From positions 599,069 to 663,068 of the forward strand of contig NC_018336.1 in assembly GCF_000234665.1 (NCBI RefSeq): a stretch of DNA of 64,000 nt, in the 5' to 3' direction. The translations under genes and the position numbers were made by a program. The notes beneath the pieces are model-generated. The model saw only the letters and a list, made by a program, of their open reading frames with translations. It made no database searches and was not told the DNA's origin. This DNA is from Leishmania mexicana MHOM/GT/2001/U1103. Lineage: Eukaryota > Euglenozoa > Kinetoplastea > Trypanosomatida > Trypanosomatidae. Shown in pieces: positions 1 through 64,000 of the stretch (positions within the stretch are counted from its first letter, which is position 1; every line of letters starts with the position of its first letter).

Positions 1-1002
1 TCTCCCTCTCTTCGCACGCGTGTTCTGCCGCATCGCTACGCCTATTCGCTGGTAACCCAGAGTCGCTAGGAAGCGGAGTCGGCTGCGACGAAGGCATGCG
101 AGCACTGCACATTACACGCGCGCAGGAGAGCAGGGGAGAAATTGCAGAGGAAGATGCATACAGTCCTTTGGCAGAGTCTTCTCGCTCTCTCTCTCCTCCT
201 GTGCCTTCGTGAGGGAGAGATCCTTGTAGGGGATGGAGCCCTTTGCTTCGCCTCCTCACGGGTGTGTTGGCGATGCTGGGGTGTGCCCCCTCTCTCCAAC
301 GTGCATCTCATGCGTGGCCCGCCAACTGTCTCATCTGCCTTGAATGCTGTGGGACCCTCCCTATTCTCCCCGTATCGCCCTCTGATTTCCTTTAACACTC
401 TTCTTGTTTCGCGTGTGTGTGTTGCTACTGCTCACCCCCCCCCCTGCACTCCCCAGGAGGTGCAGCGGACAAACCCCGCTTGACGCACATACAAGCTTAC
501 ACATATACATATACATACACGCACCCGGGCAATATTTCTGTGAACCCTACCTTGACGAGCATCGACAGTGCCGCTCACACATATCATAGAAACTCAGCGG
601 CGCACGGAATTGTTTTTTTGTTTGTGAGGGGGGAGGCGGGTCTCTGAAAAGACGTAACAGCACGAGAGAGCATAGAAGTGTGCTTTGTGTGTGTGTGTGA
701 TCGGCTTGCATTCGTTGAGCTCTTTTTTTTTGTTTTTTCGTTATTCTGAGTGGCGGTGCTTTCTCCTTGACGTGGCGGCCAGAAGCTCCGCTGTGAGAGC
801 ACACACACACACACACACACATAGAGTGAGAGGCACCACATGCACCAAGCGCATAAACGGCAGAACACACATCTACATACAAACGGGAAGAAGCGAAGAC
901 AAAGTGCTCGCAAAGGAAAACAAAAGGAAATCAGCACATTCACCTCATCGCCTGCGTCGTCTCCTCTCCTTTTTCCTTTGCTTTTGTGCTTTGTGGTACG
1001 GC
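1..1002. other. Intergenic region / 5' UTR of the first gene
   Basis: No convincing gene is seen. The stretch is pyrimidine-rich on the + strand, with a GT run near 685-698, T runs near 720-740 and a CA run at about 801-821, the usual make-up of a trypanosomatid intergenic spacer. An open frame continues upstream of the first gene in the same phase, but it reads through the CA run and low-complexity sequence, so I treat it as untranslated leader. Confidence 0.6.
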
Positions 1003-3558
1003 ATGGCCTCCTACAACCCCGCCCCGCTGCCGGTGCGCTTCGGCAGCAATGTTAGTCTCACTTTACACCAGGCGTTTCTCTCGACAGCCGGTGTGCTGCT
1101 CAGCGATCCCGTGGCGCGCGTCCATGTTGTCACGGTCAAGAGACTGCACGCATCGCCGCCCTTCTCCGTATCCAATGCAAATCCTCATACCCGCGGCGTT
1201 GCCGCAGCAGAGGAGGGAATCCGTACAGTGCTGAACTCGAAGGAGGTGGGCAAGTCCAAGCCACACTTCTTCACCGCACATCCCAAGTTCAACGAGACCT
1301 TCAACTTTACCGTGGCAGAGACGAGTACCTTGACGTCACTGTCGATTCCAGTAAAGGCGGTTTCGGACAGAGCTAACGCTTCCGCCCAATGCCGTGGGAA
1401 ACGGGAGGGTGACCGTGGCTGCAGCGAAAGCGTTGTGGACTTCGTGGTTGTCACGATCGAGTCCGCTGACGGCACAGTCTTCTACGGCGAGGCATACGCG
1501 CCTTTCAGCCCACACTGTCCCAGCTCTGTTCCCGCCGCAAGTCCAGTGCGTGTGATGCTGTCCCCTCGCAACGCCCAGGATACCGCAGACCCACTTTTTC
1601 TGCAGGACAACGCACTGCTGGAAGCGAGGCACCTCGACGACTTTGGGTTTGTGACAATGAGCTGGGAGGTGGCAGTGGTGCCGCACGGTGGGGCGCTGAT
1701 GGGGACTGAGCCTCCGCTTACCTCCTCCGCACCTTCTGGTAGTGCTTCACCGTTCCCAGTTGGGTTGACGCTCCGGGCAACGTGGCTGGCGCGTGCCACC
1801 GCCTACGTGCGCGGTGCCCATTACACCACATCCGTCGAGTTTGGAGGACAGGACCGCTTCATCTTCTCCGATCCTCAGCAGCCGCTGTGTTTGACGCTGC
1901 AGGGCGGGTCGGCCGAGCTGGAGCTGCGGCGCGCCGTCTTCCACTGCTCTGTCCAGAGCGTTGTCGACCCCACTAAGTCACATGACGTGGCAGTGCCGCT
2001 GCCGCTCCCGCCGCTGACCTCCGCTGCGGCCCGCAACCGCGACGTTCGGTGGGCGGCGCCTGTCCGCACCATCAACGGCGTGGACCTCGGTTTGCTGCTC
2101 GTGACGATGCGAGTCTCCACCAAGCCGCTCTCCGCCGATGCGCCGCGCTGCCCGGACGCGGCGTGCACACGCGTCAATGACCCGGTTCATCAAGAAGAGT
2201 ACCAGCACGTGGCACAGCTCTGGGGGAAGTCACAGCCGCCACAAGCGCCGCTCGGCGCCTATCAGCCTATTGCTTGGGAGTCGCAGCAGCACGTCGCTGA
2301 GGCTGCGCGGCGCCAGTTGAAGCGCCAGTGCATCCTGGAAGCGCAACCCACCGCGGAGCATGTGCGCCACATCTTCGATGTTCTCATGGGCCGCACTTCG
2401 CTCGACGGCGGGGTGGCCCAGTTGGCAGCGATGTTCAGCGGCAAAAATGCTGCAGAGGTGACTGCCGGAGACCTGCGGGAGCTGATGGTGGGCTGCGCCT
2501 TTCACGCGGCACAGATGTCGGTGCAGGATGCAGCGCGCTTCTGCTTCGTTGCACTGCGCCGCGACGTCGAGGATGCCGTGGCGGCTGAGGAGGTGCAGTA
2601 CATAGTGGATTACTGCCTGCTGGAGAAGACGATCGAAATGCCGACAGGAGAGAGGAAGCGCTTAGTCACCGACCTGTTCGCCGACGTAGGCACCATCTCC
2701 TACCACGACTTCGCGAAGTACCTTCTGCACAACTACGCCTTGTGGGCGGCACTCGGTGTCCCGCTTACCGTGGACGAATCGGTGTCGAACGTGCAGCGTC
2801 AGCATGCTGACCTTCTTCACGCGCCAGGATCGGGTGCGGCCGTATTGGACGTCGCAACCCTTCCTCAGCCACTCCGGGCAACGACTGGTGCGCCAGTGAC
2901 GGCGGCAGCGGCAACCGCCACGCAAAGCTCTGCCGTGGCCCTCGCGGCCGCACTCTCCGACCCTGTGTCGTCAACTACGTGGCGGACCTTTGTGGTGCGT
3001 GTCGCGCAGGCGCCCCAGAAGGCGTTCAGCGTGACTGCCCACGCGGCAGACCGTGTTAGTGACATCATGGCTATGGTTGAGGGGCGCACTGGCATCAAGG
3101 CTGAGCGCCAGGAGTGGAGAGTGGTCAGTGGCGGTGCAGAGGGGGCTGGCGTGTCTTGTGCAGCAGCGCAGAAGTCGCTCGATCCAGCAACACTAGTGGG
3201 CAGTACGACGCTTGGCCTCCCGTCGGCACTGTGCAGCCGTTCAGCTCCGTTTACGTCAACCTTTGGCAGCAACGCCGCGCAAGAGGTCTGGATCTATGAG
3301 GCTGAGGAGTCCGTTCAAGTGCGTTTTCATGTCAAAGATCGACTGCACAGCACGAAGGACTGGCAGGAGCGGCTGCCAGTGAAGGAGAAGGTGCTGAAAG
3401 TGCGCGCCGCAGTGCAGCGCAGGACGCTCATCCCACTCTCCCGATGTACCCTCACAGTGAAGCACAGCAATGGCATGGTGACGAAGCTGCAGGACCGCCA
3501 CACGCTCGGCCACTATCACCTTATGAGCGGCGATGTCATCGAGGTCTCGCACGAGTAA
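1003..3558 (+). CDS. C2-like / EF-hand-like / ubiquitin-like multidomain protein
   Basis: 851-residue protein, name not recognised. I start it at ATG 1003 because the same open frame upstream is low-complexity CA-repeat sequence. Residues about 10-165 look like a C2 beta-sandwich: a PKFNETFNF segment near residue 94 resembles the C2 signature and is followed by hydrophobic strands to about 165. A second beta-rich section covers about 245-370. Residues about 450-585 are helical and resemble degenerate EF-hands. The C-terminus carries two ubiquitin-like stretches: about 659-700 (starting RTFVVRV) and 771-851 (ending SGDVIEVSHE, with HTLGHYHLMSGD matching the end of a ubiquitin-like fold). Domain calls are by eye. 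A membrane- or cytoskeleton-linked adaptor is plausible but is inference. Confidence 0.8.
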   Translation: MASYNPAPLPVRFGSNVSLTLHQAFLSTAGVLLSDPVARVHVVTVKRLHASPPFSVSNANPHTRGVAAAEEGIRTVLNSKEVGKSKPHFFTAHPKFNETFNFTVAETSTLTSLSIPVKAVSDRANASAQCRGKREGDRGCSESVVDFVVVTIESADGTVFYGEAYAPFSPHCPSSVPAASPVRVMLSPRNAQDTADPLFLQDNALLEARHLDDFGFVTMSWEVAVVPHGGALMGTEPPLTSSAPSGSASPFPVGLTLRATWLARATAYVRGAHYTTSVEFGGQDRFIFSDPQQPLCLTLQGGSAELELRRAVFHCSVQSVVDPTKSHDVAVPLPLPPLTSAAARNRDVRWAAPVRTINGVDLGLLLVTMRVSTKPLSADAPRCPDAACTRVNDPVHQEEYQHVAQLWGKSQPPQAPLGAYQPIAWESQQHVAEAARRQLKRQCILEAQPTAEHVRHIFDVLMGRTSLDGGVAQLAAMFSGKNAAEVTAGDLRELMVGCAFHAAQMSVQDAARFCFVALRRDVEDAVAAEEVQYIVDYCLLEKTIEMPTGERKRLVTDLFADVGTISYHDFAKYLLHNYALWAALGVPLTVDESVSNVQRQHADLLHAPGSGAAVLDVATLPQPLRATTGAPVTAAAATATQSSAVALAAALSDPVSSTTWRTFVVRVAQAPQKAFSVTAHAADRVSDIMAMVEGRTGIKAERQEWRVVSGGAEGAGVSCAAAQKSLDPATLVGSTTLGLPSALCSRSAPFTSTFGSNAAQEVWIYEAEESVQVRFHVKDRLHSTKDWQERLPVKEKVLKVRAAVQRRTLIPLSRCTLTVKHSNGMVTKLQDRHTLGHYHLMSGDVIEVSHE

Positions 3559-5034
3559 CCGTGTCAGCACCCCAGTGCATTTGCGGCAGCGGTGCAAACG
3601 GCATGAACGGCGACGACGCGGAGCCTGCTTCTTTTGTTTGCTTGCCTAAAGGGTGTGCTCGCGGTGCTTAGATGGTTGCATGGGTGCGTCTGTGAGGGTA
3701 CGAAGCGCTGCATGCATGGTAGAGGACGCTGCACATGGACCCTGGTTGAGTGGGTGGGGGTGGGCCTGAGTCTTTATAAGACATTTTGTCCCCCTTCTTG
3801 CTCTTGTGTGTCTTTGTGGGCGCAGATGCTTCTCCACCCTCGTGTACATCATTAGTGCCGGGGTAGAGTCTGCAAGGTGTGCGTAGGCAGATCTGTGTAC
3901 ATGCTCTCTGGTCCAGGATCGACGACCGTTTTCGGTTTGGCTGTTGTTTCGTCTTTCCGATGCTCTGTCGCTCTGCGTGTGTTTGCGCCGCCGCTTGTCT
4001 GCTCGCACGAGGCACCTCTGTTACTTTTTCGTTACGTGTTTTCCTCCTCCCTGAGAGAATTTGATTTTTTATGGCGCACATGTCGTGGGTGGGTATGCCT
4101 GGAACAGTAGCATGAAGTGTCTTTACTCTCAGCTTCAGATGTTGTGCTGTGTGCTCCTGCGTCTTCGCTGTTGATTTCTTCGAGAGAGAGCTAGCGAGAA
4201 CGAGAGCGAACAACCCGCCGGGGAGACCAAGCAAAAGGTAGATGCATGCCAAGTGTGCAAGAGTGTACCAATCTCTGCAGCAAAGACGTGGGTCAATGTG
4301 TGCTGCGCATGAAAACGCCCCTGCCCCTCTTTTTTCCCCTTCGGAACCGACGCATGCACATCAGCAAGGGTACCTCAGGGGCCTGCACCGTTTGCGCTGG
4401 AGCGTGTGTGTGTGGAGGCAGTATATTGACCCCTCTCCTGGAAGTACGATCTCCACGCATAAAGTGGCCAGCGCCTTGGCGCGCTGCCGCCGTCCCCCCC
4501 CCCCCTCCATAACCGCGGGCATTTTCCGGTGGGAAGAGAAAACGGTTGCAACGGTATTTCATCCTTGCGCCTCTTAATAATCTACAGCGACGCGTCCCCA
4601 GTGATTCTCTCGTTGTGTTCGTGTGCCCTTTGAGGAAAAAGAAAGGGGCGGATACGTGTCGTCGGGCGAACTACCGCACACCCACATACCCACCCTGGAG
4701 CACACGGTAGCCCTCTCGGCACACACAAATGTGGCGTATTTGTCACCCACACACACACACACACACCGCTATGGCTCCTTGTCAGGCGCCATCGCCTCTT
4801 TGACAGATATGCGCTCTTGCTGTTGCATCCCCGACCCTCTCTGTCTTGCTTGCCTCTCTCCTTTCGATCAGGCTTTCATGGCACACGAGCACGCACACAC
4901 ACACGCACAAGTGCGCCAACACCGTATTCATTCAGGAGTACCGATCACTTCCAGTCGCTGCCTCGAGCAGTCCGTACCCTCGCCCTCACCTCTCTCCACT
5001 GTGAAGTCTGTTCAAGCTTCTCGCCACCCGCGTC
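3559..5034. other. Intergenic region with CA microsatellite
   Basis: No gene seen. It holds T/C-rich sequence, G-poor homopolymer runs near 4494-4507 and a CA run at about 4748-4766. Pyrimidine-rich tracts just before 5035 could serve splicing of the next gene. Open frames of up to 153 codons here are low-complexity. Confidence 0.6.
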
Positions 5035-6927
5035 ATGCGCGATGTGGTCACTCTCTTTATCGAGGCAAGCGTAGCGAAGGGTGAGTGGCAGGCAGCCCTC
5101 AGTGCACTGAAACTCCCTCGAGCCAGTCAGAGCAACAGCACCAGCAGCAGCACCAGTGCCGGCTCGTCGTTTGGGGCGGAGGCGGCCTCGAACCTCTTTC
5201 GTCTCTCTAGCACCCTCTCCAAGAAGGGGGAGTGGATGGCCGCGCTCGCGGTGCTGCGCAATGCCCCATTGCCGTTTGCCGCGCAGGGGCGCAACCCGTA
5301 TTCGTCTGCGTATCTGGCAGCGCGCGTCCGGGCATACCAGCATGTCCTGACGGCCTGCTGCAGCGGCAGCTCAGCAGCAGTTGTAGACAACGCTGCAGCA
5401 GTCACAAGACCGACTGCATCTGCGCGTGATGTGAAGGGAGGTACGGAAGATATGTCCTTTGAGTGCGCTTTGGCGCTAGCCAAAGAGGCGTTCTGCATGT
5501 TTGACAGCGCGCCAGCCCTCTGCGGACGGAGCAAGACGCCGTGTGAAGAGCCGGCAGGTCGAAACTTGGCGAAGCGGCGCGTTACCCCCGTAGCCGCATC
5601 CTCTGTGGAGTTGGATGCTGGAACGACATGTGTCGAGGACCTCTTGCGATGGTGCCGCGCTGAGCTTCCCCGGCGCCGTTCCTGCACAGGGGTAGTCACA
5701 TTAGAGCAAACAGAAACCGCCATACAGCAGCTGACGGAGCTATCTGACGCGGCTCTGCGCGCTATCTCAGATGTACACCTGGTCCCATCACACGGACCTT
5801 CGAGCGAGCCCGAAAATGAAACGGTCTCCGACCCGCACGCCGATTCATTGTACGCGCGGGTCGCCTCAGATGCGCAGCGCGCAGAGGATGACCTTACAAA
5901 CCTACTGGCCGGCAACAATCGAGCCACGGATGCCTGGGCCACCTCACTCAACCTTCTACGGCGAATTCCAGCGGAGCGCATTTCCGGACAACTCTTCACC
6001 GCCCTTCTGCGGCACCTCCTCCACCATCACCGACGAGGCGAAGTAGCTCAACTGGTGCGCACGCTCGTATTGCTACAAAGGAGTGGTGACAGCGCGCAAA
6101 GGGCTTCACCAGCGCTGACCCGCACACCACCGTCACGTGCCACGGCGAGGGTGCTGCGTTTGGACAGTGTCGTAATAAAGGTTGTGGCGGAGGCGTGTCA
6201 CCGGTTGCAACGCAGTGACCTGGCGGCTGAACTTCTCCTCGACACAGAAGCGCGCGCTGCGATGACACCGTCGGCAGCTGTACCGTTGATTATGACGCTG
6301 CGTGACGCCGGCACTTACTCGTCGGTGATGCTCTGGTGGGAGCTTCTACGGAAAGAGGAGCCCGTCCTGCGCTATCCGCTTCTGCAGCACGCGAAGCTCA
6401 GCAGCTACGTGGCCTCGTGTGTCTTGCGCAACACTACCGCGAGGGACGGCGGGGCCATCGCAGAGGCCCAGCAGGCGCCCTCCTCCTCCGCGGCGAAAGG
6501 CACGCGTGCCAGGTTCGCCGCTCGCTGGACTGGAGACTGGCGAAGCGCTCTGGGTGTCTTTCGTGACGCAGCGGCGCCAGCGCACGATCCTGCTCTCGTC
6601 CTACTTTTTCAGCTGCGCCTGCTTCGGCAGGCTGGGCAGTGGGAAGCTGCTGTGCAGCTTTTCAACGCGTTCTGTCTGGCACACCCCGGCATGCTGAGAT
6701 CCAAGCAGTCTCCCCCCGATCTCGCTGGGCAGGTGCACAATGGCAGACACAACGACCGGCATCGCTGGCGCACCCACCGTGAGGCCCCCTATCCGGGCCC
6801 AGGTAGGGAGCGCGCTAGTGCCATGAAGAGCGCATGCGCTGTCCTGACGCAAGAGCACGCGGAGGAGTGGATACCATCGTCTGTGCTTGTCTGCCTGAAG
6901 CAGCAGGTACAGGATTTGAAGCCATGA
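5035..6927 (+). CDS. PPR-like helical-repeat protein, probably mitochondrial RNA biology
   Basis: 630 residues from ATG 5035. It contains recurring helical-hairpin signatures with the pattern G-x-W-x-x-A-L: KGEWQAALSAL near residue 16, KKGEWMAALAVLRNA near 62, TGDWRSALGVFRDA near 498 and AGQWEAAVQLFNAF near 530, with weaker ones between (for example around 287-310 and 325-350). This pattern is characteristic of the diverged pentatricopeptide-repeat proteins of kinetoplastids, many of which act in mitochondrial RNA processing or in the mitochondrial ribosome. There is no clear cleavable presequence at this start, so location is uncertain. The middle (about 130-300) is Ser/Ala/Thr-rich and probably disordered. 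It could also be an unrelated alpha-solenoid. Confidence 0.8.
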   Translation: MRDVVTLFIEASVAKGEWQAALSALKLPRASQSNSTSSSTSAGSSFGAEAASNLFRLSSTLSKKGEWMAALAVLRNAPLPFAAQGRNPYSSAYLAARVRAYQHVLTACCSGSSAAVVDNAAAVTRPTASARDVKGGTEDMSFECALALAKEAFCMFDSAPALCGRSKTPCEEPAGRNLAKRRVTPVAASSVELDAGTTCVEDLLRWCRAELPRRRSCTGVVTLEQTETAIQQLTELSDAALRAISDVHLVPSHGPSSEPENETVSDPHADSLYARVASDAQRAEDDLTNLLAGNNRATDAWATSLNLLRRIPAERISGQLFTALLRHLLHHHRRGEVAQLVRTLVLLQRSGDSAQRASPALTRTPPSRATARVLRLDSVVIKVVAEACHRLQRSDLAAELLLDTEARAAMTPSAAVPLIMTLRDAGTYSSVMLWWELLRKEEPVLRYPLLQHAKLSSYVASCVLRNTTARDGGAIAEAQQAPSSSAAKGTRARFAARWTGDWRSALGVFRDAAAPAHDPALVLLFQLRLLRQAGQWEAAVQLFNAFCLAHPGMLRSKQSPPDLAGQVHNGRHNDRHRWRTHREAPYPGPGRERASAMKSACAVLTQEHAEEWIPSSVLVCLKQQVQDLKP

Positions 6928-7732
6928 AGATGGAACGCAAGGTGGAGCAGCGGCGTATTCCCGCCCCCCCCCACCCGCCTTTGTCGCCTTGAGTGCGCGC
7001 ATTTGCATTTGACCTTTTTCCCTTTCTGCCGTTCAACGAAGCTCTTGACCGCGGAGTGCGTCCGCAACGAAGGCTGCCGCGTTCGTCGTGGTGGCGGTAG
7101 GGCGATGACGCACGCAGTGACGCCGCAGAGGTATGCAATGTACGCATTGACACAGAGAAAAGAGGTCGCTATGAAAGCTGATGAACGCGTATGCCTCGCT
7201 GTGTGACAGCCACCTTTTCAACTGCCGTAGTAAGCACACACACACACACTTCCCACACATACACCCTACTCGCTCCGCTGCGTATGGCGGTTGTGATGAA
7301 ACATCTATGCGATGCAGGCATCTGCCGCGTCGTTATCGGCTCTCTTTGTCGTTGTTCTCCGCTTCATCATCTCCTAAATACCCACGCTCGCGCTGCCTTC
7401 CTCGATGCGCGCCTCTCTTCGCCCCCCGGTCGATTCCTCAGCACGCGTGATCCCATAGCGTTTCTTTTTTGCTGCTTCTGTGCTTGACAACCTTTGGCTC
7501 TCTGTTCCGCCTCGTGAAAGGCGGTAAGCTGCAGGCAAAGTGCACGCGCACGCGCGAGTTTCATTCGAGGTGTAGTTTCTCGCAGCTTGGTTGCATCTAC
7601 GGGTCCGCGTCAAGAACAACAGAGGTTCGGCATCTACACGGACACATACCAGCGCATACGTGGTCAACACAAGGGAGCCGTCTGCGAAATGCGAAAAGAG
7701 GAAGTACGAATATCAATCCCGCCCCCTGCACA
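6928..7732. other. Intergenic region with CA microsatellite
   Basis: No gene seen. It contains C-rich runs just after 6960 and a CA run at about 7235-7249. The frame of the downstream gene stays open from 7469 without an ATG before 7733, so the part before that codon is treated as leader. Confidence 0.6.
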
Positions 7733-8911
7733 ATGCCATCGTCCAACGCATCAGACCCGCCTATGCCAGACGGTAGGCTCCAAGGCGCGACCAGCGCGAA
7801 CTTTGATCCGCCAGGGTCTATGAACATCGAGGAGACACCGTCCTTCTCCTCTGAACGCCTTGAGTACGAGAATATGCGGCAGTCAAATACGTCGGACATC
7901 TCTGCGGCCACGTCCGGGCAACGCCGAGGTGGACACGGCGGCAGCATCAGTAGCGACAGCGGCAGCGACCTCTACAGCGAAGGCGAAAGCGAGGACAGCG
8001 ATCACTCGGAACGCCCCGGTAACACGGCACTATCCGTGTTCCAGCATAGCCTTCAGCGGCCCGGTGCACATGGAAACAAAACCGCTCTGCGCTCTCCCCG
8101 ATCTCCTTTTCAGGCCATCCAATCGGAGAAGCAAGGCGGCAGCGACGACAATCGACTTGGCGCGAAGCGGATAACATGCTCACTCGCCAGCATCCCCGTG
8201 TCGTACTTCAGTAGCTCCAACGTGAAATCATTCTCCATTGGCAACGAAATCGGGTACAAGGCGCGGCGTCTGCGCCACTTCTACAAGATGATCAAGGATG
8301 ACCGTCTGCCATGGATGACGGACTTCGCTGACATTCACAAGATGGAACTGCCGCGCAAGGCGAAGGAGATTGCGTGGCGGCTGAACCTGAACATCCCATA
8401 CTACTCGTCAAACTACATTGAAATCTTCTACGTAGTCACGATGCCACTTCTTTTCGTGTACAACACGCCCTTCTTCGTTGTAACCTTTCTAGCCATTGTG
8501 ATAATCCACTCCATCCGAATGCACAAAAAGAAAACGCACGAGTACGGCGATAGCATCGTGATGTTGGGTCGACGGATCAGATACCGCAAGCTGGGCCACC
8601 TGCTCGTGTTCGCCATGGTGATGCTCTTGATGTTCTTCGACGGATTGCGCACGCTGATGTGGGTGCTCCTGCTGAACGTCTGCATCATTGTTCCCCATGC
8701 ACTGCTGCGAAAGCCCACGTACTTCGACGACGAGGACCTCGAGAAGTGCCGGCCAAAGATGGTGCAGTACGCGATTTGTCTGGTTATTCTGGTGCTCGCC
8801 TACCTGGAAGGCGACCTGTGTGCCGACGAGGCGGCAGAAAGCCGGCGCGCCGTGGAGCGGGAACGAAAGCGGGTGGCACAGGCTATGGCGAAGCACGAGG
8901 CAAAGGATTGA
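7733..8911 (+). CDS. PRA1-family (prenylated Rab acceptor) membrane protein, long form
   Basis: 392 residues from ATG 7733, the first ATG in the frame. The first 150 residues or so are polar, Ser/Gly/Asp-rich and likely disordered. The rest has the PRA1 layout: a basic/amphipathic stretch, a Pro-Tyr-Tyr-Ser-Asn-Tyr entry, a hairpin of membrane segments at about 225-263, a second hydrophobic pair at about 288-325, an ALLRKP exit, and a further hydrophobic helix at about 343-362. PRA1/Yip3 proteins sit in ER-Golgi-endosome membranes and bind prenylated Rab GTPases. The C-terminal 30 residues are charged. A second, shorter PRA1-like gene follows at 11289, and the spacer between them carries an old SIDER2 copy. 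Confidence 0.85.
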   Translation: MPSSNASDPPMPDGRLQGATSANFDPPGSMNIEETPSFSSERLEYENMRQSNTSDISAATSGQRRGGHGGSISSDSGSDLYSEGESEDSDHSERPGNTALSVFQHSLQRPGAHGNKTALRSPRSPFQAIQSEKQGGSDDNRLGAKRITCSLASIPVSYFSSSNVKSFSIGNEIGYKARRLRHFYKMIKDDRLPWMTDFADIHKMELPRKAKEIAWRLNLNIPYYSSNYIEIFYVVTMPLLFVYNTPFFVVTFLAIVIIHSIRMHKKKTHEYGDSIVMLGRRIRYRKLGHLLVFAMVMLLMFFDGLRTLMWVLLLNVCIIVPHALLRKPTYFDDEDLEKCRPKMVQYAICLVILVLAYLEGDLCADEAAESRRAVERERKRVAQAMAKHEAKD

Positions 8912-9962
8912 CGCTCACGGTTGAAGTGTTTCTCCGGGCAACAACAGCAGTGGATGAAGACAGCGAAGGAAAAAGGCTACTTACCGGCTTCACACGCTAC
9001 AGTGGCGTTGTGCTCTGTTGAAAAGGATGAGGCACCCCACCCCGCAGCGTTTCCTTTCTCTTTCTGCAGGCGTGCGCGCCATGGATTGCCGGTCCTGACG
9101 GTGTTTTGTTGTTGTTGTTCTGTATTAGCACTCGTGCTTTTGCGCTCGCTCTATGGTGTGGATGGCATCCGTTTGAGTGCTTCGTCTCTGTCTTTCCCTG
9201 TACAGCCCTGTCTCCTCCCCACAGCGTGTGCGTTTTGTACGTATACGTGTGGCGCACCGACCGACACATCACTGTCGTGTGCGCCTGCCGTAGTGTGAAG
9301 GAGGGAGGGAGGTGAGAAGGCGGTGGGTGCATGAATGAATAAATGGCGGAAATGCAGAGAAGGAGCTGTCTGGTTGGAGGTGGACGGCTGCGATGCGGCT
9401 CCATCGGCGCATGCCGCTCACTCTCCTCTTCCCTTCGACCGTACGCTTTTGTGCCCTGGAAGTGCTCTAGGAAGGTCATGGCGACTGTGCACGAGGATAG
9501 GTGGGCTCCTGCGTGCATTCTTCCTCGACGCTGTTCTTTTTTTGTTCAGTACCTTGCCCCTCCCCCTCCCCCCCCCCTCCTCGCGGCGGTTGTCAAGCTC
9601 GGCTTTTAGCCCCTCTCTCCGTCCTCTTAGGTAATGGCGTGGCCGTATATTTTACTGTGTCCTGTGTATGTGTGTGGGTGCGCGAGCCCATCGTAGATGA
9701 GGATGGGAAGGGAGACGGCAGCCAAGGTCCAGCCCTGCAGTCCTATTACGCTCAGCTGTGTGCGCGTCACAATCTTGGGTAGACACACACAAGCAACAAC
9801 TGCCGTAGGTGCATGAGTATACTGTATACCAGTCATCGCCTCCATTCCCATCTCCCCTTCCGTACTCCCTTTTCTTAGGTCGAGGTTGCATTTTGTCATG
9901 TGTCGCGCAGAGGGGTTCACCCCTTCCGCACCCCCCCCCTCCCTGTTTATCCATCAACAAAC
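8912..9962. other. 3' UTR / intergenic region
   Basis: No gene seen. T/G-rich and C-rich low-complexity sequence, probably the proximal 3' UTR of the upstream PRA1 gene leading into the SIDER2-like element. Confidence 0.6.
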
Positions 9963-10483
9963 TCGGATGGCGGGGGAGCGCCTCAGCGCGTGGTATCGTA
10001 AGCCACAGTATCTCCTGTGTAGGGAGAAGCCAAGCAGCCGCCCCCCATCCCCATCCCCTGCCGATGCCGCACCACTTCTGGTGGTACCAGTGTCAAGTCC
10101 CTACGACGTGGGGAAGTCAGAGCGATGCATCGCTGCGGATACTGGCGGTCAGGTCCTGGGCGGCGCTGCGTCGGACCTACCTGCGGTAGTGAACGCGTTT
10201 CTATCATTGATATGATATGCAGAGTGTCAGCGCGACTCGAACGCATCCCACCTGCCCCTCACACGGCCTGCCAGTGAGAAGCCTGCACCACCCCGAAGGG
10301 GACGTGCCACGTGGCAACCAGGATGATGGGTGAGCGGCTGTGAGGCAGCCTTCGCGGTGACAGGTGTGGATAGAATTTGAGACCGAGTCCGTGCTGAGGT
10401 GGCTGAGTCGGTGCGTTCCTTTAATGGGTGTGTCTACGGCTGCCTCGCGCCACGCGATTGGGGCTCGTGACAGGTCCGAGGGG
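9963..10483 (+). mobile_element. Old, diverged SIDER2-type retroposon copy
   Basis: This stretch aligns by eye along its length with the four young copies further on. Shared landmarks in the same order are CCTCAGCGCG, GGGAGAAGCC, a CGATGCATCGCTGC block, GTCAGCGCGACTCG, CCGTGCTGAG and CACGCGAT near the end. It has many substitutions and indels and has lost the middle GC-rich block. SIDERs are short degenerate retroposons of Leishmania derived from ingi-like elements; SIDER2 copies in 3' UTRs are reported to destabilise mRNAs. This one lies downstream of the first PRA1 gene, in sense orientation. Confidence 0.75.
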
Positions 10484-11288
10484 TTAAAGTGGAGTTTGAT
10501 TCGCGTTCTGTATCAGAACGGGTACGTTGAAAAGGGAAGACACGTTGCTCTGTTTAACTTTGTACGCATTCCTCGTGATACAACGGTGCGATGAAATCGG
10601 GGCCACGGCCGAGTTTTCCGGTTCTTTGTCCAGTGGAAGCGATATGTTTGTTCTGCTTGTCAGCACTGCTTCTCGTAGGCATATTTTTTCTTTTCGAAAG
10701 GCCCCCAATAACCGTATGGCACTCTTCTCCCTCGTTGGTTTCACTATCCATGCCTCCAGAGTAGCGCCCCCACCCACCCCCTGACGCCTCCACTCGGTGA
10801 GAGAGGAAGCTGAAAGAGTGGGGGGCTCCGCACTCTCGCCAGCACACACAAGAAGAGGGATATACGCGTATCAATGCTCTTGTGTGAGAAACGTGCGCTA
10901 TTCCTGCCGGGATGACCCTCAGCGTGTAAGCGGTCCGGTCGCATACGCACCGTCCCCCAGAAGTCGGGGCCCTGGAGACGAATGTGCGGACTCGCTCAGT
11001 GGGCTCCAGTTACCCCGCCCCCGCCCCCCCCCACCGCCTTCCCTTCTTCCATTTCTCTCTCTCCCTCTGTGTGTCTTTTTGTTGCTAGTCATAGCCCTCT
11101 CTCTCTCGTCTCTTGCGCCTCGGTTTACAGGGAGTAACTAGCCCCTCTACCTCTCCCTCTCACGTACATACGTGTACGCCCTTTGGCTTCTGCGCCTGCC
11201 TCCTAGCCCCCCCCCACCACACCACCACACCACCCTTCCGCAGCATACTTTTTTTTTGTTAGCAAAGCACAACTTTTTACCCCGGAGG
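10484..11288. other. Intergenic region / 5' UTR of second PRA1 gene
   Basis: No gene seen. Strongly pyrimidine-rich tracts at about 11020-11160 and 11195-11235, followed by AG dinucleotides, fit the trans-splicing signal of the PRA1-like gene at 11289. Confidence 0.55.
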
Positions 11289-12005
11289 ATGACTGACTTC
11301 AAAGCCGCGAAGGCAGACATGATCAGAAAGATGTCTTTTGTGGAAGGCTCAGCTTCCAGTCCCCGAGCGGACGTCTCGACTGACACAGCCACAGCTCACA
11401 GCACTCCTCCTGCGTACCCCGGGAGTGATGAGCCGCTGCCCAGCTATGTCTCCATCGTCATGTCTGACATTCCCATCGCCGCCAAGGTGCAGCAGCTGTA
11501 CCACGTGAGTCGCCAGCACGTGATGCGCAACTTTATGGCCCTCCGCCCGTGGTCAGAGTTCTTCGACACAACGTTCTTCCACTCGCCCTCTGGGGTGACG
11601 GACACCGTGAACCGTCTGAACCGCAATCTCCCTTACTTTTACGCCAACTACTTGGTGGTGTCGCTGCTGTGCTCCTCCTACATCCTTCTCATCAACCTGC
11701 CATTTGCAGTGTATACCGTGATGATGGTGACATGGTACCTGTTCATCCGAAGTCGCTCTGCTATGGTGGCCGCCCTCGCCGCTCAAGGCGCCTCGGAAGA
11801 AGAGCAGATGGTGTACATCGCGAACCGCGCCTTTACTATATCGCAGCTGTACCTGATGCTCATTTTATTCGGTGTTGTCGGCTTCTACGTCACCAGCGGC
11901 AGCTCTGTCATCTTCTGGCTGTTGCTGACATCGTTTGGCGTGTCGGTCGGCCACGCGTCGATGCGCCGTCCTCCCATTCAAGACTCCGCCTTCGACTTTG
12001 TGTAG
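11289..12005 (+). CDS. PRA1-family (prenylated Rab acceptor) membrane protein, short form
   Basis: 238 residues from ATG 11289. A polar N-terminus is followed by FMALRPWSEFF, a typical PRA1 lead-in, then LPYFYANYLVV and a membrane hairpin at about 115-155, a linker, and a second hydrophobic pair at about 184-222 ending SVGHASMRRPP. Length and layout match PRA1/Yip3 proteins, which help sort prenylated Rabs in ER-Golgi membranes. It is the second PRA1 member in a row; the two share the fold signature but little sequence outside the membrane part, so any duplication is old. Confidence 0.88.
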   Translation: MTDFKAAKADMIRKMSFVEGSASSPRADVSTDTATAHSTPPAYPGSDEPLPSYVSIVMSDIPIAAKVQQLYHVSRQHVMRNFMALRPWSEFFDTTFFHSPSGVTDTVNRLNRNLPYFYANYLVVSLLCSSYILLINLPFAVYTVMMVTWYLFIRSRSAMVAALAAQGASEEEQMVYIANRAFTISQLYLMLILFGVVGFYVTSGSSVIFWLLLTSFGVSVGHASMRRPPIQDSAFDFV

Positions 12006-12824
12006 CTGTGACGGGCTACCACACTCCTAGGTAGGCCAGCATCACCGCCGTCTTCAATGAAGTAGCCTCGGCGATCCACGGAAGAGAACAGGGAAATAGG
12101 AGAGGCTAGGATGGCGCTGCGGGTGCGTCCTGGTGCACAATGGAAAGGACCCATGCACACAAATAGAGGGACAGAGAGACCCCATGAAAGACCTCTGAGT
12201 CTGTGAGTGTATGTGCATTTTTTGGCCGCCGTATATTGTGTCCATGTGAATAGCGCTCCACGGCAGGAATTCGAACAAATGACTTGGAGCTGGAGGCATT
12301 GCGAGCACTCTCCCACCCACCCACCCACACCCCTCTCTCCCCACTTTCCCCTTTCTTTTTCGACACATACCCACACACATGCATGCGTGCATGTGTGCGT
12401 ATGCTTCAAACTTGTGTGCTTCCTCGGCTGATTTTCTGCTACGCCCCAGGTGAGCTCTTGTCTCTCAGTTGAAACCTGCTGCCTCCACACGTCAGTAGAG
12501 GCAAGGAAAGAGGAAGGAGCACGTGTGCGAGAATCGCACTAGTCGTGTCTCTTTGCAACAACCGGCAGCATCCCTTTCAGCCTTGCTCGACCTCACGGGC
12601 TCCTCTCACATTCACAGCGGCGGGACAACCATCCCATTCATCCACACTCCCTTCTCGCTGCCCCTCATTCTATCTACCGCTAACGTCAGCACAATATCAT
12701 CATCGAGAACGACGGCTATTCTTCCCCGTTACTTCGTTTGCTTGCCCCGTCTCGCTCGCCTTTCCTTCCGTCACATCTGCGCGCATCTGCTTGTGTGTGT
12801 GTGTGGGTGGGTCTCGTCTTCACG
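12006..12824. other. Intergenic region with CCCA repeat
   Basis: No gene seen. It contains a CCCA-type microsatellite at about 12312-12331 and pyrimidine-rich sequence at about 12630-12780, probably part of the splice-acceptor region of the next gene. Confidence 0.55.
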
Positions 12825-13487
12825 ATGCATCTGCTCTACAAAAAGAACGCCAATAACGCGCCAGCGCAGAAGATTCTCGCGGCGGCGGCGTACGCAGGCG
12901 TGGAGATTACCGCGGAGTCGTGTGACGAGAACAAGGCCAGCACCGACGCTGACTTCCTCAACTTCTGCGACCCGTGTGGCGAGTATCCGGTGCTGGAGAT
13001 CGGGGACGGCTCTGGTATCTCCGTGTTCGGTGCCAATGCGATCCTGCGCTACGTGGCGCGCATGAAGGATGAAGGCTCGGTGCACCCCTACGGTCGCACG
13101 CCGTTCGAGGCGAGTCAGGTGGACATGTGGATCGACTTTTCTAGCACGGAGATCGACGCGGCGAACATGCCGTACATTCGTATGGCGTACGAGAATGCCA
13201 CCAGCGACGTACCGGCAGACGCCATTGATAAGGTGAAGGCTGTGCTTTCTGCACTGGAGGAGGTGCTGAGTGTGCGCACCTTTCTCGTCGGTGAGCGCCT
13301 GTCCATTGCCGATGTGGCCGTCGCCTTCTCCATTCATTGGGTGTATCGCTGCAACCGCAAGCACGGCCAGACCCTCTCCAAGGAGTACCGCGCCGTGTAC
13401 CGCCACTATAACACGGTGATGCGTCACCCCAAGATTCACGCCATGATGCGCAAGGAGTGCGCAGCACTCGGCCCTCTGCGCAGCTAG
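12825..13487 (+). CDS. GST-fold protein related to the N-terminal part of eEF1B gamma
   Basis: 220 residues from ATG 12825. Residues 1-80 form a thioredoxin-like GST N-domain with a cis-Pro-type YPVLEI segment near 53 and an ANAILRYVAR helix (the Glu/Ser-Asn-x-Ile-Leu-Arg-Tyr motif). Residues about 90-210 are the all-helical GST C-domain with FLVGERLSIADVAVAF near 152-167. This combination, and SQVDMW followed by DF, resemble the GST part of trypanosomatid eEF1B gamma/trypanothione S-transferase. The eEF1G C-terminal domain is absent, since the protein stops right after the GST fold. Thiol-transferase activity is possible but not shown by the sequence. Confidence 0.85.
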   Translation: MHLLYKKNANNAPAQKILAAAAYAGVEITAESCDENKASTDADFLNFCDPCGEYPVLEIGDGSGISVFGANAILRYVARMKDEGSVHPYGRTPFEASQVDMWIDFSSTEIDAANMPYIRMAYENATSDVPADAIDKVKAVLSALEEVLSVRTFLVGERLSIADVAVAFSIHWVYRCNRKHGQTLSKEYRAVYRHYNTVMRHPKIHAMMRKECAALGPLRS

Positions 13488-14859
13488 AGGCGGCGTGTCG
13501 GCTTCTTTTTCTCCGCCTACTGCCACCAGTGTGCAAGACTCAGAAACGGTGCCGAGAAGCGAAAACAGGTGTGGGCTGAGAATGCCGCGTGACCACCTTT
13601 CCTTTCTCTCGTCCTCCTGCTACCGCGCACCTGTCTCTCTCTCTCCGCGTACATTTGTGCTTTTGTGTGGGCAATGATTTTTCTATCAACACCTGCATTT
13701 GTAGAAGTCCTCTTCCTCCCCTCCCCCCACACCACTTCCCTCTACCTGCTCCGCGTCTACCTCTGATGGTCGCGTTTTGCCTGAGGGAAGAGGATGAGGG
13801 CGAGGGGGGATGGAGGGCGGTGCATTGTTGCTTTCGACTCTTCTGTGTGGGTGCGCGGGCCCGCTTTAGTTTCTTTTTGCTTCTGTTCTGTCGTCGTCTG
13901 CATTGTTCTTCTCAGCTCGTTTTCTTTCGTACATTCTCAGCTCTGTCTTTCTCGGTGTGTGCGCGTCGCGAAATTGCTCGCGGTGGCAGTGGATGATCAC
14001 TGTCGATGAAGATTGCGTGCCGTCGATGGCACCGGAATGGAAGACGTACATGATCCTCCCTTTATGAGCAAGTGTCTGTGTGTATATCGGTCTGCCTGCC
14101 TCTCTCTGTGAGCATGTGATCTTCATCGCATGACCTCTTCGTGTTACAGTAGTGTTCACTCGAGTGGCTTTTTACTCTTTGGCTTCTCTGTCGCACTGTG
14201 CTCGGCATATATATATGGATACAGGCGTGTGTACGCGTGTGCCTGGGGCGTAGAGCAACAACTTCAGCTGTTGTCGCGTTGTGTGTGTGTGTGTGTGTCG
14301 AAACTGGCGTGTCCCGGAGGTGTTCAAAACGGACAACTCGAGTACAGGTGGCATACAACAACAGAGGGTGCATGAAAACTCCACCGCCAGCACTCTCCTC
14401 CAAACATCCTCACCCTCCTTGTCCTTACTTGATTTCGTGAAGGAAGCAAGGGTGATAAGTGTGTACAGGCCCCTTCGCCTTCCACAAGCCGTTCCCTGCG
14501 AGCGATAGCGCATCGTGCATCGCGCACGCACAGTCGGCGATGATGGGGAAGGAGGCGAATCGCATTAAGCGTTGCTCTCCATTAGGCGTTGTCATGCTGA
14601 TGGAATGAACCCTACTCGGCCGCCTCATTTGCGTCACCCCTCCGCACTCTCCTACCCCTTACCTTTCTCACTGCCTTATGCTATCTACTATCCGCTCTCC
14701 TTTCTCTGGTGCATAGTAACCGGTCTGATGATTATCTGAGAAGCACTCGCGTCAGCACAGGCACAAGCGCATCATTCACGCACTGCCTCGTCACCGCTTC
14801 TGCCCTCACCGCCCACTCGTTTTTCCTCTTCGCCGACGACAGCGCGTCTTGGTGGGATT
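13488..14859. other. Intergenic region
   Basis: No convincing gene seen. T-rich tracts, a short AT run at about 14208-14216 and a GT run at about 14281-14299 are present. Confidence 0.5.
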
Positions 14860-15340
14860 CGGATACAGAGATGGCGCCTGCTCCTCCGCTATAGACGACC
14901 ACGAGAGCGCTTTGGCGTTCAGCTGCAGCGGATGGAGCTAGAGTCGGGTGCCGTGCGCAGACCCCATGCGGCCGCCGCCACTGCGGGATGACAAAGGCGA
15001 GCCGATCAAGTATCTGTTTCCAGCGGCAAAGGCTGCCGCAGCTAGGGGGATGGTTTTGCCTCCGCACCGCCCCTTCTGCCGTCGCGCGTGTCGCTGGAAG
15101 CGGAACTTGAAAACAGTGTACTGCCAGCGGTGACTTCGAATGTAGTGACGACGACGTCGCCGTCCTCGCAGGCGCATGGGATGTGGGCGGAAGAGGTGGT
15201 GTGCTCGGCGGTGGCGCAGGATTGAGAGCTGCGGCCCCCATCAGGCCACAGCTGGAAGTGGCGCCTGCACGCAAAGGTGTGCTCCGCCGCCCTGTGAGAA
15301 CCTTGGTGTTTGCCTGCCTCTCCACCTCCGCTTGCCCAGC
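14860..15340 (+). pseudogene. Probable frameshifted remnant of a protein-coding gene
   Basis: This GC-rich, purine-balanced block differs from the pyrimidine-rich spacer around it. In one frame it reads LQRMELESGAVRRPHAAAA, then stops near 14989. The next protein-like piece, LRDDKGEPIKYLFPAAKAAA, is in the following frame. From about 15082 the first frame again looks coding (SRVSLEAELENSVLP and on to MWAEEVVCSAVAQD, stop near 15225). Two compensating shifts plus in-frame stops suggest a decayed gene. I do not recognise the family. A sequencing error in a real short gene, or chance, remain possible. Confidence 0.35.
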
Positions 15341-16191
15341 AGTATTTCCGCTGCGTCCTCAGAAACGAAGGGCTCCACCCATCCTCAGCGTCCGCCTCAC
15401 GACGTTGTTCCACTTCCCTGTGCCGTGGCTGCTGGTTGTTGCTATGAGTGTGTCTGTGTGTCCATGCCTTGGTAGTGCAGGCAAAGGAGAGAAGAGGAAG
15501 CACGCACATCAGCGGGCTCGCCAGCATGCATGGGAAAGGCTCAGCGAAAAGGGGGGAGAAAGACGATCGCGTGCGTGTTTGCCTTTATGTCGCTGCCCTT
15601 TCTGTACATCTGCGCATCAGAGCTGTCACATAGGGTGTTGTCGGTGTTGCGGGGATTGCCGATGTCCCCAGCCACTCCCTCCACCCGCTATGCAGTGGGG
15701 ATGTTCCACTACCAGGAACCCATCCCTACCCCTCCCCTCTTCTCGACCATGCTCCTCGACTCTAGCACCTCCCGCTCTCCCACCGCGGTTACTTTCCGCT
15801 CACCCCACCCCCTTGGCGGAGCGAGAGATGCACGGTTGGCACAGTGCGGTGAATCGCCTACTCGCTTGGTAAGCCTGCGTAACCGATGGTCGCCCGCGCT
15901 CACGCAAGTCTTTCTTTGCGCAAGATACTCGGCGTAGGCAGTTGCAGCGCCTTTCTCAGAACGCTCGCGCAACCACTCTTGCATTCCCTCTGTGCTGTGC
16001 TCTTTGAAGGCTGATGTTTCTGACTGCTACTCACGTGGACGCTTCTTCCTGAGTGAGTTCTTTTTCTCTCTTGAACGCTGCACCATGTCCTTCCTCTGCC
16101 CACTCCTCTTGCCCACCCGCGCTCACCACCAGTGACGTGCGCTACTAGAGGAACGTCATCCACAGGTGTATGCCCGCACGCCGCCGCTACG
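15341..16191. other. Intergenic region
   Basis: No gene seen. C-rich pyrimidine tracts at about 15720-15800 and T/C tracts at about 16060-16130 precede the next gene. Confidence 0.5.
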
Positions 16192-17178
16192 ATGAAGACG
16201 GACAAATGCGTATCTGAGGCAGTGCAAACGTTCCGAGAAGCACAGAACCTGCTTCCCACTCTCTACACCCATCTCTCCGCATTGGAGAACATCATGACGC
16301 AGAAAGACGCGCTGGTCGGAGCTGCGCGTCGGCGTGAGCAGTGCTTCGCGAAGCCGCTGCCTGCATCGCATTTCCTTTGCATGGACACGGGCACGGAAGA
16401 AAGTACGCCGCCGGAGGATACAACGGCAGGCCCCAGCTGCGTGCACACCACCTCTCCAGTGATGACCTCCCCACTGGGTGTACTGGCTGCGTTTTCGCCT
16501 TCCACAGTTCACCACCTTGTTGCCCAGCACCAGCGAGATGTGGAGGAGCTTCTCGGCGTCGTCTCCCGCATCACGCAGCAGTCTTGGTCGCAGAAGGTGG
16601 AGCAGCTCAAATCCAAGATTGCGCAGCTCGAAAGGGCTAGCGAAGTAGGTGAGGCACCTGGGCATCCTCCGTTAGCGGGCGGTATTGCCGCCGTCTCGTC
16701 AACCCCTGCGTCATCCTCGTACTTTGCCACCGCCTCCGAGCTGTCCGTCGCGCTCTACGGCTTTGCCGCCTGCCTGCTAAAAATGGGGAGTGTGTTACAG
16801 GAAACGATGCTGGCGCTCCGCAAGGATGCCAGGCTCTCTCTCATGGCACACTCCGCTCCCGGTTCAGCCGCTCTGTTGACGTCCACCCCCGCCGACACGG
16901 CGAGTCACCTTGCCACTATGCTGGCTCGCGAAGACAGGACGAGTGACGGTATGTCCTTGCTCCCGATGCACTCCTCTCACTGGGGGTCCTTGCATGAGGC
17001 CACGTCAGCCTCAAGCCCCTTCTCTAGAGCAGCAGGCGTCCAGGCGGCGGCGCCGCTGCAACCAATCCGGCTCGTGGACGCAGTGGGAAAGCTCAAGTCC
17101 TTCTTGGAGGCGCGCTGGAAGAGCTGCTGCGACAACTACCTCGCTCCCGAATCGCACCTGCTGCTCGCCCTTGTTTAA
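16192..17178 (+). CDS. Hypothetical coiled-coil protein
   Basis: 328 residues from ATG 16192. Family not recognised. The N-terminal 50 residues are predicted helical, residues about 60-100 are Thr/Ser/Pro-rich, and about 104-150 is a heptad-like helix with DVEELLGVVSRI and KVEQLKSKIAQLERA, likely a coiled coil. A second helical region at about 180-215 includes LSVALYGFAACLLKMGSVL. The C-terminal 40 residues (VGKLKSFLEARWKSC) are again helical. Base composition and codon choice match neighbouring genes, which supports a real gene. A structural or complex-subunit role is likely but unproven. Confidence 0.75.
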   Translation: MKTDKCVSEAVQTFREAQNLLPTLYTHLSALENIMTQKDALVGAARRREQCFAKPLPASHFLCMDTGTEESTPPEDTTAGPSCVHTTSPVMTSPLGVLAAFSPSTVHHLVAQHQRDVEELLGVVSRITQQSWSQKVEQLKSKIAQLERASEVGEAPGHPPLAGGIAAVSSTPASSSYFATASELSVALYGFAACLLKMGSVLQETMLALRKDARLSLMAHSAPGSAALLTSTPADTASHLATMLAREDRTSDGMSLLPMHSSHWGSLHEATSASSPFSRAAGVQAAAPLQPIRLVDAVGKLKSFLEARWKSCCDNYLAPESHLLLALV

Positions 17179-18589
17179 CATCTTTACATAATGATGTGGT
17201 GCCAAGAAGTACGTGTGTGCGCCGGCGCCGGAGGATAGTTTTCCTGCCCCTCATCTTTGTTCGCTGGACGGGGGAGTCTTTTACTTCGATGAAGCACCGC
17301 CGTCCTCGGCGCCTCGGCGCGAATGCTTGCGTCTCCCACGTGAAGACCATGGAATGACAGACGAAGAGACGAAGGCAGAAACTGCCCAACGTCCTTGCGA
17401 GGCGCACCGCAAACGCAGACGCAATTTTGCGACTCGAATAACCGCCGTGCCCCGCTAGCACGAATATATATATATATATAGACGTGCGTGCGCGCACTCA
17501 GTTTCCCTCTCCTTCTCTCCTCTGTCGATGAGGCACCGCCTGTATACATGCCACCTTCTAGACACGCACGCATACATGAACATACGTACATACACGCTCT
17601 CCTCCTCCTCCGCCTCCTCCCTTCTCTCTGCCGAGTGCAGTCCTCTCTTGTTGTGGCTTCTTCCTTTTTTTCTAGTTTGTGTGTGTATGTGTGTGTGTTG
17701 TTGTATCCCCGTCACCTTTCTCCCTGTGGACGTCCAGCGTTTTCTTGTGATCTTACCCCCTCCCCGGTGCTGTGAAAGGGGAGGCAGTCGTTGCGGTTGT
17801 GGTCTCATCGCCTCCCCTCCCCCATTTGCGCAATCGAGTGGACTATCACTGTCGGAGTGGTTTTTGTCTCGTGGTGCGTTACTTCTCTGTAAATAACGAC
17901 GTAAAACCGTTGCGCAGCTCTTCCAACCTCTACACAAACACAAGTCGACGCGTTGCTTTCCGTTTCGATGTTCCTCTCTTTTATTTTGCTTCCTCTGCCT
18001 CCCTCCTCCCTTGGACCCCACCTTCGCCACCTCACTTCTCCCCCTTTCGCTCAAGAATCATCCCGCCCGCGCGTGTGTGATCTTCCTCGTGCTTTCTTCT
18101 CGTTTTTCTCCCCCCTGGGTAGACACGCATTTCGTGTCCGATCGGCTTTTGCCTTTAGGGACACTTTTTTGTTCGTGGTTCTCCTGCTGCTGCTACTGCT
18201 GCCTAACCTTGGACATACACAGATACTCCACACTTTGCAGAAGCAGCTCGACGCCCTCTCTTCCCTCCTTGCGAGTTAGGTGAGGGTGCTTGTGTGTGCC
18301 AAAGTGCCTCCATTACGCCGCCGTGACATCGCTTTTCAGTACACGATTGAAAGCCCATCACGTTCTCGATTGATTTTTAGGCGCAGCATTCCCAAAAAGG
18401 ACCCCACGCGCTCTCACACACACACACACTTACTGCGTCACCCAGGCGCACCCACCGCCTTTTGCCTCATCACCTCTCGAAACGACAGTGCATTCTCTCC
18501 CGAGGAAACTAGCACTTAATCCCTCCCTCCCTCTCCCCTTTCAAATCTCTTCACCTCATTCCAGTACGTACATACAGACGCGTGCGACA
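17179..18589. other. Intergenic region with AT microsatellite
   Basis: No gene seen. It has an AT run at about 17464-17480, long pyrimidine-rich stretches from 17500 to 18280, and a CA run near 18415-18427. Confidence 0.55.
18521..18564 (+). promoter_or_regulatory. Polypyrimidine tract and AG: likely spliced-leader acceptor
   Basis: An almost pure C/T tract from about 18521 is followed by the first nearby AG at 18563-18564, 25 bases before ATG 18590. This is the standard trypanosomatid trans-splicing arrangement and supports the chosen start of the transporter. Confidence 0.5.
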
Positions 18590-20602
18590 ATGACGACCGG
18601 GCAGACGACCACGCTCCTTGTGTACGTCACCCTGGCAGCGTTCAACTTCGCTTCCAGTATCATTCAGGGTGTCGCAGGTATCGGCGATGCCATTCTGATT
18701 CAAGTCTTGTGGCTTCTCGCTTCCAATCTGTCCGATGATTTCAACAGAACCCCCCTTGGCGACTCACCGGTGCGCGCCGTGGCGCTCATCATGTACATTA
18801 GACTGCTCTTTATGTCTCCGCTGGTCGTCTATCTCGGCATTGACGACAGCGTCTTCTCCAAGCAAATGGCGATCATGATGGCCGTGCCGAGCACCATCCT
18901 CACAGTCGTCGGCGTCATCCTGTACACGAGACTCGATACCAGCACCCTGAAGAAGATTCTCGGCTTTACTTGCTTCCTATTTACCCTCGTGTACATTGGC
19001 ATCATGATCTACCGCGCCTGGCGGAAGAAGAGACAGGTGGAGGAATTGAAGTCTCGAAACGTCAAGTTGATGGTGGAAGCCAACGCCCTGGAAGAGGAGG
19101 CACAGCTGAGCCTCAAGACCAGTATGGTTAATCTGCACGCCAGCTTTGTGCACAACGTGCCAAACAATAGTATTTTCGCCATGCGCCCCCCTCCCCCTGG
19201 CGGTCATGGCGGCCTTGGTGTTAGAACTCTGTACATGACCCCGGCGCCGGATTCGAGCATGCTGCATGGCTCGACCGTGGCTATGCAAGGTAGCACGATT
19301 ATCGCCCAGAGTGTCACAGCCGGCGAGATTGATGCGCGGACTGGCCTGCCAGCGGATACGACCGAGGCTTTCCTCAGCACCATCGGCGGCGAGGTGTTCG
19401 TGGGGCCCGAGACGCAGGTCCCGCGCGTGAACGAGGAGAACGTGCCGAAACTGACGCCGTCGAAGATCTCCCCATCGCGTACCATGACCTTCACCCGTGT
19501 GCGTATTAACCGCAACATCGACGCAAACGGAAAAATCAAGATGAGCACGAAAATCAGCGCGGCTGTGGCGGCATCTCTTGCGGGTATCATGGCCTCCCTC
19601 ACCGGCGTGAATGCCCCACCGCAGATTATCTTCATTCTCCTCTTCGACGCCCCGAACTACATTGTGCGCGTCAACTTCAGCGCCCAGTCGATTCCCGGTA
19701 ACGTCGTCCGGTTTATCATGGCCGTCTGGAACGGCTCCTTCACCTGGGCCATGATTCCGCTGATGATCGACGTGGTCATCTTTGGCTTCGCCGGCGTGTT
19801 TGTGGGCAATCGCATCGGTCGCCTCCTTGGCCCGCAGAGTTTCAACGTGTTCGTTCTGTGCCTACTGCTGCTCTGCTCGCTTGCCATGGTGGGAAAGTGG
19901 CAAAACTTGCTCATCATCTGCACAATCCTGACCGGCATCATCACCGTCGCGTGCGGCTACTTTGAGAACAAGCGCAACAAGCCCATCATTGAAAAGCAGC
20001 GGGTGTCGGAGCTCGAGGTGGAGAAGCGCTTGTACGATTGCATGGAGGAGCTGCAGCGCAGCAGCAACGGCTTCGTGCAGCCGAGGGGGTCGGTGTCGAC
20101 GTTCACTACACTGGTGCCCTTCCAGCGCACGAATCGTCCAAAGCCGATGTGGGGAGGTGCGAACTTCGACAACGACGACGAGGGTGCCGGGGATGAGCGC
20201 GAGCAGGATGCCACAGCATCGTCACCGGCCGGCGCGACCCACGGCGAGTTGGGTTCGGTCAAGGGAGAAAAGAGCAGCTCTTCCGGCCATCCGCCGAGGC
20301 GTCACAGCAACGCTACGCCATCGGCTGCAGCATCAGTCGCGAATGAAACTGAAGAGGTGTCCCCGGCCGCTCCAGCTGCCCCCCATCCGGGCAGCGCTGC
20401 ACACTTACGCACGATTCCGACGGTTAAGCGCAGCCCCGGCTACCACATACCCAGTAGCAACAATAGCGACAAGGACGATCACAATCTCCCTAGCTCGAGC
20501 AGCACTATGCTGCACAATGACCAGTCTGTTTCGAGCGAGGTCAATCGCTGTCTCCCGGAGCGTCAATCGCCCTCACTGGGCAGCATGAATAGCAACGTGT
20601 AG
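18590..20602 (+). CDS. TSUP (TauE/SafE-type) membrane transporter with long central loop
   Basis: 670 residues from ATG 18590. The two halves of a TSUP/DUF81 transporter are visible. Residues about 8-145 hold several membrane segments and the conserved-type glycine motif GVAGIGDAI. Residues about 323-470 hold the second set, opening with AGIMASLTGVNAPPQI, the repeat-related partner of the first motif. TSUP proteins export sulfite, sulfonates or other small anions. Between the halves is a cytosolic-looking insertion of about 175 residues with a charged coiled-coil start (VEELKSRNVKLMVEANALEE), and after them a 200-residue Ser/Ala-rich tail. Typical bacterial members are about 250-270 residues, so insertion and tail are lineage additions. 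Substrate cannot be read from sequence. Confidence 0.85.
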   Translation: MTTGQTTTLLVYVTLAAFNFASSIIQGVAGIGDAILIQVLWLLASNLSDDFNRTPLGDSPVRAVALIMYIRLLFMSPLVVYLGIDDSVFSKQMAIMMAVPSTILTVVGVILYTRLDTSTLKKILGFTCFLFTLVYIGIMIYRAWRKKRQVEELKSRNVKLMVEANALEEEAQLSLKTSMVNLHASFVHNVPNNSIFAMRPPPPGGHGGLGVRTLYMTPAPDSSMLHGSTVAMQGSTIIAQSVTAGEIDARTGLPADTTEAFLSTIGGEVFVGPETQVPRVNEENVPKLTPSKISPSRTMTFTRVRINRNIDANGKIKMSTKISAAVAASLAGIMASLTGVNAPPQIIFILLFDAPNYIVRVNFSAQSIPGNVVRFIMAVWNGSFTWAMIPLMIDVVIFGFAGVFVGNRIGRLLGPQSFNVFVLCLLLLCSLAMVGKWQNLLIICTILTGIITVACGYFENKRNKPIIEKQRVSELEVEKRLYDCMEELQRSSNGFVQPRGSVSTFTTLVPFQRTNRPKPMWGGANFDNDDEGAGDEREQDATASSPAGATHGELGSVKGEKSSSSGHPPRRHSNATPSAAASVANETEEVSPAAPAAPHPGSAAHLRTIPTVKRSPGYHIPSSNNSDKDDHNLPSSSSTMLHNDQSVSSEVNRCLPERQSPSLGSMNSNV

Positions 20603-21638
20603 AGCGAATCAAAAGATGAGGATGTGACCCCAAAGCGGTGAGGCGAGGCTCGCTGTTGCGCCCTGCCACCCTTTTTTTTCTGACTCCTGCTGCTTTCTTT
20701 TCTAACCCTCCCCTCCCCCCGATACATCAGCACACACACACACATATACACATGCGTCTTTGCGTCCGCGTTATGGAAGAGGATGGTGACCCCCTACCTG
20801 TACGTGTGTGCTCCTTCGTCTCTCTCTCTCTCATTCACTGCGTGATGGAGGAGGGCTGAGGCTACGCAGGAGAAGTGGAGGTGACTCGATTTTCTCTGTT
20901 GTTGTTGCTCGCTGTCTTGTAATGATCAAAAAAAAGGACGATGTTTGATGGGAATTTGGTAAAAACGAACACTTGGCGATAGCGCAGCTGAACATGGGTC
21001 CTTTCAAGGAGGCAGGCGCAAGGGGGAGGGGGAGTGGCGGATAATCCAGGAACCATATATATATATATATATCCCCAGCCTACTAGCTGCAATCCCTCCT
21101 CCGCCTCTCCTCCCCCTCCCCCTCTCCATCCCTTTGCTATCCTACGCACGCACACATGTACATGCTGCACATTTGCTCTTTCCCTTCGCATGGCGTGTTT
21201 TCCTCCGGCTTCTTCCATCTCGCGTGCTCCACAGCTCCATCTGCCGCACTCTACACAAATACCAGTCCATCTCAGTATTAGGGAGCGTAGGCACCAGAGA
21301 AAAAAAGTACCTCCACTTACACACACACACACACGCACACGCACATCTACGGCGTACTTCCTGACAGCACTCGATCTGCCACAACTACCATTGCTGTTGT
21401 TCCTCCCATTATTGGTATTGCTTACACCTCCCCAGCTCGTTCAGTCTCTCTCTCCCCCCTTTCTCCCTTCTCTTGCTTTAAGTCTGTGCGCGCCTCTGTC
21501 ACGGAGCAGAACCCTAGCGACTGTGTCGCACGCATTCGACTCCGTCATTTTACATTTCGCATCAACACCTTCCCCAATACCACCATCTCTGCCCCTCGAC
21601 CACATAGACAGCCTCCCTCCTCGCTTTCCTATTCGACA
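20603..21638. other. Intergenic region with AT and CA microsatellites
   Basis: No gene seen. AT run at 21055-21072, CA run at about 21319-21344, and a strong pyrimidine tract at about 21447-21480 that may guide splicing of the next gene. Confidence 0.55.
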
Positions 21639-22406
21639 ATGACGGAGTTCAACCGCTACAACCACGAGGACAAGTCGACGTGGCTGAACGCCGTCGAGAA
21701 ACCGGACGCGCCGCTGGAGGCCATCATCGACCCGTCCATTCTCGCGGCAGACTTCTGCAAGCTCGGCGACGAGGTGGCGAGCGTCGTGTCACCGGCGGGC
21801 GGCGCAGTAGAATGGATTCACGTGGACGTGATGGATGGGCACATGGTCCCGAACATTAGCATGGGCCCCGGTGTCGTCTCCTCTCTGCGCGAGCACTTTC
21901 CAAATCTGTTTCTTGACGTTCACTGCATGGTTAGTAACCCTGAACAGTGGGTCCCTTCCATGGCCAAGGCGGGCGGCTCCGGCTACACCTTCCATATTGA
22001 AGCGACGAATGACAGCAAGGGTGTTGCGAAGCACATTCGCGCTCACGGAATGCAGGTCGGTGTGGCGGTGAAGCCGGCAGCAAATCTCACCCAAGAGCTG
22101 AAGGAGCTGATTGAGGGCCACTACGTGGATCAGGTGCTGGTCATGACTGTGGAGCCTGGATTCGGTGGCCAGTCTTTTATCCAGGAGCGGCTTAGCTTCA
22201 TCTCCGAGCTGCGTCGCAACTACCCACACCTAAACATTGGTGTTGATGGCGGCATCGGCCCCGGCACGGCGGAGCAGGCGGCCGACGCCGGCGCCAACAT
22301 CCTGATCGCCGGTACGTCGGTCTTCAAGGCCGGCGACCGCAAGGCGGTCATCGAGGAGCTGCGCGCCTCGGCGAAGAGTGGCATCTGCAAGAACTCGAGG
22401 ATTTAA
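21639..22406 (+). CDS. RPE: Ribulose-5-phosphate 3-epimerase
   Basis: 255 residues from ATG 21639, a normal length for the family. It interconverts ribulose 5-phosphate and xylulose 5-phosphate in the pentose phosphate pathway. The TIM-barrel signatures are all present: DPSILAADF near 31, HVDVMDGHMVPN near 57-68 with the catalytic metal-site Asp/His, VAVKPAANL near 144, MTVEPGFGGQ near 169 and GVDGGI near 201. The last three residues are Ser-Arg-Ile, which fits a permissive type-1 peroxisomal signal, so a glycosomal fraction is possible. The N-terminal 25-30 residues before the barrel are a short extension. Confidence 0.96.
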   Translation: MTEFNRYNHEDKSTWLNAVEKPDAPLEAIIDPSILAADFCKLGDEVASVVSPAGGAVEWIHVDVMDGHMVPNISMGPGVVSSLREHFPNLFLDVHCMVSNPEQWVPSMAKAGGSGYTFHIEATNDSKGVAKHIRAHGMQVGVAVKPAANLTQELKELIEGHYVDQVLVMTVEPGFGGQSFIQERLSFISELRRNYPHLNIGVDGGIGPGTAEQAADAGANILIAGTSVFKAGDRKAVIEELRASAKSGICKNSRI

Positions 22407-24031
22407 AGGGCGCTACCAGGGATGAGGTAAGCCGTATTGTGGCGAATTTGTTTTTTCTTCTTCAAGAGGACCGCTCATGGTGGACAGATCCGGCAGCGTC
22501 ACACAAAGTTTAGCTTCTGGAGTGCGCCTTTGGTGCTTGACTATGCAATCGTAGCAAGTACACGTGTTTCTGACTCCAGCCAACGACCTGGTGAGGAGGG
22601 GGGAGCAGGTAGGAAGGTTGCGTGCGTTAAACAAATGGGTGCGCATAGGGAGTGGTAGGAGAAGGGAAGCGGTCACGAGCGTCCCACCGAGTCCGCCATC
22701 CCCACCCCTCCTCAGTCCTTCTCTTTCACCTTGTGTTGGTTCGTGCTTTTTGTTGTTGGTTTCACAGTAAGAATATCATATCCCTTTCACTTCTGCTCTG
22801 AACTCTGTGCATAAACTCACAGACGCTCGCCACCGCCTCTCCACCCCCCCTCACCCCATCCCACCTCTCACCGTTTGCCTGGCCCCATTCTTCTCGCTGC
22901 CTCGGCACAACTCGCTATGCCCGATACGCACCCTCACCTCCGTGTCCGTTTGCCACGCCCCTATTGTTGATACATCTCCCCTTTGGGTGGTTGCTTCCTT
23001 ATGTGTTCGTTTTCATCTTTCCATTTCCTGTCGACGTTGAGGCACCGTGTTGCGCCAAGACATTCGTAGGTGCGGTCAGTGTCATCCCACCTCTACGCGC
23101 CCGCCAGAGGTCGCCATAGTGACGGAAAGAGGAGGAAGGAAAGAGCAAGGCGCGACTTTCCACACCGGACCCAATCTTCCTTCACCTTCTCCTTTTTCTG
23201 GCCACCACCACCCCACTCCAGACAGCAATGCCATCGAAGGAAATGATGAGTCCCCACTGCATACCTCCTATGGCATCTTTCTGAGTTTGACCAGCCGCGA
23301 AAACATCAACAGCGGCACTGAGGAACTCTAGTGGAAGAGAAAATATGAATGAAGCATATAGGGCGATGCGCGAGAACGTATCCACTCCAGCCATCCTCTG
23401 CTGCATTTCTCTCTACGCATGTTAGCTGGCGTGTGTCTGTGGTTGTGTCTATGCTGTGGCACGTCCCTCCCCCACTCTCTCTCGACACAATGGCATAGTA
23501 TCTACCTGTGCAAAGCCCATTACTGAGCGGGCGATATGCGCGACCCCCTTCCGCAGACACAGGTCGACAAAGAAAAAGGTGCGCTACAGCAAAGGTGGAA
23601 CCAAAATGAGGGAAAAGCGGAAGCGGCAACAGTTGAGGAGGGACTACCCTCCTCCCGAATTGTCAACTCCTGCACTCCCTCGGCCGAAGTGTTCATCGGT
23701 GTGGAGAACGCGAAAGGTGATGGCTCGCAACTGCAAGATACTCACCCCTCCTCCCCCAAGTATGGTGAAGCATAGGCATCGATGTACAGACGTACGCCTC
23801 TGCGTCTGTGCAGGCGTTTCTAAGCCTCCGGCCCGAGCATGAGTCCGAATCTTACTACCGGCTCCCTCGCGGCCTCTTGCTTTGCATCAAATGAATCCTT
23901 TACTTTCTTGAGTTCAATAAACCCCGCTTCCCCTCTTGCTGCACAAACCACGCGTTGACGGACAGCAGCGCACTGTCCCCACCCAGCGTGCGGTCTTTGC
24001 TCGTACAACTTTCTTTGCTTCGTTACTAGTA
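22407..24031. other. Intergenic region
   Basis: No convincing gene seen. Pyrimidine-rich stretches at about 22690-22740 and 22820-22990. The frame of the next gene is open from 23936, but no ATG occurs until 24032. Confidence 0.5.
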
Positions 24032-25573
24032 ATGCAGTGTCGGGCCTTGTGTAGCCGTTTCCTGGGCGTCCCCAAGCGAGGAGGTTTCTGGCGAGGCGTG
24101 CGGAGCGGCAAGGTTGCCGATGGCACGTGGACATCAAACCCTCAGTGCTCAGCCCGACACGCAACGACGTCGTCGGCCACCTTTGACTCTGCTACTGCAT
24201 CCTTTACCACCCCAACCCAGGCTTCATCCCTTCATGACGCTTTTGTTTCGCGATTCTCAGCTCAGCTTCTCTCGAGTCCGCATCGTGACATCACTCACGT
24301 CCCGTACGGGGACTGGTTCGCCATTTACGTTCAAGCGCGCAAGTGCTGGCACTCGCTCGAGTCGGTGGCACCTACCTGCGCCACCTCTGCTACCCGTGAG
24401 AAAACCAAGATGGGGGAGAAGTCAGAACAAGCTGAGATACTAGAAGCACGTTTGCAGCATGCAAAGCAGAGCATCGATGCAATGCTACTGAGTAGCCTGT
24501 TTGCCCGTCACTGGACGGAGGTTCAAACAGCCGCCACGTCGTCGTCATCTTCGCTTTCAACATATCGCTGGTGGTGGCATCGTGACTCCCTCTTCTCCGC
24601 CTCCGCCCCGGCAAATGCTCCAGACTGTGAGGCCGCCTTGCCCCCCCTGGAGCTATGCACGCCAGATTTTTTGACGGAGCCGCTGTTGGGTGGAAGTCAC
24701 CTGCGCCTGTGGATGGAGGACATTCGCGTCTCCTCTGGTGCGACGGACGTCACCTGCGCACCACACGACGCCACAGCGGTGCCGACGGCTATTCTCCCAT
24801 TCTCCTCCTTGTGGGTGGTGAAGCAGAGTGCGTACTGGAGGCCATCTGCAGCAGCAGCCCCCGATTCTGGCGGCCACAGTGGTGCGGGCAGCAACGGTAA
24901 TGAAACAGCCGCCTTCACCCTTCAGGAGCGACAAGCCCGCCAAGCACTTCTGCAGTCGGTGGACCAGCTCCTTCAACTGCAGCGCGATGCGGTAGAACGT
25001 TTCAACGGCACGTTGTGTCTTCCTGCGAATCAGCTGCAGCGCGTGTGCGTCCTCTCGCCTACCCAAGAGTGGGACCTCTTGTGCGATCTCCCTCGCTACC
25101 GGCAGGCGCGGTACAGGCCAGCTCGCGAAGCATCATCCGCAAGCACGAACGTATTGGATCACTCGACAGCGGCATGTGTATCACCGCCTCGGTGGCTGTC
25201 ATTGAGCTGCTTGTGTGAAAACACCACTGCACGACTCGCCTACTGCGCGCACCTGTTGAACTGGCGGTGGCAGCTGAAATCGAGCACGAACGCGCCAGCA
25301 AGCAAGACCGCCCCTGTCCCTGTCCGGGTTCTCTCACCTTCGACTGAGCATGCTCACCTCCGCAGTCTTTTGGTCTCCTCGCTGCACGAGCAGTCGTGCA
25401 TGAAAGCCGCACTACAACGGCGGCACGCTGCGCGTCGCCAGTCCCCATCTGCGGTCTCTGGGGCATCCTCGGCAGCGACTGTTCACGAGCAGGCGCGCAA
25501 AGGCTGCAGTGACGCGGTGCGGCGGATGTCGCATCGAGAAGAGAACATCCGTCAGTCCTTTTCGGTTCGCTGA
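24032..25573 (+). CDS. Hypothetical protein with possible mitochondrial targeting N-terminus
   Basis: 513 residues from ATG 24032, the first ATG in the frame. Family not recognised. The first 30 residues (MQCRALCSRFLGVPKRGGFW, then more Arg/Gly) are basic, without acidic residues and with spaced hydrophobics, as in mitochondrial presequences. Residues about 40-80 are Ser/Thr-rich. A Trp-rich segment, TYRWWWHRD, lies near 178, and a helical region QARQALLQSVDQLLQLQRDA near 303-325. The C-terminal 60 residues are Arg/Ser/Ala-rich. A mitochondrial RNA or ribosome role would fit the context of such proteins in this group but is only inference. Confidence 0.7.
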   Translation: MQCRALCSRFLGVPKRGGFWRGVRSGKVADGTWTSNPQCSARHATTSSATFDSATASFTTPTQASSLHDAFVSRFSAQLLSSPHRDITHVPYGDWFAIYVQARKCWHSLESVAPTCATSATREKTKMGEKSEQAEILEARLQHAKQSIDAMLLSSLFARHWTEVQTAATSSSSSLSTYRWWWHRDSLFSASAPANAPDCEAALPPLELCTPDFLTEPLLGGSHLRLWMEDIRVSSGATDVTCAPHDATAVPTAILPFSSLWVVKQSAYWRPSAAAAPDSGGHSGAGSNGNETAAFTLQERQARQALLQSVDQLLQLQRDAVERFNGTLCLPANQLQRVCVLSPTQEWDLLCDLPRYRQARYRPAREASSASTNVLDHSTAACVSPPRWLSLSCLCENTTARLAYCAHLLNWRWQLKSSTNAPASKTAPVPVRVLSPSTEHAHLRSLLVSSLHEQSCMKAALQRRHAARRQSPSAVSGASSAATVHEQARKGCSDAVRRMSHREENIRQSFSVR

Positions 25574-26315
25574 AGCAGTGCGGATGCTTCGCGGGGTTTG
25601 TCTCAAAAAAAAAAACGACACTGGAGTGTAGAGCTAGAGTGAAAGACATGTCTCTCCCTCTCTCGCCTTACGCCTCCCTGCTTCGACATGGCCAAAGCCC
25701 CTGGTGTCCTTCATGGTGCACGCAATATAAAAAAGCTAACAGAGGTACGAGTGAGGATAAAGGCCGTGTGGCGACGGGGCAATGCACATTCCCATGCGAT
25801 TACTTCACAGATGACACGATACATACATATATATATATATAACGAGAGCATGCTTACACACCAGGTGGCATGAAGGGAAAGCCTACGAGCAATATATATG
25901 CGTGTATGTGTGTGTGTGTTTACCGGTATGGCATCGGTCGATACACAGCATTCAAAGTCACGCGTGCTCCCTGAAGACAATGACGATAGCGCCCGGCGCT
26001 TCCCCTGTGCGGAGGCGATGGCGGCTGCCGTATTTCAGCTCCTGCTTTCAACTAGAGGAGGCGGGTAAGTTTTGCGGTCTGTGACTGTCTCTTTCGTGGC
26101 TCTCTTGTTTTCGACGAGCGGCCCCTTGCGCTGCCTCCTCGCTATCCGTTTCCCATTCTTCTTTGGTCCCTCCCTCTTCTTCCTCCTCCGCAGTGCGCAC
26201 GGCGTCTACACCACCTCCTTTTCTTTTGAGCGCAATCAAAGTGCTCGTGCACCTGCTAGAGTCCTGCCGTCGGCCTCCCCGACACCTGTTGTTCGCGCCT
26301 TGCCCTGCACCAACG
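25574..26315. other. Intergenic region with AT microsatellite
   Basis: No gene seen. An A run near 25604-25614, an AT run at about 25827-25842, and T/C-rich sequence at 26090-26240 ahead of the next gene. Confidence 0.55.
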
Positions 26316-28106
26316 ATGCCGTCATCCCCGATGTCGACCCAAGCAGCACCAGAGGGCGGGAAGAGAAAGGCGGCAGTTACCGTTCTCGCACCTGCCGTTC
26401 CCTCTCCCCCGTTTGACTTTTACACCGTCACGTGTGTGACGTGGTCAGCTTCAGGTCGGAACATTGGTGTAGGCACAACAGACGGGTTCCTCATCTACAG
26501 CACCGAGCCTCTCTTCAGCAACCTGAGTGGTGCCTCGGCTTCTCAGGGGACCCTCGCCCACTCCGCTGAAGCTGCAAGTCTCCTGGGCGCAGATGTACAC
26601 AAGTCAATGGTGCAAGAAATTTGCCGCTGCGCGGTGTATGGCGGAGTGGGGTTGCTGAGCTTGTACAAGCAGTGCAGTCTCGTAGCCTTCACCGGGGTTC
26701 AGCGACGCAGTGCAGCAGCGCGAATACAGCTGGCGGACATCAGTCAACAAGCACCCCCGGACTTCTATGCACCCTCCGCGCCGCCGCCGTCGGCTGGGGT
26801 GGCAGGCGCCGCACCGCCTGCGCCGCGCTGCAAGCCATGGCCACTGGAAGAAGATGTGGCGGTTGCCCATTGGTACGAGCGGTGGCGCGTGTCGGTCTTT
26901 GCCAACAGCTCGGCAGCAACAGCCACCACAGTCAGCACGCTAGCCTTTGTGGAGTGTCCGCCGACAGTGGTGGGGTTGAACTTTTGTCCTCATGCCGTGA
27001 TTGCAGCGGCGTCTGGGGATCCCAAAATTGTCGGCTCGCACACCCTTCATGTGTTTGACCACCACCTAAACCCGCTCTACACCCTGCCCGTGTACCCGCC
27101 CAGCAGCAACGCATACCTGAAGGACATGATCGCTATTGCGGCGACCCCGACGCTCTCAAACGGCGCTGGAATGGCGGTGCAGCGTCTGCGCATCCTCCTA
27201 CCGGGGGAGAGGAGGGGTGAGGTCCGCCTGCTGACCTTCAAGAAATCGGTGCTGACGGCTGCTTCCTTCGAGGAAGCCACGCACGACGGTTACGCGCACC
27301 CCCTCGGCACCCCCTCCCGCCAAGGCTATGGCGACACACATCGCCTGGTCGACAAGGTGCTTCACCAGGCACCGCTGCGCGCGGTCGCCATCACCGAGGA
27401 CGGCAAAAGCGGCGTGACAATGAGTGAGCAGGGCATGCGCATCCGAGTGCTGGACTTCGTCGGTGACGACAAGATGACCAACCGGCTCACCCTTGATCGA
27501 GGCCACCTGCCCGCCGTCGTCGACACCGTCTCGCTCGCCATCGTCACCGTGCCCCAGGGTTACCCCTTGATGCGGAGCACCGCGCCCGCGACGGCATACA
27601 CCCACGAGCGATGCGGCAGTAACGACAACAACGCACCTGCTCACGTCAGTGAGCCACTGACTCGACAGTACCAGCGCTTGACAGAGGCGGTGCACGACAT
27701 CGTGGTGTGCCTCACGAGCTCCGGCACAACCCACATCTTCGGCTGCGGCCTTCAGCAAGTGCTGTTTTACCACAGTGACAAGACACTGCTGCCGCGGGTT
27801 GGCTACCCATACGCGTTTTCTGTGTGCTTGCCGCCCCTTCTCGCTAAGGAGGGTGTCGCCTCGGTGTTCGTGGCGCGTAGCGACGTGACCACCTCCGCAG
27901 TACACTATCTTCCCCGCCACGAGCACTACGTCACCAAGGGAGGGAAGCGCGACAGCAGCAATGGCGCGACTGATCACTTGCCCGGCGAGTTCTTTGCATT
28001 TGAACTGCGTTACCACAGCAACACTGCGGCAGCGGCTTCCCCAGGTGGGGCGGGTAGCACATCCAAGTGCACAACGCTTTTCTGCTTCACCCTTTCCGCC
28101 CCGTGA
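26316..28106 (+). CDS. PROPPIN-like (Atg18/WIPI) beta-propeller protein
   Basis: 596 residues from ATG 26316, the first ATG in the frame. After a 35-residue Pro/Ala-rich head, the WD-type start of PROPPINs is visible: VTCVTWSASGRNIGVGTTDG and FLIYSTEP, then a GLLSLYKQCSLVAFTG strand pair as in WIPI blade 2. Further on come GEVRLLTF, APLRAVAITEDGKSGVTMSE and GMRIRVLDF, matching blades 4-5. PROPPINs bind PI3P/PI(3,5)P2 in autophagy and vacuole or endosome traffic through an FRRG motif; here the equivalent place (393-396) reads LDRG. Long insertions separate the blades, and the protein is longer than typical members (about 350-450). Function as a lipid-binding propeller is therefore uncertain. 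Confidence 0.72.
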   Translation: MPSSPMSTQAAPEGGKRKAAVTVLAPAVPSPPFDFYTVTCVTWSASGRNIGVGTTDGFLIYSTEPLFSNLSGASASQGTLAHSAEAASLLGADVHKSMVQEICRCAVYGGVGLLSLYKQCSLVAFTGVQRRSAAARIQLADISQQAPPDFYAPSAPPPSAGVAGAAPPAPRCKPWPLEEDVAVAHWYERWRVSVFANSSAATATTVSTLAFVECPPTVVGLNFCPHAVIAAASGDPKIVGSHTLHVFDHHLNPLYTLPVYPPSSNAYLKDMIAIAATPTLSNGAGMAVQRLRILLPGERRGEVRLLTFKKSVLTAASFEEATHDGYAHPLGTPSRQGYGDTHRLVDKVLHQAPLRAVAITEDGKSGVTMSEQGMRIRVLDFVGDDKMTNRLTLDRGHLPAVVDTVSLAIVTVPQGYPLMRSTAPATAYTHERCGSNDNNAPAHVSEPLTRQYQRLTEAVHDIVVCLTSSGTTHIFGCGLQQVLFYHSDKTLLPRVGYPYAFSVCLPPLLAKEGVASVFVARSDVTTSAVHYLPRHEHYVTKGGKRDSSNGATDHLPGEFFAFELRYHSNTAAAASPGGAGSTSKCTTLFCFTLSAP

Positions 28107-29319
28107 AAGCAGGCGAGAAAACTTCTCGATTGTGTGTGTGTGTGTGCCTGTGTTGGGGTGGGGGGATCCTTCTGCTGCGGTTGCTTCTCGTGCACTGTTG
28201 AAGAAGTGCAAACTGATTCTTTGAACCTCTTTCTCCTTGCTTCACCCTCTCCGCGCGTAAGTGCCTGCGTGTGTGCCGTTGTGGTGGTGGGCCTTGCTGT
28301 TGTGCCTATGGAATAACTGCGGCACTTCATGTGCATGTGCATGTGCATGTGTGTGTGTGTGTGTACGTAGGCGACGAAGTGAGCGTAGAGACGAAAAGAG
28401 AAAAAAGGGTTTGTGCCCCTTACTCTTGGCATCCCTTCCCTCTCTCGACCCTCCTCTTCCTACCCCCCTCCCCTCACTGTGACACTTATGTATCTCATCC
28501 CCACGTTGGTTCCCGTGTTTCTGTTCGTGATTTTCCCGACGCTTCTCTTTCCGCTATTGGCTCTCCCTCACTACCCCCCCCCTCCTCTCACCCACTCAGA
28601 ATTCCGCAGCCCTCTTCTCTCCACCTCTATGGGTGTTCCTTCGCTGCTCTCACCACACAGGCATCTTGTGACTGCGAGTCTTTGCACAGCCCTCCCACCT
28701 AACCGCACCCCCACCTCCCCCCCCCCCTGCTATACCATTCTTGCATCGCTGTGCTCGCATGCCTGTGTGTGTGTGTATGCCCTCCTTTGGCCAACAAGAA
28801 AAAAAAATGCACAGACACAGAGACATCATGTGTTGCTCTTTCGTTGTGCAGATTTTCATGAGCGACTCTAGAGGACGTCTTCCACAACATTCCACCTCAC
28901 CTTTTCATCAGCTCGTCCGTGTGTGCTGTGGGTGTGCGGCTGTACCGTCCCCACTCTCTTTCTCCCTCCGCCCTGCCTTTTTGGGGGAGGGAGGGGGGAG
29001 CCAACTGCGTAACACAGCTTACAGGCGTGTCAATGCCCTCTCCTGTCCAACTTCGTCCTTTTCCTCACACTCACCCCCTCGTCCACCCAGCCTCGCCCAG
29101 ATTTCGCCGACCGCATACTTGTAGCCATTTCACTCTTTTGCTTTGTGTTTTACCCCCCTCAGGCGTTCGTTATTTGCCTCTTATTCTCTCTTTTTTCTCC
29201 CGTTACTTCTTTGCCCCCCACCACCACCAACCAACCAACCAACCAACCATCATCGCCACCATCCTCGATCCCTCACACACTCTCTCATTCCTACCCTGGT
29301 GCACCTCGGAAGCGGCAAG
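28107..29319. other. Intergenic region with microsatellites
   Basis: No gene seen. It has a CATGTG-type repeat passing into a GT run (about 28328-28365), C runs near 28720-28728, and a CCAA tetranucleotide repeat at about 29229-29249. Confidence 0.6.
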
Positions 29320-30300
29320 ATGATGTACATCTACACCTGGATTGGGGCTGTGATGTGGTACACCTGCGGATTGGTCGGCCCCTTAAGCCTCCTAACGTAC
29401 CTTGCCGCCATAGTGGTGCAGCAGATTTCCATGCGCTTCCCGCAGGACTTGGCGAAGAAGTACAAGACGCACTGGGGCCTTGTGACCGGTTCCAGTAGCG
29501 GAATTGGAAAGGCCATCGCTGAGAAGCTAGCTGGTCAAGGCATCAACGTTGTGCTTGTGGCCCTGGATGACAAGATGCTCGCCGACACGTTCGCGGAGCT
29601 GCAGAAAAAGTATCCGCACGTGCAGTTCCGAAAGGTCGGCGTCAACCTTTCTGCCAAGGACTACGCCTACATGAAGGACATCATCAGCCAGACGGATGAC
29701 ATTGAGGTCGGTCTCGTCTTCAATAACGCCGGCTACATCTGCGCCGGCCTCTTCGCAGACACTGATCTCGAGCGCCTGCGCTGCAATCTGGAGTGCAACG
29801 CCGGATGCGCCGTGCCCATCACACACCACTTCCTGCGCAAGATGATCGCGCGCCAGTCGAAGGGTCTCATCACCTTCACCTCGTCCGCCGCGTGCTACCT
29901 CCCTGGCCCAACGGCCACCATGTACAGTCCCTCCAAGGCCTTCCTCACGAGCTTCGCCACCACCATCGCGGCTGAGAACCACGACCTTGGCATCGACGTC
30001 GTTGTCATCCATCCGTCCCCAGTGAACACGAACTTTTACAAGAACGAAGGCCCGGCCCTCGACTCGCTCAAGACGGCACAGAAGTCTGCCGTCTCTCCGA
30101 TGAACATCGTGGATCAGATCTTCGCCTCTGCGGGTCGCCTCACTGTGGTGGATCAGGGTAGCATGTGCATGATGATGCGCATCATCAACAAGGTGCTCGA
30201 CTTCCAAATTTTCACAGAGATCGTAACCCGCTTTGCTTACTTGAACGCCGATCATCTGCGTCTGAGGAAAGAGTCGAAGCTGCGCACCCACAGGCAGTAA
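29320..30300 (+). CDS. Membrane-anchored short-chain dehydrogenase/reductase (3-ketoacyl-CoA reductase-like)
   Basis: 326 residues from ATG 29320. An N-terminal hydrophobic segment of about 35 residues should anchor it in the ER membrane. The Rossmann core follows: TGSSSGIG from residue 55 (nucleotide binding), NNAG at about 134-137, TSSA near 190, and the catalytic YxxxK with Tyr202 and Lys206. The motif HPSPVNTNFY near 230 is the usual SDR segment. An N-terminal anchor with this spacing is seen in the KAR/Ifa38/HSD17B12 group that reduces 3-ketoacyl-CoA in fatty-acid elongation, and a role in the trypanosomatid elongase pathway is likely. A steroid-type or other SDR substrate cannot be excluded. 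Confidence 0.9.
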   Translation: MMYIYTWIGAVMWYTCGLVGPLSLLTYLAAIVVQQISMRFPQDLAKKYKTHWGLVTGSSSGIGKAIAEKLAGQGINVVLVALDDKMLADTFAELQKKYPHVQFRKVGVNLSAKDYAYMKDIISQTDDIEVGLVFNNAGYICAGLFADTDLERLRCNLECNAGCAVPITHHFLRKMIARQSKGLITFTSSAACYLPGPTATMYSPSKAFLTSFATTIAAENHDLGIDVVVIHPSPVNTNFYKNEGPALDSLKTAQKSAVSPMNIVDQIFASAGRLTVVDQGSMCMMMRIINKVLDFQIFTEIVTRFAYLNADHLRLRKESKLRTHRQ

Positions 30301-30450
30301 GAAATCCGTGGAGCAACCGCGGAAGTAGCAGAGGCGTCTTTGCTTCTTTTTGTAGCGGTGGCAGCAAGCTGTGGCCACGATCGTGAGAATGAAACGAATG
30401 CTGCACACCCACTTGTGTGGTACTACTGTTGCTTCCTCTCGTATATATGA

Positions 30451-30481
<31 letters not shown>

Positions 30482-31497
30482 CTGTGGTAAGAGAGAGAAA
30501 GAGGGCTTGGTCACACATCCCACAAGAGCAAGCGCAGCAACGACACACACACACACACACACGCGGGAAAAAAAAACAAGAACAGTGCACGTTCGCTATT
30601 TTCTTTTTCTTTCCGGATGAGCTGTCTTCCCTGATCTCGCTTCTCTCTTCCTTTTCTCGACCGTTCGTGTGTGAATAACCCCAACAACGACAACCGCCAA
30701 GACAAACACATCTCCCCCTACCGACGTCTCTTTTCACACCCGAGAGGACGGATGCGCAAGGCACCTCCAGATCCTTTCAACCCACTACCACCACACCCAT
30801 TATAGTCGGCACGTGTTCGTGGGGACTATGGCATGCCTACTTCCCTCCTCGTAGGGCAGAGAAACCGGCGACTTCAGAAGGAAATAACAAAAAAAAAAAT
30901 GAAGCGACTGCGCCCACCAATGAAACGAGCAAAGACCAACGGGAGCGACCCTGAGCAATCTTTCTGTGGTTCAAACAGGGAAAGAAAAGCGCATTCAAAG
31001 CGGTGCGCTAGAACAAGCGCGTGGGCATCGCAGCCGCCGTGTGCACACGTGCTGGTGAGCAAACAAACGAGTTGTAGGGCAGAGGTTCGGCACGTCTTTT
31101 TTTTCCTCCTCCTCCTCCGCTCCCCACCCCCTTTTTCTCTCTACCCCTCCTGTTGCGGCCGCGGATCTGCGCTGCGGCTGAGGAAGCCGGCATACTCGTT
31201 TCTTCGCACGTGCCAAAAGGAGGACCACAGACGGGGAGGAGAAGGGTTGCAGTTGCTCTGATAGGCAGCGCACCTACGGGATGTTCGCGGTTGTGCCTCC
31301 CACTCTCACGTCTTCTCCTTGCCGACATCTGATCTTACCTTCCCCCCTCCCCCTTCTCCCTTCTCCCTGTCACACGATGCAGTGCAACGTTATTCTTTGC
31401 GGTGCACTACCGCCGCTGTTGGTGTTGCTGTTGCTCCCTCCCCTCCCTTATCCTTTCCTCCTCCGTAGCTCACCTATCCACATACCCAGCAGCGGTC
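30301..31497. other. Intergenic region with GT and CA microsatellites
   Basis: No gene seen. A GT run at about 30452-30482 and a CA run at 30543-30562, about 60 bases apart, could pair in the transcript. The frame of the next gene is open from 31402 but lacks an ATG before 31498. Confidence 0.55.
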
Positions 31498-34161
31498 ATG
31501 AAGTGTACAGCCCGTTGGTGCAACACCAGGGGCGTCGTGGCGGCGATGGAGCGCGCGCATCGCCACGTGCCAAGGCAAACCTTTGCGAACTGCCCTGCCG
31601 CGGACGATGAGGCGGAGCACTCGCACACACCTCGGTACGTCATTCCAGACCTGCAGCGGTACGCAGAGCGGCAGCAAGAGCACCAGCACCCCCACAAGCA
31701 ATCACTGAGCGAATTGCCACGGCTGAATGAACACGTCATGAGCACCTCTACCGCCGTGCCGCCAACCCTCGCCCAGTTCATTCACACCGCCAAGACCGCC
31801 TTCGAAACCTCCTTGGCGTCCTTTCAGCATCAACTATTGGTCTCGCAGCCTGCGGCCCAATCAGCTGGTGAAGACACCGCTAGGTGGCTCCCACAACCCC
31901 CTGTGGAACAAACTGGTTGTGGGAACCGCAGCGAACTCGCGGCAGCTGTGCGCAGCTACAACCCAACACTCGACCGGGCACTTATTCAGCGGATCGCCGC
32001 TCGGCTTGCAATCGCGGACACTCTCCGCATCGCGCGTCAGTTTGCCCGCTACCTTCAAGAATCTGCAGCTGCGGCAAGAGACGGGGGGAATGCCGGGAGC
32101 GACGACGACCACCAAGTGACCGCAGCGCAGGCGGTGGCACTTCTTCGCCGCGCTGTGGATGTGTGCCGTGAACGTTATGTGCAGAATTCAGCGGACATGC
32201 GTACAACCCCATGTCCCATGTCGCCGCGTCTCTGGGCCCTGACATCAGCAGCCCGTGAAAGCGCTGGGATTGCAGCGCACCTTCACTACTCCACCTCTGC
32301 CACGGCAAAACACGCACATCGACGGCGTCGACAGCCTCATCGCTGCTTCCTCCGCTACACGAGTGATGTGCAGGTGAACGAGGTGCTGCTCAATGGCGCA
32401 GTCGTCACCTTCACGCACGCGACGCAGCCTGAGGAAGTTGGAAGCCGCGCAGGTCCTGCAGAGGGCAAAGGGACGAAGGGAAACCCCGACACTTCAGCAG
32501 CAGCAGCCAAGCCAAAACGAACTCCACCTTGCTTTTCGGCTCCCCCTTCCTTCCGTGAGTCGCTGGAGTCGTGTCTCACCTCTTCTCCATCCGCTGTGCA
32601 CCTGCACTTTGTGCTGTACCGTCGCGGTGTCTCCCTGGGGGCAGCCATTGCAGACATCGTGGAAGCCAGCGAGGGACTTATCTCCGCGCACGACGTCAGC
32701 GTCAACATTCACATACCAGAGAATGACAAACACGTTGTTGTGCAGGCTTGCAGCGTTCGCGTGGCGCTGCCGGTGTCGACGCAGCCTTGCGGCGTTGAAG
32801 ACGCCGTGCAACACTGTCTGCACGCCGCCCGCTCCATTGTGCAGATCAACCTCGCGAGAGGGACGCCAAGGGTGGCCCTCCAGCTCCTTGCGTGCCGCAC
32901 AGACGCTTGCGGGGAGCAGCACACCGCGTCGCAGGTGCTCGATGAGTCGCCTGTCCGGCTGCAGTACGCCCTTCTCCTGCACGGCTTTGAGCAACGTGGA
33001 GGGCCTGTGAACCGCCTCGATCATGCCTCCCTGGCGTGCGCCATGTGCATCCCGAACTACTTTTCCCCGCATCACTTCGGTGCGCCCGCCGTCCCTTTCT
33101 TCCGCACCTACCACGTGACGGAGGCCCTGGCGAAGCGCCACTACGCGGATGCGGCTGTCATGATGGCCTGCCTTGAGGTGGAGGCCGTAGCTGAGGCAAG
33201 CACGGAGGTACCGCCTTGGCTTGCGCGCGCGTTGCAGCTCTTGTGCCGTGGCGAGGACCGCGAAGGGGTGTGGCAGGCGTGGTGGATTCACGAGGTACCA
33301 GCGGCTATGCGGCGACGCATGGTTTGCGCGAAGAGCGATCTGGTATGGAATGTGGTGGCGAGCCTCCGGCTTCAGGAGCTCGTGGTGGCGACGGGCGGAC
33401 GTCGTGACGTTCTGCACGCGGCGGCACCGAACCCTGGCGACTTTGTCTTTCAGGCGGAGGAAGCAAGTGACAGTGATGTGAGGTCAGCAACCCTCGGACC
33501 GGTGGCACTGAGCGCGCCGGTAACGGCGGTGTACACCCAGGCGCAGGCGGCTCGCTACAGCGTTCATGACATCGCGCTGCCGCTTGTCTTGGACGCCAGC
33601 AGCGAATTCGAGGGGTGTGAAACCCTGGCCGACATCGAAGCGCAGCTGGGCTTTACCCATGACCGTCGTCACCATTCGTCTCTGCCTGCGGTCCCGCAGG
33701 CAAACGAAACAGTGTTTCGTCCGCTCTTGGTAGAGGCGACCGGCTATCCTCGCGCCGCTCGGCCGTGGTGCCGATCCTTCCCGGAGCCGTCCGTGGGTCC
33801 TGCGTTTGGCCGCCCCAAGGCAGCCCTGGAGAGCAATGCTACCGTTTTTGCCCTCGCCACGGACTGGGATCTGGCGAGTCAGACAGCAGTAGCTCGCGAC
33901 TACGCTGCCAAGTCACGCGGGCCGCGCGCGTGTGTGTGGCCGCTAAGTAAGCGTGGTCGCGTCCTCACGGATCGCCTGCCTGCTGGTCTCATGACGGTGG
34001 CTTCGGCGGATGGATCGTCGTTGCTGGGGGGCGCAAGCACGGCAAGCTATTATGGGTCCCGTTGCCTCGCCATTCATTGCACGCTCCCAGCGCGCGTGTC
34101 TCTGGCTAACTTTGTTTCGGAGTTGGCCGCGGTGGAGGACCTGCGTGACTCGCCAGCGTAG
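31498..34161 (+). CDS. TruD/Pus7-family pseudouridine synthase, diverged
   Basis: 887 residues from ATG 31498, the first ATG in the frame. The TruD fold order can be followed: a helical N-terminal half, a segment CRTDACGEQHTASQ around residue 466 that matches the catalytic GTKDKRAVTTQ-type motif and keeps the Asp (469), then PNYFSPHHFG near 519-528 (the NYFGxQRFG motif), PAAMRRRMVCAKSDLVWN as the R/Y-SYLWN helix, GDFVF near 645, and TLPARVSLANFVSEL at the end like the TruD C-terminal strand. TruD enzymes make pseudouridine in tRNA or other RNAs. The Lys before the Asp is replaced by Thr, and extra low-complexity inserts occur. The basic N-terminus could be mitochondrial. Confidence 0.72.
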   Translation: MKCTARWCNTRGVVAAMERAHRHVPRQTFANCPAADDEAEHSHTPRYVIPDLQRYAERQQEHQHPHKQSLSELPRLNEHVMSTSTAVPPTLAQFIHTAKTAFETSLASFQHQLLVSQPAAQSAGEDTARWLPQPPVEQTGCGNRSELAAAVRSYNPTLDRALIQRIAARLAIADTLRIARQFARYLQESAAAARDGGNAGSDDDHQVTAAQAVALLRRAVDVCRERYVQNSADMRTTPCPMSPRLWALTSAARESAGIAAHLHYSTSATAKHAHRRRRQPHRCFLRYTSDVQVNEVLLNGAVVTFTHATQPEEVGSRAGPAEGKGTKGNPDTSAAAAKPKRTPPCFSAPPSFRESLESCLTSSPSAVHLHFVLYRRGVSLGAAIADIVEASEGLISAHDVSVNIHIPENDKHVVVQACSVRVALPVSTQPCGVEDAVQHCLHAARSIVQINLARGTPRVALQLLACRTDACGEQHTASQVLDESPVRLQYALLLHGFEQRGGPVNRLDHASLACAMCIPNYFSPHHFGAPAVPFFRTYHVTEALAKRHYADAAVMMACLEVEAVAEASTEVPPWLARALQLLCRGEDREGVWQAWWIHEVPAAMRRRMVCAKSDLVWNVVASLRLQELVVATGGRRDVLHAAAPNPGDFVFQAEEASDSDVRSATLGPVALSAPVTAVYTQAQAARYSVHDIALPLVLDASSEFEGCETLADIEAQLGFTHDRRHHSSLPAVPQANETVFRPLLVEATGYPRAARPWCRSFPEPSVGPAFGRPKAALESNATVFALATDWDLASQTAVARDYAAKSRGPRACVWPLSKRGRVLTDRLPAGLMTVASADGSSLLGGASTASYYGSRCLAIHCTLPARVSLANFVSELAAVEDLRDSPA

Positions 34162-34612
34162 AAAATGGAGCATTCACACACACATACACACAGACGCAGG
34201 TGCACCTTTGCCGGTTTGTGACATACGCCCACGGGCTGCTGCTACAAACACACAGCGCTTGCGTTCCTGCGTCCGCCAGCAGTGCGTGCGCTGCTGGAAT
34301 GAAGAAACGGCAGACGTGTCGCTCTCAGCAACGCTGCGGCGTTTTTCTTTGTGGGGTGACGTATGCGCTGCGGCTTGCACGGCTAACCTCCCGCCTGCAT
34401 GCAAAGTTGACCCCGATGCCACACACACACACACACATACGCACATACGCACGAAATCTACTGTGCTAACACCCGGCATTCTTTCTTCTCCCCTGTGTGC
34501 TTCCTCTCCTGGGCAGATCGCCGCCCCACACACACACACTGCAGTTACTTGCCCCGTGCTTTGTTTTTACTCTCTCCCTGTACCGTCCACACCTTCACAT
34601 ATATTTGCAGTC
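34162..34612. other. Intergenic region with CA microsatellite
   Basis: No gene seen. CA run at about 34420-34437. The frame of the next gene is open back to 34010, overlapping the previous gene, but this is CA-repeat leader sequence. Confidence 0.6.
34560..34610 (+). promoter_or_regulatory. Pyrimidine tract and AG directly before the dipeptidase start
   Basis: A T/C-rich run beginning near 34560 is followed by its first AG at 34609-34610, only two bases before ATG 34613. If used for spliced-leader addition, the mRNA leader would be almost only the spliced leader itself. An upstream AG near 34543 is an alternative. Confidence 0.35.
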
Positions 34613-36031
34613 ATGAGCGATTGTGTCTGGACTGTGATTCAAAAGGCCGTGGAGGCCGAGTGGGATGCCTCCATCATTCCTGCGCTGTCCGCCTACATTG
34701 AAGTGCCGAACCAGAGCCCCGACTTTGACCCCCAGTGGGCGACGAACGGACTCATAAAGAAGGCCTTTACCATACTGATCAACTGGATGAAGGGGCAGAA
34801 TCTCCTGGGCCTCAGCTACGAGTTCATGGAGGTCGAGGGAAGGACCCCGTTCCTTCTCGTCGAGATCGCTGGGACGGAGCCGACGAAGAACACCTTGCTC
34901 ATGTACGGCCACATGGATAAACAGCCGCCTCTCCACCCGTGGGACGAAGGCCTTGACCCCCACAAGGCAGTCTTGCGGGATGGCAAGCTGTACGGCCGCG
35001 GCGGCGCTGACGACGGGTACGCGCTTTTTTCGGCCATCACGTCTGTCTCGGTACTCCAGCGCCACGGCATTCCGCACGGTCGAGTGATCGTAGTCATTGA
35101 GGCGTGCGAAGAGTCTGGCAGCTTCGACCTGGACTACTACATGGAGCGCTGCAAGGAGCGCATCGGCAACGTGGATTTGATGGTGTGCCTAGACAGCGGC
35201 TGTCTCAACTACTCGCAGGTATGGCTCACGACGTCGTTGCGTGGTGTGACGGGTGGGTTGCTGAACGTGCAGACACTGACGGAAAGCATGCACAGTGGCG
35301 TCGCCGGCGGCGTCGTGCCGGACACGTTCCGCATTGCATGTGAGCTGCTGGGCCGCGTCGAGGATTCAAAGACCGGAAAGGTGCTGTTCCCTGAGGCCTA
35401 CTGCGAGATTCCAGACTACGTTGTCAAGTCCATGGAGTCGATGAAGATCGTGCCGTTCAAGGACCAGTTTGCCATGGCCGACGGCGTGTCGACAGAGTCG
35501 GGAGACAATGTGGAGCTGGCGCTGCGGAACTTCTGGAAGCCGAGTCTCACTGTGACAGGGGCCAACCTGCCGGAGCCACAGATAGCCGGCAACGTCATCC
35601 GCACCCACACCTCGCTGAAGCTGTCCCTCCGCGTCCCGCCCCTGGTGGACGCGGAGAAGGCCACCCAGGCCATGGCCAAGGTGCTTGTGGCCAACCCGCC
35701 GTACGGCGCTAAGGTGTGGTTTGAGCCCGAGGTTCCCGGCAATGGCTGCGCGACCCCAGAGCTGAAGCCGTGGCTCCTGACCGCGCTCAACGAGGGCAGC
35801 AAGATGGCGTACGGCAACCCGCTCGCATTCCAGGGCATGGGCGGCGCGATCCCATTCATCTCCATGCTCATTAAAGCGTACCCGCAAGCGCAGTTCGTTG
35901 TCACCGGCGTCCTTGGTCCAAAGAGCAACGCGCACGGCCCCAATGAGTTTCTGCACATCAAGTACGCTAAAAGCCTCACGTTTGTCATCAGCCACGTTGT
36001 CGCTGAGCACTTTCGCCACACTCCCAAGTAA
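34613..36031 (+). CDS. M20-family metallodipeptidase (cytosolic nonspecific dipeptidase-like)
   Basis: 472 residues from ATG 34613, the family's usual length. M20 zinc peptidases of the CNDP2 type cleave dipeptides in the cytosol. The metal and catalytic residues fall where expected: GHMDKQPP with His100 and Asp102, GRGGADDGYA with bridging Asp133, EACEESGS with catalytic Glu166 and metal-binding Glu167, LDSG with Asp194, and a late His441 in AHGPNEF. The lid/dimerisation domain lies between, with MHSGVAGG near 225. No signal peptide or C-terminal glycosomal signal is seen. Older annotation of similar genes as glutamamyl or other carboxypeptidases is less likely than a dipeptidase. Confidence 0.95.
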   Translation: MSDCVWTVIQKAVEAEWDASIIPALSAYIEVPNQSPDFDPQWATNGLIKKAFTILINWMKGQNLLGLSYEFMEVEGRTPFLLVEIAGTEPTKNTLLMYGHMDKQPPLHPWDEGLDPHKAVLRDGKLYGRGGADDGYALFSAITSVSVLQRHGIPHGRVIVVIEACEESGSFDLDYYMERCKERIGNVDLMVCLDSGCLNYSQVWLTTSLRGVTGGLLNVQTLTESMHSGVAGGVVPDTFRIACELLGRVEDSKTGKVLFPEAYCEIPDYVVKSMESMKIVPFKDQFAMADGVSTESGDNVELALRNFWKPSLTVTGANLPEPQIAGNVIRTHTSLKLSLRVPPLVDAEKATQAMAKVLVANPPYGAKVWFEPEVPGNGCATPELKPWLLTALNEGSKMAYGNPLAFQGMGGAIPFISMLIKAYPQAQFVVTGVLGPKSNAHGPNEFLHIKYAKSLTFVISHVVAEHFRHTPK

Positions 36032-36283
36032 CAGTGGTGCCGAGCAGCCTTGTTGACCCTCTCCTTTTCTGGCGCTTGCACCTTAGGCTATGCTCGTGTA
36101 GGATGCGATGGCTTCGTCGACCATACTAACACAACACACTCATAAACGGAGGCCCCGGCGCCCGACCAACGACTCACGCGCGGCCTGTTAGCGCACGAAA
36201 TGGCGCTACCGCTTTGCCGCTCAGGGACGGCAAACGACGTCCGGTTTGCCCACCGGCAGCCGCACATTCCACGCCCTATGACC
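36032..36283. other. 3' UTR of the dipeptidase up to the gap
   Basis: No gene seen. Ordinary-looking spacer that ends in the assembly gap. Confidence 0.6.
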
Positions 36284-36383
36284 NNNNNNNNNNNNNNNNN
36301 NNNNNNNNNNNNNNNNNNNNNNNNNNNNNNNNNNNNNNNNNNNNNNNNNNNNNNNNNNNNNNNNNNNNNNNNNNNNNNNNNNN
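36284..36383. other. Assembly gap of 100 N
   Basis: Exactly 100 undetermined bases, the conventional size for a gap of unknown length. Sequence on the right has a different composition from sequence on the left, so the true distance and the join itself are uncertain. Confidence 0.99.
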
Positions 36384-38614
36384 TCACGGCGGCGGGGCCG
36401 GGATTCCCCGCCAATGGAAAAGGCGCGCCGACAAAAACGCAACAGTGACAACAGAACCCGCGCCAAACCCGCAGACAAGCCCCAGACGCGAAGGGGAAAC
36501 GAACACCGACAAGACCACACAGACGCGCAAAAAAAAAGCACGAAGGGGAGCCGCTAACAGTGAGACGAGAACCTATAGGAAAAGTTTTTTGGTTATAAAA
36601 AGGCTTTTTCTGAAAACGGCGCCGAAAGACAAAGCGCGATGCCCGCACAGATAGCCACGCAAACACACACAACCCCCACAAAGCGGAAAAGCACAAACAC
36701 AAACGCGGAGGAAACCATATTGCAGGATACCCCGCACAGAAGGCCCAACATTTCGGGAAAAGTGTAAACAAAGACCCGGTCATGAAAACAAAGGGAATAT
36801 AGAAAACACCCCCGCGCGAAAAAGAAAAACACAGCAAAGATGCCAGAAGAAAAGTGGCGATGAAAGCGGACAAAGCAGAGCAGCATGGAGAAATACCCCG
36901 AAGAAAAGGAAAACCAAAAAGTTCAGGAACAGAGACAAAGGCGTCGAAAACATCATCACAGCCGGGTCCCCTCATAAGTCCGTGCACGGATCATCCGGCC
37001 CCCCCTGGCCGAAACAGCGGCATCACAAGGAACATCCCCGGCTACCAAATCGCCGAAACAACTGTTTAGAAAACTTGAAAGCGCAGACCTTTTCCAGAAC
37101 CACCTCCATCAGCTTTTGTCAAAACACAACCGACAGAAAAAGAGAACATGGGGCAAGGGGCTTTCATGGGAAGGTTTTGGTGGTGGCGAAAAAGAAAAGG
37201 CGGGTCTATCCGAGAGGTGTGGCGGGGCCTGCAGGCCCCACCATACCGCCGCAGCCCGGGCAGCACTTTCCTCGAAGCTCTAAATGTGTGAATACATATT
37301 ACTAATTCCCATTATTCTACCCATCTGGGCTGCCGGGCGGGTCCAAAACAGGCGCGCCCAACCCCGCCGAACGAGCTGGCGTGACAACCCCGATTGTCAT
37401 TTCCTGCCGGGTAAGCCCCGCCAACGGTGGCGGCTCGCCAAACCCCCTGCTATTCCTAGACGCTTCAAAATCAATTTAATATTATCGTCAATTATCGTTT
37501 GCCTTCCACTTTCTCTCGCCCGTTTGTCGCTTTTTGCGGCGGAAAGGCCGCCAGCCAGGTGCACCCAACCTTTGAGACGCCGGAAAAATAAGCCATCTTT
37601 TTTTGATCGCCAATTTGTGGGCGCACCCAAGAAACACCGAAGCAAATGAGGTATAAAAAAATGCGCAATAGTTCTTTTCATGGGATTCTGGAACCAGTTT
37701 TCAGAGTCGGCAAAGAATTTTTTTATTGACGCCGCCGAACGGCCCGAGACTTCATTTTCCTGAAACCTGTTCTGACAGAAAAAAACTTTCCAACAAAAAA
37801 GCCGGCGGCCAGTTGTACGACAACAATTGTGGCGCACGCAAGAAACGTAATTTATGATAAACTAAGGATGGGCGCGCCGGATTTGGTGTCTGGGGGGTGG
37901 TCAAACCCTTTTTTCTGCGCTTTTGAAGGCCATGGTTTGTTTATGAACGCCGTGTAAATTTGACCTGTCGGGAATAGGGGATGAAAAGACAGCGCGGCCA
38001 GCAAAAAGAGAAAAACGTGATGAAAATAGGGTTCTGGGGTTTACAAAAGGCCGACACTAGGAAACAAAGAATGTCATTTCGTCGTCATTTGTTTTCTCTG
38101 CTCCCTGTGGCTTTTGCGGTGGCCCAGGGGCTTTTTTCTCTCCGGGGGCCTTTTTTCTCTGCGAGTTGTGGCCGTCCTCGGTGGGTTTTATTTCACGCAC
38201 TGGGCTTCTAAAAGCCCTGTTTGCAACTGAGCGGCTCACTTATTTTTCTCTTTTTGGCCTGTTTCAGTCGGGATCATCGCAGCAAACGGGACGGCGTGCA
38301 TCCCAGAGTCAAAAAAAAAATCGGATAACGCCTTGTGTTGTCCCTCCGTCGTTTATCCTGTAGGCTTTTTTTTTCACCTGGTGCACCGAAGTGCTCTTGT
38401 TTCTTTATTTTGCACTAAAAGCCGCCTGCTCCTTGATTTATTCTTTAGACAGGGTCTTTGAATTCTCTTAAGAGTAGGGGTTGCATTGGGGCCGGGCGCA
38501 AGGGGATCATAGCAAAAAATAATGTGGGCCGGTGAAAGTTGCTGGCGGGGTGCTTTCAAACCCCTTGTCGTCGAGGGGATGGGGGCTTTTACGCGGAATC
38601 AGGGTTTAATACCT
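36384..38614. other. Gene-free block of atypical composition with reversing strand skew
   Basis: No gene is recognised. The left part is A-rich and T-poor on the + strand (36781-36840 has 33 A and 3 T), while the right part is the opposite (38101-38160 has 1 A and 24 T). The middle holds a perfect 16-base palindrome at 37224-37239 and four copies of a GGYGCRCSCAA motif (37351, 37558, 37620, 37831). An open frame on the - strand crosses the gap, but its Phe/Ser/Cys-rich content is what T-rich sequence gives by chance. The block ends where a SIDER2 copy begins. Confidence 0.6.
37224..37239. repeat. Perfect 16-base palindrome in the skew-switch block
   Basis: GGGGCCTGCAGGCCCC reads the same on both strands and extends as an imperfect hairpin for several bases on each side. 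It lies near the middle of the block where A/T skew reverses. Confidence 0.8.
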
Positions 38615-39132
38615 CGCCCTGTGCGGGGGAGAAGCCAGGCAGAGCCCCTAACCCTGCCAATGCCGCGCCGCATCTGGTGGTGGCAGGGTCAAGCGCCTGC
38701 GACGTGGGGGCGGGGTCCGAGCGATGCATCGCTGCTGATGCCGGCGGCCAGGTCGTGGGTGGCGCTGCGTCGGAGCGGGCTGCGACTGTGCACCGGGTTG
38801 CGCCGTGCATGCTATATGGGCGGGGTGTCAGCGCGACTCGACTGCGGCCCGCCGGGCCCTCGCTGGCTCCTGGTGTGTGGCGCCTGGGCCGCCCCGAGGG
38901 GTGCGCCGGGTGGCGGCCGGCATGATATGAGCGGCTGCGGGGCTGCCCGCGTAGAGGAGGCTGGTGGAGGTTGGGGCAGGGCCCGTGCTGAGATGGCTGC
39001 GTCGGCGCATGGCTGTGATGCGTGTGCCCAGCGCTGCTTCGCACCACGCGATGGGGCCTGTGACGGCCCAGGGCTAGCGTGCCCATTCCGCCATACAGCA
39101 TGGGCGGAGCGGAGATGTCGGAACGAAAGCAT
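38615..39132 (+). mobile_element. Young SIDER2-like retroposon copy, 5'-truncated
   Basis: Nearly identical to the copies at 44450, 55052 and 60042, starting at CCCTGTGCGGGGGAGAAGCC and so lacking about 60 bases of the 5' end seen in the copies at 44450 and 60042. A 5' truncation is typical of target-primed LINE-like insertion. The 3' end keeps the CATTCCGCC hairpin region with the loop in the same orientation as the 44450 copy, and similarity ends after GAACGAAAGCAT. Open frames inside, on both strands, recur in the copies only because the copies are alike and GC-rich. Confidence 0.8.
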
Positions 39133-41482
39133 GCCTTTTTTGTGTACTGAGAAATACTGGTCGGGTGCGAAGGTGACTGGTGAGGGCTGAAGCGGGAGGT
39201 AGGTCCTGGTCTTTCGGTTTCACTTGTTGGCGAGGGACGGGCGAGGAGGTGCGAGTGCTGGATGCCGGCGGTGATTATAGTTCGGAAAGGATGGAGGAAT
39301 TGCATGCGTTCTCAGTGTTGGAAGTGCCTGGCGATGGTTGTAGGGACGTGTCATACGTTGAAGGCTTTACGTTTTTGGTGGTTACGGGTGTTCATTGTTA
39401 GGCATCCTCACTATGAAGGAGGTTTTTGACAGGTGATGTTCTGTGTTTCTGTCACTCTGGCTGATCTACTTTGTTGAGGTTTACTTAACGGAGTACACGG
39501 GTTTCAAGCGCTGATTTTCGCTCCGGAAGCACCGGGTATCTCGGTATCAGGGAACCTCACCAGGAAGCCTGTCTATCATACTTTTTTGTCGTTTCTGAGT
39601 AGGATTCATGAACAGCCAGATCCACAGTGACTGGGTTGTACTTTTCCTTGTGCGTGATGAAACAATTGGCGCTTTTCTTCCCACTGGAAAGGGGTAATCC
39701 TTGCACCACACTTCCTATTTGTGCCGGGCTCGACTTTTTAGAGTTCGACAAGCAGCAACGATTTGAACAACGCCTGGAAGCGAAAATAGGTGCGTTGAGA
39801 CAGTGCTGGGTAGTTTCAACCACCGCCCAGACGCGCAGTGCGAATTCGTAAGGATCCGATTTCTCGCAACTCGGCAACACTACAAGACTCTGGACAGCGT
39901 GCTGAACGTGCGGGGTCTTCGTGTACTGTAGACACTGAAATGCCACCGTGGTAAATCTGAAAAGTGAGTGGACATCGTTGATAGGCGGTGCCGGCGGAGG
40001 CGCCGCGATTCTGTCGCCTGGAATAGCTGCAGTCGTGCACACTTTTCTTTCGGTTGTGGAGTGAGGTGATGGTATACTGGTGGGAGGCACCGCGTATCTT
40101 CCGCCTCAGAGCCTCTATGACAGCTTCCTCGGCGACACGGGAATCAATACTAGGTGCTATGGGCCACTAAGCACATCAAGGTAGGTGCGTCCGCTACTTT
40201 CGAAGTCCCGGAAGACCGCTGGACCGTTTATAGCGTCTCATGGTTTGCAGACATTCGAGATCCAAGATGTTCCTGGACTTACTGCAGTTGCACTGGAGCG
40301 CAGCGTCATCTTCATTCTTGACAGGATCTGGCCACTTCCTCTTTTTTCGATGTGCACGGCTCAGGGTGCGATGTTTCCGTCAAGGCCAGAATAAAGCACC
40401 TCAGGGGTCATTCAGGTTTGGATCTGGGTATGGTGTCGTGAAATGAGAAGTGATTTCACGGTGTGAAATCAAGCCTGCTCCTGATTCAGGACACTTCGGG
40501 TAATGGGGACTGTTTTCCGAGTCTGCGTGGGTTGAGGACCATGGCCCTTCACTTGAAGGGGGCAGAGAAGCGAGCGTTTCTTATGCCTCGCTACTTTGGC
40601 AAATGCGACGAAGTCTTGCGGGCTCTTCAGCCTTTCCGAGTTGTCTTGGACACCAGATTTGGAAGCGCGACTTCACCTGCTCCCCTGGACTCTTTTCTGT
40701 TGTTTTTATCCCCACGTACAAATTGAAAAATGGGGAGCACGTGCTGGACGGGGTCAAGGTTTTCGGGATGGAGTTTTCATGGGATGCATTTGAGAGCTTG
40801 AGCATATACTAGGATTTGGCAGGGGTTCGGATAATAACGCAGCCAGAGAAATAATGGCCTCCTTTTTCGCAGCCAGGTCGGGATTTGGAACTCCGAAGAA
40901 CTGAATGAGGGCCTTAGGAGTAGTTGTAAGATGGTTTTCACTGACTAGAAAGGGTTCCAGAGTGACGAGCTTGTAATCACCCGGCGTGTGCTGGATGTCA
41001 GCATTTTTTTCTTCATTCCAGCAGCAAGACTCACACTTTTTGCTGTAAAATGCACTTCAATGATTTTCTTTAGTAGGAATACTTGAACACACGGGTGGTA
41101 TCGGTTTTTAATTCACACGTACTGCTATTTTCCCCTCTATTTTTAGTGAGCTAGTGTAACATTCGTGTTGACATGGGGTACTGTTTCTCTGGAGGAGGTA
41201 TCTCCTTTATTGGACTTAAAACAAGAAAGAAAAAGAGAGCATCTTTTTCCTTTGCATGCTGCGTCCTACGTGGACAGTCTCACGGTGACAGGGAACCCCG
41301 TAGGGATTCGCCACCTTGGACTGACGACATCGCCTCCATGCTGGTCACTTCTGTTGCGAATTGCAGACGAAATGAGTTGTTGTGAAAACAAAGTCTTCAA
41401 AACTGGCGCTCTGTTTCTCTTTCCGATCCGATTGGAGGTCATCTTTTTTCCTAACAGTCATCGGCCAAGTACCTCAGGAACA
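39133..41482. other. Gene-poor, lower-GC region with possible coding relics
   Basis: No intact gene recognised. 39180-39401 translates to a leucine/valine-patterned piece (MEELHAFSVLEVPGDG, then RDVSYVEGFTFLVVTG) that resembles leucine-rich repeats. 40220-40400 and 40500-40800 contain further protein-like pieces (for example GLQTFEIQDVPGLTAVALE and YKLKNGEHVLDGVKVFGMEF) in different frames with stops between. These may be remains of one decayed gene, or chance. The last 350 bases are the leader region of the next gene. Confidence 0.4.
41443..41457 (+). promoter_or_regulatory. Pyrimidine tract and AG: likely spliced-leader acceptor of DNAAF5
   Basis: A T/C tract at 41443-41452 and AG at 41456-41457 lie 25 bases before ATG 41483. 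Another tract/AG (41127-41146) lies further upstream; using it would leave upstream ATGs in the leader, so the nearer site better supports the chosen start. Confidence 0.5.
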
Positions 41483-44200
41483 ATGGATCTGCTTCCCAAG
41501 TACCTCAACGAGTTACAGGACTCGAACAAAATGAAGAGGTGCGTAGCATACAAGAAAATACACGAGCTTGTCAAAGCACAGAGGGGGAATCTCTCAAAAG
41601 ACGACGAGTTTTCAATTATTCGGTCATGTCTAAAGGGATTTGAGGACACCTCGGAGCGCTCACGAGAAGAGGCGGCACAGATAACAATCGAGCTACTACC
41701 AGGCCAAGACGCGAGCATTTTGGACTGGGTTCTTCCTTCTGTTGTCACGCGCATTGGGATTGTGCCAGTTGCTGAAGAGAGCGAAGAGATCAGGCTTCTT
41801 CTTCTTCGACTCGGGACGGCCTGCATGACGTGCTTTCCGCACGATATCGGACCGCGGAACTACATTGATTTTTTTCTGGTGCTGCTAGAGAACTGCTTTC
41901 GTGACCCTTTCCCAGACCTCAAGAAGGAAGCGTGCAAGGCAGCTTGCCAACTGTGCTCCATCGAGCCCAAGCAAGTAAAGGTGATTAGTACACCGCTGGC
42001 AAAAGTTCTGAAAAACTCGTGTCTTCTACACAAACACAGCGCTGTACGGTGCGAGGCGGCCCAAACACTGGCTGTTTTGTTTCGATGCGGAGCCTCTGAG
42101 GCACTGAGAGACGGAAAGGACGAGGTAGAGAACAAGACAATGGCATCGGAGCTGTTTGTCCTCTGCAACGATCACAGCGAGCCAGTTCGCTTAGCAGTCA
42201 TCTCAGTTTTGTCATGCGCATTGCTGGATGTCAAGGAGCGGCTAGAGATGCACGCAAAATACCTACCACATCTCCTGCTTCTTGTGACTGATTCGTTTGA
42301 TGGTGTTCGCAACATGGCGCGGAAAATTTTGGAGCGAGTCGGGCAGCTTTATATGATCGACAACGAGGACAACCGGATAGATATGGCGAACAGGCGCGTC
42401 ACCATGAAGGATATTGAATGGTACGGCGATGACGAGTATCCTTCCATGAAGTTCACGGCACCGTCACCAGAGCACAGCGACCTCTTTCAGAGCCGCCCCA
42501 GCCTGGGCACTCGCTACGTCGTCGCCGAGTCCGCTCGGGCTTTCCTCGACAAGATTCTGAAGGAGATTACCGCTGTCGACTGGATGATTCCTTTCTCCAC
42601 GAATAATCGCAGGGTGGTAGCGCTTAGGTTGTTGTGGACAACCATCTATTACTGTGAGAAGTCCTGTGTGCAGTTCACCGAGCGCATCCTTAGCGCTGTG
42701 TACAAAGCGTTCGGTGACGAAAATGATGAGGTCAAGCAGGAGGCAACATTTTGTGTTGAGATGCTGGGGAAGTTCCTGGTCCCTGAGCAGTATTTGCCGT
42801 TTCTTATCGCGAAGCCGGCCGCGAACGCTGACCCTTACGAGGATGTGTCTGTTATCGAAAGGTCGCACAACAAAACTGTGGTGCTCACTTCTCTCGACGA
42901 TGCGTGCAGACCGACGCCAACGCTGTTTTCGACTGCAGGTGTGACAGTCAAATGCTCGATTCTTCAAACGCTGGGGTACCTTATCGAGGGTTCTAAGGAG
43001 AAGCTGACACCGGCTCACTCTACCCGAATTATTCAAGCATTGACGGGAAGCGATTTGATCGAGTGTGAGAACGAGCATCTTCTGGCTGCGCTTCTTGAGA
43101 CTCTTGAGAAAGTCATTCCAGTCTTTGTGGCAAAGGGCTTCATTGCCTCCCCGGAGCACCCTCTCCCCGACGAAGTGCTCCGCGACCCAAAGCAGAGAAC
43201 GCTGGATTCTATTATTCTTTACTCTTTGTTGCGTATCAAGAGCACTGAGATGCCCGCGATTCAGCTGAAAGCTGGTGAGGCAATTACAATGCTGTCGACA
43301 CTGGTCACGGACTCACTTACTGGTATCTATACCCTGCATGCAGGGCGACTACTGTCCCGTTACGGGGCGGCGCTTCCGGTCAGCGCTTTCAGTGACCTGG
43401 TACTGAACGCGGACAGTATTGACACGCTCGGCGGAGTGCTCACAGACATTTTTGAATCACGACTGACGGACATAAATTTTGCAGTCAAAGTCACAGAGGA
43501 GCTGCGCTACTTTACTGTTCTGGAACAGCTTCTCTGGTGCAGAACAGACGCCTTTGCGCCAAGCGAAACCAGTGAACTTCTGCGCGCCGTTGTCCTCCCG
43601 TTGTCAGCCTTTCAACCGGGCAACACCGCACACCTCTTCCGTAAAGTGGCGGTGAACTGCCTGTGCGCTCTCCTTGACCCGGTGTACTGCGATGCCCTAC
43701 AGGCGGAGCTTGTGAAAAACAGCAACGCTTTATCAACTACGGTCGTAAACGCCTGGTGTGCAGCTTCCGACGCCGACGACGGCGAGATGCGACTTGTTTG
43801 TATGTCGGCCCTTGGCGAGGTATCCCGCTTGCCAATGGTCAAAGGTGCAGCGCACGAGATAATTCAATCCGTGATTCTGCGCTTCGACGATTCAAACGAC
43901 GCCATCCGTCTGCGTACTTCCAACGAGCTGACCCGACTTCTTGCCGACGACTGGGGCGCGTCACCGTTTGTTGTCGATGAGGTATCGGCACAGGTAGTGC
44001 CCCTCGCGAAGAAGATGCTCGTCTACCTGGATGACACGGAGGAGACGATCGGCATCCGGCCTTCTCTGGCAGAGGCCTTGAAAAGGCTGGGTGATATTTC
44101 GCCGCACATTGTTGTTAATCTAACTCGGTTGGCGCTTGAGCGACACGCAGAGAGGGGTTACTGTCAAGACGTGCTAAACTACCTGGAAGCCAAGTACTAA
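41483..44200 (+). CDS. DNAAF5: Dynein axonemal assembly factor 5 (HEATR2-like HEAT-repeat protein)
   Basis: 905 residues from ATG 41483. The whole protein is an alpha-solenoid of HEAT repeats: for example DEFSIIRSCLKGFEDTSERS near 35-55, PFPDLKKEACKAACQLC near 142-158, HSAVRCEAAQTLAVLFRCG, HSEPVRLAVISVLSCALLD, and DSFDGVRNMARKILERVGQLY near 270-292. The order and the region around 330-450 (SRPSLGTRYVVAES, then VALRLLWTTIYYCE) follow HEATR2/DNAAF5, a cytoplasmic factor for preassembly of axonemal dynein arms. This fits a flagellate. Its codons use more A/T at third positions than neighbouring genes, and young SIDER2 copies lie on both sides. Another HEAT-repeat adaptor is possible but less likely. 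Confidence 0.8.
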   Translation: MDLLPKYLNELQDSNKMKRCVAYKKIHELVKAQRGNLSKDDEFSIIRSCLKGFEDTSERSREEAAQITIELLPGQDASILDWVLPSVVTRIGIVPVAEESEEIRLLLLRLGTACMTCFPHDIGPRNYIDFFLVLLENCFRDPFPDLKKEACKAACQLCSIEPKQVKVISTPLAKVLKNSCLLHKHSAVRCEAAQTLAVLFRCGASEALRDGKDEVENKTMASELFVLCNDHSEPVRLAVISVLSCALLDVKERLEMHAKYLPHLLLLVTDSFDGVRNMARKILERVGQLYMIDNEDNRIDMANRRVTMKDIEWYGDDEYPSMKFTAPSPEHSDLFQSRPSLGTRYVVAESARAFLDKILKEITAVDWMIPFSTNNRRVVALRLLWTTIYYCEKSCVQFTERILSAVYKAFGDENDEVKQEATFCVEMLGKFLVPEQYLPFLIAKPAANADPYEDVSVIERSHNKTVVLTSLDDACRPTPTLFSTAGVTVKCSILQTLGYLIEGSKEKLTPAHSTRIIQALTGSDLIECENEHLLAALLETLEKVIPVFVAKGFIASPEHPLPDEVLRDPKQRTLDSIILYSLLRIKSTEMPAIQLKAGEAITMLSTLVTDSLTGIYTLHAGRLLSRYGAALPVSAFSDLVLNADSIDTLGGVLTDIFESRLTDINFAVKVTEELRYFTVLEQLLWCRTDAFAPSETSELLRAVVLPLSAFQPGNTAHLFRKVAVNCLCALLDPVYCDALQAELVKNSNALSTTVVNAWCAASDADDGEMRLVCMSALGEVSRLPMVKGAAHEIIQSVILRFDDSNDAIRLRTSNELTRLLADDWGASPFVVDEVSAQVVPLAKKMLVYLDDTEETIGIRPSLAEALKRLGDISPHIVVNLTRLALERHAERGYCQDVLNYLEAKY

Positions 44201-44449
44201 GTGCCACGTGGTTCCTGTTTTCTCACGCTGATTTGTGGAATGTACATAGACTGAGGTTCTCGGTACTTTAGTAAAACGTGCAGATAAATCGGAGGCTGCT
44301 TATGTAGCGCGCCAATTTTGTTGTCTCGCTGACTTCTGCTACGCGCATTCACGATAGTGCTGCGAGGGCTTCGGTCTACAAGTGATTGACACTAACAGAA
44401 GTGGTTGACGCTTCTTATTTCTTTGCCTGGTGTCCCTCTTCTTGCACCC
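44201..44449. other. 3' UTR of DNAAF5
   Basis: No gene seen; leads directly into the SIDER2 copy. Confidence 0.5.
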
Positions 44450-45014
44450 GGATGAAAGGGGTGCACCTCAGCGCGCGGTATCCATGACCCTGTGCCCGCC
44501 CTGTGCGGGGGAGAAGCCAGGCAGAGCCCCTATCCCCTGCCAATGCCGCGCCGCATCTGGTGGTGGCAGGGTCAAGCGCCTGCGACGTGGGGGCGGGGTC
44601 CGAGCGATGCATCGCTGCTGATGCCGGCGGCCAGGTCGTGGGTGGCGCTGCGTCGGAGCGGCCTGCGACTGTGCACCGGGTTGCGCCGTGCATGCTATAT
44701 GGGCGGGGTGTCAGCGCGACTCGACTGCGGCCCGCCCGGCCCTCGCTGGCTCCTGGTGTGTGGCGCCTGGGCCGCCCCGAGGGGTGCGCCGGGTGGCGGC
44801 CGGCATGATATGAGCGGCTGCGGGGCTGCCCGCGTAGAGGAGGCTGGTGGAGGTTGAGGCAGGGCCCGTGCTGAGATGGCTGCGTCGGCGCATGGCTGTG
44901 ATGCGTGTGCCCAGCGCTGCTTCGCACCACGCGATGGGGCCTGTGACGGCCCGGGGCTAGCGTGCCCATTCCGCCATACAGCATGGGCGGAGCGGAGATG
45001 TCGGAACGAAAGCA
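44450..45014 (+). mobile_element. Young SIDER2-like retroposon copy, full 5' end
   Basis: Starts at GGATGAAAGGGGTGCACCTC and runs to GAACGAAAGCAT. It differs from the copy at 60042 by about one base over their shared 480 bp (CGGCCCGCC against CAGCCCGCC), judged by eye. Near the 3' end, arm CGTGCCCATTCCGCC (44961-44975) is followed by the loop in the orientation ATACAGCATG. It lies in sense orientation between DNAAF5 and cyclophilin, so it is probably part of the DNAAF5 3' UTR. Confidence 0.85.
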
Positions 45015-45159
45015 TACCCTTTTACACTTCTCGCTCATACGGACCCTCTACATCCGCATTTTATCTTGCACGTATCCGTATACACACACACACTCAGAAG
45101 CACTAGTCATATCCTATTTCTTGCGATCTTGTTCACTGATAGTGCCCCTCCCGCCAAAA

Positions 45160-45750
45160 ATGTTTCGCCGTACCTTTCTGAGCGCTGAGCGCAGGATTCC
45201 GTTCTACCCGATCAACTCGAATAACCCCATCGTGTTCTTCGACATCTCGATCGGGTCGCAGCTGGCAGGGCGTGTCGAGATGGAGCTCTTCAAGGACGTC
45301 GTGCCGAAGACGGCCGAGAACTTCCGCGCGCTTTGCACCGGTGAGAAGGGTGTTGGCCGCTCTGGCAAGCCTCTCTGGTTCAAGGGAAGCCGTTTTCACC
45401 GCGTTATTCCACAGTTCATGTGTCAGGGTGGCGATTTCACTGCCGGCAACGGCACCGGTGGCGAGTCCATCTACGGCCACAAGTTTCCTGATGAGTCCTT
45501 TGCCGGACGTGCTGGAAGGCACTTTGGCCCGGGCACGCTGTCAATGGCCAATGCCGGCCCCAACACGAACGGCTCTCAGTTCTTCATCTGCACCGCTCCC
45601 ACCGAGTGGCTGGACGGAAAGCATGTCGTGTTCGGCCAGGTCACCAAGGGCTATGACGTCATCATAAAGGTGGAGACTCAGGGCAGTCAATCTGGTGCTA
45701 CCCGCCAGCCCATCACGGTCACTGACTGTGGTGAAATCAAGCAAGAGTAG
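45160..45750 (+). CDS. Cyclophilin-type peptidyl-prolyl cis-trans isomerase
   Basis: 196 residues from ATG 45160. It catalyses proline isomerisation during protein folding. The cyclophilin domain fills residues about 28-194, with VFFDISIG at its start, catalytic Arg78 in [22 protein letters not shown]-type residues in [18 protein letters not shown], and Trp150 (the cyclosporin-binding Trp) in [11 protein letters not shown]. The first 27 residues ([16 protein letters not shown] and on) are basic and could be a mitochondrial presequence. It is a compact single-domain form. A short pyrimidine-rich stretch with AG at 45141-45142 sits just upstream. Confidence 0.96.
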
Positions 45751-46195
45751 GCAAACGATATCGTAGGCGCTACACATCAGACGAGCACAGATGAGTTTAG
45801 TCGCGGTGGCTCGATTATGTTCTCTTTGTCGATATCTAACTTTATTCCACTTCACATAACAGGGTGTAGGAATTTCTCTACTGGCTTTAACACGTGAAAG
45901 GAACGGCACCAGAAATGATCAACGTTGTATTTTCAAACGGCGTCTGGCCCGCGGAGTCGCTTGCTTGGCGCGAGTGCTGTCTGACCCTGAGCACTTGGGC
46001 ACGCATCTACTGTCGAGCTATCAGTGGTGGCCATGCGCGCCGGATGTAGAGGCTTCGTGCACGTCTTTTCTCTCTCTACACATTTCTTGTCAGTTTTCGC
46101 TCTCACGTTTCCTTGCTCTTCTCTTTTCTCGCCTTTCATCTTTTCACATCAGTTCTTGTGCTTAGCTGAGGCGAAGCACTTTCACCGCACAAAAG
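45751..46195. other. Intergenic region
   Basis: No gene seen. A long T/C tract at about 46055-46150 followed by AG dinucleotides fits the splice acceptor of the next gene. Confidence 0.55.
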
Positions 46196-46567
46196 ATGGA
46201 AAAGGATCTCAACGCGCAGCGGACAGATATCGAGATTGCCGCAGAGGAGGTTACGGAGGCCAAACAGTACCTCGTCGATCTCGACCGCCGAAAGAACCAG
46301 TATCGCGAGGCTCAACGAAAAATATTAACAACACGGCCCGAGGAGGACTTATGGATACTGAGCGGCGGCTCTACGTTTGTGTCGTGCGAGCTGAGCCACT
46401 CTGGTACGCTCAAGTACTTTGAGTGGCGCTTGCAGCAGTGCGATAACGAGATCGAGAGGGCCCGAGAGGACTTAAAACTGAAAGTAGCAGCGCTGGCAGA
46501 GCTGGAGGGACCTGACAGTGCCTTGGCGCGCCTTTATGAAGGGTTCGATCTGAAGGGGATGTCGTGA
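46196..46567 (+). CDS. PDRG1-like prefoldin-family protein
   Basis: 123 residues from ATG 46196. It is a small beta-type prefoldin fold: an N-terminal helix with VTEAKQYLVDLDRRKNQYRE (residues about 18-37), a short beta hairpin DLWILSGGSTFVSC (about 51-64), and a C-terminal helix CDNEIERAREDLKLKVAALA (about 82-101). The LVDLDxxRNQxRE pattern is that of PDRG1 rather than canonical prefoldin subunits. PDRG1 is a prefoldin-like subunit of the PAQosome/R2TP co-chaperone that helps HSP90 assemble polymerases, PIKKs and snoRNPs. Another prefoldin beta subunit is the main alternative. Confidence 0.75.
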   Translation: MEKDLNAQRTDIEIAAEEVTEAKQYLVDLDRRKNQYREAQRKILTTRPEEDLWILSGGSTFVSCELSHSGTLKYFEWRLQQCDNEIERAREDLKLKVAALAELEGPDSALARLYEGFDLKGMS

Positions 46568-46905
46568 AGCCGGCCGTGAGGGCTGACTCGTGGAGGTTTC
46601 GAAAAATAACCTCACAGATGCTGCTTTACAAGTTTACTATGTTTCAATTGAAATTTTTTTCATCTGGACCGCGAAACGCTCGAAAGAAGAGTAACGCGAC
46701 ACCCCACCGTTACTGGTGAAGCTTGCCGCAAAAGAGAGTGCCGCTGCACACCAAGCACTTCCAAAGACTTTCAATGAGGTTAACAGCTCTTTTATTGCCC
46801 ACCGCTACTTCTCCTCCCCCACTTCTTCTTCTGGCTTTTTTTTCCCTTCTCTTTGCTATGCTTACATACATCTGGAAAAGCCATCAGGCTGCTCCGCGCT
46901 GCAAG
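46568..46905. other. Intergenic region with splice-acceptor tract
   Basis: No gene seen. A dense T/C tract at about 46803-46857 is followed by AG at 46879-46880, 26 bases before ATG 46906. Several ATGs upstream of the tract (from 46723) would be removed by trans-splicing there. Confidence 0.55.
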
Positions 46906-47703
46906 ATGGCATTCCAGTTTCCACGCGGTGCCGAGTTTCTCTTTGTCATTCAGTATCTGCTGCAGTTCGATGACACGGTAAAGTTCAAGCTGAGTCGTGA
47001 AGGCCGACGGACCGTGCTGCAGGTTTCCACCGTCAACATTCCTCCATTCAGCTACACCACGGTAGACTTTGCCGATGAGTCTGAGAGGCCGCAAAAGATG
47101 GCTGCAGTGGAACCGCACGCAACTTCGTGGGCTGTAAACGCTGCTTTTTTCACTAGTGTTCTGAGCTGCTTCAGCGGCCTTTCTCCCATCACTCTCGAGG
47201 TTGCTGACGATCTCTCATGTGCCCTTCTCTATCAGAAAAAGGAAGACGGCACCGGCGTGCAAGTAGCACAGGTCGGAGCACTCCACGACCTCGGACCGAA
47301 GCTCCTGGTTGATCACGACGTGGGGGTTCTGTACACGATTGCCGACATTCGAAACTTTGGCGAAATTGTCCGCTCCGTCTGTGCTGGGGACGACGAGCGA
47401 TGCGACGTGTTTCTTCGACGCGTTTCGTCGACGGAGTGCGAGCTGGGCATGAAAACGAGCACTGTCACCTCATCGTTGCAGCTCTTGCTGGATGAGTGCA
47501 ACGGCGTATCCAAGCGCCTGGAAGGGTCGGCGCGCTGCACTGATTTGCAAGAGTATGCACGCCTCTGCACACGAATGACGAAGCTAGCCGATAAGACTTC
47601 TCTCATGGTGGGGTTTGGGTCTGACGGCATTGCCCTTTTCAGATTTGAGTGGGTTACAGAGCGAGGCAGCCGCACTGCTGACTTGTTCTTTTGCACCTCC
47701 TAG
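46906..47703 (+). CDS. Putative sliding-clamp-fold protein (PCNA / 9-1-1 type)
   Basis: 265 residues from ATG 46906, chosen because the likely splice acceptor (46879-46880) excludes upstream ATGs. The length matches PCNA-type clamps (about 260). The N-terminus (FLFVIQYLLQFDDTVKFKLS, then RRTVLQVSTVNIPPFSYT) has the helix-then-strand order of a clamp half. The C-terminus (DLQEYARLCTRMTKLADKTS and SDGIALFRFEW, then ADLFFCTS) resembles the end of PCNA/Rad1/Hus1, where a helix is followed by paired strands. It lacks an obvious C-terminal PIP-accepting loop. A diverged checkpoint clamp subunit (Rad1 or Hus1 type) is my best guess; the assignment is by fold pattern only. Confidence 0.5.
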   Translation: MAFQFPRGAEFLFVIQYLLQFDDTVKFKLSREGRRTVLQVSTVNIPPFSYTTVDFADESERPQKMAAVEPHATSWAVNAAFFTSVLSCFSGLSPITLEVADDLSCALLYQKKEDGTGVQVAQVGALHDLGPKLLVDHDVGVLYTIADIRNFGEIVRSVCAGDDERCDVFLRRVSSTECELGMKTSTVTSSLQLLLDECNGVSKRLEGSARCTDLQEYARLCTRMTKLADKTSLMVGFGSDGIALFRFEWVTERGSRTADLFFCTS

Positions 47704-48056
47704 CCCGACTTCGCCCCGACATTGGATCCCTTCTCCCTCCTCACTCTGTGTCCTATCGCTTTTCCTAGAGTCTTGTACTACTCTTGAAGGTAAGAAGTCT
47801 ATTCTTGACAAAAGAAACAAGCCACCCTATCGCATTTCACGATCGGCATCTGGACAGTGCCAGTCTGGTGTAAACCCTGGTTCACGTTCACAGAGCATCG
47901 AACAGCGGCACCGACGTCAGGAGAAGGATTTACTGCATGTATGACTCTACACCTCCATCTCCCCTTCCTTTTGCTCTGCTCTCTGATTTAAGTGCCAGCT
48001 GCTCTAATCACTTGGGCCTCTTACATGGACAACTTGTATTGAGAGTTAAATCACTG
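47704..48056. other. Intergenic region with splice-acceptor tract
   Basis: A T/C tract at about 47955-47988 with AG at 47991-47992 lies downstream of an in-frame ATG at 47937, so that ATG is probably not in the mature mRNA. The leader then contains a five-codon upstream ORF at 48024. Confidence 0.45.
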
Positions 48057-48671
48057 ATGCAGGGGAGGCCGCTTGCGGTTCAACTAGGAGACACCCACGG
48101 CGTGGTCGTCTACCACACCACGGCGCTAGCTCCAGAGAAGCTGTGCACCACGTTTGAGAAATTCGGCAAGACGAGCGTGGCTCACGGCTTCGAGCTCACC
48201 GACGGCAACTACGCCACTGTTGTCTTCTTCTCGGAACCAATGAGCTGTGCGGTTTGCTACGCGTCTCTCTCGCGACTGGCACAAGAGCCTGGGAACATTG
48301 GTATTATCGATGTCGGATGGATCCACGAAAACGGCGTTGACGCTTTTGCGAGGCGGTCCTATGTGAGACACAAGTACACCCCTGGTGTCTCCACCGTGGG
48401 CGCTGGCTTTGCTGAATCCAACGGTTACTTGGTTGTGTATTGGAAAGGCGTGGCGGAACCCGACCGGCGCGAGATTTCTCAAATGGCGCACTCGTCAGCC
48501 GTCGAGGTTTTTGAGGACAACAAAGAGGGTGGGCGGTCGTTTCTGCGCTTTCGCTCCGAGGATGCTGCTGACGCCTTCCACTCCGACGTGCTGTTTCGAT
48601 TCGCTGCGATGAGGCGGTCCCTCTCGTATGCCGACGCCACAGATTTCTCACTTGCCAAGGGAGCTGCGTGA
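48057..48671 (+). CDS. Hypothetical protein
   Basis: 204 residues from ATG 48057; an in-frame ATG at 47937 would give 244 residues but precedes the likely trans-splice site. Family not recognised. The sequence alternates short strands and helices (GVVVYHTTALAPEKLCTTFE near 17-36, YATVVFFSEPMSCAVCYASL near 58-77, NGYLVVYWKGVAEPDRREIS near 122-141, FLRFRSEDAADAF near 160-172), giving a repeated strand-helix pattern with Phe/Tyr-rich strands that recalls RRM- or GYF-like alpha-beta folds without a diagnostic motif. No signal peptide or membrane helix. Codon use matches neighbours. Confidence 0.7.
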   Translation: MQGRPLAVQLGDTHGVVVYHTTALAPEKLCTTFEKFGKTSVAHGFELTDGNYATVVFFSEPMSCAVCYASLSRLAQEPGNIGIIDVGWIHENGVDAFARRSYVRHKYTPGVSTVGAGFAESNGYLVVYWKGVAEPDRREISQMAHSSAVEVFEDNKEGGRSFLRFRSEDAADAFHSDVLFRFAAMRRSLSYADATDFSLAKGAA

Positions 48672-49065
48672 AAAACTTCAAGCCACAAAGAGTACATACC
48701 GAAAAAAATGCTTCATTGCAAGTCTTTCGGTTTGTCTGCAGCTTCTCTCTCCCTCGTGGCGAGTTGCACACTTCCACTGCGATCGCATACATATAGGGGA
48801 GAACGTAGAAGCGCGGGAACGGAGTATGGGGACTGGGGCCGGTGATAGCACTTTCCAAGCTTTGCATACTCCTCCTGAAGAAAAAGAGAGATAGGGTATG
48901 TATGAGTGAGTCAGGCTGCAGGGCGCTGTGCCGCTCCCCAGCTGCTCTATGCTTCAACTACTACCTTGCTCACTCGCCTCAATGGGCGTCTTCACTGTAA
49001 TCTACTGTCTTCTCCCTCTCAAGATACTTATCACAAAGAGCTGTGGTTTGAAGCGAATCTGCACG
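48672..49065. other. Intergenic region
   Basis: No gene seen. A T/C tract at about 48997-49020 with AG at 49022-49023 lies 43 bases before ATG 49066 and after the upstream in-frame ATGs at 48928 and 48982, which supports the later start. Confidence 0.55.
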
Positions 49066-50430
49066 ATGGGGCGGCATCGTGTTGCGTTAGTTTCCGACTT
49101 CTTCTTCCCCGGGTTTGGTGGAGTGGAGGTGCACATCTACAATTTAGCCCTGTGTCTGATGCGGAGAGGGCACAAGATCATTATAATCACGCGTGCCTAT
49201 GGGGACCGCGTTGGGATTCGCTATTACACAAATGGGCTGAAGGTGTATTATTTGCCGATGCTTGCGGCAAAGCTGCCTCCCGGCTCCGTGACGCTGCCGA
49301 CGTGGCTCGGCGCGTTTCCGATGCTGCGCACTATCTTCATTCGTGAGGGCATCACTGTCGTACATGGTCATCAGACCACTTCCAATATGTGCCACGAGGC
49401 GATATTCCACGCCGGGACCATGGGCATCAAGACGTGCTTCACCGACCACTCACTCTTTGGGTTTGCGGATGCGGCGTCCATCAACATCAACAAGGTGCTT
49501 GTGTGGAGTCTGCGTACAGTTGACCAGGTGATCTGTGTCAGCAACACTTCTCGCGAAAACACCGTTCTGCGCGCGCGGATTGCACCGCAGCGGGCAAGCG
49601 TGATCCCGAACGCCACAGACACTTCCGCCTTCACCCCGCCTGACGATCTCAAGTACAAGTCGTGGGCATCGAAGATTGACAAGGAGGGGTTGACCATTGT
49701 AGTCATCACCAGGCTTGTATATCGAAAAGGGGCGGACCTCTTTGTCGACGTCATCCCTGAAATATGTCGGCGCCATCCGGATATTAAGTGGGTGATCGGT
49801 GGCGACGGACCGCGACGCTCGCAGCTCGAGCAGATGATTGAGCGACACAATTTGATGAACCGGGTGAAGATGCTCGGTGCGCTAAAGCACTCTGACGTGA
49901 AGAGGGTTTTGAACCAGGGCCAGATCTTCCTGAATTGCAGTTTGACGGAGGCATTTTGCATTGCGCTCATCGAGGCGGCGTCGTGCGGTTTACTGTGCGT
50001 GTCGACAAGAGTTGGAGGTGTCCCGGAGGTTCTCCCGGCACCTATGTTGCTTTTGGCGGATGCTGACCCGTCATCCATCATTGCTGCTTTGGAGGAAGCC
50101 ATCAACGACGTGCCGCACCACTCACCATGGACACTGCACGACAACTGCAAGCAGTTCTATAGCTGGGACTGGGTGGCGGAGCGTACCGAGCGCGTCTACG
50201 ACCGCATTATGGAGATGCCCATGCTGTCCCTGTACGAACGGTTGATGAACTACGCATCTGTCGGGCCTCTCTTTGGACTCGTGTGCTGGATGCTCTGCTC
50301 CTTGGATTGGATTCTGTATAGATTGATGGAATACTGGATTCCAACGGAAACTATTGACATTGCGCCGGATTTCCCCATGTCCTTCTACCTCCGCAACAAG
50401 GAGAAGATTATGAAGAAGAACGGCGAGTAG
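49066..50430 (+). CDS. PIGA: GPI N-acetylglucosaminyltransferase catalytic subunit (PIG-A/GPI3)
   Basis: 454 residues from ATG 49066. It catalyses the first step of GPI-anchor synthesis, transfer of GlcNAc from UDP-GlcNAc to phosphatidylinositol on the cytosolic face of the ER. It is a GT4-family glycosyltransferase: SDFFFPGFGGVEVHIYNLA near 9-27, HGHQTTSNM near 100, FTDHSLFGFAD near 125, VSNTSRENTVLRA and VIPNATDTSAF near 180, GGDGPRRSQLE near 246, and the E-x7-E pair with Glu295 and Glu303 in EAFCIALIEAAS. A single C-terminal membrane helix (about 401-424) anchors it, as in human PIG-A, followed by a lysine-rich end. GPI anchors are abundant on trypanosomatid surfaces. Confidence 0.97.
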   Translation: MGRHRVALVSDFFFPGFGGVEVHIYNLALCLMRRGHKIIIITRAYGDRVGIRYYTNGLKVYYLPMLAAKLPPGSVTLPTWLGAFPMLRTIFIREGITVVHGHQTTSNMCHEAIFHAGTMGIKTCFTDHSLFGFADAASININKVLVWSLRTVDQVICVSNTSRENTVLRARIAPQRASVIPNATDTSAFTPPDDLKYKSWASKIDKEGLTIVVITRLVYRKGADLFVDVIPEICRRHPDIKWVIGGDGPRRSQLEQMIERHNLMNRVKMLGALKHSDVKRVLNQGQIFLNCSLTEAFCIALIEAASCGLLCVSTRVGGVPEVLPAPMLLLADADPSSIIAALEEAINDVPHHSPWTLHDNCKQFYSWDWVAERTERVYDRIMEMPMLSLYERLMNYASVGPLFGLVCWMLCSLDWILYRLMEYWIPTETIDIAPDFPMSFYLRNKEKIMKKNGE

Positions 50431-50982
50431 TCGGAGGCTGTGGTCTTACTTTTGCTCTGTTTCGTCTTCTGCGCGCTAGGTGTCTGCCTTACTCGATTTC
50501 TGCGGTATTCTGATACAACTTCGCTGATCGCACATTGGCAATGGGGTCCTTACTCCTTTAGACACGCATGCTCATTTCACTTCTCTGCTTCCCTCAAACA
50601 GGAGAAAAACCGTCGCACACCTTCAGAGGGAGATCGCGTATATGCCTATCCGCGGGCATGTCTTTTTCCGTGTGGATTTGTGCAGTGTACCATGACAACG
50701 TTGCTGCTCAGCTACAGCAGGGAGCGTGATCTTCATTCTTTGTCTGCTTTTGATGAACTATTCATGACAATCAACATATCTGCACCTCTCTCCACTCTCT
50801 TTGGACTCCGACTCACATGGACGCTCGCGCAACCCTCATGCTACACAGTCCCATCCATGTGGAGGGCGTTGCGTCTCTGATGGCTTCATTCCTGGTGCTC
50901 ACGACATCCGCAGATTCCGTTCCCTTTTTTTTTTCTCATTAACCTCATCGAATACTAAATAAATAAAAAGTAGTCCGGAATC
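50431..50982. other. Intergenic region
   Basis: No convincing gene seen. A 146-codon open frame at 50440-50880 looks like low-complexity spacer translation. Confidence 0.5.
50921..50970 (+). promoter_or_regulatory. Polypyrimidine tract and AG: likely spliced-leader acceptor
   Basis: T/C tract at 50921-50939, then the first AG at 50969-50970, 12 bases before ATG 50983. It is one of the clearest acceptor layouts in the window and supports the start of the fusion gene. Confidence 0.6.
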
Positions 50983-53370
50983 ATGCCGTCTGATAGGCAG
51001 GAGGAAAAGCTGCCGACAAATCCGCGGGAGTTCCCGGATGACCGGACGCCGAATTTCATTCTCAAGGCAAAGAATGGTCACTTTCACTTCATGATGGTGG
51101 AGCCCGATGTGTCCAAAAACTACCTGTGGTACATGTCAGAGCCGAAGCTCGTCAGAATTCCCGAGCTCGAGGCGGAGATGCGCGTTACGGGACGCCGCTG
51201 GTACGCGACGGACAAGGCTGGCTTTGAGCTGCAGAAGAGGAACAACGCTGTCGCGACTGACGGTGAGCCGTACGTCTGCCTGCACAATATGAAGAACCCC
51301 GAGCTGTATTGGTTCGGTAAGCGCCACGCAGAGCCGCCGGTGGAGCAGACGACGTTGGTGATTTCCGTCGGAGAGCTGTACTTGAAGAGCGCTATTCACC
51401 GCAAGCGGCTGGTTCGTGTGCTTATGGACAATATACGGCGCGTTCTCCAGAATCCGCAAGTCTTCCGAAACGGTGACACTATGATCGAGGTGCGCAAGGA
51501 GATACCCACGAAGGAGCAGTTGAAGCTGCTTGCGCTGCTGCCCGGTATTGCCAAGATTTACGAAGCCTCTCAGGAGAGGGAGGAGCGCAAGGGTGATCCT
51601 CGCGGCGCGTTCATCTGCTCCGGCGCGCAGGGGATCCCCATTACACCCGATCAGCGTGTGCTCGCTCTCATCAGTGGTGGTATCGACAGCCCCGTGGCCG
51701 CGTATCGGATGATGACGCGCGGCTGCCTCGTGAACGGTGTGCACTTTCTCAACAGCACCAACGACACTGCCTCCGTTGTGGAGAAGAACCGGCGCATCTG
51801 CGAGCGCCTGTCGACCGTGCAAGGTCGCTTTGACATGCACTACGTGGACATCAGCACACTGCAGTCGCAGATCGTGGCGAACGTGCCGAACCACAACCGC
51901 ACCTTAATCTACAAGTGGTTTATGCTGTCGCTTGCAGCCAGCTTTGATGACTCATGCTTCATTGTCACCGGCGACTCTGCTGGGCAGGTGGCATCGCAGA
52001 CGGTGCATAACATCAGCACGCTCTACCCCACCATTTGTAAGGCTGTCATCGCTCCCCTGATTGGTGTGACGAAGAACTTTATCATTGACGAGGCGCGCAA
52101 GATCAACACCTTCGACCTCTCCATTCAGGAGGGCGCGGACTGCTGCCAGTACATGATGTGCAAGTCCGGTGCAAATCTGATGATGGGCCGCCGAACCCTT
52201 GAGGCGTGTGTACGCCGCATCAAGCTGACCGAGCTCGAGGTGATGAAGGAGGTGTACCGCGACGGGAAGCTGTGCGAGTCGTCCGAGTTCACATACTATC
52301 CTCAGTCTGGCGTACGTGCGTCAAACAACACACCGCCTCCAGCGGGGTTGGTGCAGGATGGTTCGAACGAGGACGATGTGCACGACGTGGTCTACTTCGA
52401 CGCCGCCGCCGGAACTAAGATGGCAGAGCAGGTCAGGATGGCCATGATGCGCGCCCCCGAAGGGAATCCGAATAGCATGCACATGAGCGGCCGCGAGGCT
52501 CGCATGGCAGTGGAAAAGGTGCGTAGTCAGCTGGCAAAGGTGATGCATGTGCCGGCGAACGACATCATTTTCACCTCAGGTGGGACAGAGTCGAACAACA
52601 TTGCGCTGAACGGCTACCACGTCGTGCGCGAGCCGTGGTCGCACGCTTCGACGAGCGAGAATCCGAACGTCCCTGACGGGGCTACTGTGGTGAAGGTGGT
52701 GGACCTTGTAAACCACGAGACGGGCAGCATTAATCGCAACCTGATTCGCCCTGAGGGCGGCCGCCTTCACATTGACGCAAGCCAAGCTCTGCTCAAGATC
52801 GATTTTGGCTCTCTCGACCTGAGCGAAGTCGACTCCATCACGGTCACGGCGCACAAGATTAACGGACCCGTTGGTGTTGGTGCGGTTTACCTGCGGGGCC
52901 TGACGTGCAACAAGCTCTTCAGCGGCGGCTCGCAAGAGAAGGGCATCCGCCCGGGGACGGAGAATGTTCCTGCGATTGTTGGCTTCGGCGCAGCTCTAGC
53001 CCTCGACCGCAGCCACTCGGTTCATAAGGAGATCGACGCTCTCATGACGGAGGAGTTGGAAAAGATGGGGTGTGAGATCAACCGTCGCGGGGAGACCAGC
53101 GGCTACATCGTGCACGCCACCCTTCCGCAAGGCTACAGCAACACAGATGTGGTGTCACGCCTCTCCACCAAGTACCATGTCGAAATCGGCACCGGATCTG
53201 CGTGTAAGACGAATGAGGTGAACACAACCGTCTACGACACGCTGGGCAAGACACCTGCGCCGACGCGCTCCATCCGCATCAGCTGGGATTCTTTTGCCAC
53301 CTTGAACGACGCGGAGCGTGTCTTGAGCGCCTTGAAGAATGTCCTTGGCGAGATCAAGCTGGTGCGCTAG
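50983..53370 (+). CDS. ThiI-type tRNA sulfurtransferase fused to a cysteine desulfurase (IscS/NifS-like) domain
   Basis: 795 residues from ATG 50983. The N-terminal half is ThiI-like: a NFLD/THUMP region starting LVISVGELYLKS at about 125, the PP-loop ATP site SGGIDSPVA at 231-239, and a Cys-rich GADCCQYMMC (Cys387, 388, 393). The C-terminal half, from about 470, is a fold-type I PLP cysteine desulfurase: FTSGGTESNNIALNG near 530, VNHETG with Asn577, HIDASQ with Asp598 and Gln601, the PLP Lys625 in TAHKINGPVG, and catalytic Cys741 in GSACKTNE. Together they could draw sulfur from cysteine and place it on tRNA (4-thiouridine-type chemistry) in one chain. The rhodanese domain is absent. The stretch His554 to Asn577 is much shorter than in IscS. 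Confidence 0.93.
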   Translation: MPSDRQEEKLPTNPREFPDDRTPNFILKAKNGHFHFMMVEPDVSKNYLWYMSEPKLVRIPELEAEMRVTGRRWYATDKAGFELQKRNNAVATDGEPYVCLHNMKNPELYWFGKRHAEPPVEQTTLVISVGELYLKSAIHRKRLVRVLMDNIRRVLQNPQVFRNGDTMIEVRKEIPTKEQLKLLALLPGIAKIYEASQEREERKGDPRGAFICSGAQGIPITPDQRVLALISGGIDSPVAAYRMMTRGCLVNGVHFLNSTNDTASVVEKNRRICERLSTVQGRFDMHYVDISTLQSQIVANVPNHNRTLIYKWFMLSLAASFDDSCFIVTGDSAGQVASQTVHNISTLYPTICKAVIAPLIGVTKNFIIDEARKINTFDLSIQEGADCCQYMMCKSGANLMMGRRTLEACVRRIKLTELEVMKEVYRDGKLCESSEFTYYPQSGVRASNNTPPPAGLVQDGSNEDDVHDVVYFDAAAGTKMAEQVRMAMMRAPEGNPNSMHMSGREARMAVEKVRSQLAKVMHVPANDIIFTSGGTESNNIALNGYHVVREPWSHASTSENPNVPDGATVVKVVDLVNHETGSINRNLIRPEGGRLHIDASQALLKIDFGSLDLSEVDSITVTAHKINGPVGVGAVYLRGLTCNKLFSGGSQEKGIRPGTENVPAIVGFGAALALDRSHSVHKEIDALMTEELEKMGCEINRRGETSGYIVHATLPQGYSNTDVVSRLSTKYHVEIGTGSACKTNEVNTTVYDTLGKTPAPTRSIRISWDSFATLNDAERVLSALKNVLGEIKLVR

Positions 53371-53499
53371 CTTGTCAGTGTACCCTCTCCAGTCCCACAC
53401 GTGCGCACACGTGGGCGTTTTCCCCAGCTGGTTTCGTATTGTATTTGTCTCCTCCTTACTGTGAGTGCCGGCACTGCTAGCCCGTCGCGTGCGCCTCTC
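53371..53499. other. 3' UTR of the fusion gene
   Basis: Short spacer with nothing recognisable before the retroposon relic. Confidence 0.4.
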
Positions 53500-55051
53500 A
53501 TTTCAGTCTGTCTGTGATCATTCCGACTTGATGCACAACGACGAAGGGGTCAGGACTGCGAAGTCGGCAGTGCCAGAGGCTCCGACGCCAGCTGGTTGAA
53601 TGGCCGACTTGGTCATCGGTCTCAGACGCCAGGCCGACCTCCCCTGCAACCGCGCCACACGATGCGACACGCAGTCACAAGAGCTCCTTGGCGGCGGCTG
53701 TCTCACACCAGAAAAACAAGGATGCTGGGCCTACGAGGCGACAGGAGACTGTTCTTGCCCAGTTCCGCACGGGGACCTGTCCGCACTTTGGATCCCTGCA
53801 GCGACGGATGACTGACAGTGACACGATTGCGTGCTGCCTACCACTGTGTTATCACAGTGGTGCCTCCCACCACCAGTGCTTTCCTATGAGGGCGTCAGAC
53901 CCTGCGTTGTGCCCGGCATACTACGCGAGATTCGCGGGTCGCCCTGCACTCACAGCACACCTGATTGCACGCTGTGATCTTGCGCGCAATAACCTGACTA
54001 CCCACATCTCACTCGCGCTGCATGAGGTTCATCCGTCGAATGTCTACCGCTGCCCCCTGTGCCTCTTCAGTGCGGCAGGCTATGGGTTCTTTGTGCGCAG
54101 GAACATGCTTATCCGCTGACCCCCTTCTGCTTGACACACCCACGCTTGCCAATGAGGTGCGGATTCAGAAGAGGGCGGGATGCCGCTGCCGCCACGGACT
54201 CATGGCAGCGTCCCAACTGTCGTGGTACATGCAGGCAAGCCATCTAGACATGCCCCCAGACAACAACGTCGCTCTGAGGAAGGCCCCAAGATTCACTAGT
54301 GTGAGGACTGCGCGCACGCGCTCTCAAGCAAAGACGGCATGGTGTGCCACGTTCCAAGCAAGGCATTCAGAGGCTAGAGGAGTGCGAGTGATGCACGACA
54401 CATGCGCAACGAGATCCATACGAATCAGCCCCCAAAGCGCATGGGTGCGAGACATGCGGGATCTCCTACATCCGATGGGATGGGCTGATGCGGTGCAGAT
54501 GCCGGCAGCATGACGAGAGCGCCACGAGTTTGCACCGTCGAGTCCTCCAGACTCCCGTGTGAAGAGTCTCCGCACCACATTATGGAATGGCGCGGGTGGA
54601 GGCGAGTCAGGGAGAAGCATGGGACGCACGCAGAGTGTGCAGGGTCTCCGAGGGCCTTGACCTGATACCGGCCAACTTCCTCCCTAAACTCATCCGGCAT
54701 GCGCCCGGACCCATCCCCTACCACCCGCACGGAAGACGCCACCGCCTTCGCCCTCGAGCAGGACCCCAGACGCGGCCCTCTTGGACCAAGGCATGCAGTG
54801 CACCGATGTCCGGCTGCCGCCACTCGCACCGCACGCATCCAAGGAAAGGACGAGAAAGGGGAGGAAGTGCCTGTTAGACACAGCGGTAGATTCGACGGCG
54901 GGCGGCTCGTTCCTGGAGGACCAGGACGTAGCCGCAGTGCCGCAGCGGTAGGTGAGCTGTGGCTGTGTGTGCCTATGCTTGCGGGCGTGTTCACGGGAGA
55001 GGGGCACTGCTCAACAAAAGGGCGTGACACAAAAACTCCACTGGGCTTCCC
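53500..55051 (+). mobile_element. Degenerate 3' part of an ingi/DIRE-type non-LTR retroposon
   Basis: Shifting + strand frames give pieces typical of the C-terminus of trypanosomatid ingi/L1Tc-type elements: ETVLAQFRTGTCPHFGSLQR (about 53747-53806), as in the region after RNase H, then several degenerate zinc-finger units: CPAYYARFAGRPALTAHLIA with a following Arg-Cys (about 53911), YRCPLCLFSAAGYGFF (about 54041), and CEDCARTLSSKDGMVCH (about 54302). Stops and frame changes separate them, so it is dead. Such degenerate elements in Leishmania are known as DIREs. It runs directly into a young SIDER2 copy. The call rests on motif pattern only. Confidence 0.55.
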
Positions 55052-55620
55052 CTGATGGTGTGGGAGGAGTACACCTCAGTGCGCGGTATCCCGTGCCCCA
55101 GCGCCTCACTCGGTGGCGAAGCCGGGCAGCCGCTCCCTCCCTATCCCTTCCAAACGCCGAGCCACCTCTGGTGGTGGCAGGGTCAAGCGCCTGCGACGTG
55201 GGGGCGGGGTCCGAGCGATGCATCGCTGCTGATGCCGGCGGCTGGCTCCGGGGTGGCGCTGCGTCGGAGCGGCCTGCGACTGTGCACCGGGTTGCGCCGT
55301 GCATGGTATATGGGCGGGGTGTCAGCGCGACTCGACTGCGGCCCGCCCGGCCCTCGCTGGCTCCTGGTGTGTGGCGCCTGGGCCGCCCCGAGGGGTGCGC
55401 CGGGTGGCGGCCGGCATGATATGAGCGGCTGCGGGGCTGCCCGCGTAGAGGAGGCTGGTGGAGGTTGGGGCAGGGCCCGTGCTGAGATGGCTGCGTCGGC
55501 GCATGGCTGTGATGCGTGTGCCCAGCGCTGCTTCGCACCACGCGATGGGGCCTGTGACGGCCCGAGGGCTAGCGTGCCCATTCCGCCCATGCTGTATGGC
55601 GGAATGGGCACGTTGGAAAA
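55052..55620 (+). mobile_element. Young SIDER2-like retroposon copy with terminal perfect hairpin
   Basis: Body nearly identical to the copies at 44450 and 60042; the 5' 100 bases are more diverged (insertions after GGTATCC and a different CCAGCGCCTCACTC segment), and a short change GGCTGGCTCCGGGGTGG replaces GGCCAGGTCGTGGGTGG. At its 3' end is a perfect inverted repeat: CGTGCCCATTCCGCC at 55573-55587 and its complement at 55598-55612, with a 10-nt loop. The element ends in a short A run (GGAAAAA). It lies in sense downstream of the fusion gene. Confidence 0.85.
55573..55612. repeat. Perfect 15-bp hairpin at the SIDER2 3' end
   Basis: Arms at 55573-55587 and 55598-55612 are exact reverse complements; loop CATGCTGTAT at 55588-55597. 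The copies at 38615 and 44450 have the loop as ATACAGCATG, its reverse complement, and only the inner five bases of the right arm. Confidence 0.95.
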
Positions 55621-55968
55621 ATGCGTATCAGTAAACTACAAAGTTGATGACGAGGCTGATGGGCAGATCCCTTTCCCGAGGTACGTTGTGGCGGCGGGCA
55701 TCGTATTTTTGCGTTACTGCACCCTACGTACTGATGAATGTTTTTTTTTTGTGCAGCAGTAGATGAGTAACGGACTCATCTTCTCTGTGCGAGTCTGGCT
55801 CCCCTCCTATTTCAGTATGCAGTGGGAACGGGCATGACGGGGTCAGAACAAGCATGCCCTCTAGAAGTGCTCTTCTCTCTTGAAACTAGCATCGCTCACC
55901 CTCCTTTCTTCTGCCACCCCGATGCATGCGCATAGTCTGTGCCCAAGAGCTAGCGTGTGAAAAACGAA
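55621..55968. other. Intergenic region
   Basis: No gene seen. T-rich tract near 55740-55750 and a T/C tract at about 55868-55920 precede the next gene. Confidence 0.5.
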
Positions 55969-56331
55969 ATGAAGCAGATTTCATTTAGAATGATTGACAC
56001 GCTGTGCGCGCAGCTTCTTCAGGAGAAACATGACACTGCCAGAGTTGACAAGCTCATCGCTGGCGGCATTCGCCAGTGCATTATCGACAAGGACACGCTG
56101 CCTCTCATAATTCAAAGGACTGCAGTAACTCAGGGGGAGTGGTGTCTGGCACTACGCGTGCTGCAGAGCCAGCATCTAGACACTCATCGTGTTCGGAGGG
56201 ATGACAGTATCTGGGCCATCGTGGACAAGGGGGTGCCAGACAATGCCGCCAGCAAAAAATCTGCGCGAGAGGCGCTGCAGGCAATCTACGGTTCACGACT
56301 GCGAAAACAGTCACCGCCTCTGATCCGCTAG
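55969..56331 (+). CDS. Short PPR-like helical protein
   Basis: 120 residues from ATG 55969. It carries one clear kinetoplastid PPR-type hairpin, TQGEWCLALRVLQSQ (about residues 54-68), with helices before it (MIDTLCAQLLQEKHDTARVD) and after it (AASKKSAREALQAIYGSRLR). The G-E-W-x-x-A-L pattern is the same as in the 630-residue protein at 5035. The size suggests a compact mitochondrial RNA-binding or ribosomal accessory protein, or the surviving end of a longer gene truncated near the adjacent retroposons. No start-proximal targeting signal is obvious. Confidence 0.6.
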   Translation: MKQISFRMIDTLCAQLLQEKHDTARVDKLIAGGIRQCIIDKDTLPLIIQRTAVTQGEWCLALRVLQSQHLDTHRVRRDDSIWAIVDKGVPDNAASKKSAREALQAIYGSRLRKQSPPLIR

Positions 56332-56852
56332 ATACTTCCGCTCGATGTCACTACGCTGTCTACGACACCCACTAGAGGTACAATGCGACGCATCGTCCCG
56401 TGCTCTATTTTCCACTACCTATGGGGTACTGCGCTTTAGCGACAGTGAACAAGAGTGATCGACTCTCTTCCTAGGTGTCTGAACAGCGCGCGCGTGTGAA
56501 TGTGGCTTGTGGTACTTCCGTGTTGCTGGTGTTGCTGTCTGTCTGATGGTGCGACATTGCCTACTCCGCTAAATAACCTGAATAGCCTTGCACTCACCTG
56601 CTCCTCAGCTCCGCAGCTGTGTGACGTCTTCCCTCTCTGCTCTCTACGCCAACGCAGGCTTCTTCACTCTCTCTTCGCTCTTTCTTCTTTTTCTGTCCGC
56701 TTGCGCGATGCCGTCTTACGCTCTGCCAAACTACCCTGAAGAGGGGGCTCGCTGGTCGTGTCGTTCGTTGCAACTCTGCTCCGCTGCGGCAGGCGACCTC
56801 TTTTCTCCATCATAGCTCTTCTTTCCTCTCCCGGACACGCACCCTCACAAAA
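56332..56852. other. Intergenic region
   Basis: No gene seen. T/C-rich sequence at 56660-56705 and 56795-56835 surrounds AG dinucleotides upstream of POLD1. Confidence 0.5.
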
Positions 56853-59800
56853 ATGTCGTCCTCTGCTCTGTCGCAGTGGAAGTCTGTCGCGCGCTTGCCT
56901 CTCCCTGCTTCGTACCTGGACAAGGAGTTGTGCTTTCAGCTCCTCGACTGTTGCCAGACAAAAGGAAACCCGGATGAAACGGTGTCACGTGTTCGTCATA
57001 GCGAGGTGCCGGTGGTGCGTCTCTACGGAGTCACCGCCGAGGGATTCAGTGTCTTGGTTCACTGCTACAACTACGAGCCGTATTTGTGGATTGAGGCGCC
57101 ACCGAACTGGGTGGATGTACATTCTCAAGGGCTTATGCGGGAGCTTAACAACCAGCTTAGCAACCAGACTCGCCTACAAGACACTGTTGTGCGAGTGGAG
57201 GCGCACCAGCGCCGCAGTCTCATGTACTTCAAAGGTGGCCAGCTGGTGCCACATCTAAAGATCGTCGTGCAGCTGCCGCAGCACATCCCAAAGCTGCGCA
57301 GTCTCCTATGCGACCGCGGCGTCTCGTGCCCTGGGGTGTGGGATGGGACTCGCATCTTCCAGACTTTCGAGTCGAACGTGATTTTCCCGCTGCGCTTCCT
57401 CGTCGACAACGACATTGGCGGCAGCAACTGGCTGACGCTGACCTACGGCAAGTTCTTCGCGTGCTCGGCCAAGACGTCGACCTGTCAGATTGAGGTGGCG
57501 TGTTCGCACGAGGATGTGCAGAACCACGAACCACTCGGGGACTACTTGTCCATCGCGCCTTTCCGCATCCTCTCTATCGACATCGAGTGCCAAGGCCGTA
57601 AAGGGCTCTTCCCTGAGCCGGAGCATGACCCTGTCATTCAGATTGCCAACCACTGCGTTGAGTACGGGCACGAGTCAGAGCCGCTCACGAAGACCATCTT
57701 CACCCTGAAGAGCTGCGCACCGATTGCGGGGGCGCAAGTGCTCTCATACGAAACGGAGGCGGAGATGCTGCTGGCATGGGCCACCTTCATGAAAGCGCTG
57801 GACCCCGACATCCTGACGGGCTACAACATCTGCAATTTCGATTTCCCATACCTGCTGAACCGCGCCGCAGCCCTGAAGGCCAGCGACGCATTTCACTACT
57901 GGGGCAGACAAGTTCACGAGCGGACGGTGGCGCGCGACAAGAAGTTCCAATCCAAGCAGATGGGCAACCGCGAGTATACGGAGCTGACCTTGGAGGGGCG
58001 CATCATTATGGATGCGATGGTGGTGATCCAGCGCGACTACAAGCTGCGCTCCTACTCACTCAACTCGGTATCACAGAACTTTCTCGGGGAGCAGAAGGAG
58101 GATGTGCACCACTCCATCATCTCAGATCTCCAGCACGGCGACGAGGAGACGCGCCGTCGCCTCGCTGTGTACTGCCTGAAGGATGCGTTCCTTCCTGTGA
58201 AGCTGCTGGATCGGCTCATGTGCATCGTGAACAACGTGGAGATGGCACGCGTAACGGGTGTGCCGGTGGGGTGGCTGCTGGAGCGTGGCCAGCAAATCAA
58301 GGTTTTCTCCATGCTCCTGCGCAAGGCCCAGAAGAAGAAGCTGGTGGTGCCGACGGTCGAGTACACAGGCGGCAGCGATCGCGGCTACGAAGGCGCCACC
58401 GTCATCGACCCGATCAAAGGCTTCTACAACTGCCCCGTCGCAACGCTCGACTTCGCGTCGCTGTATCCGTCCATCATAATCGCACACAACCTGTGTTACT
58501 CAACATTGGTGCGCCCGGCGGACGCGAGGCTGTACCCGGAAGACTCCCTCGATCGATCGCCCACGTCGGACATCTTTGTGAAAAAAGAGGTCTTCCCAGG
58601 CATTCTTCCCGAAGTGCTACAAGACTTGCTGGCTGCCCGAAAGCATGCGCGGGCGATGATGAAGGATGTGCCCATGAACTCGCTTGAGTACAAGGTCCTG
58701 AACGGGCGCCAGCTTGCGCTGAAGGTTAGCGCCAACTCTGTGTACGGCTTCACGGGTGCTCAGGTGGGCAAGTTGCCGTGCCTGGAGATCAGCGCCTCCG
58801 TCACGGCGTATGGCCGGCAGATGATTGACAGGACGAAGAACCTCGTTGAGGAGCTATACCCCGGCGCGCGTGTGCTGTACGGCGATACTGACTCTGTGAT
58901 GGTGAAGTGTGTCACCAACGAGAAGGCGAGCGACAAGGAGCGCTTGCAGGCGGCCATGGATTTCGGCATCGAGGCGGCGGAGAAGGTGTCCAGCAATTTC
59001 CTCAACCCCATCAAGCTCGAATTTGAGAAGGTGTACTTTCCGTACCTACTCATGAACAAGAAACGTTACGCCGGCTTGCTGTGGACGAACACGGATCGAT
59101 TCGACAAGCTGGATGCCAAGGGTATCGAGACTGTACGCCGAGACAACTGCCCTCTAGTCGCACGCATGGTGTCCGGCGTGCTGAACCGCATTCTCATTCA
59201 CCGCTCCGTCGAGAGCGCTGTCGAGTTTGTGAAAGGCACGATCAGCGACCTGCTGCTAAACCGACTCGACATATCGAACTTGGTGATCACCAAGGCTTTC
59301 TCCAAGGCAGAGGATGAGTATGCCGGTGCCCAGGCACACATCGCCCTGGTGGAGCGCATGCGGCAGCGAGACCCCGCCTCAGCGCCGACTATTGGCGACC
59401 GTGTGGCGTACGTTATTATTAAGGCAGCGAAAGGTGCCAAGGCGTACGAGCGAAGCGAGGACCCCATCTACGTGCTCGACAACAATATCCCAATCGACAC
59501 ACAGTACTATCTCGAGCATCAGCTGGCTCCGCCGATTCTGCGCGTGTTCGAAGGTGTACTGGACGACCCCAGTGTGCTCATCAAAGGAGACCACACACGC
59601 CACATCGCCATCTCCGCCCCGAGCAAGAATGCCGGCGGGTTGATGAGGTTTGTGAAGATTCAGCTGCAGTGCATCTCGTGCCGCGCCGTCATCAAAGCAG
59701 GCGCCTTGTGCGACAACTGCCAAGACAAGGCACCTGAGGTGTATGGCAAGATTGTAGCGAAGCGCAACCATTACGAAGCAATTTACTCGCAGGTGTGGAC

Positions 59801-59951
59801 GCAGTGCCAGCAGTGTCAGGGGTCGCTGAATCAAGAGGTGATCTGCTCTAGCCGCGACTGTCCGGTGTTCTACATGCGCAAGAAGGTGCAGAAGGATCTG
59901 CACGAACAGCAGGTGCTCCTGGATCGTTTTGGTGTTGTGGACGACTGGTAA
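56853..59951 (+). CDS. POLD1: DNA polymerase delta catalytic subunit
   Basis: 1032 residues from ATG 56853, close to the usual length for the family. It is the B-family replicative polymerase for the lagging strand, in the nucleus. Proofreading motifs: Exo I with Asp243 and Glu245 in SIDIECQGRKG, Exo II in YNICNFDFPYL near 320, Exo III in YCLKDAFLP near 441. Polymerase motifs: A with Asp533 in DFASLYPSII, B in KVSANSVYGFTGA near 625, and C with Asp678 and Asp680 in YGDTDSVMV. The C-terminus has two Cys clusters: CysA (CISCRAVIKAGALCDNC) and CysB (CQQCQGSLNQEVIC, then RDC), the latter the iron-sulfur/B-subunit site. All key residues are intact. A SIDER2 copy starts about 90 bases after the stop, in its 3' UTR. 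Confidence 0.98.
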   Translation: MSSSALSQWKSVARLPLPASYLDKELCFQLLDCCQTKGNPDETVSRVRHSEVPVVRLYGVTAEGFSVLVHCYNYEPYLWIEAPPNWVDVHSQGLMRELNNQLSNQTRLQDTVVRVEAHQRRSLMYFKGGQLVPHLKIVVQLPQHIPKLRSLLCDRGVSCPGVWDGTRIFQTFESNVIFPLRFLVDNDIGGSNWLTLTYGKFFACSAKTSTCQIEVACSHEDVQNHEPLGDYLSIAPFRILSIDIECQGRKGLFPEPEHDPVIQIANHCVEYGHESEPLTKTIFTLKSCAPIAGAQVLSYETEAEMLLAWATFMKALDPDILTGYNICNFDFPYLLNRAAALKASDAFHYWGRQVHERTVARDKKFQSKQMGNREYTELTLEGRIIMDAMVVIQRDYKLRSYSLNSVSQNFLGEQKEDVHHSIISDLQHGDEETRRRLAVYCLKDAFLPVKLLDRLMCIVNNVEMARVTGVPVGWLLERGQQIKVFSMLLRKAQKKKLVVPTVEYTGGSDRGYEGATVIDPIKGFYNCPVATLDFASLYPSIIIAHNLCYSTLVRPADARLYPEDSLDRSPTSDIFVKKEVFPGILPEVLQDLLAARKHARAMMKDVPMNSLEYKVLNGRQLALKVSANSVYGFTGAQVGKLPCLEISASVTAYGRQMIDRTKNLVEELYPGARVLYGDTDSVMVKCVTNEKASDKERLQAAMDFGIEAAEKVSSNFLNPIKLEFEKVYFPYLLMNKKRYAGLLWTNTDRFDKLDAKGIETVRRDNCPLVARMVSGVLNRILIHRSVESAVEFVKGTISDLLLNRLDISNLVITKAFSKAEDEYAGAQAHIALVERMRQRDPASAPTIGDRVAYVIIKAAKGAKAYERSEDPIYVLDNNIPIDTQYYLEHQLAPPILRVFEGVLDDPSVLIKGDHTRHIAISAPSKNAGGLMRFVKIQLQCISCRAVIKAGALCDNCQDKAPEVYGKIVAKRNHYEAIYSQVWTQCQQCQGSLNQEVICSSRDCPVFYMRKKVQKDLHEQQVLLDRFGVVDDW

Positions 59952-60041
59952 ATAGCAGTTTTGAAGACACAAGGGTGATTGCTTTCGGTGCCTTTGTGCT
60001 GAAACTTCTTCTGCCGCCTTTTACTTGATACTTCCACGCCT

Positions 60042-60562
60042 GGATGAAAGGGGTGCACCTCAGTGCGCGGTATCCATGACCCTGTGCCCGCCCTGTGCGG
60101 GGGAGAAGCCAGGCAGAGCCCCTATCCCCTGCCAATGCCGCGCCGCATCTGGTGGTGGCAGGGTCAAGCGCCTGCGACGTGGGGGCGGGGTCCGAGCGAT
60201 GCATCGCTGCTGATGCCGGCGGCCAGGTCGTGGGTGGCGCTGCGTCGGAGCGGCCTGCGACTGTGCACCGGGTTGCGCCGTGCATGCTATATGGGCGGGG
60301 TGTCAGCGCGACTCGACTGCAGCCCGCCCGGCCCTCGCTGGCTCCTGGTGTGTGGCGCCTGGGCCGCCCCGAGGGGTGCGCCGGGTGGCGGCCGGCATGA
60401 TATGAGCGGCTGCGGGGCTGCCCGCGTAGAGGAGGCTGGTGGAGGTTGAGGCAGGGCCCGTGCTGAGATGGCTGCGTCGGCGCATGGCTGTGATGCGTGT
60501 GCCCAGCGCTGCTTCGCACCACGCGATGGGGCCTGTGACGGCCCGGGGCACGGTGGAAAAAA
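60042..60562 (+). mobile_element. Young SIDER2-like retroposon copy, terminal hairpin deleted
   Basis: Starts GGATGAAAGGGGTGCACCTC like the copy at 44450 and differs from it by about one base in the body. The 3' end goes straight from GACGGCCCGGGG to CACGGTGGAAAAAA, lacking the hairpin region present at 55573-55612; the tail after it matches that copy (CACGTTGGAAAAA). It lies 90 bases downstream of the POLD1 stop, in sense orientation. Confidence 0.85.
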
Positions 60563-61615
60563 GGTAAATGCTGTCATACATGTTCAGTAAGCGTGCTGTC
60601 CAGCTTGGCTGAGCATCTTTTTACGCATAGAGAGAGAGGAGAGCGTCATCCGCAATGGGGCTGGGGAGCGGGATGTACAACGTGTAGGTTGCGGGCGCGG
60701 CTTTTCGTATTGTGTTCCCCGTCGGGTACATGTTTGGGTTCGTTTGTCTCGAGGTTGGTGCCCGGTGTGTCTCGCTCTGTGCGCATATGTAAACAAGAAG
60801 CGCACTCGTGTGTCAGGGTTAGGGTGCGTGCGCATATGTGTGTTTAGTGGGTGCTTGGGTGTGTGTGGGCAGTCGAAGAAGGGCAAACGTTGTTTGAATA
60901 TGTCGATCTGCGGCGTTTGCCCTCATAGAGGAGACGGTGAAGGGAAAAATAAATGAAGCAGGCTGCAAGTGTAGGCACTCGTTCACAACGAAGCAAACGG
61001 GAAAAAACGAAAAGGGGCGGAGGCTGGGGCGGAACGATGCATATCCGCTGTGTACCGGAGGACATCTGTTTTCCCACTTTCACCACCTTAGCAGGTGATG
61101 ATGAGATTCTAGTACTGACCCTCATGAGGAGAGTGCACGGAGTTCAGTGATGCGACGGGCTTTGTATGCCCTTCTATTTTTTCTCTGCACCTTCCAACCT
61201 TCCTCGCTTGCCGTCGATGCCTCTCTTTCATATTTCTGCCCACTGTTTGGGGTGTTTGTGTGCGTGCGCGTGTGTGGGCCGGTTCCTCGGAACGCTGAGC
61301 GCAAGTGGTGTTTTGAAAGGTGAGGACACTCAGAAGGGAGATAGATCAAGGCGACCCCGCCCACATACATTAGTGAAGAAAGGGTTCCTTACCCAGTGCA
61401 CCCATCCACGCCCAAGCACGCACATGTGCGTACGCTGCCCTTTGCTAGAACCTATTCTTTTTTTGTTGTTGTGGTTCCGCATACAGTGAGACCCGCATTA
61501 AGCACATTAATCCCCCTCACCAACGTATTGTATACAACAGCCACAGCAGTCTTCCACTCGTGCTCTTTGCCGGCATCATTGTCCTTTCACGCACCCTCGA
61601 TTTCCCGGCGGCAAG
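60563..61615. other. Intergenic region
   Basis: No gene seen. G/T-rich first half, with a single GGGTTAGGG at about 60818, and pyrimidine tracts at about 61160-61240 and 61455-61480. AG at 61614-61615 immediately precedes the next ATG. Confidence 0.5.
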
Positions 61616-64000
61616 ATGGCGGCGGCGATTGTGCGCAGGATCCGCATACGGCAAGACCTGCGTACCACGTCGGCGTTTGAGCGAGACATGAATGACATGG
61701 TGGCACAGGACTTATACGAGCAAATTCTCCTCAGTAGCATTCGCAGCGGCAGCGACCCGAATGCAAAGGCAGTGGTCGAGGTGTACGAGGGCTACGTGGA
61801 GCCGAGCTACGACCCGGTGAAGGGCGCGAGCGTGGCTGCGAGCCATCGACAGGCCATTCAGGAGATCTACAAGGAGCGCGAAGTTATCATCCGCACCCTG
61901 CGCTCCTCAGAGGAGCACCGCGAGCTTTCTGCCTTCGACCGGCTTCTGCGAGAGACCGAGTTCTACACCGGCGTTCGGGAGTGGACGGGGGCATCGGCGC
62001 GCGGCCCGCGCAGTCGACTGTACCGTCACTCCAGGCACGACAACGAGGAGGATTCGACCGGGTTCGACATGATGCACCTGACGGAGACGCCGTCCTACAT
62101 CCGCGGAAAGCTGCGCCCGTATCAGATCGAGGGCGTGAACTGGTTGCTCAGCCTCTTCTCGCGCGGCGTGAATGGGATTTTGGCAGATGAGATGGGGCTG
62201 GGCAAAACCTTCCAGACCATCGCCACTATCGCGTACCTCAAGTTCACTTTAGGGATGCCGGGCCCGCACCTGGTCGTGTGCCCGAAGTCTGTGATGGGGA
62301 ACTGGTACCGCGAGTTCAAGCACTGGTGCCCTGGGCTCTTGGTGTACAAGTTCCACGCCTCTAGCGATATTCGGCCAAGCATCGTCAAGGCTCACTTGCA
62401 CCCTACCGATCGCATCAAGTACGACGTCATTGTGACGACCTTTGAGATGGTTCTGGATGAGCTCAACTTGTTTAAGCGCATTGCGTGGCAGTACTTGATC
62501 GTCGATGAGGCTCATAAGCTGAAGAACGAGGAGGGGCGTGCCCATACGGCGCTGGACTCCCTGCACACGTCGCACCGACTCATTATCACCGGCACGCCTC
62601 TGCAAAACAACCTCAAAGAGCTATGGGCGCTGCTGCACTTCCTGGCACCACGCTTGTTCAGCGACTCTGAATCCTTCGACACGTGGTTCGACACCGCGTC
62701 GGGCCAGCAGGACGCCAACGTCATGTCAAACCTGCACAAGATCCTCGCTCCCCTCATGATTCGTCGTCTCAAGGCTGATGTGAGCACTGGCATTCCGCCA
62801 AAGAAGGAGATTTACGTGTCGTGCCAGCTCTCCAAGAAACAAAGAGAGTGGTACATGAACGTCCTTGCGAAGGACGCCGAGGTGCTGAACAAGGCTGGCG
62901 GCAGTGTTGCCTCTCTGACGAATGCCATGATGAGTCTTCGAAAAGTGATCAATCACCCTTACCTTATGGACGGCGGCGAGGAGGGGCCTCCGTTCGTCAC
63001 GGATGAAAAGTTGGTGAGAACGAGTGGCAAGATGATCATTCTGGACAAGCTGCTGCACCGATTGAGGGCTGATGTGCAGGGCAAGCACAAGGTGCTCATC
63101 TTCTCTCAGTTCACCTCGATGCTTAACATTTTGGAGGACTACTGCAACATGCGCGGCTTCATGTACTGTCGCATCGATGGCAACACCAGCGGCTACGACA
63201 GAGATTCCCAGATGGCATCTTTCAACTCCCCCTCGAGCGACTATTTCATTTTTCTGCTATCCACCCGCGCTGGCGGTCTCGGCATCAACCTTCAGGCTGC
63301 GAATCACGTCATTCTGTACGACTCCGACTGGAACCCGCAGATGGACTTGCAGGCGCAAGATCGCGCGCATCGCATCGGCCAGAAACGTAGCGTCCGCGTC
63401 TACCGCTTCGTCACGGACGGTACGCTGGAAGAGAAGATGTACCGCCGAGCTCTAAAGAAGCTCTACCTGGATGCGGTGGTGGTGCAGCAGGGCCGACTGC
63501 AGTCGAAGGCGACGAATCAGGCCTCCAAGGAGGAGCTGCTGTCCATGATCAAGTTTGGCGCCGAGGAGATTTTTAAAACACGTCACGAGGACGTTACGGA
63601 GGCCGATATCGATCGTCTACTCGATGAGGGAGAGACGATCTCGAACCAGCTGACGAGCGAAGCCAAGCAGCAGGTGCAGATGTCCCTCGCCAGCTTTCAG
63701 CTCGGTGCGGAGGAGGCGAATATTTACGACTTTGAGGGCGTAAGCTACAAAACCGGCGCAGAGTCGCGGATTTTGCACGTCAGGCTGAGCTCGCCGGTGA
63801 GCCAAGGGGAGTTGCAGGCACAGTGCTCGCAGCATGGAGAGGTGATCAAGGCCGTTCTGCACCCCAACCTGAGGGAGGCGTTGGTGTACTTCCGCTCAAC
63901 CAGTGGGGCCATGGAGGCCAAGGCGAAGCTGCCCTACGAATCGGCCTTCGCTAGCCGAGACTCGCAGACAGTGGTGTCAAGTGACATGATTGCGGAGTGC
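61616..64000 (+). CDS. ISWI: ISWI-type SNF2 chromatin-remodelling ATPase (cut at window end)
   Basis: 795 residues visible from ATG 61616; the frame is open to the window edge, so the C-terminus is missing. It slides nucleosomes using ATP in the nucleus. SNF2 motifs: LRPYQIEGVNWLLSL near 162, Walker A in DEMGLGKT with Lys197, DEAH at 297-300, ITGTPLQNNLKELW near 323, VLIFSQFTSML near 494, STRAGGLGINLQAA near 548, and YDSDWNPQMDLQAQDRAHRI near 565-584. After the helicase, LLSMIKFGAEEIF near 640 is the ISWI-type region linking the ATPase to its C-terminal domains. Beyond it, about 720-775 (SRILHVRLSSPVSQGEL through EALVYF) looks like an RRM fold. In trypanosomes ISWI represses transcription, including of silent surface-coat loci. 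Confidence 0.96.
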   Translation, partial: MAAAIVRRIRIRQDLRTTSAFERDMNDMVAQDLYEQILLSSIRSGSDPNAKAVVEVYEGYVEPSYDPVKGASVAASHRQAIQEIYKEREVIIRTLRSSEEHRELSAFDRLLRETEFYTGVREWTGASARGPRSRLYRHSRHDNEEDSTGFDMMHLTETPSYIRGKLRPYQIEGVNWLLSLFSRGVNGILADEMGLGKTFQTIATIAYLKFTLGMPGPHLVVCPKSVMGNWYREFKHWCPGLLVYKFHASSDIRPSIVKAHLHPTDRIKYDVIVTTFEMVLDELNLFKRIAWQYLIVDEAHKLKNEEGRAHTALDSLHTSHRLIITGTPLQNNLKELWALLHFLAPRLFSDSESFDTWFDTASGQQDANVMSNLHKILAPLMIRRLKADVSTGIPPKKEIYVSCQLSKKQREWYMNVLAKDAEVLNKAGGSVASLTNAMMSLRKVINHPYLMDGGEEGPPFVTDEKLVRTSGKMIILDKLLHRLRADVQGKHKVLIFSQFTSMLNILEDYCNMRGFMYCRIDGNTSGYDRDSQMASFNSPSSDYFIFLLSTRAGGLGINLQAANHVILYDSDWNPQMDLQAQDRAHRIGQKRSVRVYRFVTDGTLEEKMYRRALKKLYLDAVVVQQGRLQSKATNQASKEELLSMIKFGAEEIFKTRHEDVTEADIDRLLDEGETISNQLTSEAKQQVQMSLASFQLGAEEANIYDFEGVSYKTGAESRILHVRLSSPVSQGELQAQCSQHGEVIKAVLHPNLREALVYFRSTSGAMEAKAKLPYESAFASRDSQTVVSSDMIAEC

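What the first reader, a model, noticed from the sequence alone, without database searches (positions are those of the whole stretch)
38615..60562. Four nearly identical SIDER2-like copies within 22 kb
Copies at 38615, 44450, 55052 and 60042 share about 480 bp with only scattered differences; those at 44450 and 60042 differ by about one base by eye. SIDER2 elements are described as old and strongly diverged, and the copy at 9963 fits that. Such likeness means recent retroposition in this species or ongoing gene conversion between the copies. One copy is 5'-truncated, which favours retroposition.
Basis: partly seen in the sequence, partly recalled or inferred. Interest (0 to 1): 0.75.

Follow-up and report, generated by a model that had tools for sequence, protein, structure and literature searches.

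The report
Neighbouring dead retroposons overwrite each other
Old, dead retroposon copies scattered along a Leishmania-like chromosome have nearly identical middles but mismatched ends, which suggests that neighbouring copies keep copying sequence onto one another and did not jump in recently.

Summary
The four copies are real. The own-genome search adds four more: eight on C32:637-710 kb. They do not look like recent retropositions. The seed's other relatives are only 71-74% identical (31 of 40 scored rows). Likeness stops inside the element: a core of about 460 bp differs by 1-8 bases among seven copies, while the ends are diverged versions, two 5' and two 3' types occurring in all four combinations. 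The "5'-truncated" copy keeps an eroded 5' end. Flanks are unrelated; no clear target duplications were seen. Best reading: ectopic gene conversion between old insertions.

Six further seeds agree: near-identical relatives lie on the same contig within 62 kb, or none were found. Over 56 sites, no pair over 108 kb apart or on different contigs reached 80%, except with a 1-kb contig duplicating one site. In 13 clusters cores are 97-100% identical, yet 3' ends fall below 80% in 42 of 55 scorable pairs.

The proximity rule is published (2008, 2009, 2024); the 2024 paper suggests copy-and-paste insertion. My searches found no paper proposing conversion.

The parts
38592..39140 (+). Homogenised core from about 38615; eroded private 5' end 38592-38614; 3' tail shared with copy 2 up to 39140
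   Evidence: profile match 38592-39126; BLAST 38615-39140 vs 44497-45023 at 98.5%; in-register 5' remnant
44446..45023 (+). SIDER2-like copy 2. 5' type alpha (shared with copy 4), 3' tail shared with copy 1
55055..55626 (+). SIDER2-like copy 3. Diverged private 5' part and hairpin 3' tail, homogenised central and 3' core; a second version of this site is contig C287
60037..60562 (+). SIDER2-like copy 4. 5' type alpha, private short 3' end running into an A-run
   Evidence: the profile match is wider, 60020-60587
9945..10546 (+). SIDER2-like orphan copy, 71% identical to the cluster, not homogenised although about 29 kb from copy 1

Best explanation
These are old SIDER2-type retroposon remnants, each at its own site between unrelated genes, whose middles are repeatedly overwritten by non-allelic (ectopic) gene conversion from neighbouring copies on the same chromosome. 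Shown here: the near-identity is local, stops inside the element, and mixes different end types; flanks are not shared. Inferred: a break or stalled fork inside one copy is repaired by homologous recombination using a neighbour tens of kilobases away as template, without lasting crossover, so the core is copied but the outer ends and flanks stay private. Also inferred: copies that remain similar keep converting, while copies that have drifted to about 70% identity no longer recombine. That would explain why identities are either about 90-100% or below about 82%, and why the 9963 copy is untouched only 29 kb away.
For: (1) Locality: 7 copies other than the seed at 92% or more, all on C32 within 50 kb of the seed; C287 at 86%; the other 31 of 40 scored rows at 71-74%. 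(2) Same in other seeds: 4 of 6 have near-identical relatives, all on the same contig within 62 kb; 2 of 6 have none above 82%. (3) 56 sites, 1,540 pairs: within 75 kb 54 of 70 pairs are at 90% or more; at 75-150 kb 2 of 12 (the farther is 107.6 kb); beyond 150 kb 0 of 37 reach 80%; on different contigs 8 of 1,421 reach 80%, all involving C287. (4) Junctions inside the element: within-cluster core identity median 0.994, minimum 0.972 (62 pairs, 13 clusters), but 3' end below 0.80 in 42 of 55 scorable pairs and 5' end below 0.80 in 25 of 62. (5) Reassorted ends: L003, L004, L005, L006 carry two 5' types and two 3' types in all four combinations. (6) Even inside the core, 5 of 10 pairs of informative sites show four gametes. 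(7) PHI-type test: 0 of 2,000 permutations at each of three window sizes. (8) Flanks unrelated. (9) Diverged 5' ends of 8 of 9 cluster copies, and 3' tails of 5 of 9, are recognised by profiles built without any copy of this cluster. (10) Two versions of one site (L008, C287) carry variants found in other copies of the cluster. (11) From papers: single-strand annealing between direct repeats up to 77 kb apart in L. donovani, falling with distance (PMC6706467, passages); repeat-mediated amplification with a RAD51 role (PMC4028189, passages).
Against: No other Leishmania genome could be searched, so orthologous sites were not compared here. 3' tails of 4 of 9 copies (L001, L002, L006, L007) were not recognised as SIDER2 by the leave-cluster-out profile, so part of the 3' difference could be flank. 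The L004/L006 3' pairing is only 80% over 46 columns, no better than L004/L008 at 81%. In 2 of 13 clusters (C33, C26) neither end falls below 80% in any pair. The run test gave low counts for several outgroup pairs too (1 to 141 of 1,000, runs of 5-9 sites against 37-138 within the cluster). Permutation tests assume even rates along the element. Own-flank word sharing was slightly above mismatched flanks (5.86 against 5.64, 15 of 300 permutations). SIDER1 is reported not to follow the proximity rule (PMC2689281, Discussion), so the process is not general to all such repeats.
Confidence: 0.88

Rival explanations
1. Recent retroposition: an active element copied itself into several nearby sites in this species.
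For: Near-identical cores, unrelated flanks, A-runs near some 3' ends (25 of 56 sites).
Against: Target-primed insertion starts at the 3' end (established knowledge, recalled), so recent copies should share 3' ends; here 3' ends differ in 42 of 55 scorable within-cluster pairs. Near-identical relatives are confined to one neighbourhood per seed. No clear target duplications. The apparent truncation is an eroded end. SIDER2 is described as long extinct (PMC2323293, passages).
Confidence: 0.03
2. Ancient local copy-and-paste insertion without later conversion, as suggested for L. infantum clusters in the 2024 paper (PMC11520807).
For: Proximity of similar copies; 13 of 13 clusters monophyletic with support 1.0.
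Against: Ancient copies should have drifted evenly; cores differ by 0-3% while ends of the same elements differ by tens of percent. End types are reassorted. Local hopping does not predict sharp drops inside elements.
Confidence: 0.05
3. Reciprocal crossing-over, inversion or single-strand annealing between copies shuffled the ends, without gene conversion.
For: Some copies are inverted (L005 on C32); such events are reported between Leishmania repeats.
Against: Reciprocal exchange keeps each end with its own flank; here the same 5' end occurs in two flanks (L003/L004) and the same 3' end in two flanks (L003/L005, L002/L007), which needs copying.
Confidence: 0.04
4. Segmental duplication of a gene block carrying the element.
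For: L003 and L004 share about 30 nt of 5' flank; two C8 copies share at least 48 nt.
Against: No flank-to-flank match among the eight loci, except two stretches that are the same DNA; the neighbouring genes in the window are unrelated; no other repeat in the window reaches E 1e-8.
Confidence: 0.01
5. Assembly artefact: reads of one copy were used to build several.
For: 545 contigs; a 1-kb contig duplicates one site; a 100-base gap lies at 36284-36383.
Against: Copies keep private differences and unique flanks; artefacts from 70%-identical repeats are unlikely, and mixing should not respect chromosome neighbourhoods. The same proximity pattern is reported in L. infantum, L. major and L. braziliensis assemblies (PMC2424063; PMC2689281).
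Confidence: 0.03

Closest known systems
SIDER2 proximity subfamilies (Requena 2008 PMC2424063; Smith 2009 PMC2689281; Reis Ferreira 2024 PMC11520807)
   Same: About 550-bp GC-rich interspersed elements whose neighbours on a chromosome are the most alike, in both orientations, between unrelated genes.
   Different: Those papers describe the proximity pattern; in the passages and sections I read, none attributes it to gene conversion. Here within-element junctions and reassorted ends are shown.
Repeat Alignment Groups of Leishmania (Ubeda 2014 PMC4028189)
   Same: Repeats, many of them SIDER2, usually confined to one chromosome, serving as recombination substrates.
   Different: That work concerns amplification through crossing-over; 'conversion' does not occur in its main text.
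Concerted evolution of dispersed repeats by ectopic gene conversion (for example Alu elements, tandem tubulin genes in Leishmania)
   Same: Old insertions overwritten by relatives, giving mosaics and paralogue likeness.
   Different: Here strongly limited to neighbours within about 110 kb on the same contig; Alu comparison is recalled, and the tubulin case was seen only as a passage in PMC4413820.

Membership tests
SIDER2 retroposon | Size around 550 bp and mean GC about 66.5% | tested here: met
   56 sites: mean 571 bp (472-627), mean GC 65.6% (58.0-72.5); family values from PMC2424063
SIDER2 retroposon | Two tandem 79-nt signatures at the 5' end | tested here: inconclusive
   No reference signature sequence was available. 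Internal similarity of the first 95 nt to the next 135 nt exceeded shuffles (10 or fewer of 200) in 2 of 15 sites. A CCCCTATCCCC-like block resembles the published description of cleavage site 1 in signature II; no count was made.
SIDER2 retroposon | A-rich 3' end | tested here: met
   25 of 56 sites have a run of five or more A within 40 nt of the 3' end; 28% is published for L. infantum
SIDER2 retroposon | Target site duplications | tested here: inconclusive
   Longest exact shared word 5-8 nt in the eight copies; own flanks 5.86 against mismatched 5.64, 15 of 300 permutations. Published for only 18.9% of L. major copies
SIDER2 retroposon | Intergenic or 3'UTR position, mostly in the sense of transcription | tested here: met
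   5 of 5 window copies lie between + strand ORFs and are on the + strand; UTR limits were not tested
Ectopic gene conversion | Likeness in blocks that stop inside the repeat, flanks private | tested here: met
Ectopic gene conversion | Incompatible site patterns (four gametes) among non-allelic copies | tested here: met
   Core only: 5 of 10 site pairs; whole element: 816 of 1,711 site pairs
Ectopic gene conversion | Paralogues within a species more alike than orthologues between species | not testable with these tools
   No other Leishmania genome held. Published table: 26 of 45 subfamily members have L. infantum-L. major identity below 85%, the threshold within subfamilies (numbers, counted); 19 of 45 do not, and truncated elements are included
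Recent retroposition | Shared 3' end, variable 5' truncation, target duplication | tested here: not met
   3' ends differ in 42 of 55 scorable pairs; the truncated copy is not truncated; no clear duplications

The most novel reading that the evidence does not exclude
SIDER2 subfamilies as a whole are conversion neighbourhoods: dead retroposons kept alike by cis-acting, distance-limited gene conversion (up to about 110 kb), with a homology threshold that leaves copies either near-identical or free to diverge. This would keep local repeats usable for gene amplification and would make neighbouring genes share the same 3'UTR regulator.
Probability: 0.7. Interest if true: 0.65.

Novelty: new member of a known kind. 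Interest (0 to 1): 0.5.

Why it matters
Why SIDER2 copies resemble their chromosomal neighbours has been noted since 2008 without, in what I read, a tested mechanism; the 2024 paper suggests ancient copy-and-paste. If conversion is the cause, ages estimated from copy divergence are unreliable, the subfamilies record the physical range of repeat-to-repeat recombination in Leishmania, and the repeats that drive gene amplification are continually renewed. It also means a change in one 3'UTR element can spread to neighbouring genes. The claim is directly testable with existing genomes of related species and long reads.

Tried and rejected
Retroposition, segmental duplication, reciprocal exchange and assembly error were considered and set aside for the reasons under rivals. 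An Rfam search of window 36000-64000 gave one sub-threshold match outside the elements and nothing at them. The tandem-signature test was inconclusive (2 of 15). The TSD test used exact words only and would miss degenerate duplications. The longest-run test was not specific enough to lean on, since outgroup pairs also scored low. Purifying selection on the core was considered: between clusters the core averages only 71% identity, so it is not strongly conserved. C21's third copy (L064) did not group with the C21 pair. Within 75 kb, 10 of 70 pairs stay below 80%, so distance alone does not decide. The 56 sites are best hits to seeds, not a random sample, and each search scored only 40 of 501-739 candidates. 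Of 71 loci fetched, 15 were repeat fetches of the same sites and were dropped before counting.

Full report
What is there. The window contains five SIDER2-like elements, all on the + strand and between + strand ORFs: about 9945-10546, 38592-39126, 44446-45023, 55055-55626 and 60037-60562. Pairwise, 44447-44957 and 60039-60549 differ at 3 of 511 bases, the 38615 copy is 98.5% identical to both, and the 55052 copy is 92-94% identical to the others. The window belongs to a 32.03-Mb, 545-contig assembly, at C32:599069-663068. That it is Leishmania is inferred from the elements and genes; that it may be L. mexicana rests on recalled chromosome fusions and was not tested.

How far the family goes. 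Searching the own genome with the 60039 copy gave 40 scored rows of 627 candidates: eight C32 places (with the seed) between 637683 and 709627 at 92-100%, one unplaced 1,033-bp contig (C287) at 86%, and 31 rows at 71-74%. C287 aligns end to end with the 55052 site including its flanks (1,015 of 1,065 aligned columns; 34 gap columns, mostly one 31-base deletion), so it is a second version of that site, either the other allele or an assembly duplicate. Its core carries a G that the 55052 copy lacks and the 38615 copy has, and the two versions differ at another site that is also variable among the other copies.

The likeness stops inside the element. In the alignment of all copies the core (columns 163-644) differs by 1-8 of 461-462 positions among seven copies, and by 26-30 against the 55052 copy. 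Outside it, the ends fall into types. Over the 39 columns just 5' of the core, L003/L004 are 1.00 alike, L001/L002 0.97, L005/L006 0.90, but L003/L005 0.59. Over 46 columns at the 3' end, L003/L005 and L002/L007 are 1.00, L004/L006 0.80, but L003/L004 0.55 and L005/L006 0.45. So L003, L004, L005 and L006 show both 5' types with both 3' types. One weak spot: L004/L008 are as alike at the 3' end (0.81) as L004/L006. Against that, a 16-base 3' variant shared by L004 and L006 occurred at only those two places in a genome-wide pattern search allowing one mismatch.

The ends are element sequence, not just flank. Profiles built from 23 copies outside this cluster recognise the 5' ends of 8 of 9 copies and the 3' tails of 5 of 9; none of each copy's 200 shuffles scored as high. 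The exceptions are L007 at the 5' end and L001, L002, L006, L007 at the 3' end. For L007, the 38615 copy, the 25 nt upstream of the core match L005 and L006 in register at 18 of 25 positions (0 of 20,000 shuffles for each), but L002 and L004 at only 10 of 25 (about 5% of shuffles).

Recombination statistics. Across the element, 816 of 1,711 pairs of informative sites are incompatible, and a PHI-type score was below all 2,000 permutations at three window sizes. Inside the core alone there are five informative sites, and 5 of 10 pairs show four gametes. The longest-run test was significant for all 28 within-cluster pairs (at most 6 of 1,000), but several outgroup pairs were low as well (1-141 of 1,000), so I give it little weight. 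Uneven rates along the element could inflate these permutation tests; the core is not unusually conserved, since between clusters it averages 0.706 identity.

Flanks and insertion marks. Comparing the flanks of the eight loci outside the element gave no match except two stretches that are the same DNA. L003 and L004 share about 30 nt of 5' flank. No clear target duplications were found: the longest exact shared words are 5-8 nt in the eight copies; over 56 sites the mean is 5.86 against 5.64 for mismatched flanks (15 of 300 permutations).

The rule elsewhere. Six further seeds were searched. C29, C33, C31 and C34 seeds have 2, 2, 4 and 2 relatives at 90-100%, all on the same contig within 62 kb; the C20 seed and the 9963 copy have none above 82%. 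Across the seven searches there are 274 rows other than the seeds: 18 are at 86% or more, 17 of them on the same contig, the other being C287. Among 56 distinct sites (71 loci less 15 repeat fetches), 1,540 pairs: within 75 kb 54 of 70 are at 0.90 or more, 6 at 0.80-0.90, 10 below; at 75-150 kb 2 of 12 (93.4 and 107.6 kb); beyond 150 kb 0 of 37 reach 0.80; on different contigs 8 of 1,421, all with C287. In 13 clusters (62 pairs) the core median is 0.994 and minimum 0.972, while the 3' end is below 0.80 in 42 of 55 scorable pairs and the 5' end in 25 of 62; C33 and C26 show neither. Windowed profiles show a plateau and a drop near the 3' end in most clusters. A FastTree tree has all 13 clusters monophyletic with support 1.0, though mosaics strain a tree model. 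The sites are best hits, not a random sample.

Mechanism. The simplest account is ectopic gene conversion between neighbouring old copies. Shown: local near-identity, internal junctions, reassorted ends, private flanks. Inferred: break repair from a neighbour, no lasting crossover, a homology threshold. Supporting literature: in L. donovani, Cas9 breaks are repaired by annealing of direct repeats (460 and 463 bp, 98% identical) and of repeats up to 77 kb apart, less often with distance (PMC6706467, passages); in Leishmania, repeat groups are usually confined to one chromosome and RAD51 promotes circular amplicons (PMC4028189, passages).

What is known. Requena 2008 (PMC2424063; section 3 parts 1-4 of 6 read) grouped 54 L. 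infantum chromosome-32 elements into 13 proximity subfamilies (85% or more) with 9 orphans, found the same positions in L. major, and reported no clear target duplications. From its table, 26 of 45 subfamily members have L. infantum-L. major identity below 85%, median 83, which suggests but does not prove concerted evolution: 19 of 45 do not, exact within-subfamily values are not given, and truncated elements are included. Smith 2009 (PMC2689281, Discussion) agrees for L. major and says SIDER1 does not follow the rule. Reis Ferreira 2024 (PMC11520807, passages and Discussion part 1 of 2) finds 88.4% of L. infantum clusters on one chromosome and suggests ancient copy-and-paste insertion. The words conversion and homogen- do not occur in the main texts of the 2008, 2009 and 2024 papers. 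Searches for SIDER2 or SIDER with gene conversion, concerted evolution or homogenization listed no paper that makes the link, as far as the listings and the passages I opened show; one search listed 20 of 41 papers and one search listed 8 of 19. The library holds open-licence papers only.

Verdict. It is a new, well-resolved example of a published pattern with a mechanism I did not find proposed for it.

Noticed in passing
G000:C287:1-1033 (L009), matching window about 54835-55897: An unplaced contig is a second version of the 55052 site: flanks nearly identical, core with a 31-base deletion and different variants. Other allele or assembly duplicate.
   Followed up: partly
window about 38655-38665: The 38615 copy reads CTAACCCTG where the 44450 and 60042 copies read CTATCCCCTG, at a place that resembles the published SIDER2 mRNA cleavage site 1. 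It may have lost that site.
   Followed up: no
window 55570-55625, 44957-45023 and 39074-39140: The 55052 copy's 3' tail forms a long near-perfect hairpin; the 44450 and 38615 copies carry its loop in the opposite orientation.
   Followed up: no
window 44983-45750: The first ATG of the cyclophilin ORF lies inside the 3' tail of the 44450 copy; the Pfam domain starts at residue 85, so the true start may be downstream.
   Followed up: no
window 36284-36383: A 100-base run of N, an assembly gap, about 2.2 kb before the first copy.
   Followed up: no
G000:C8 copies L060, L061, L063: L061 and L063 share at least 48 nt of 5' flank beyond the point where L060 departs, so conversion tracts or duplications can reach past the element.
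   Followed up: no
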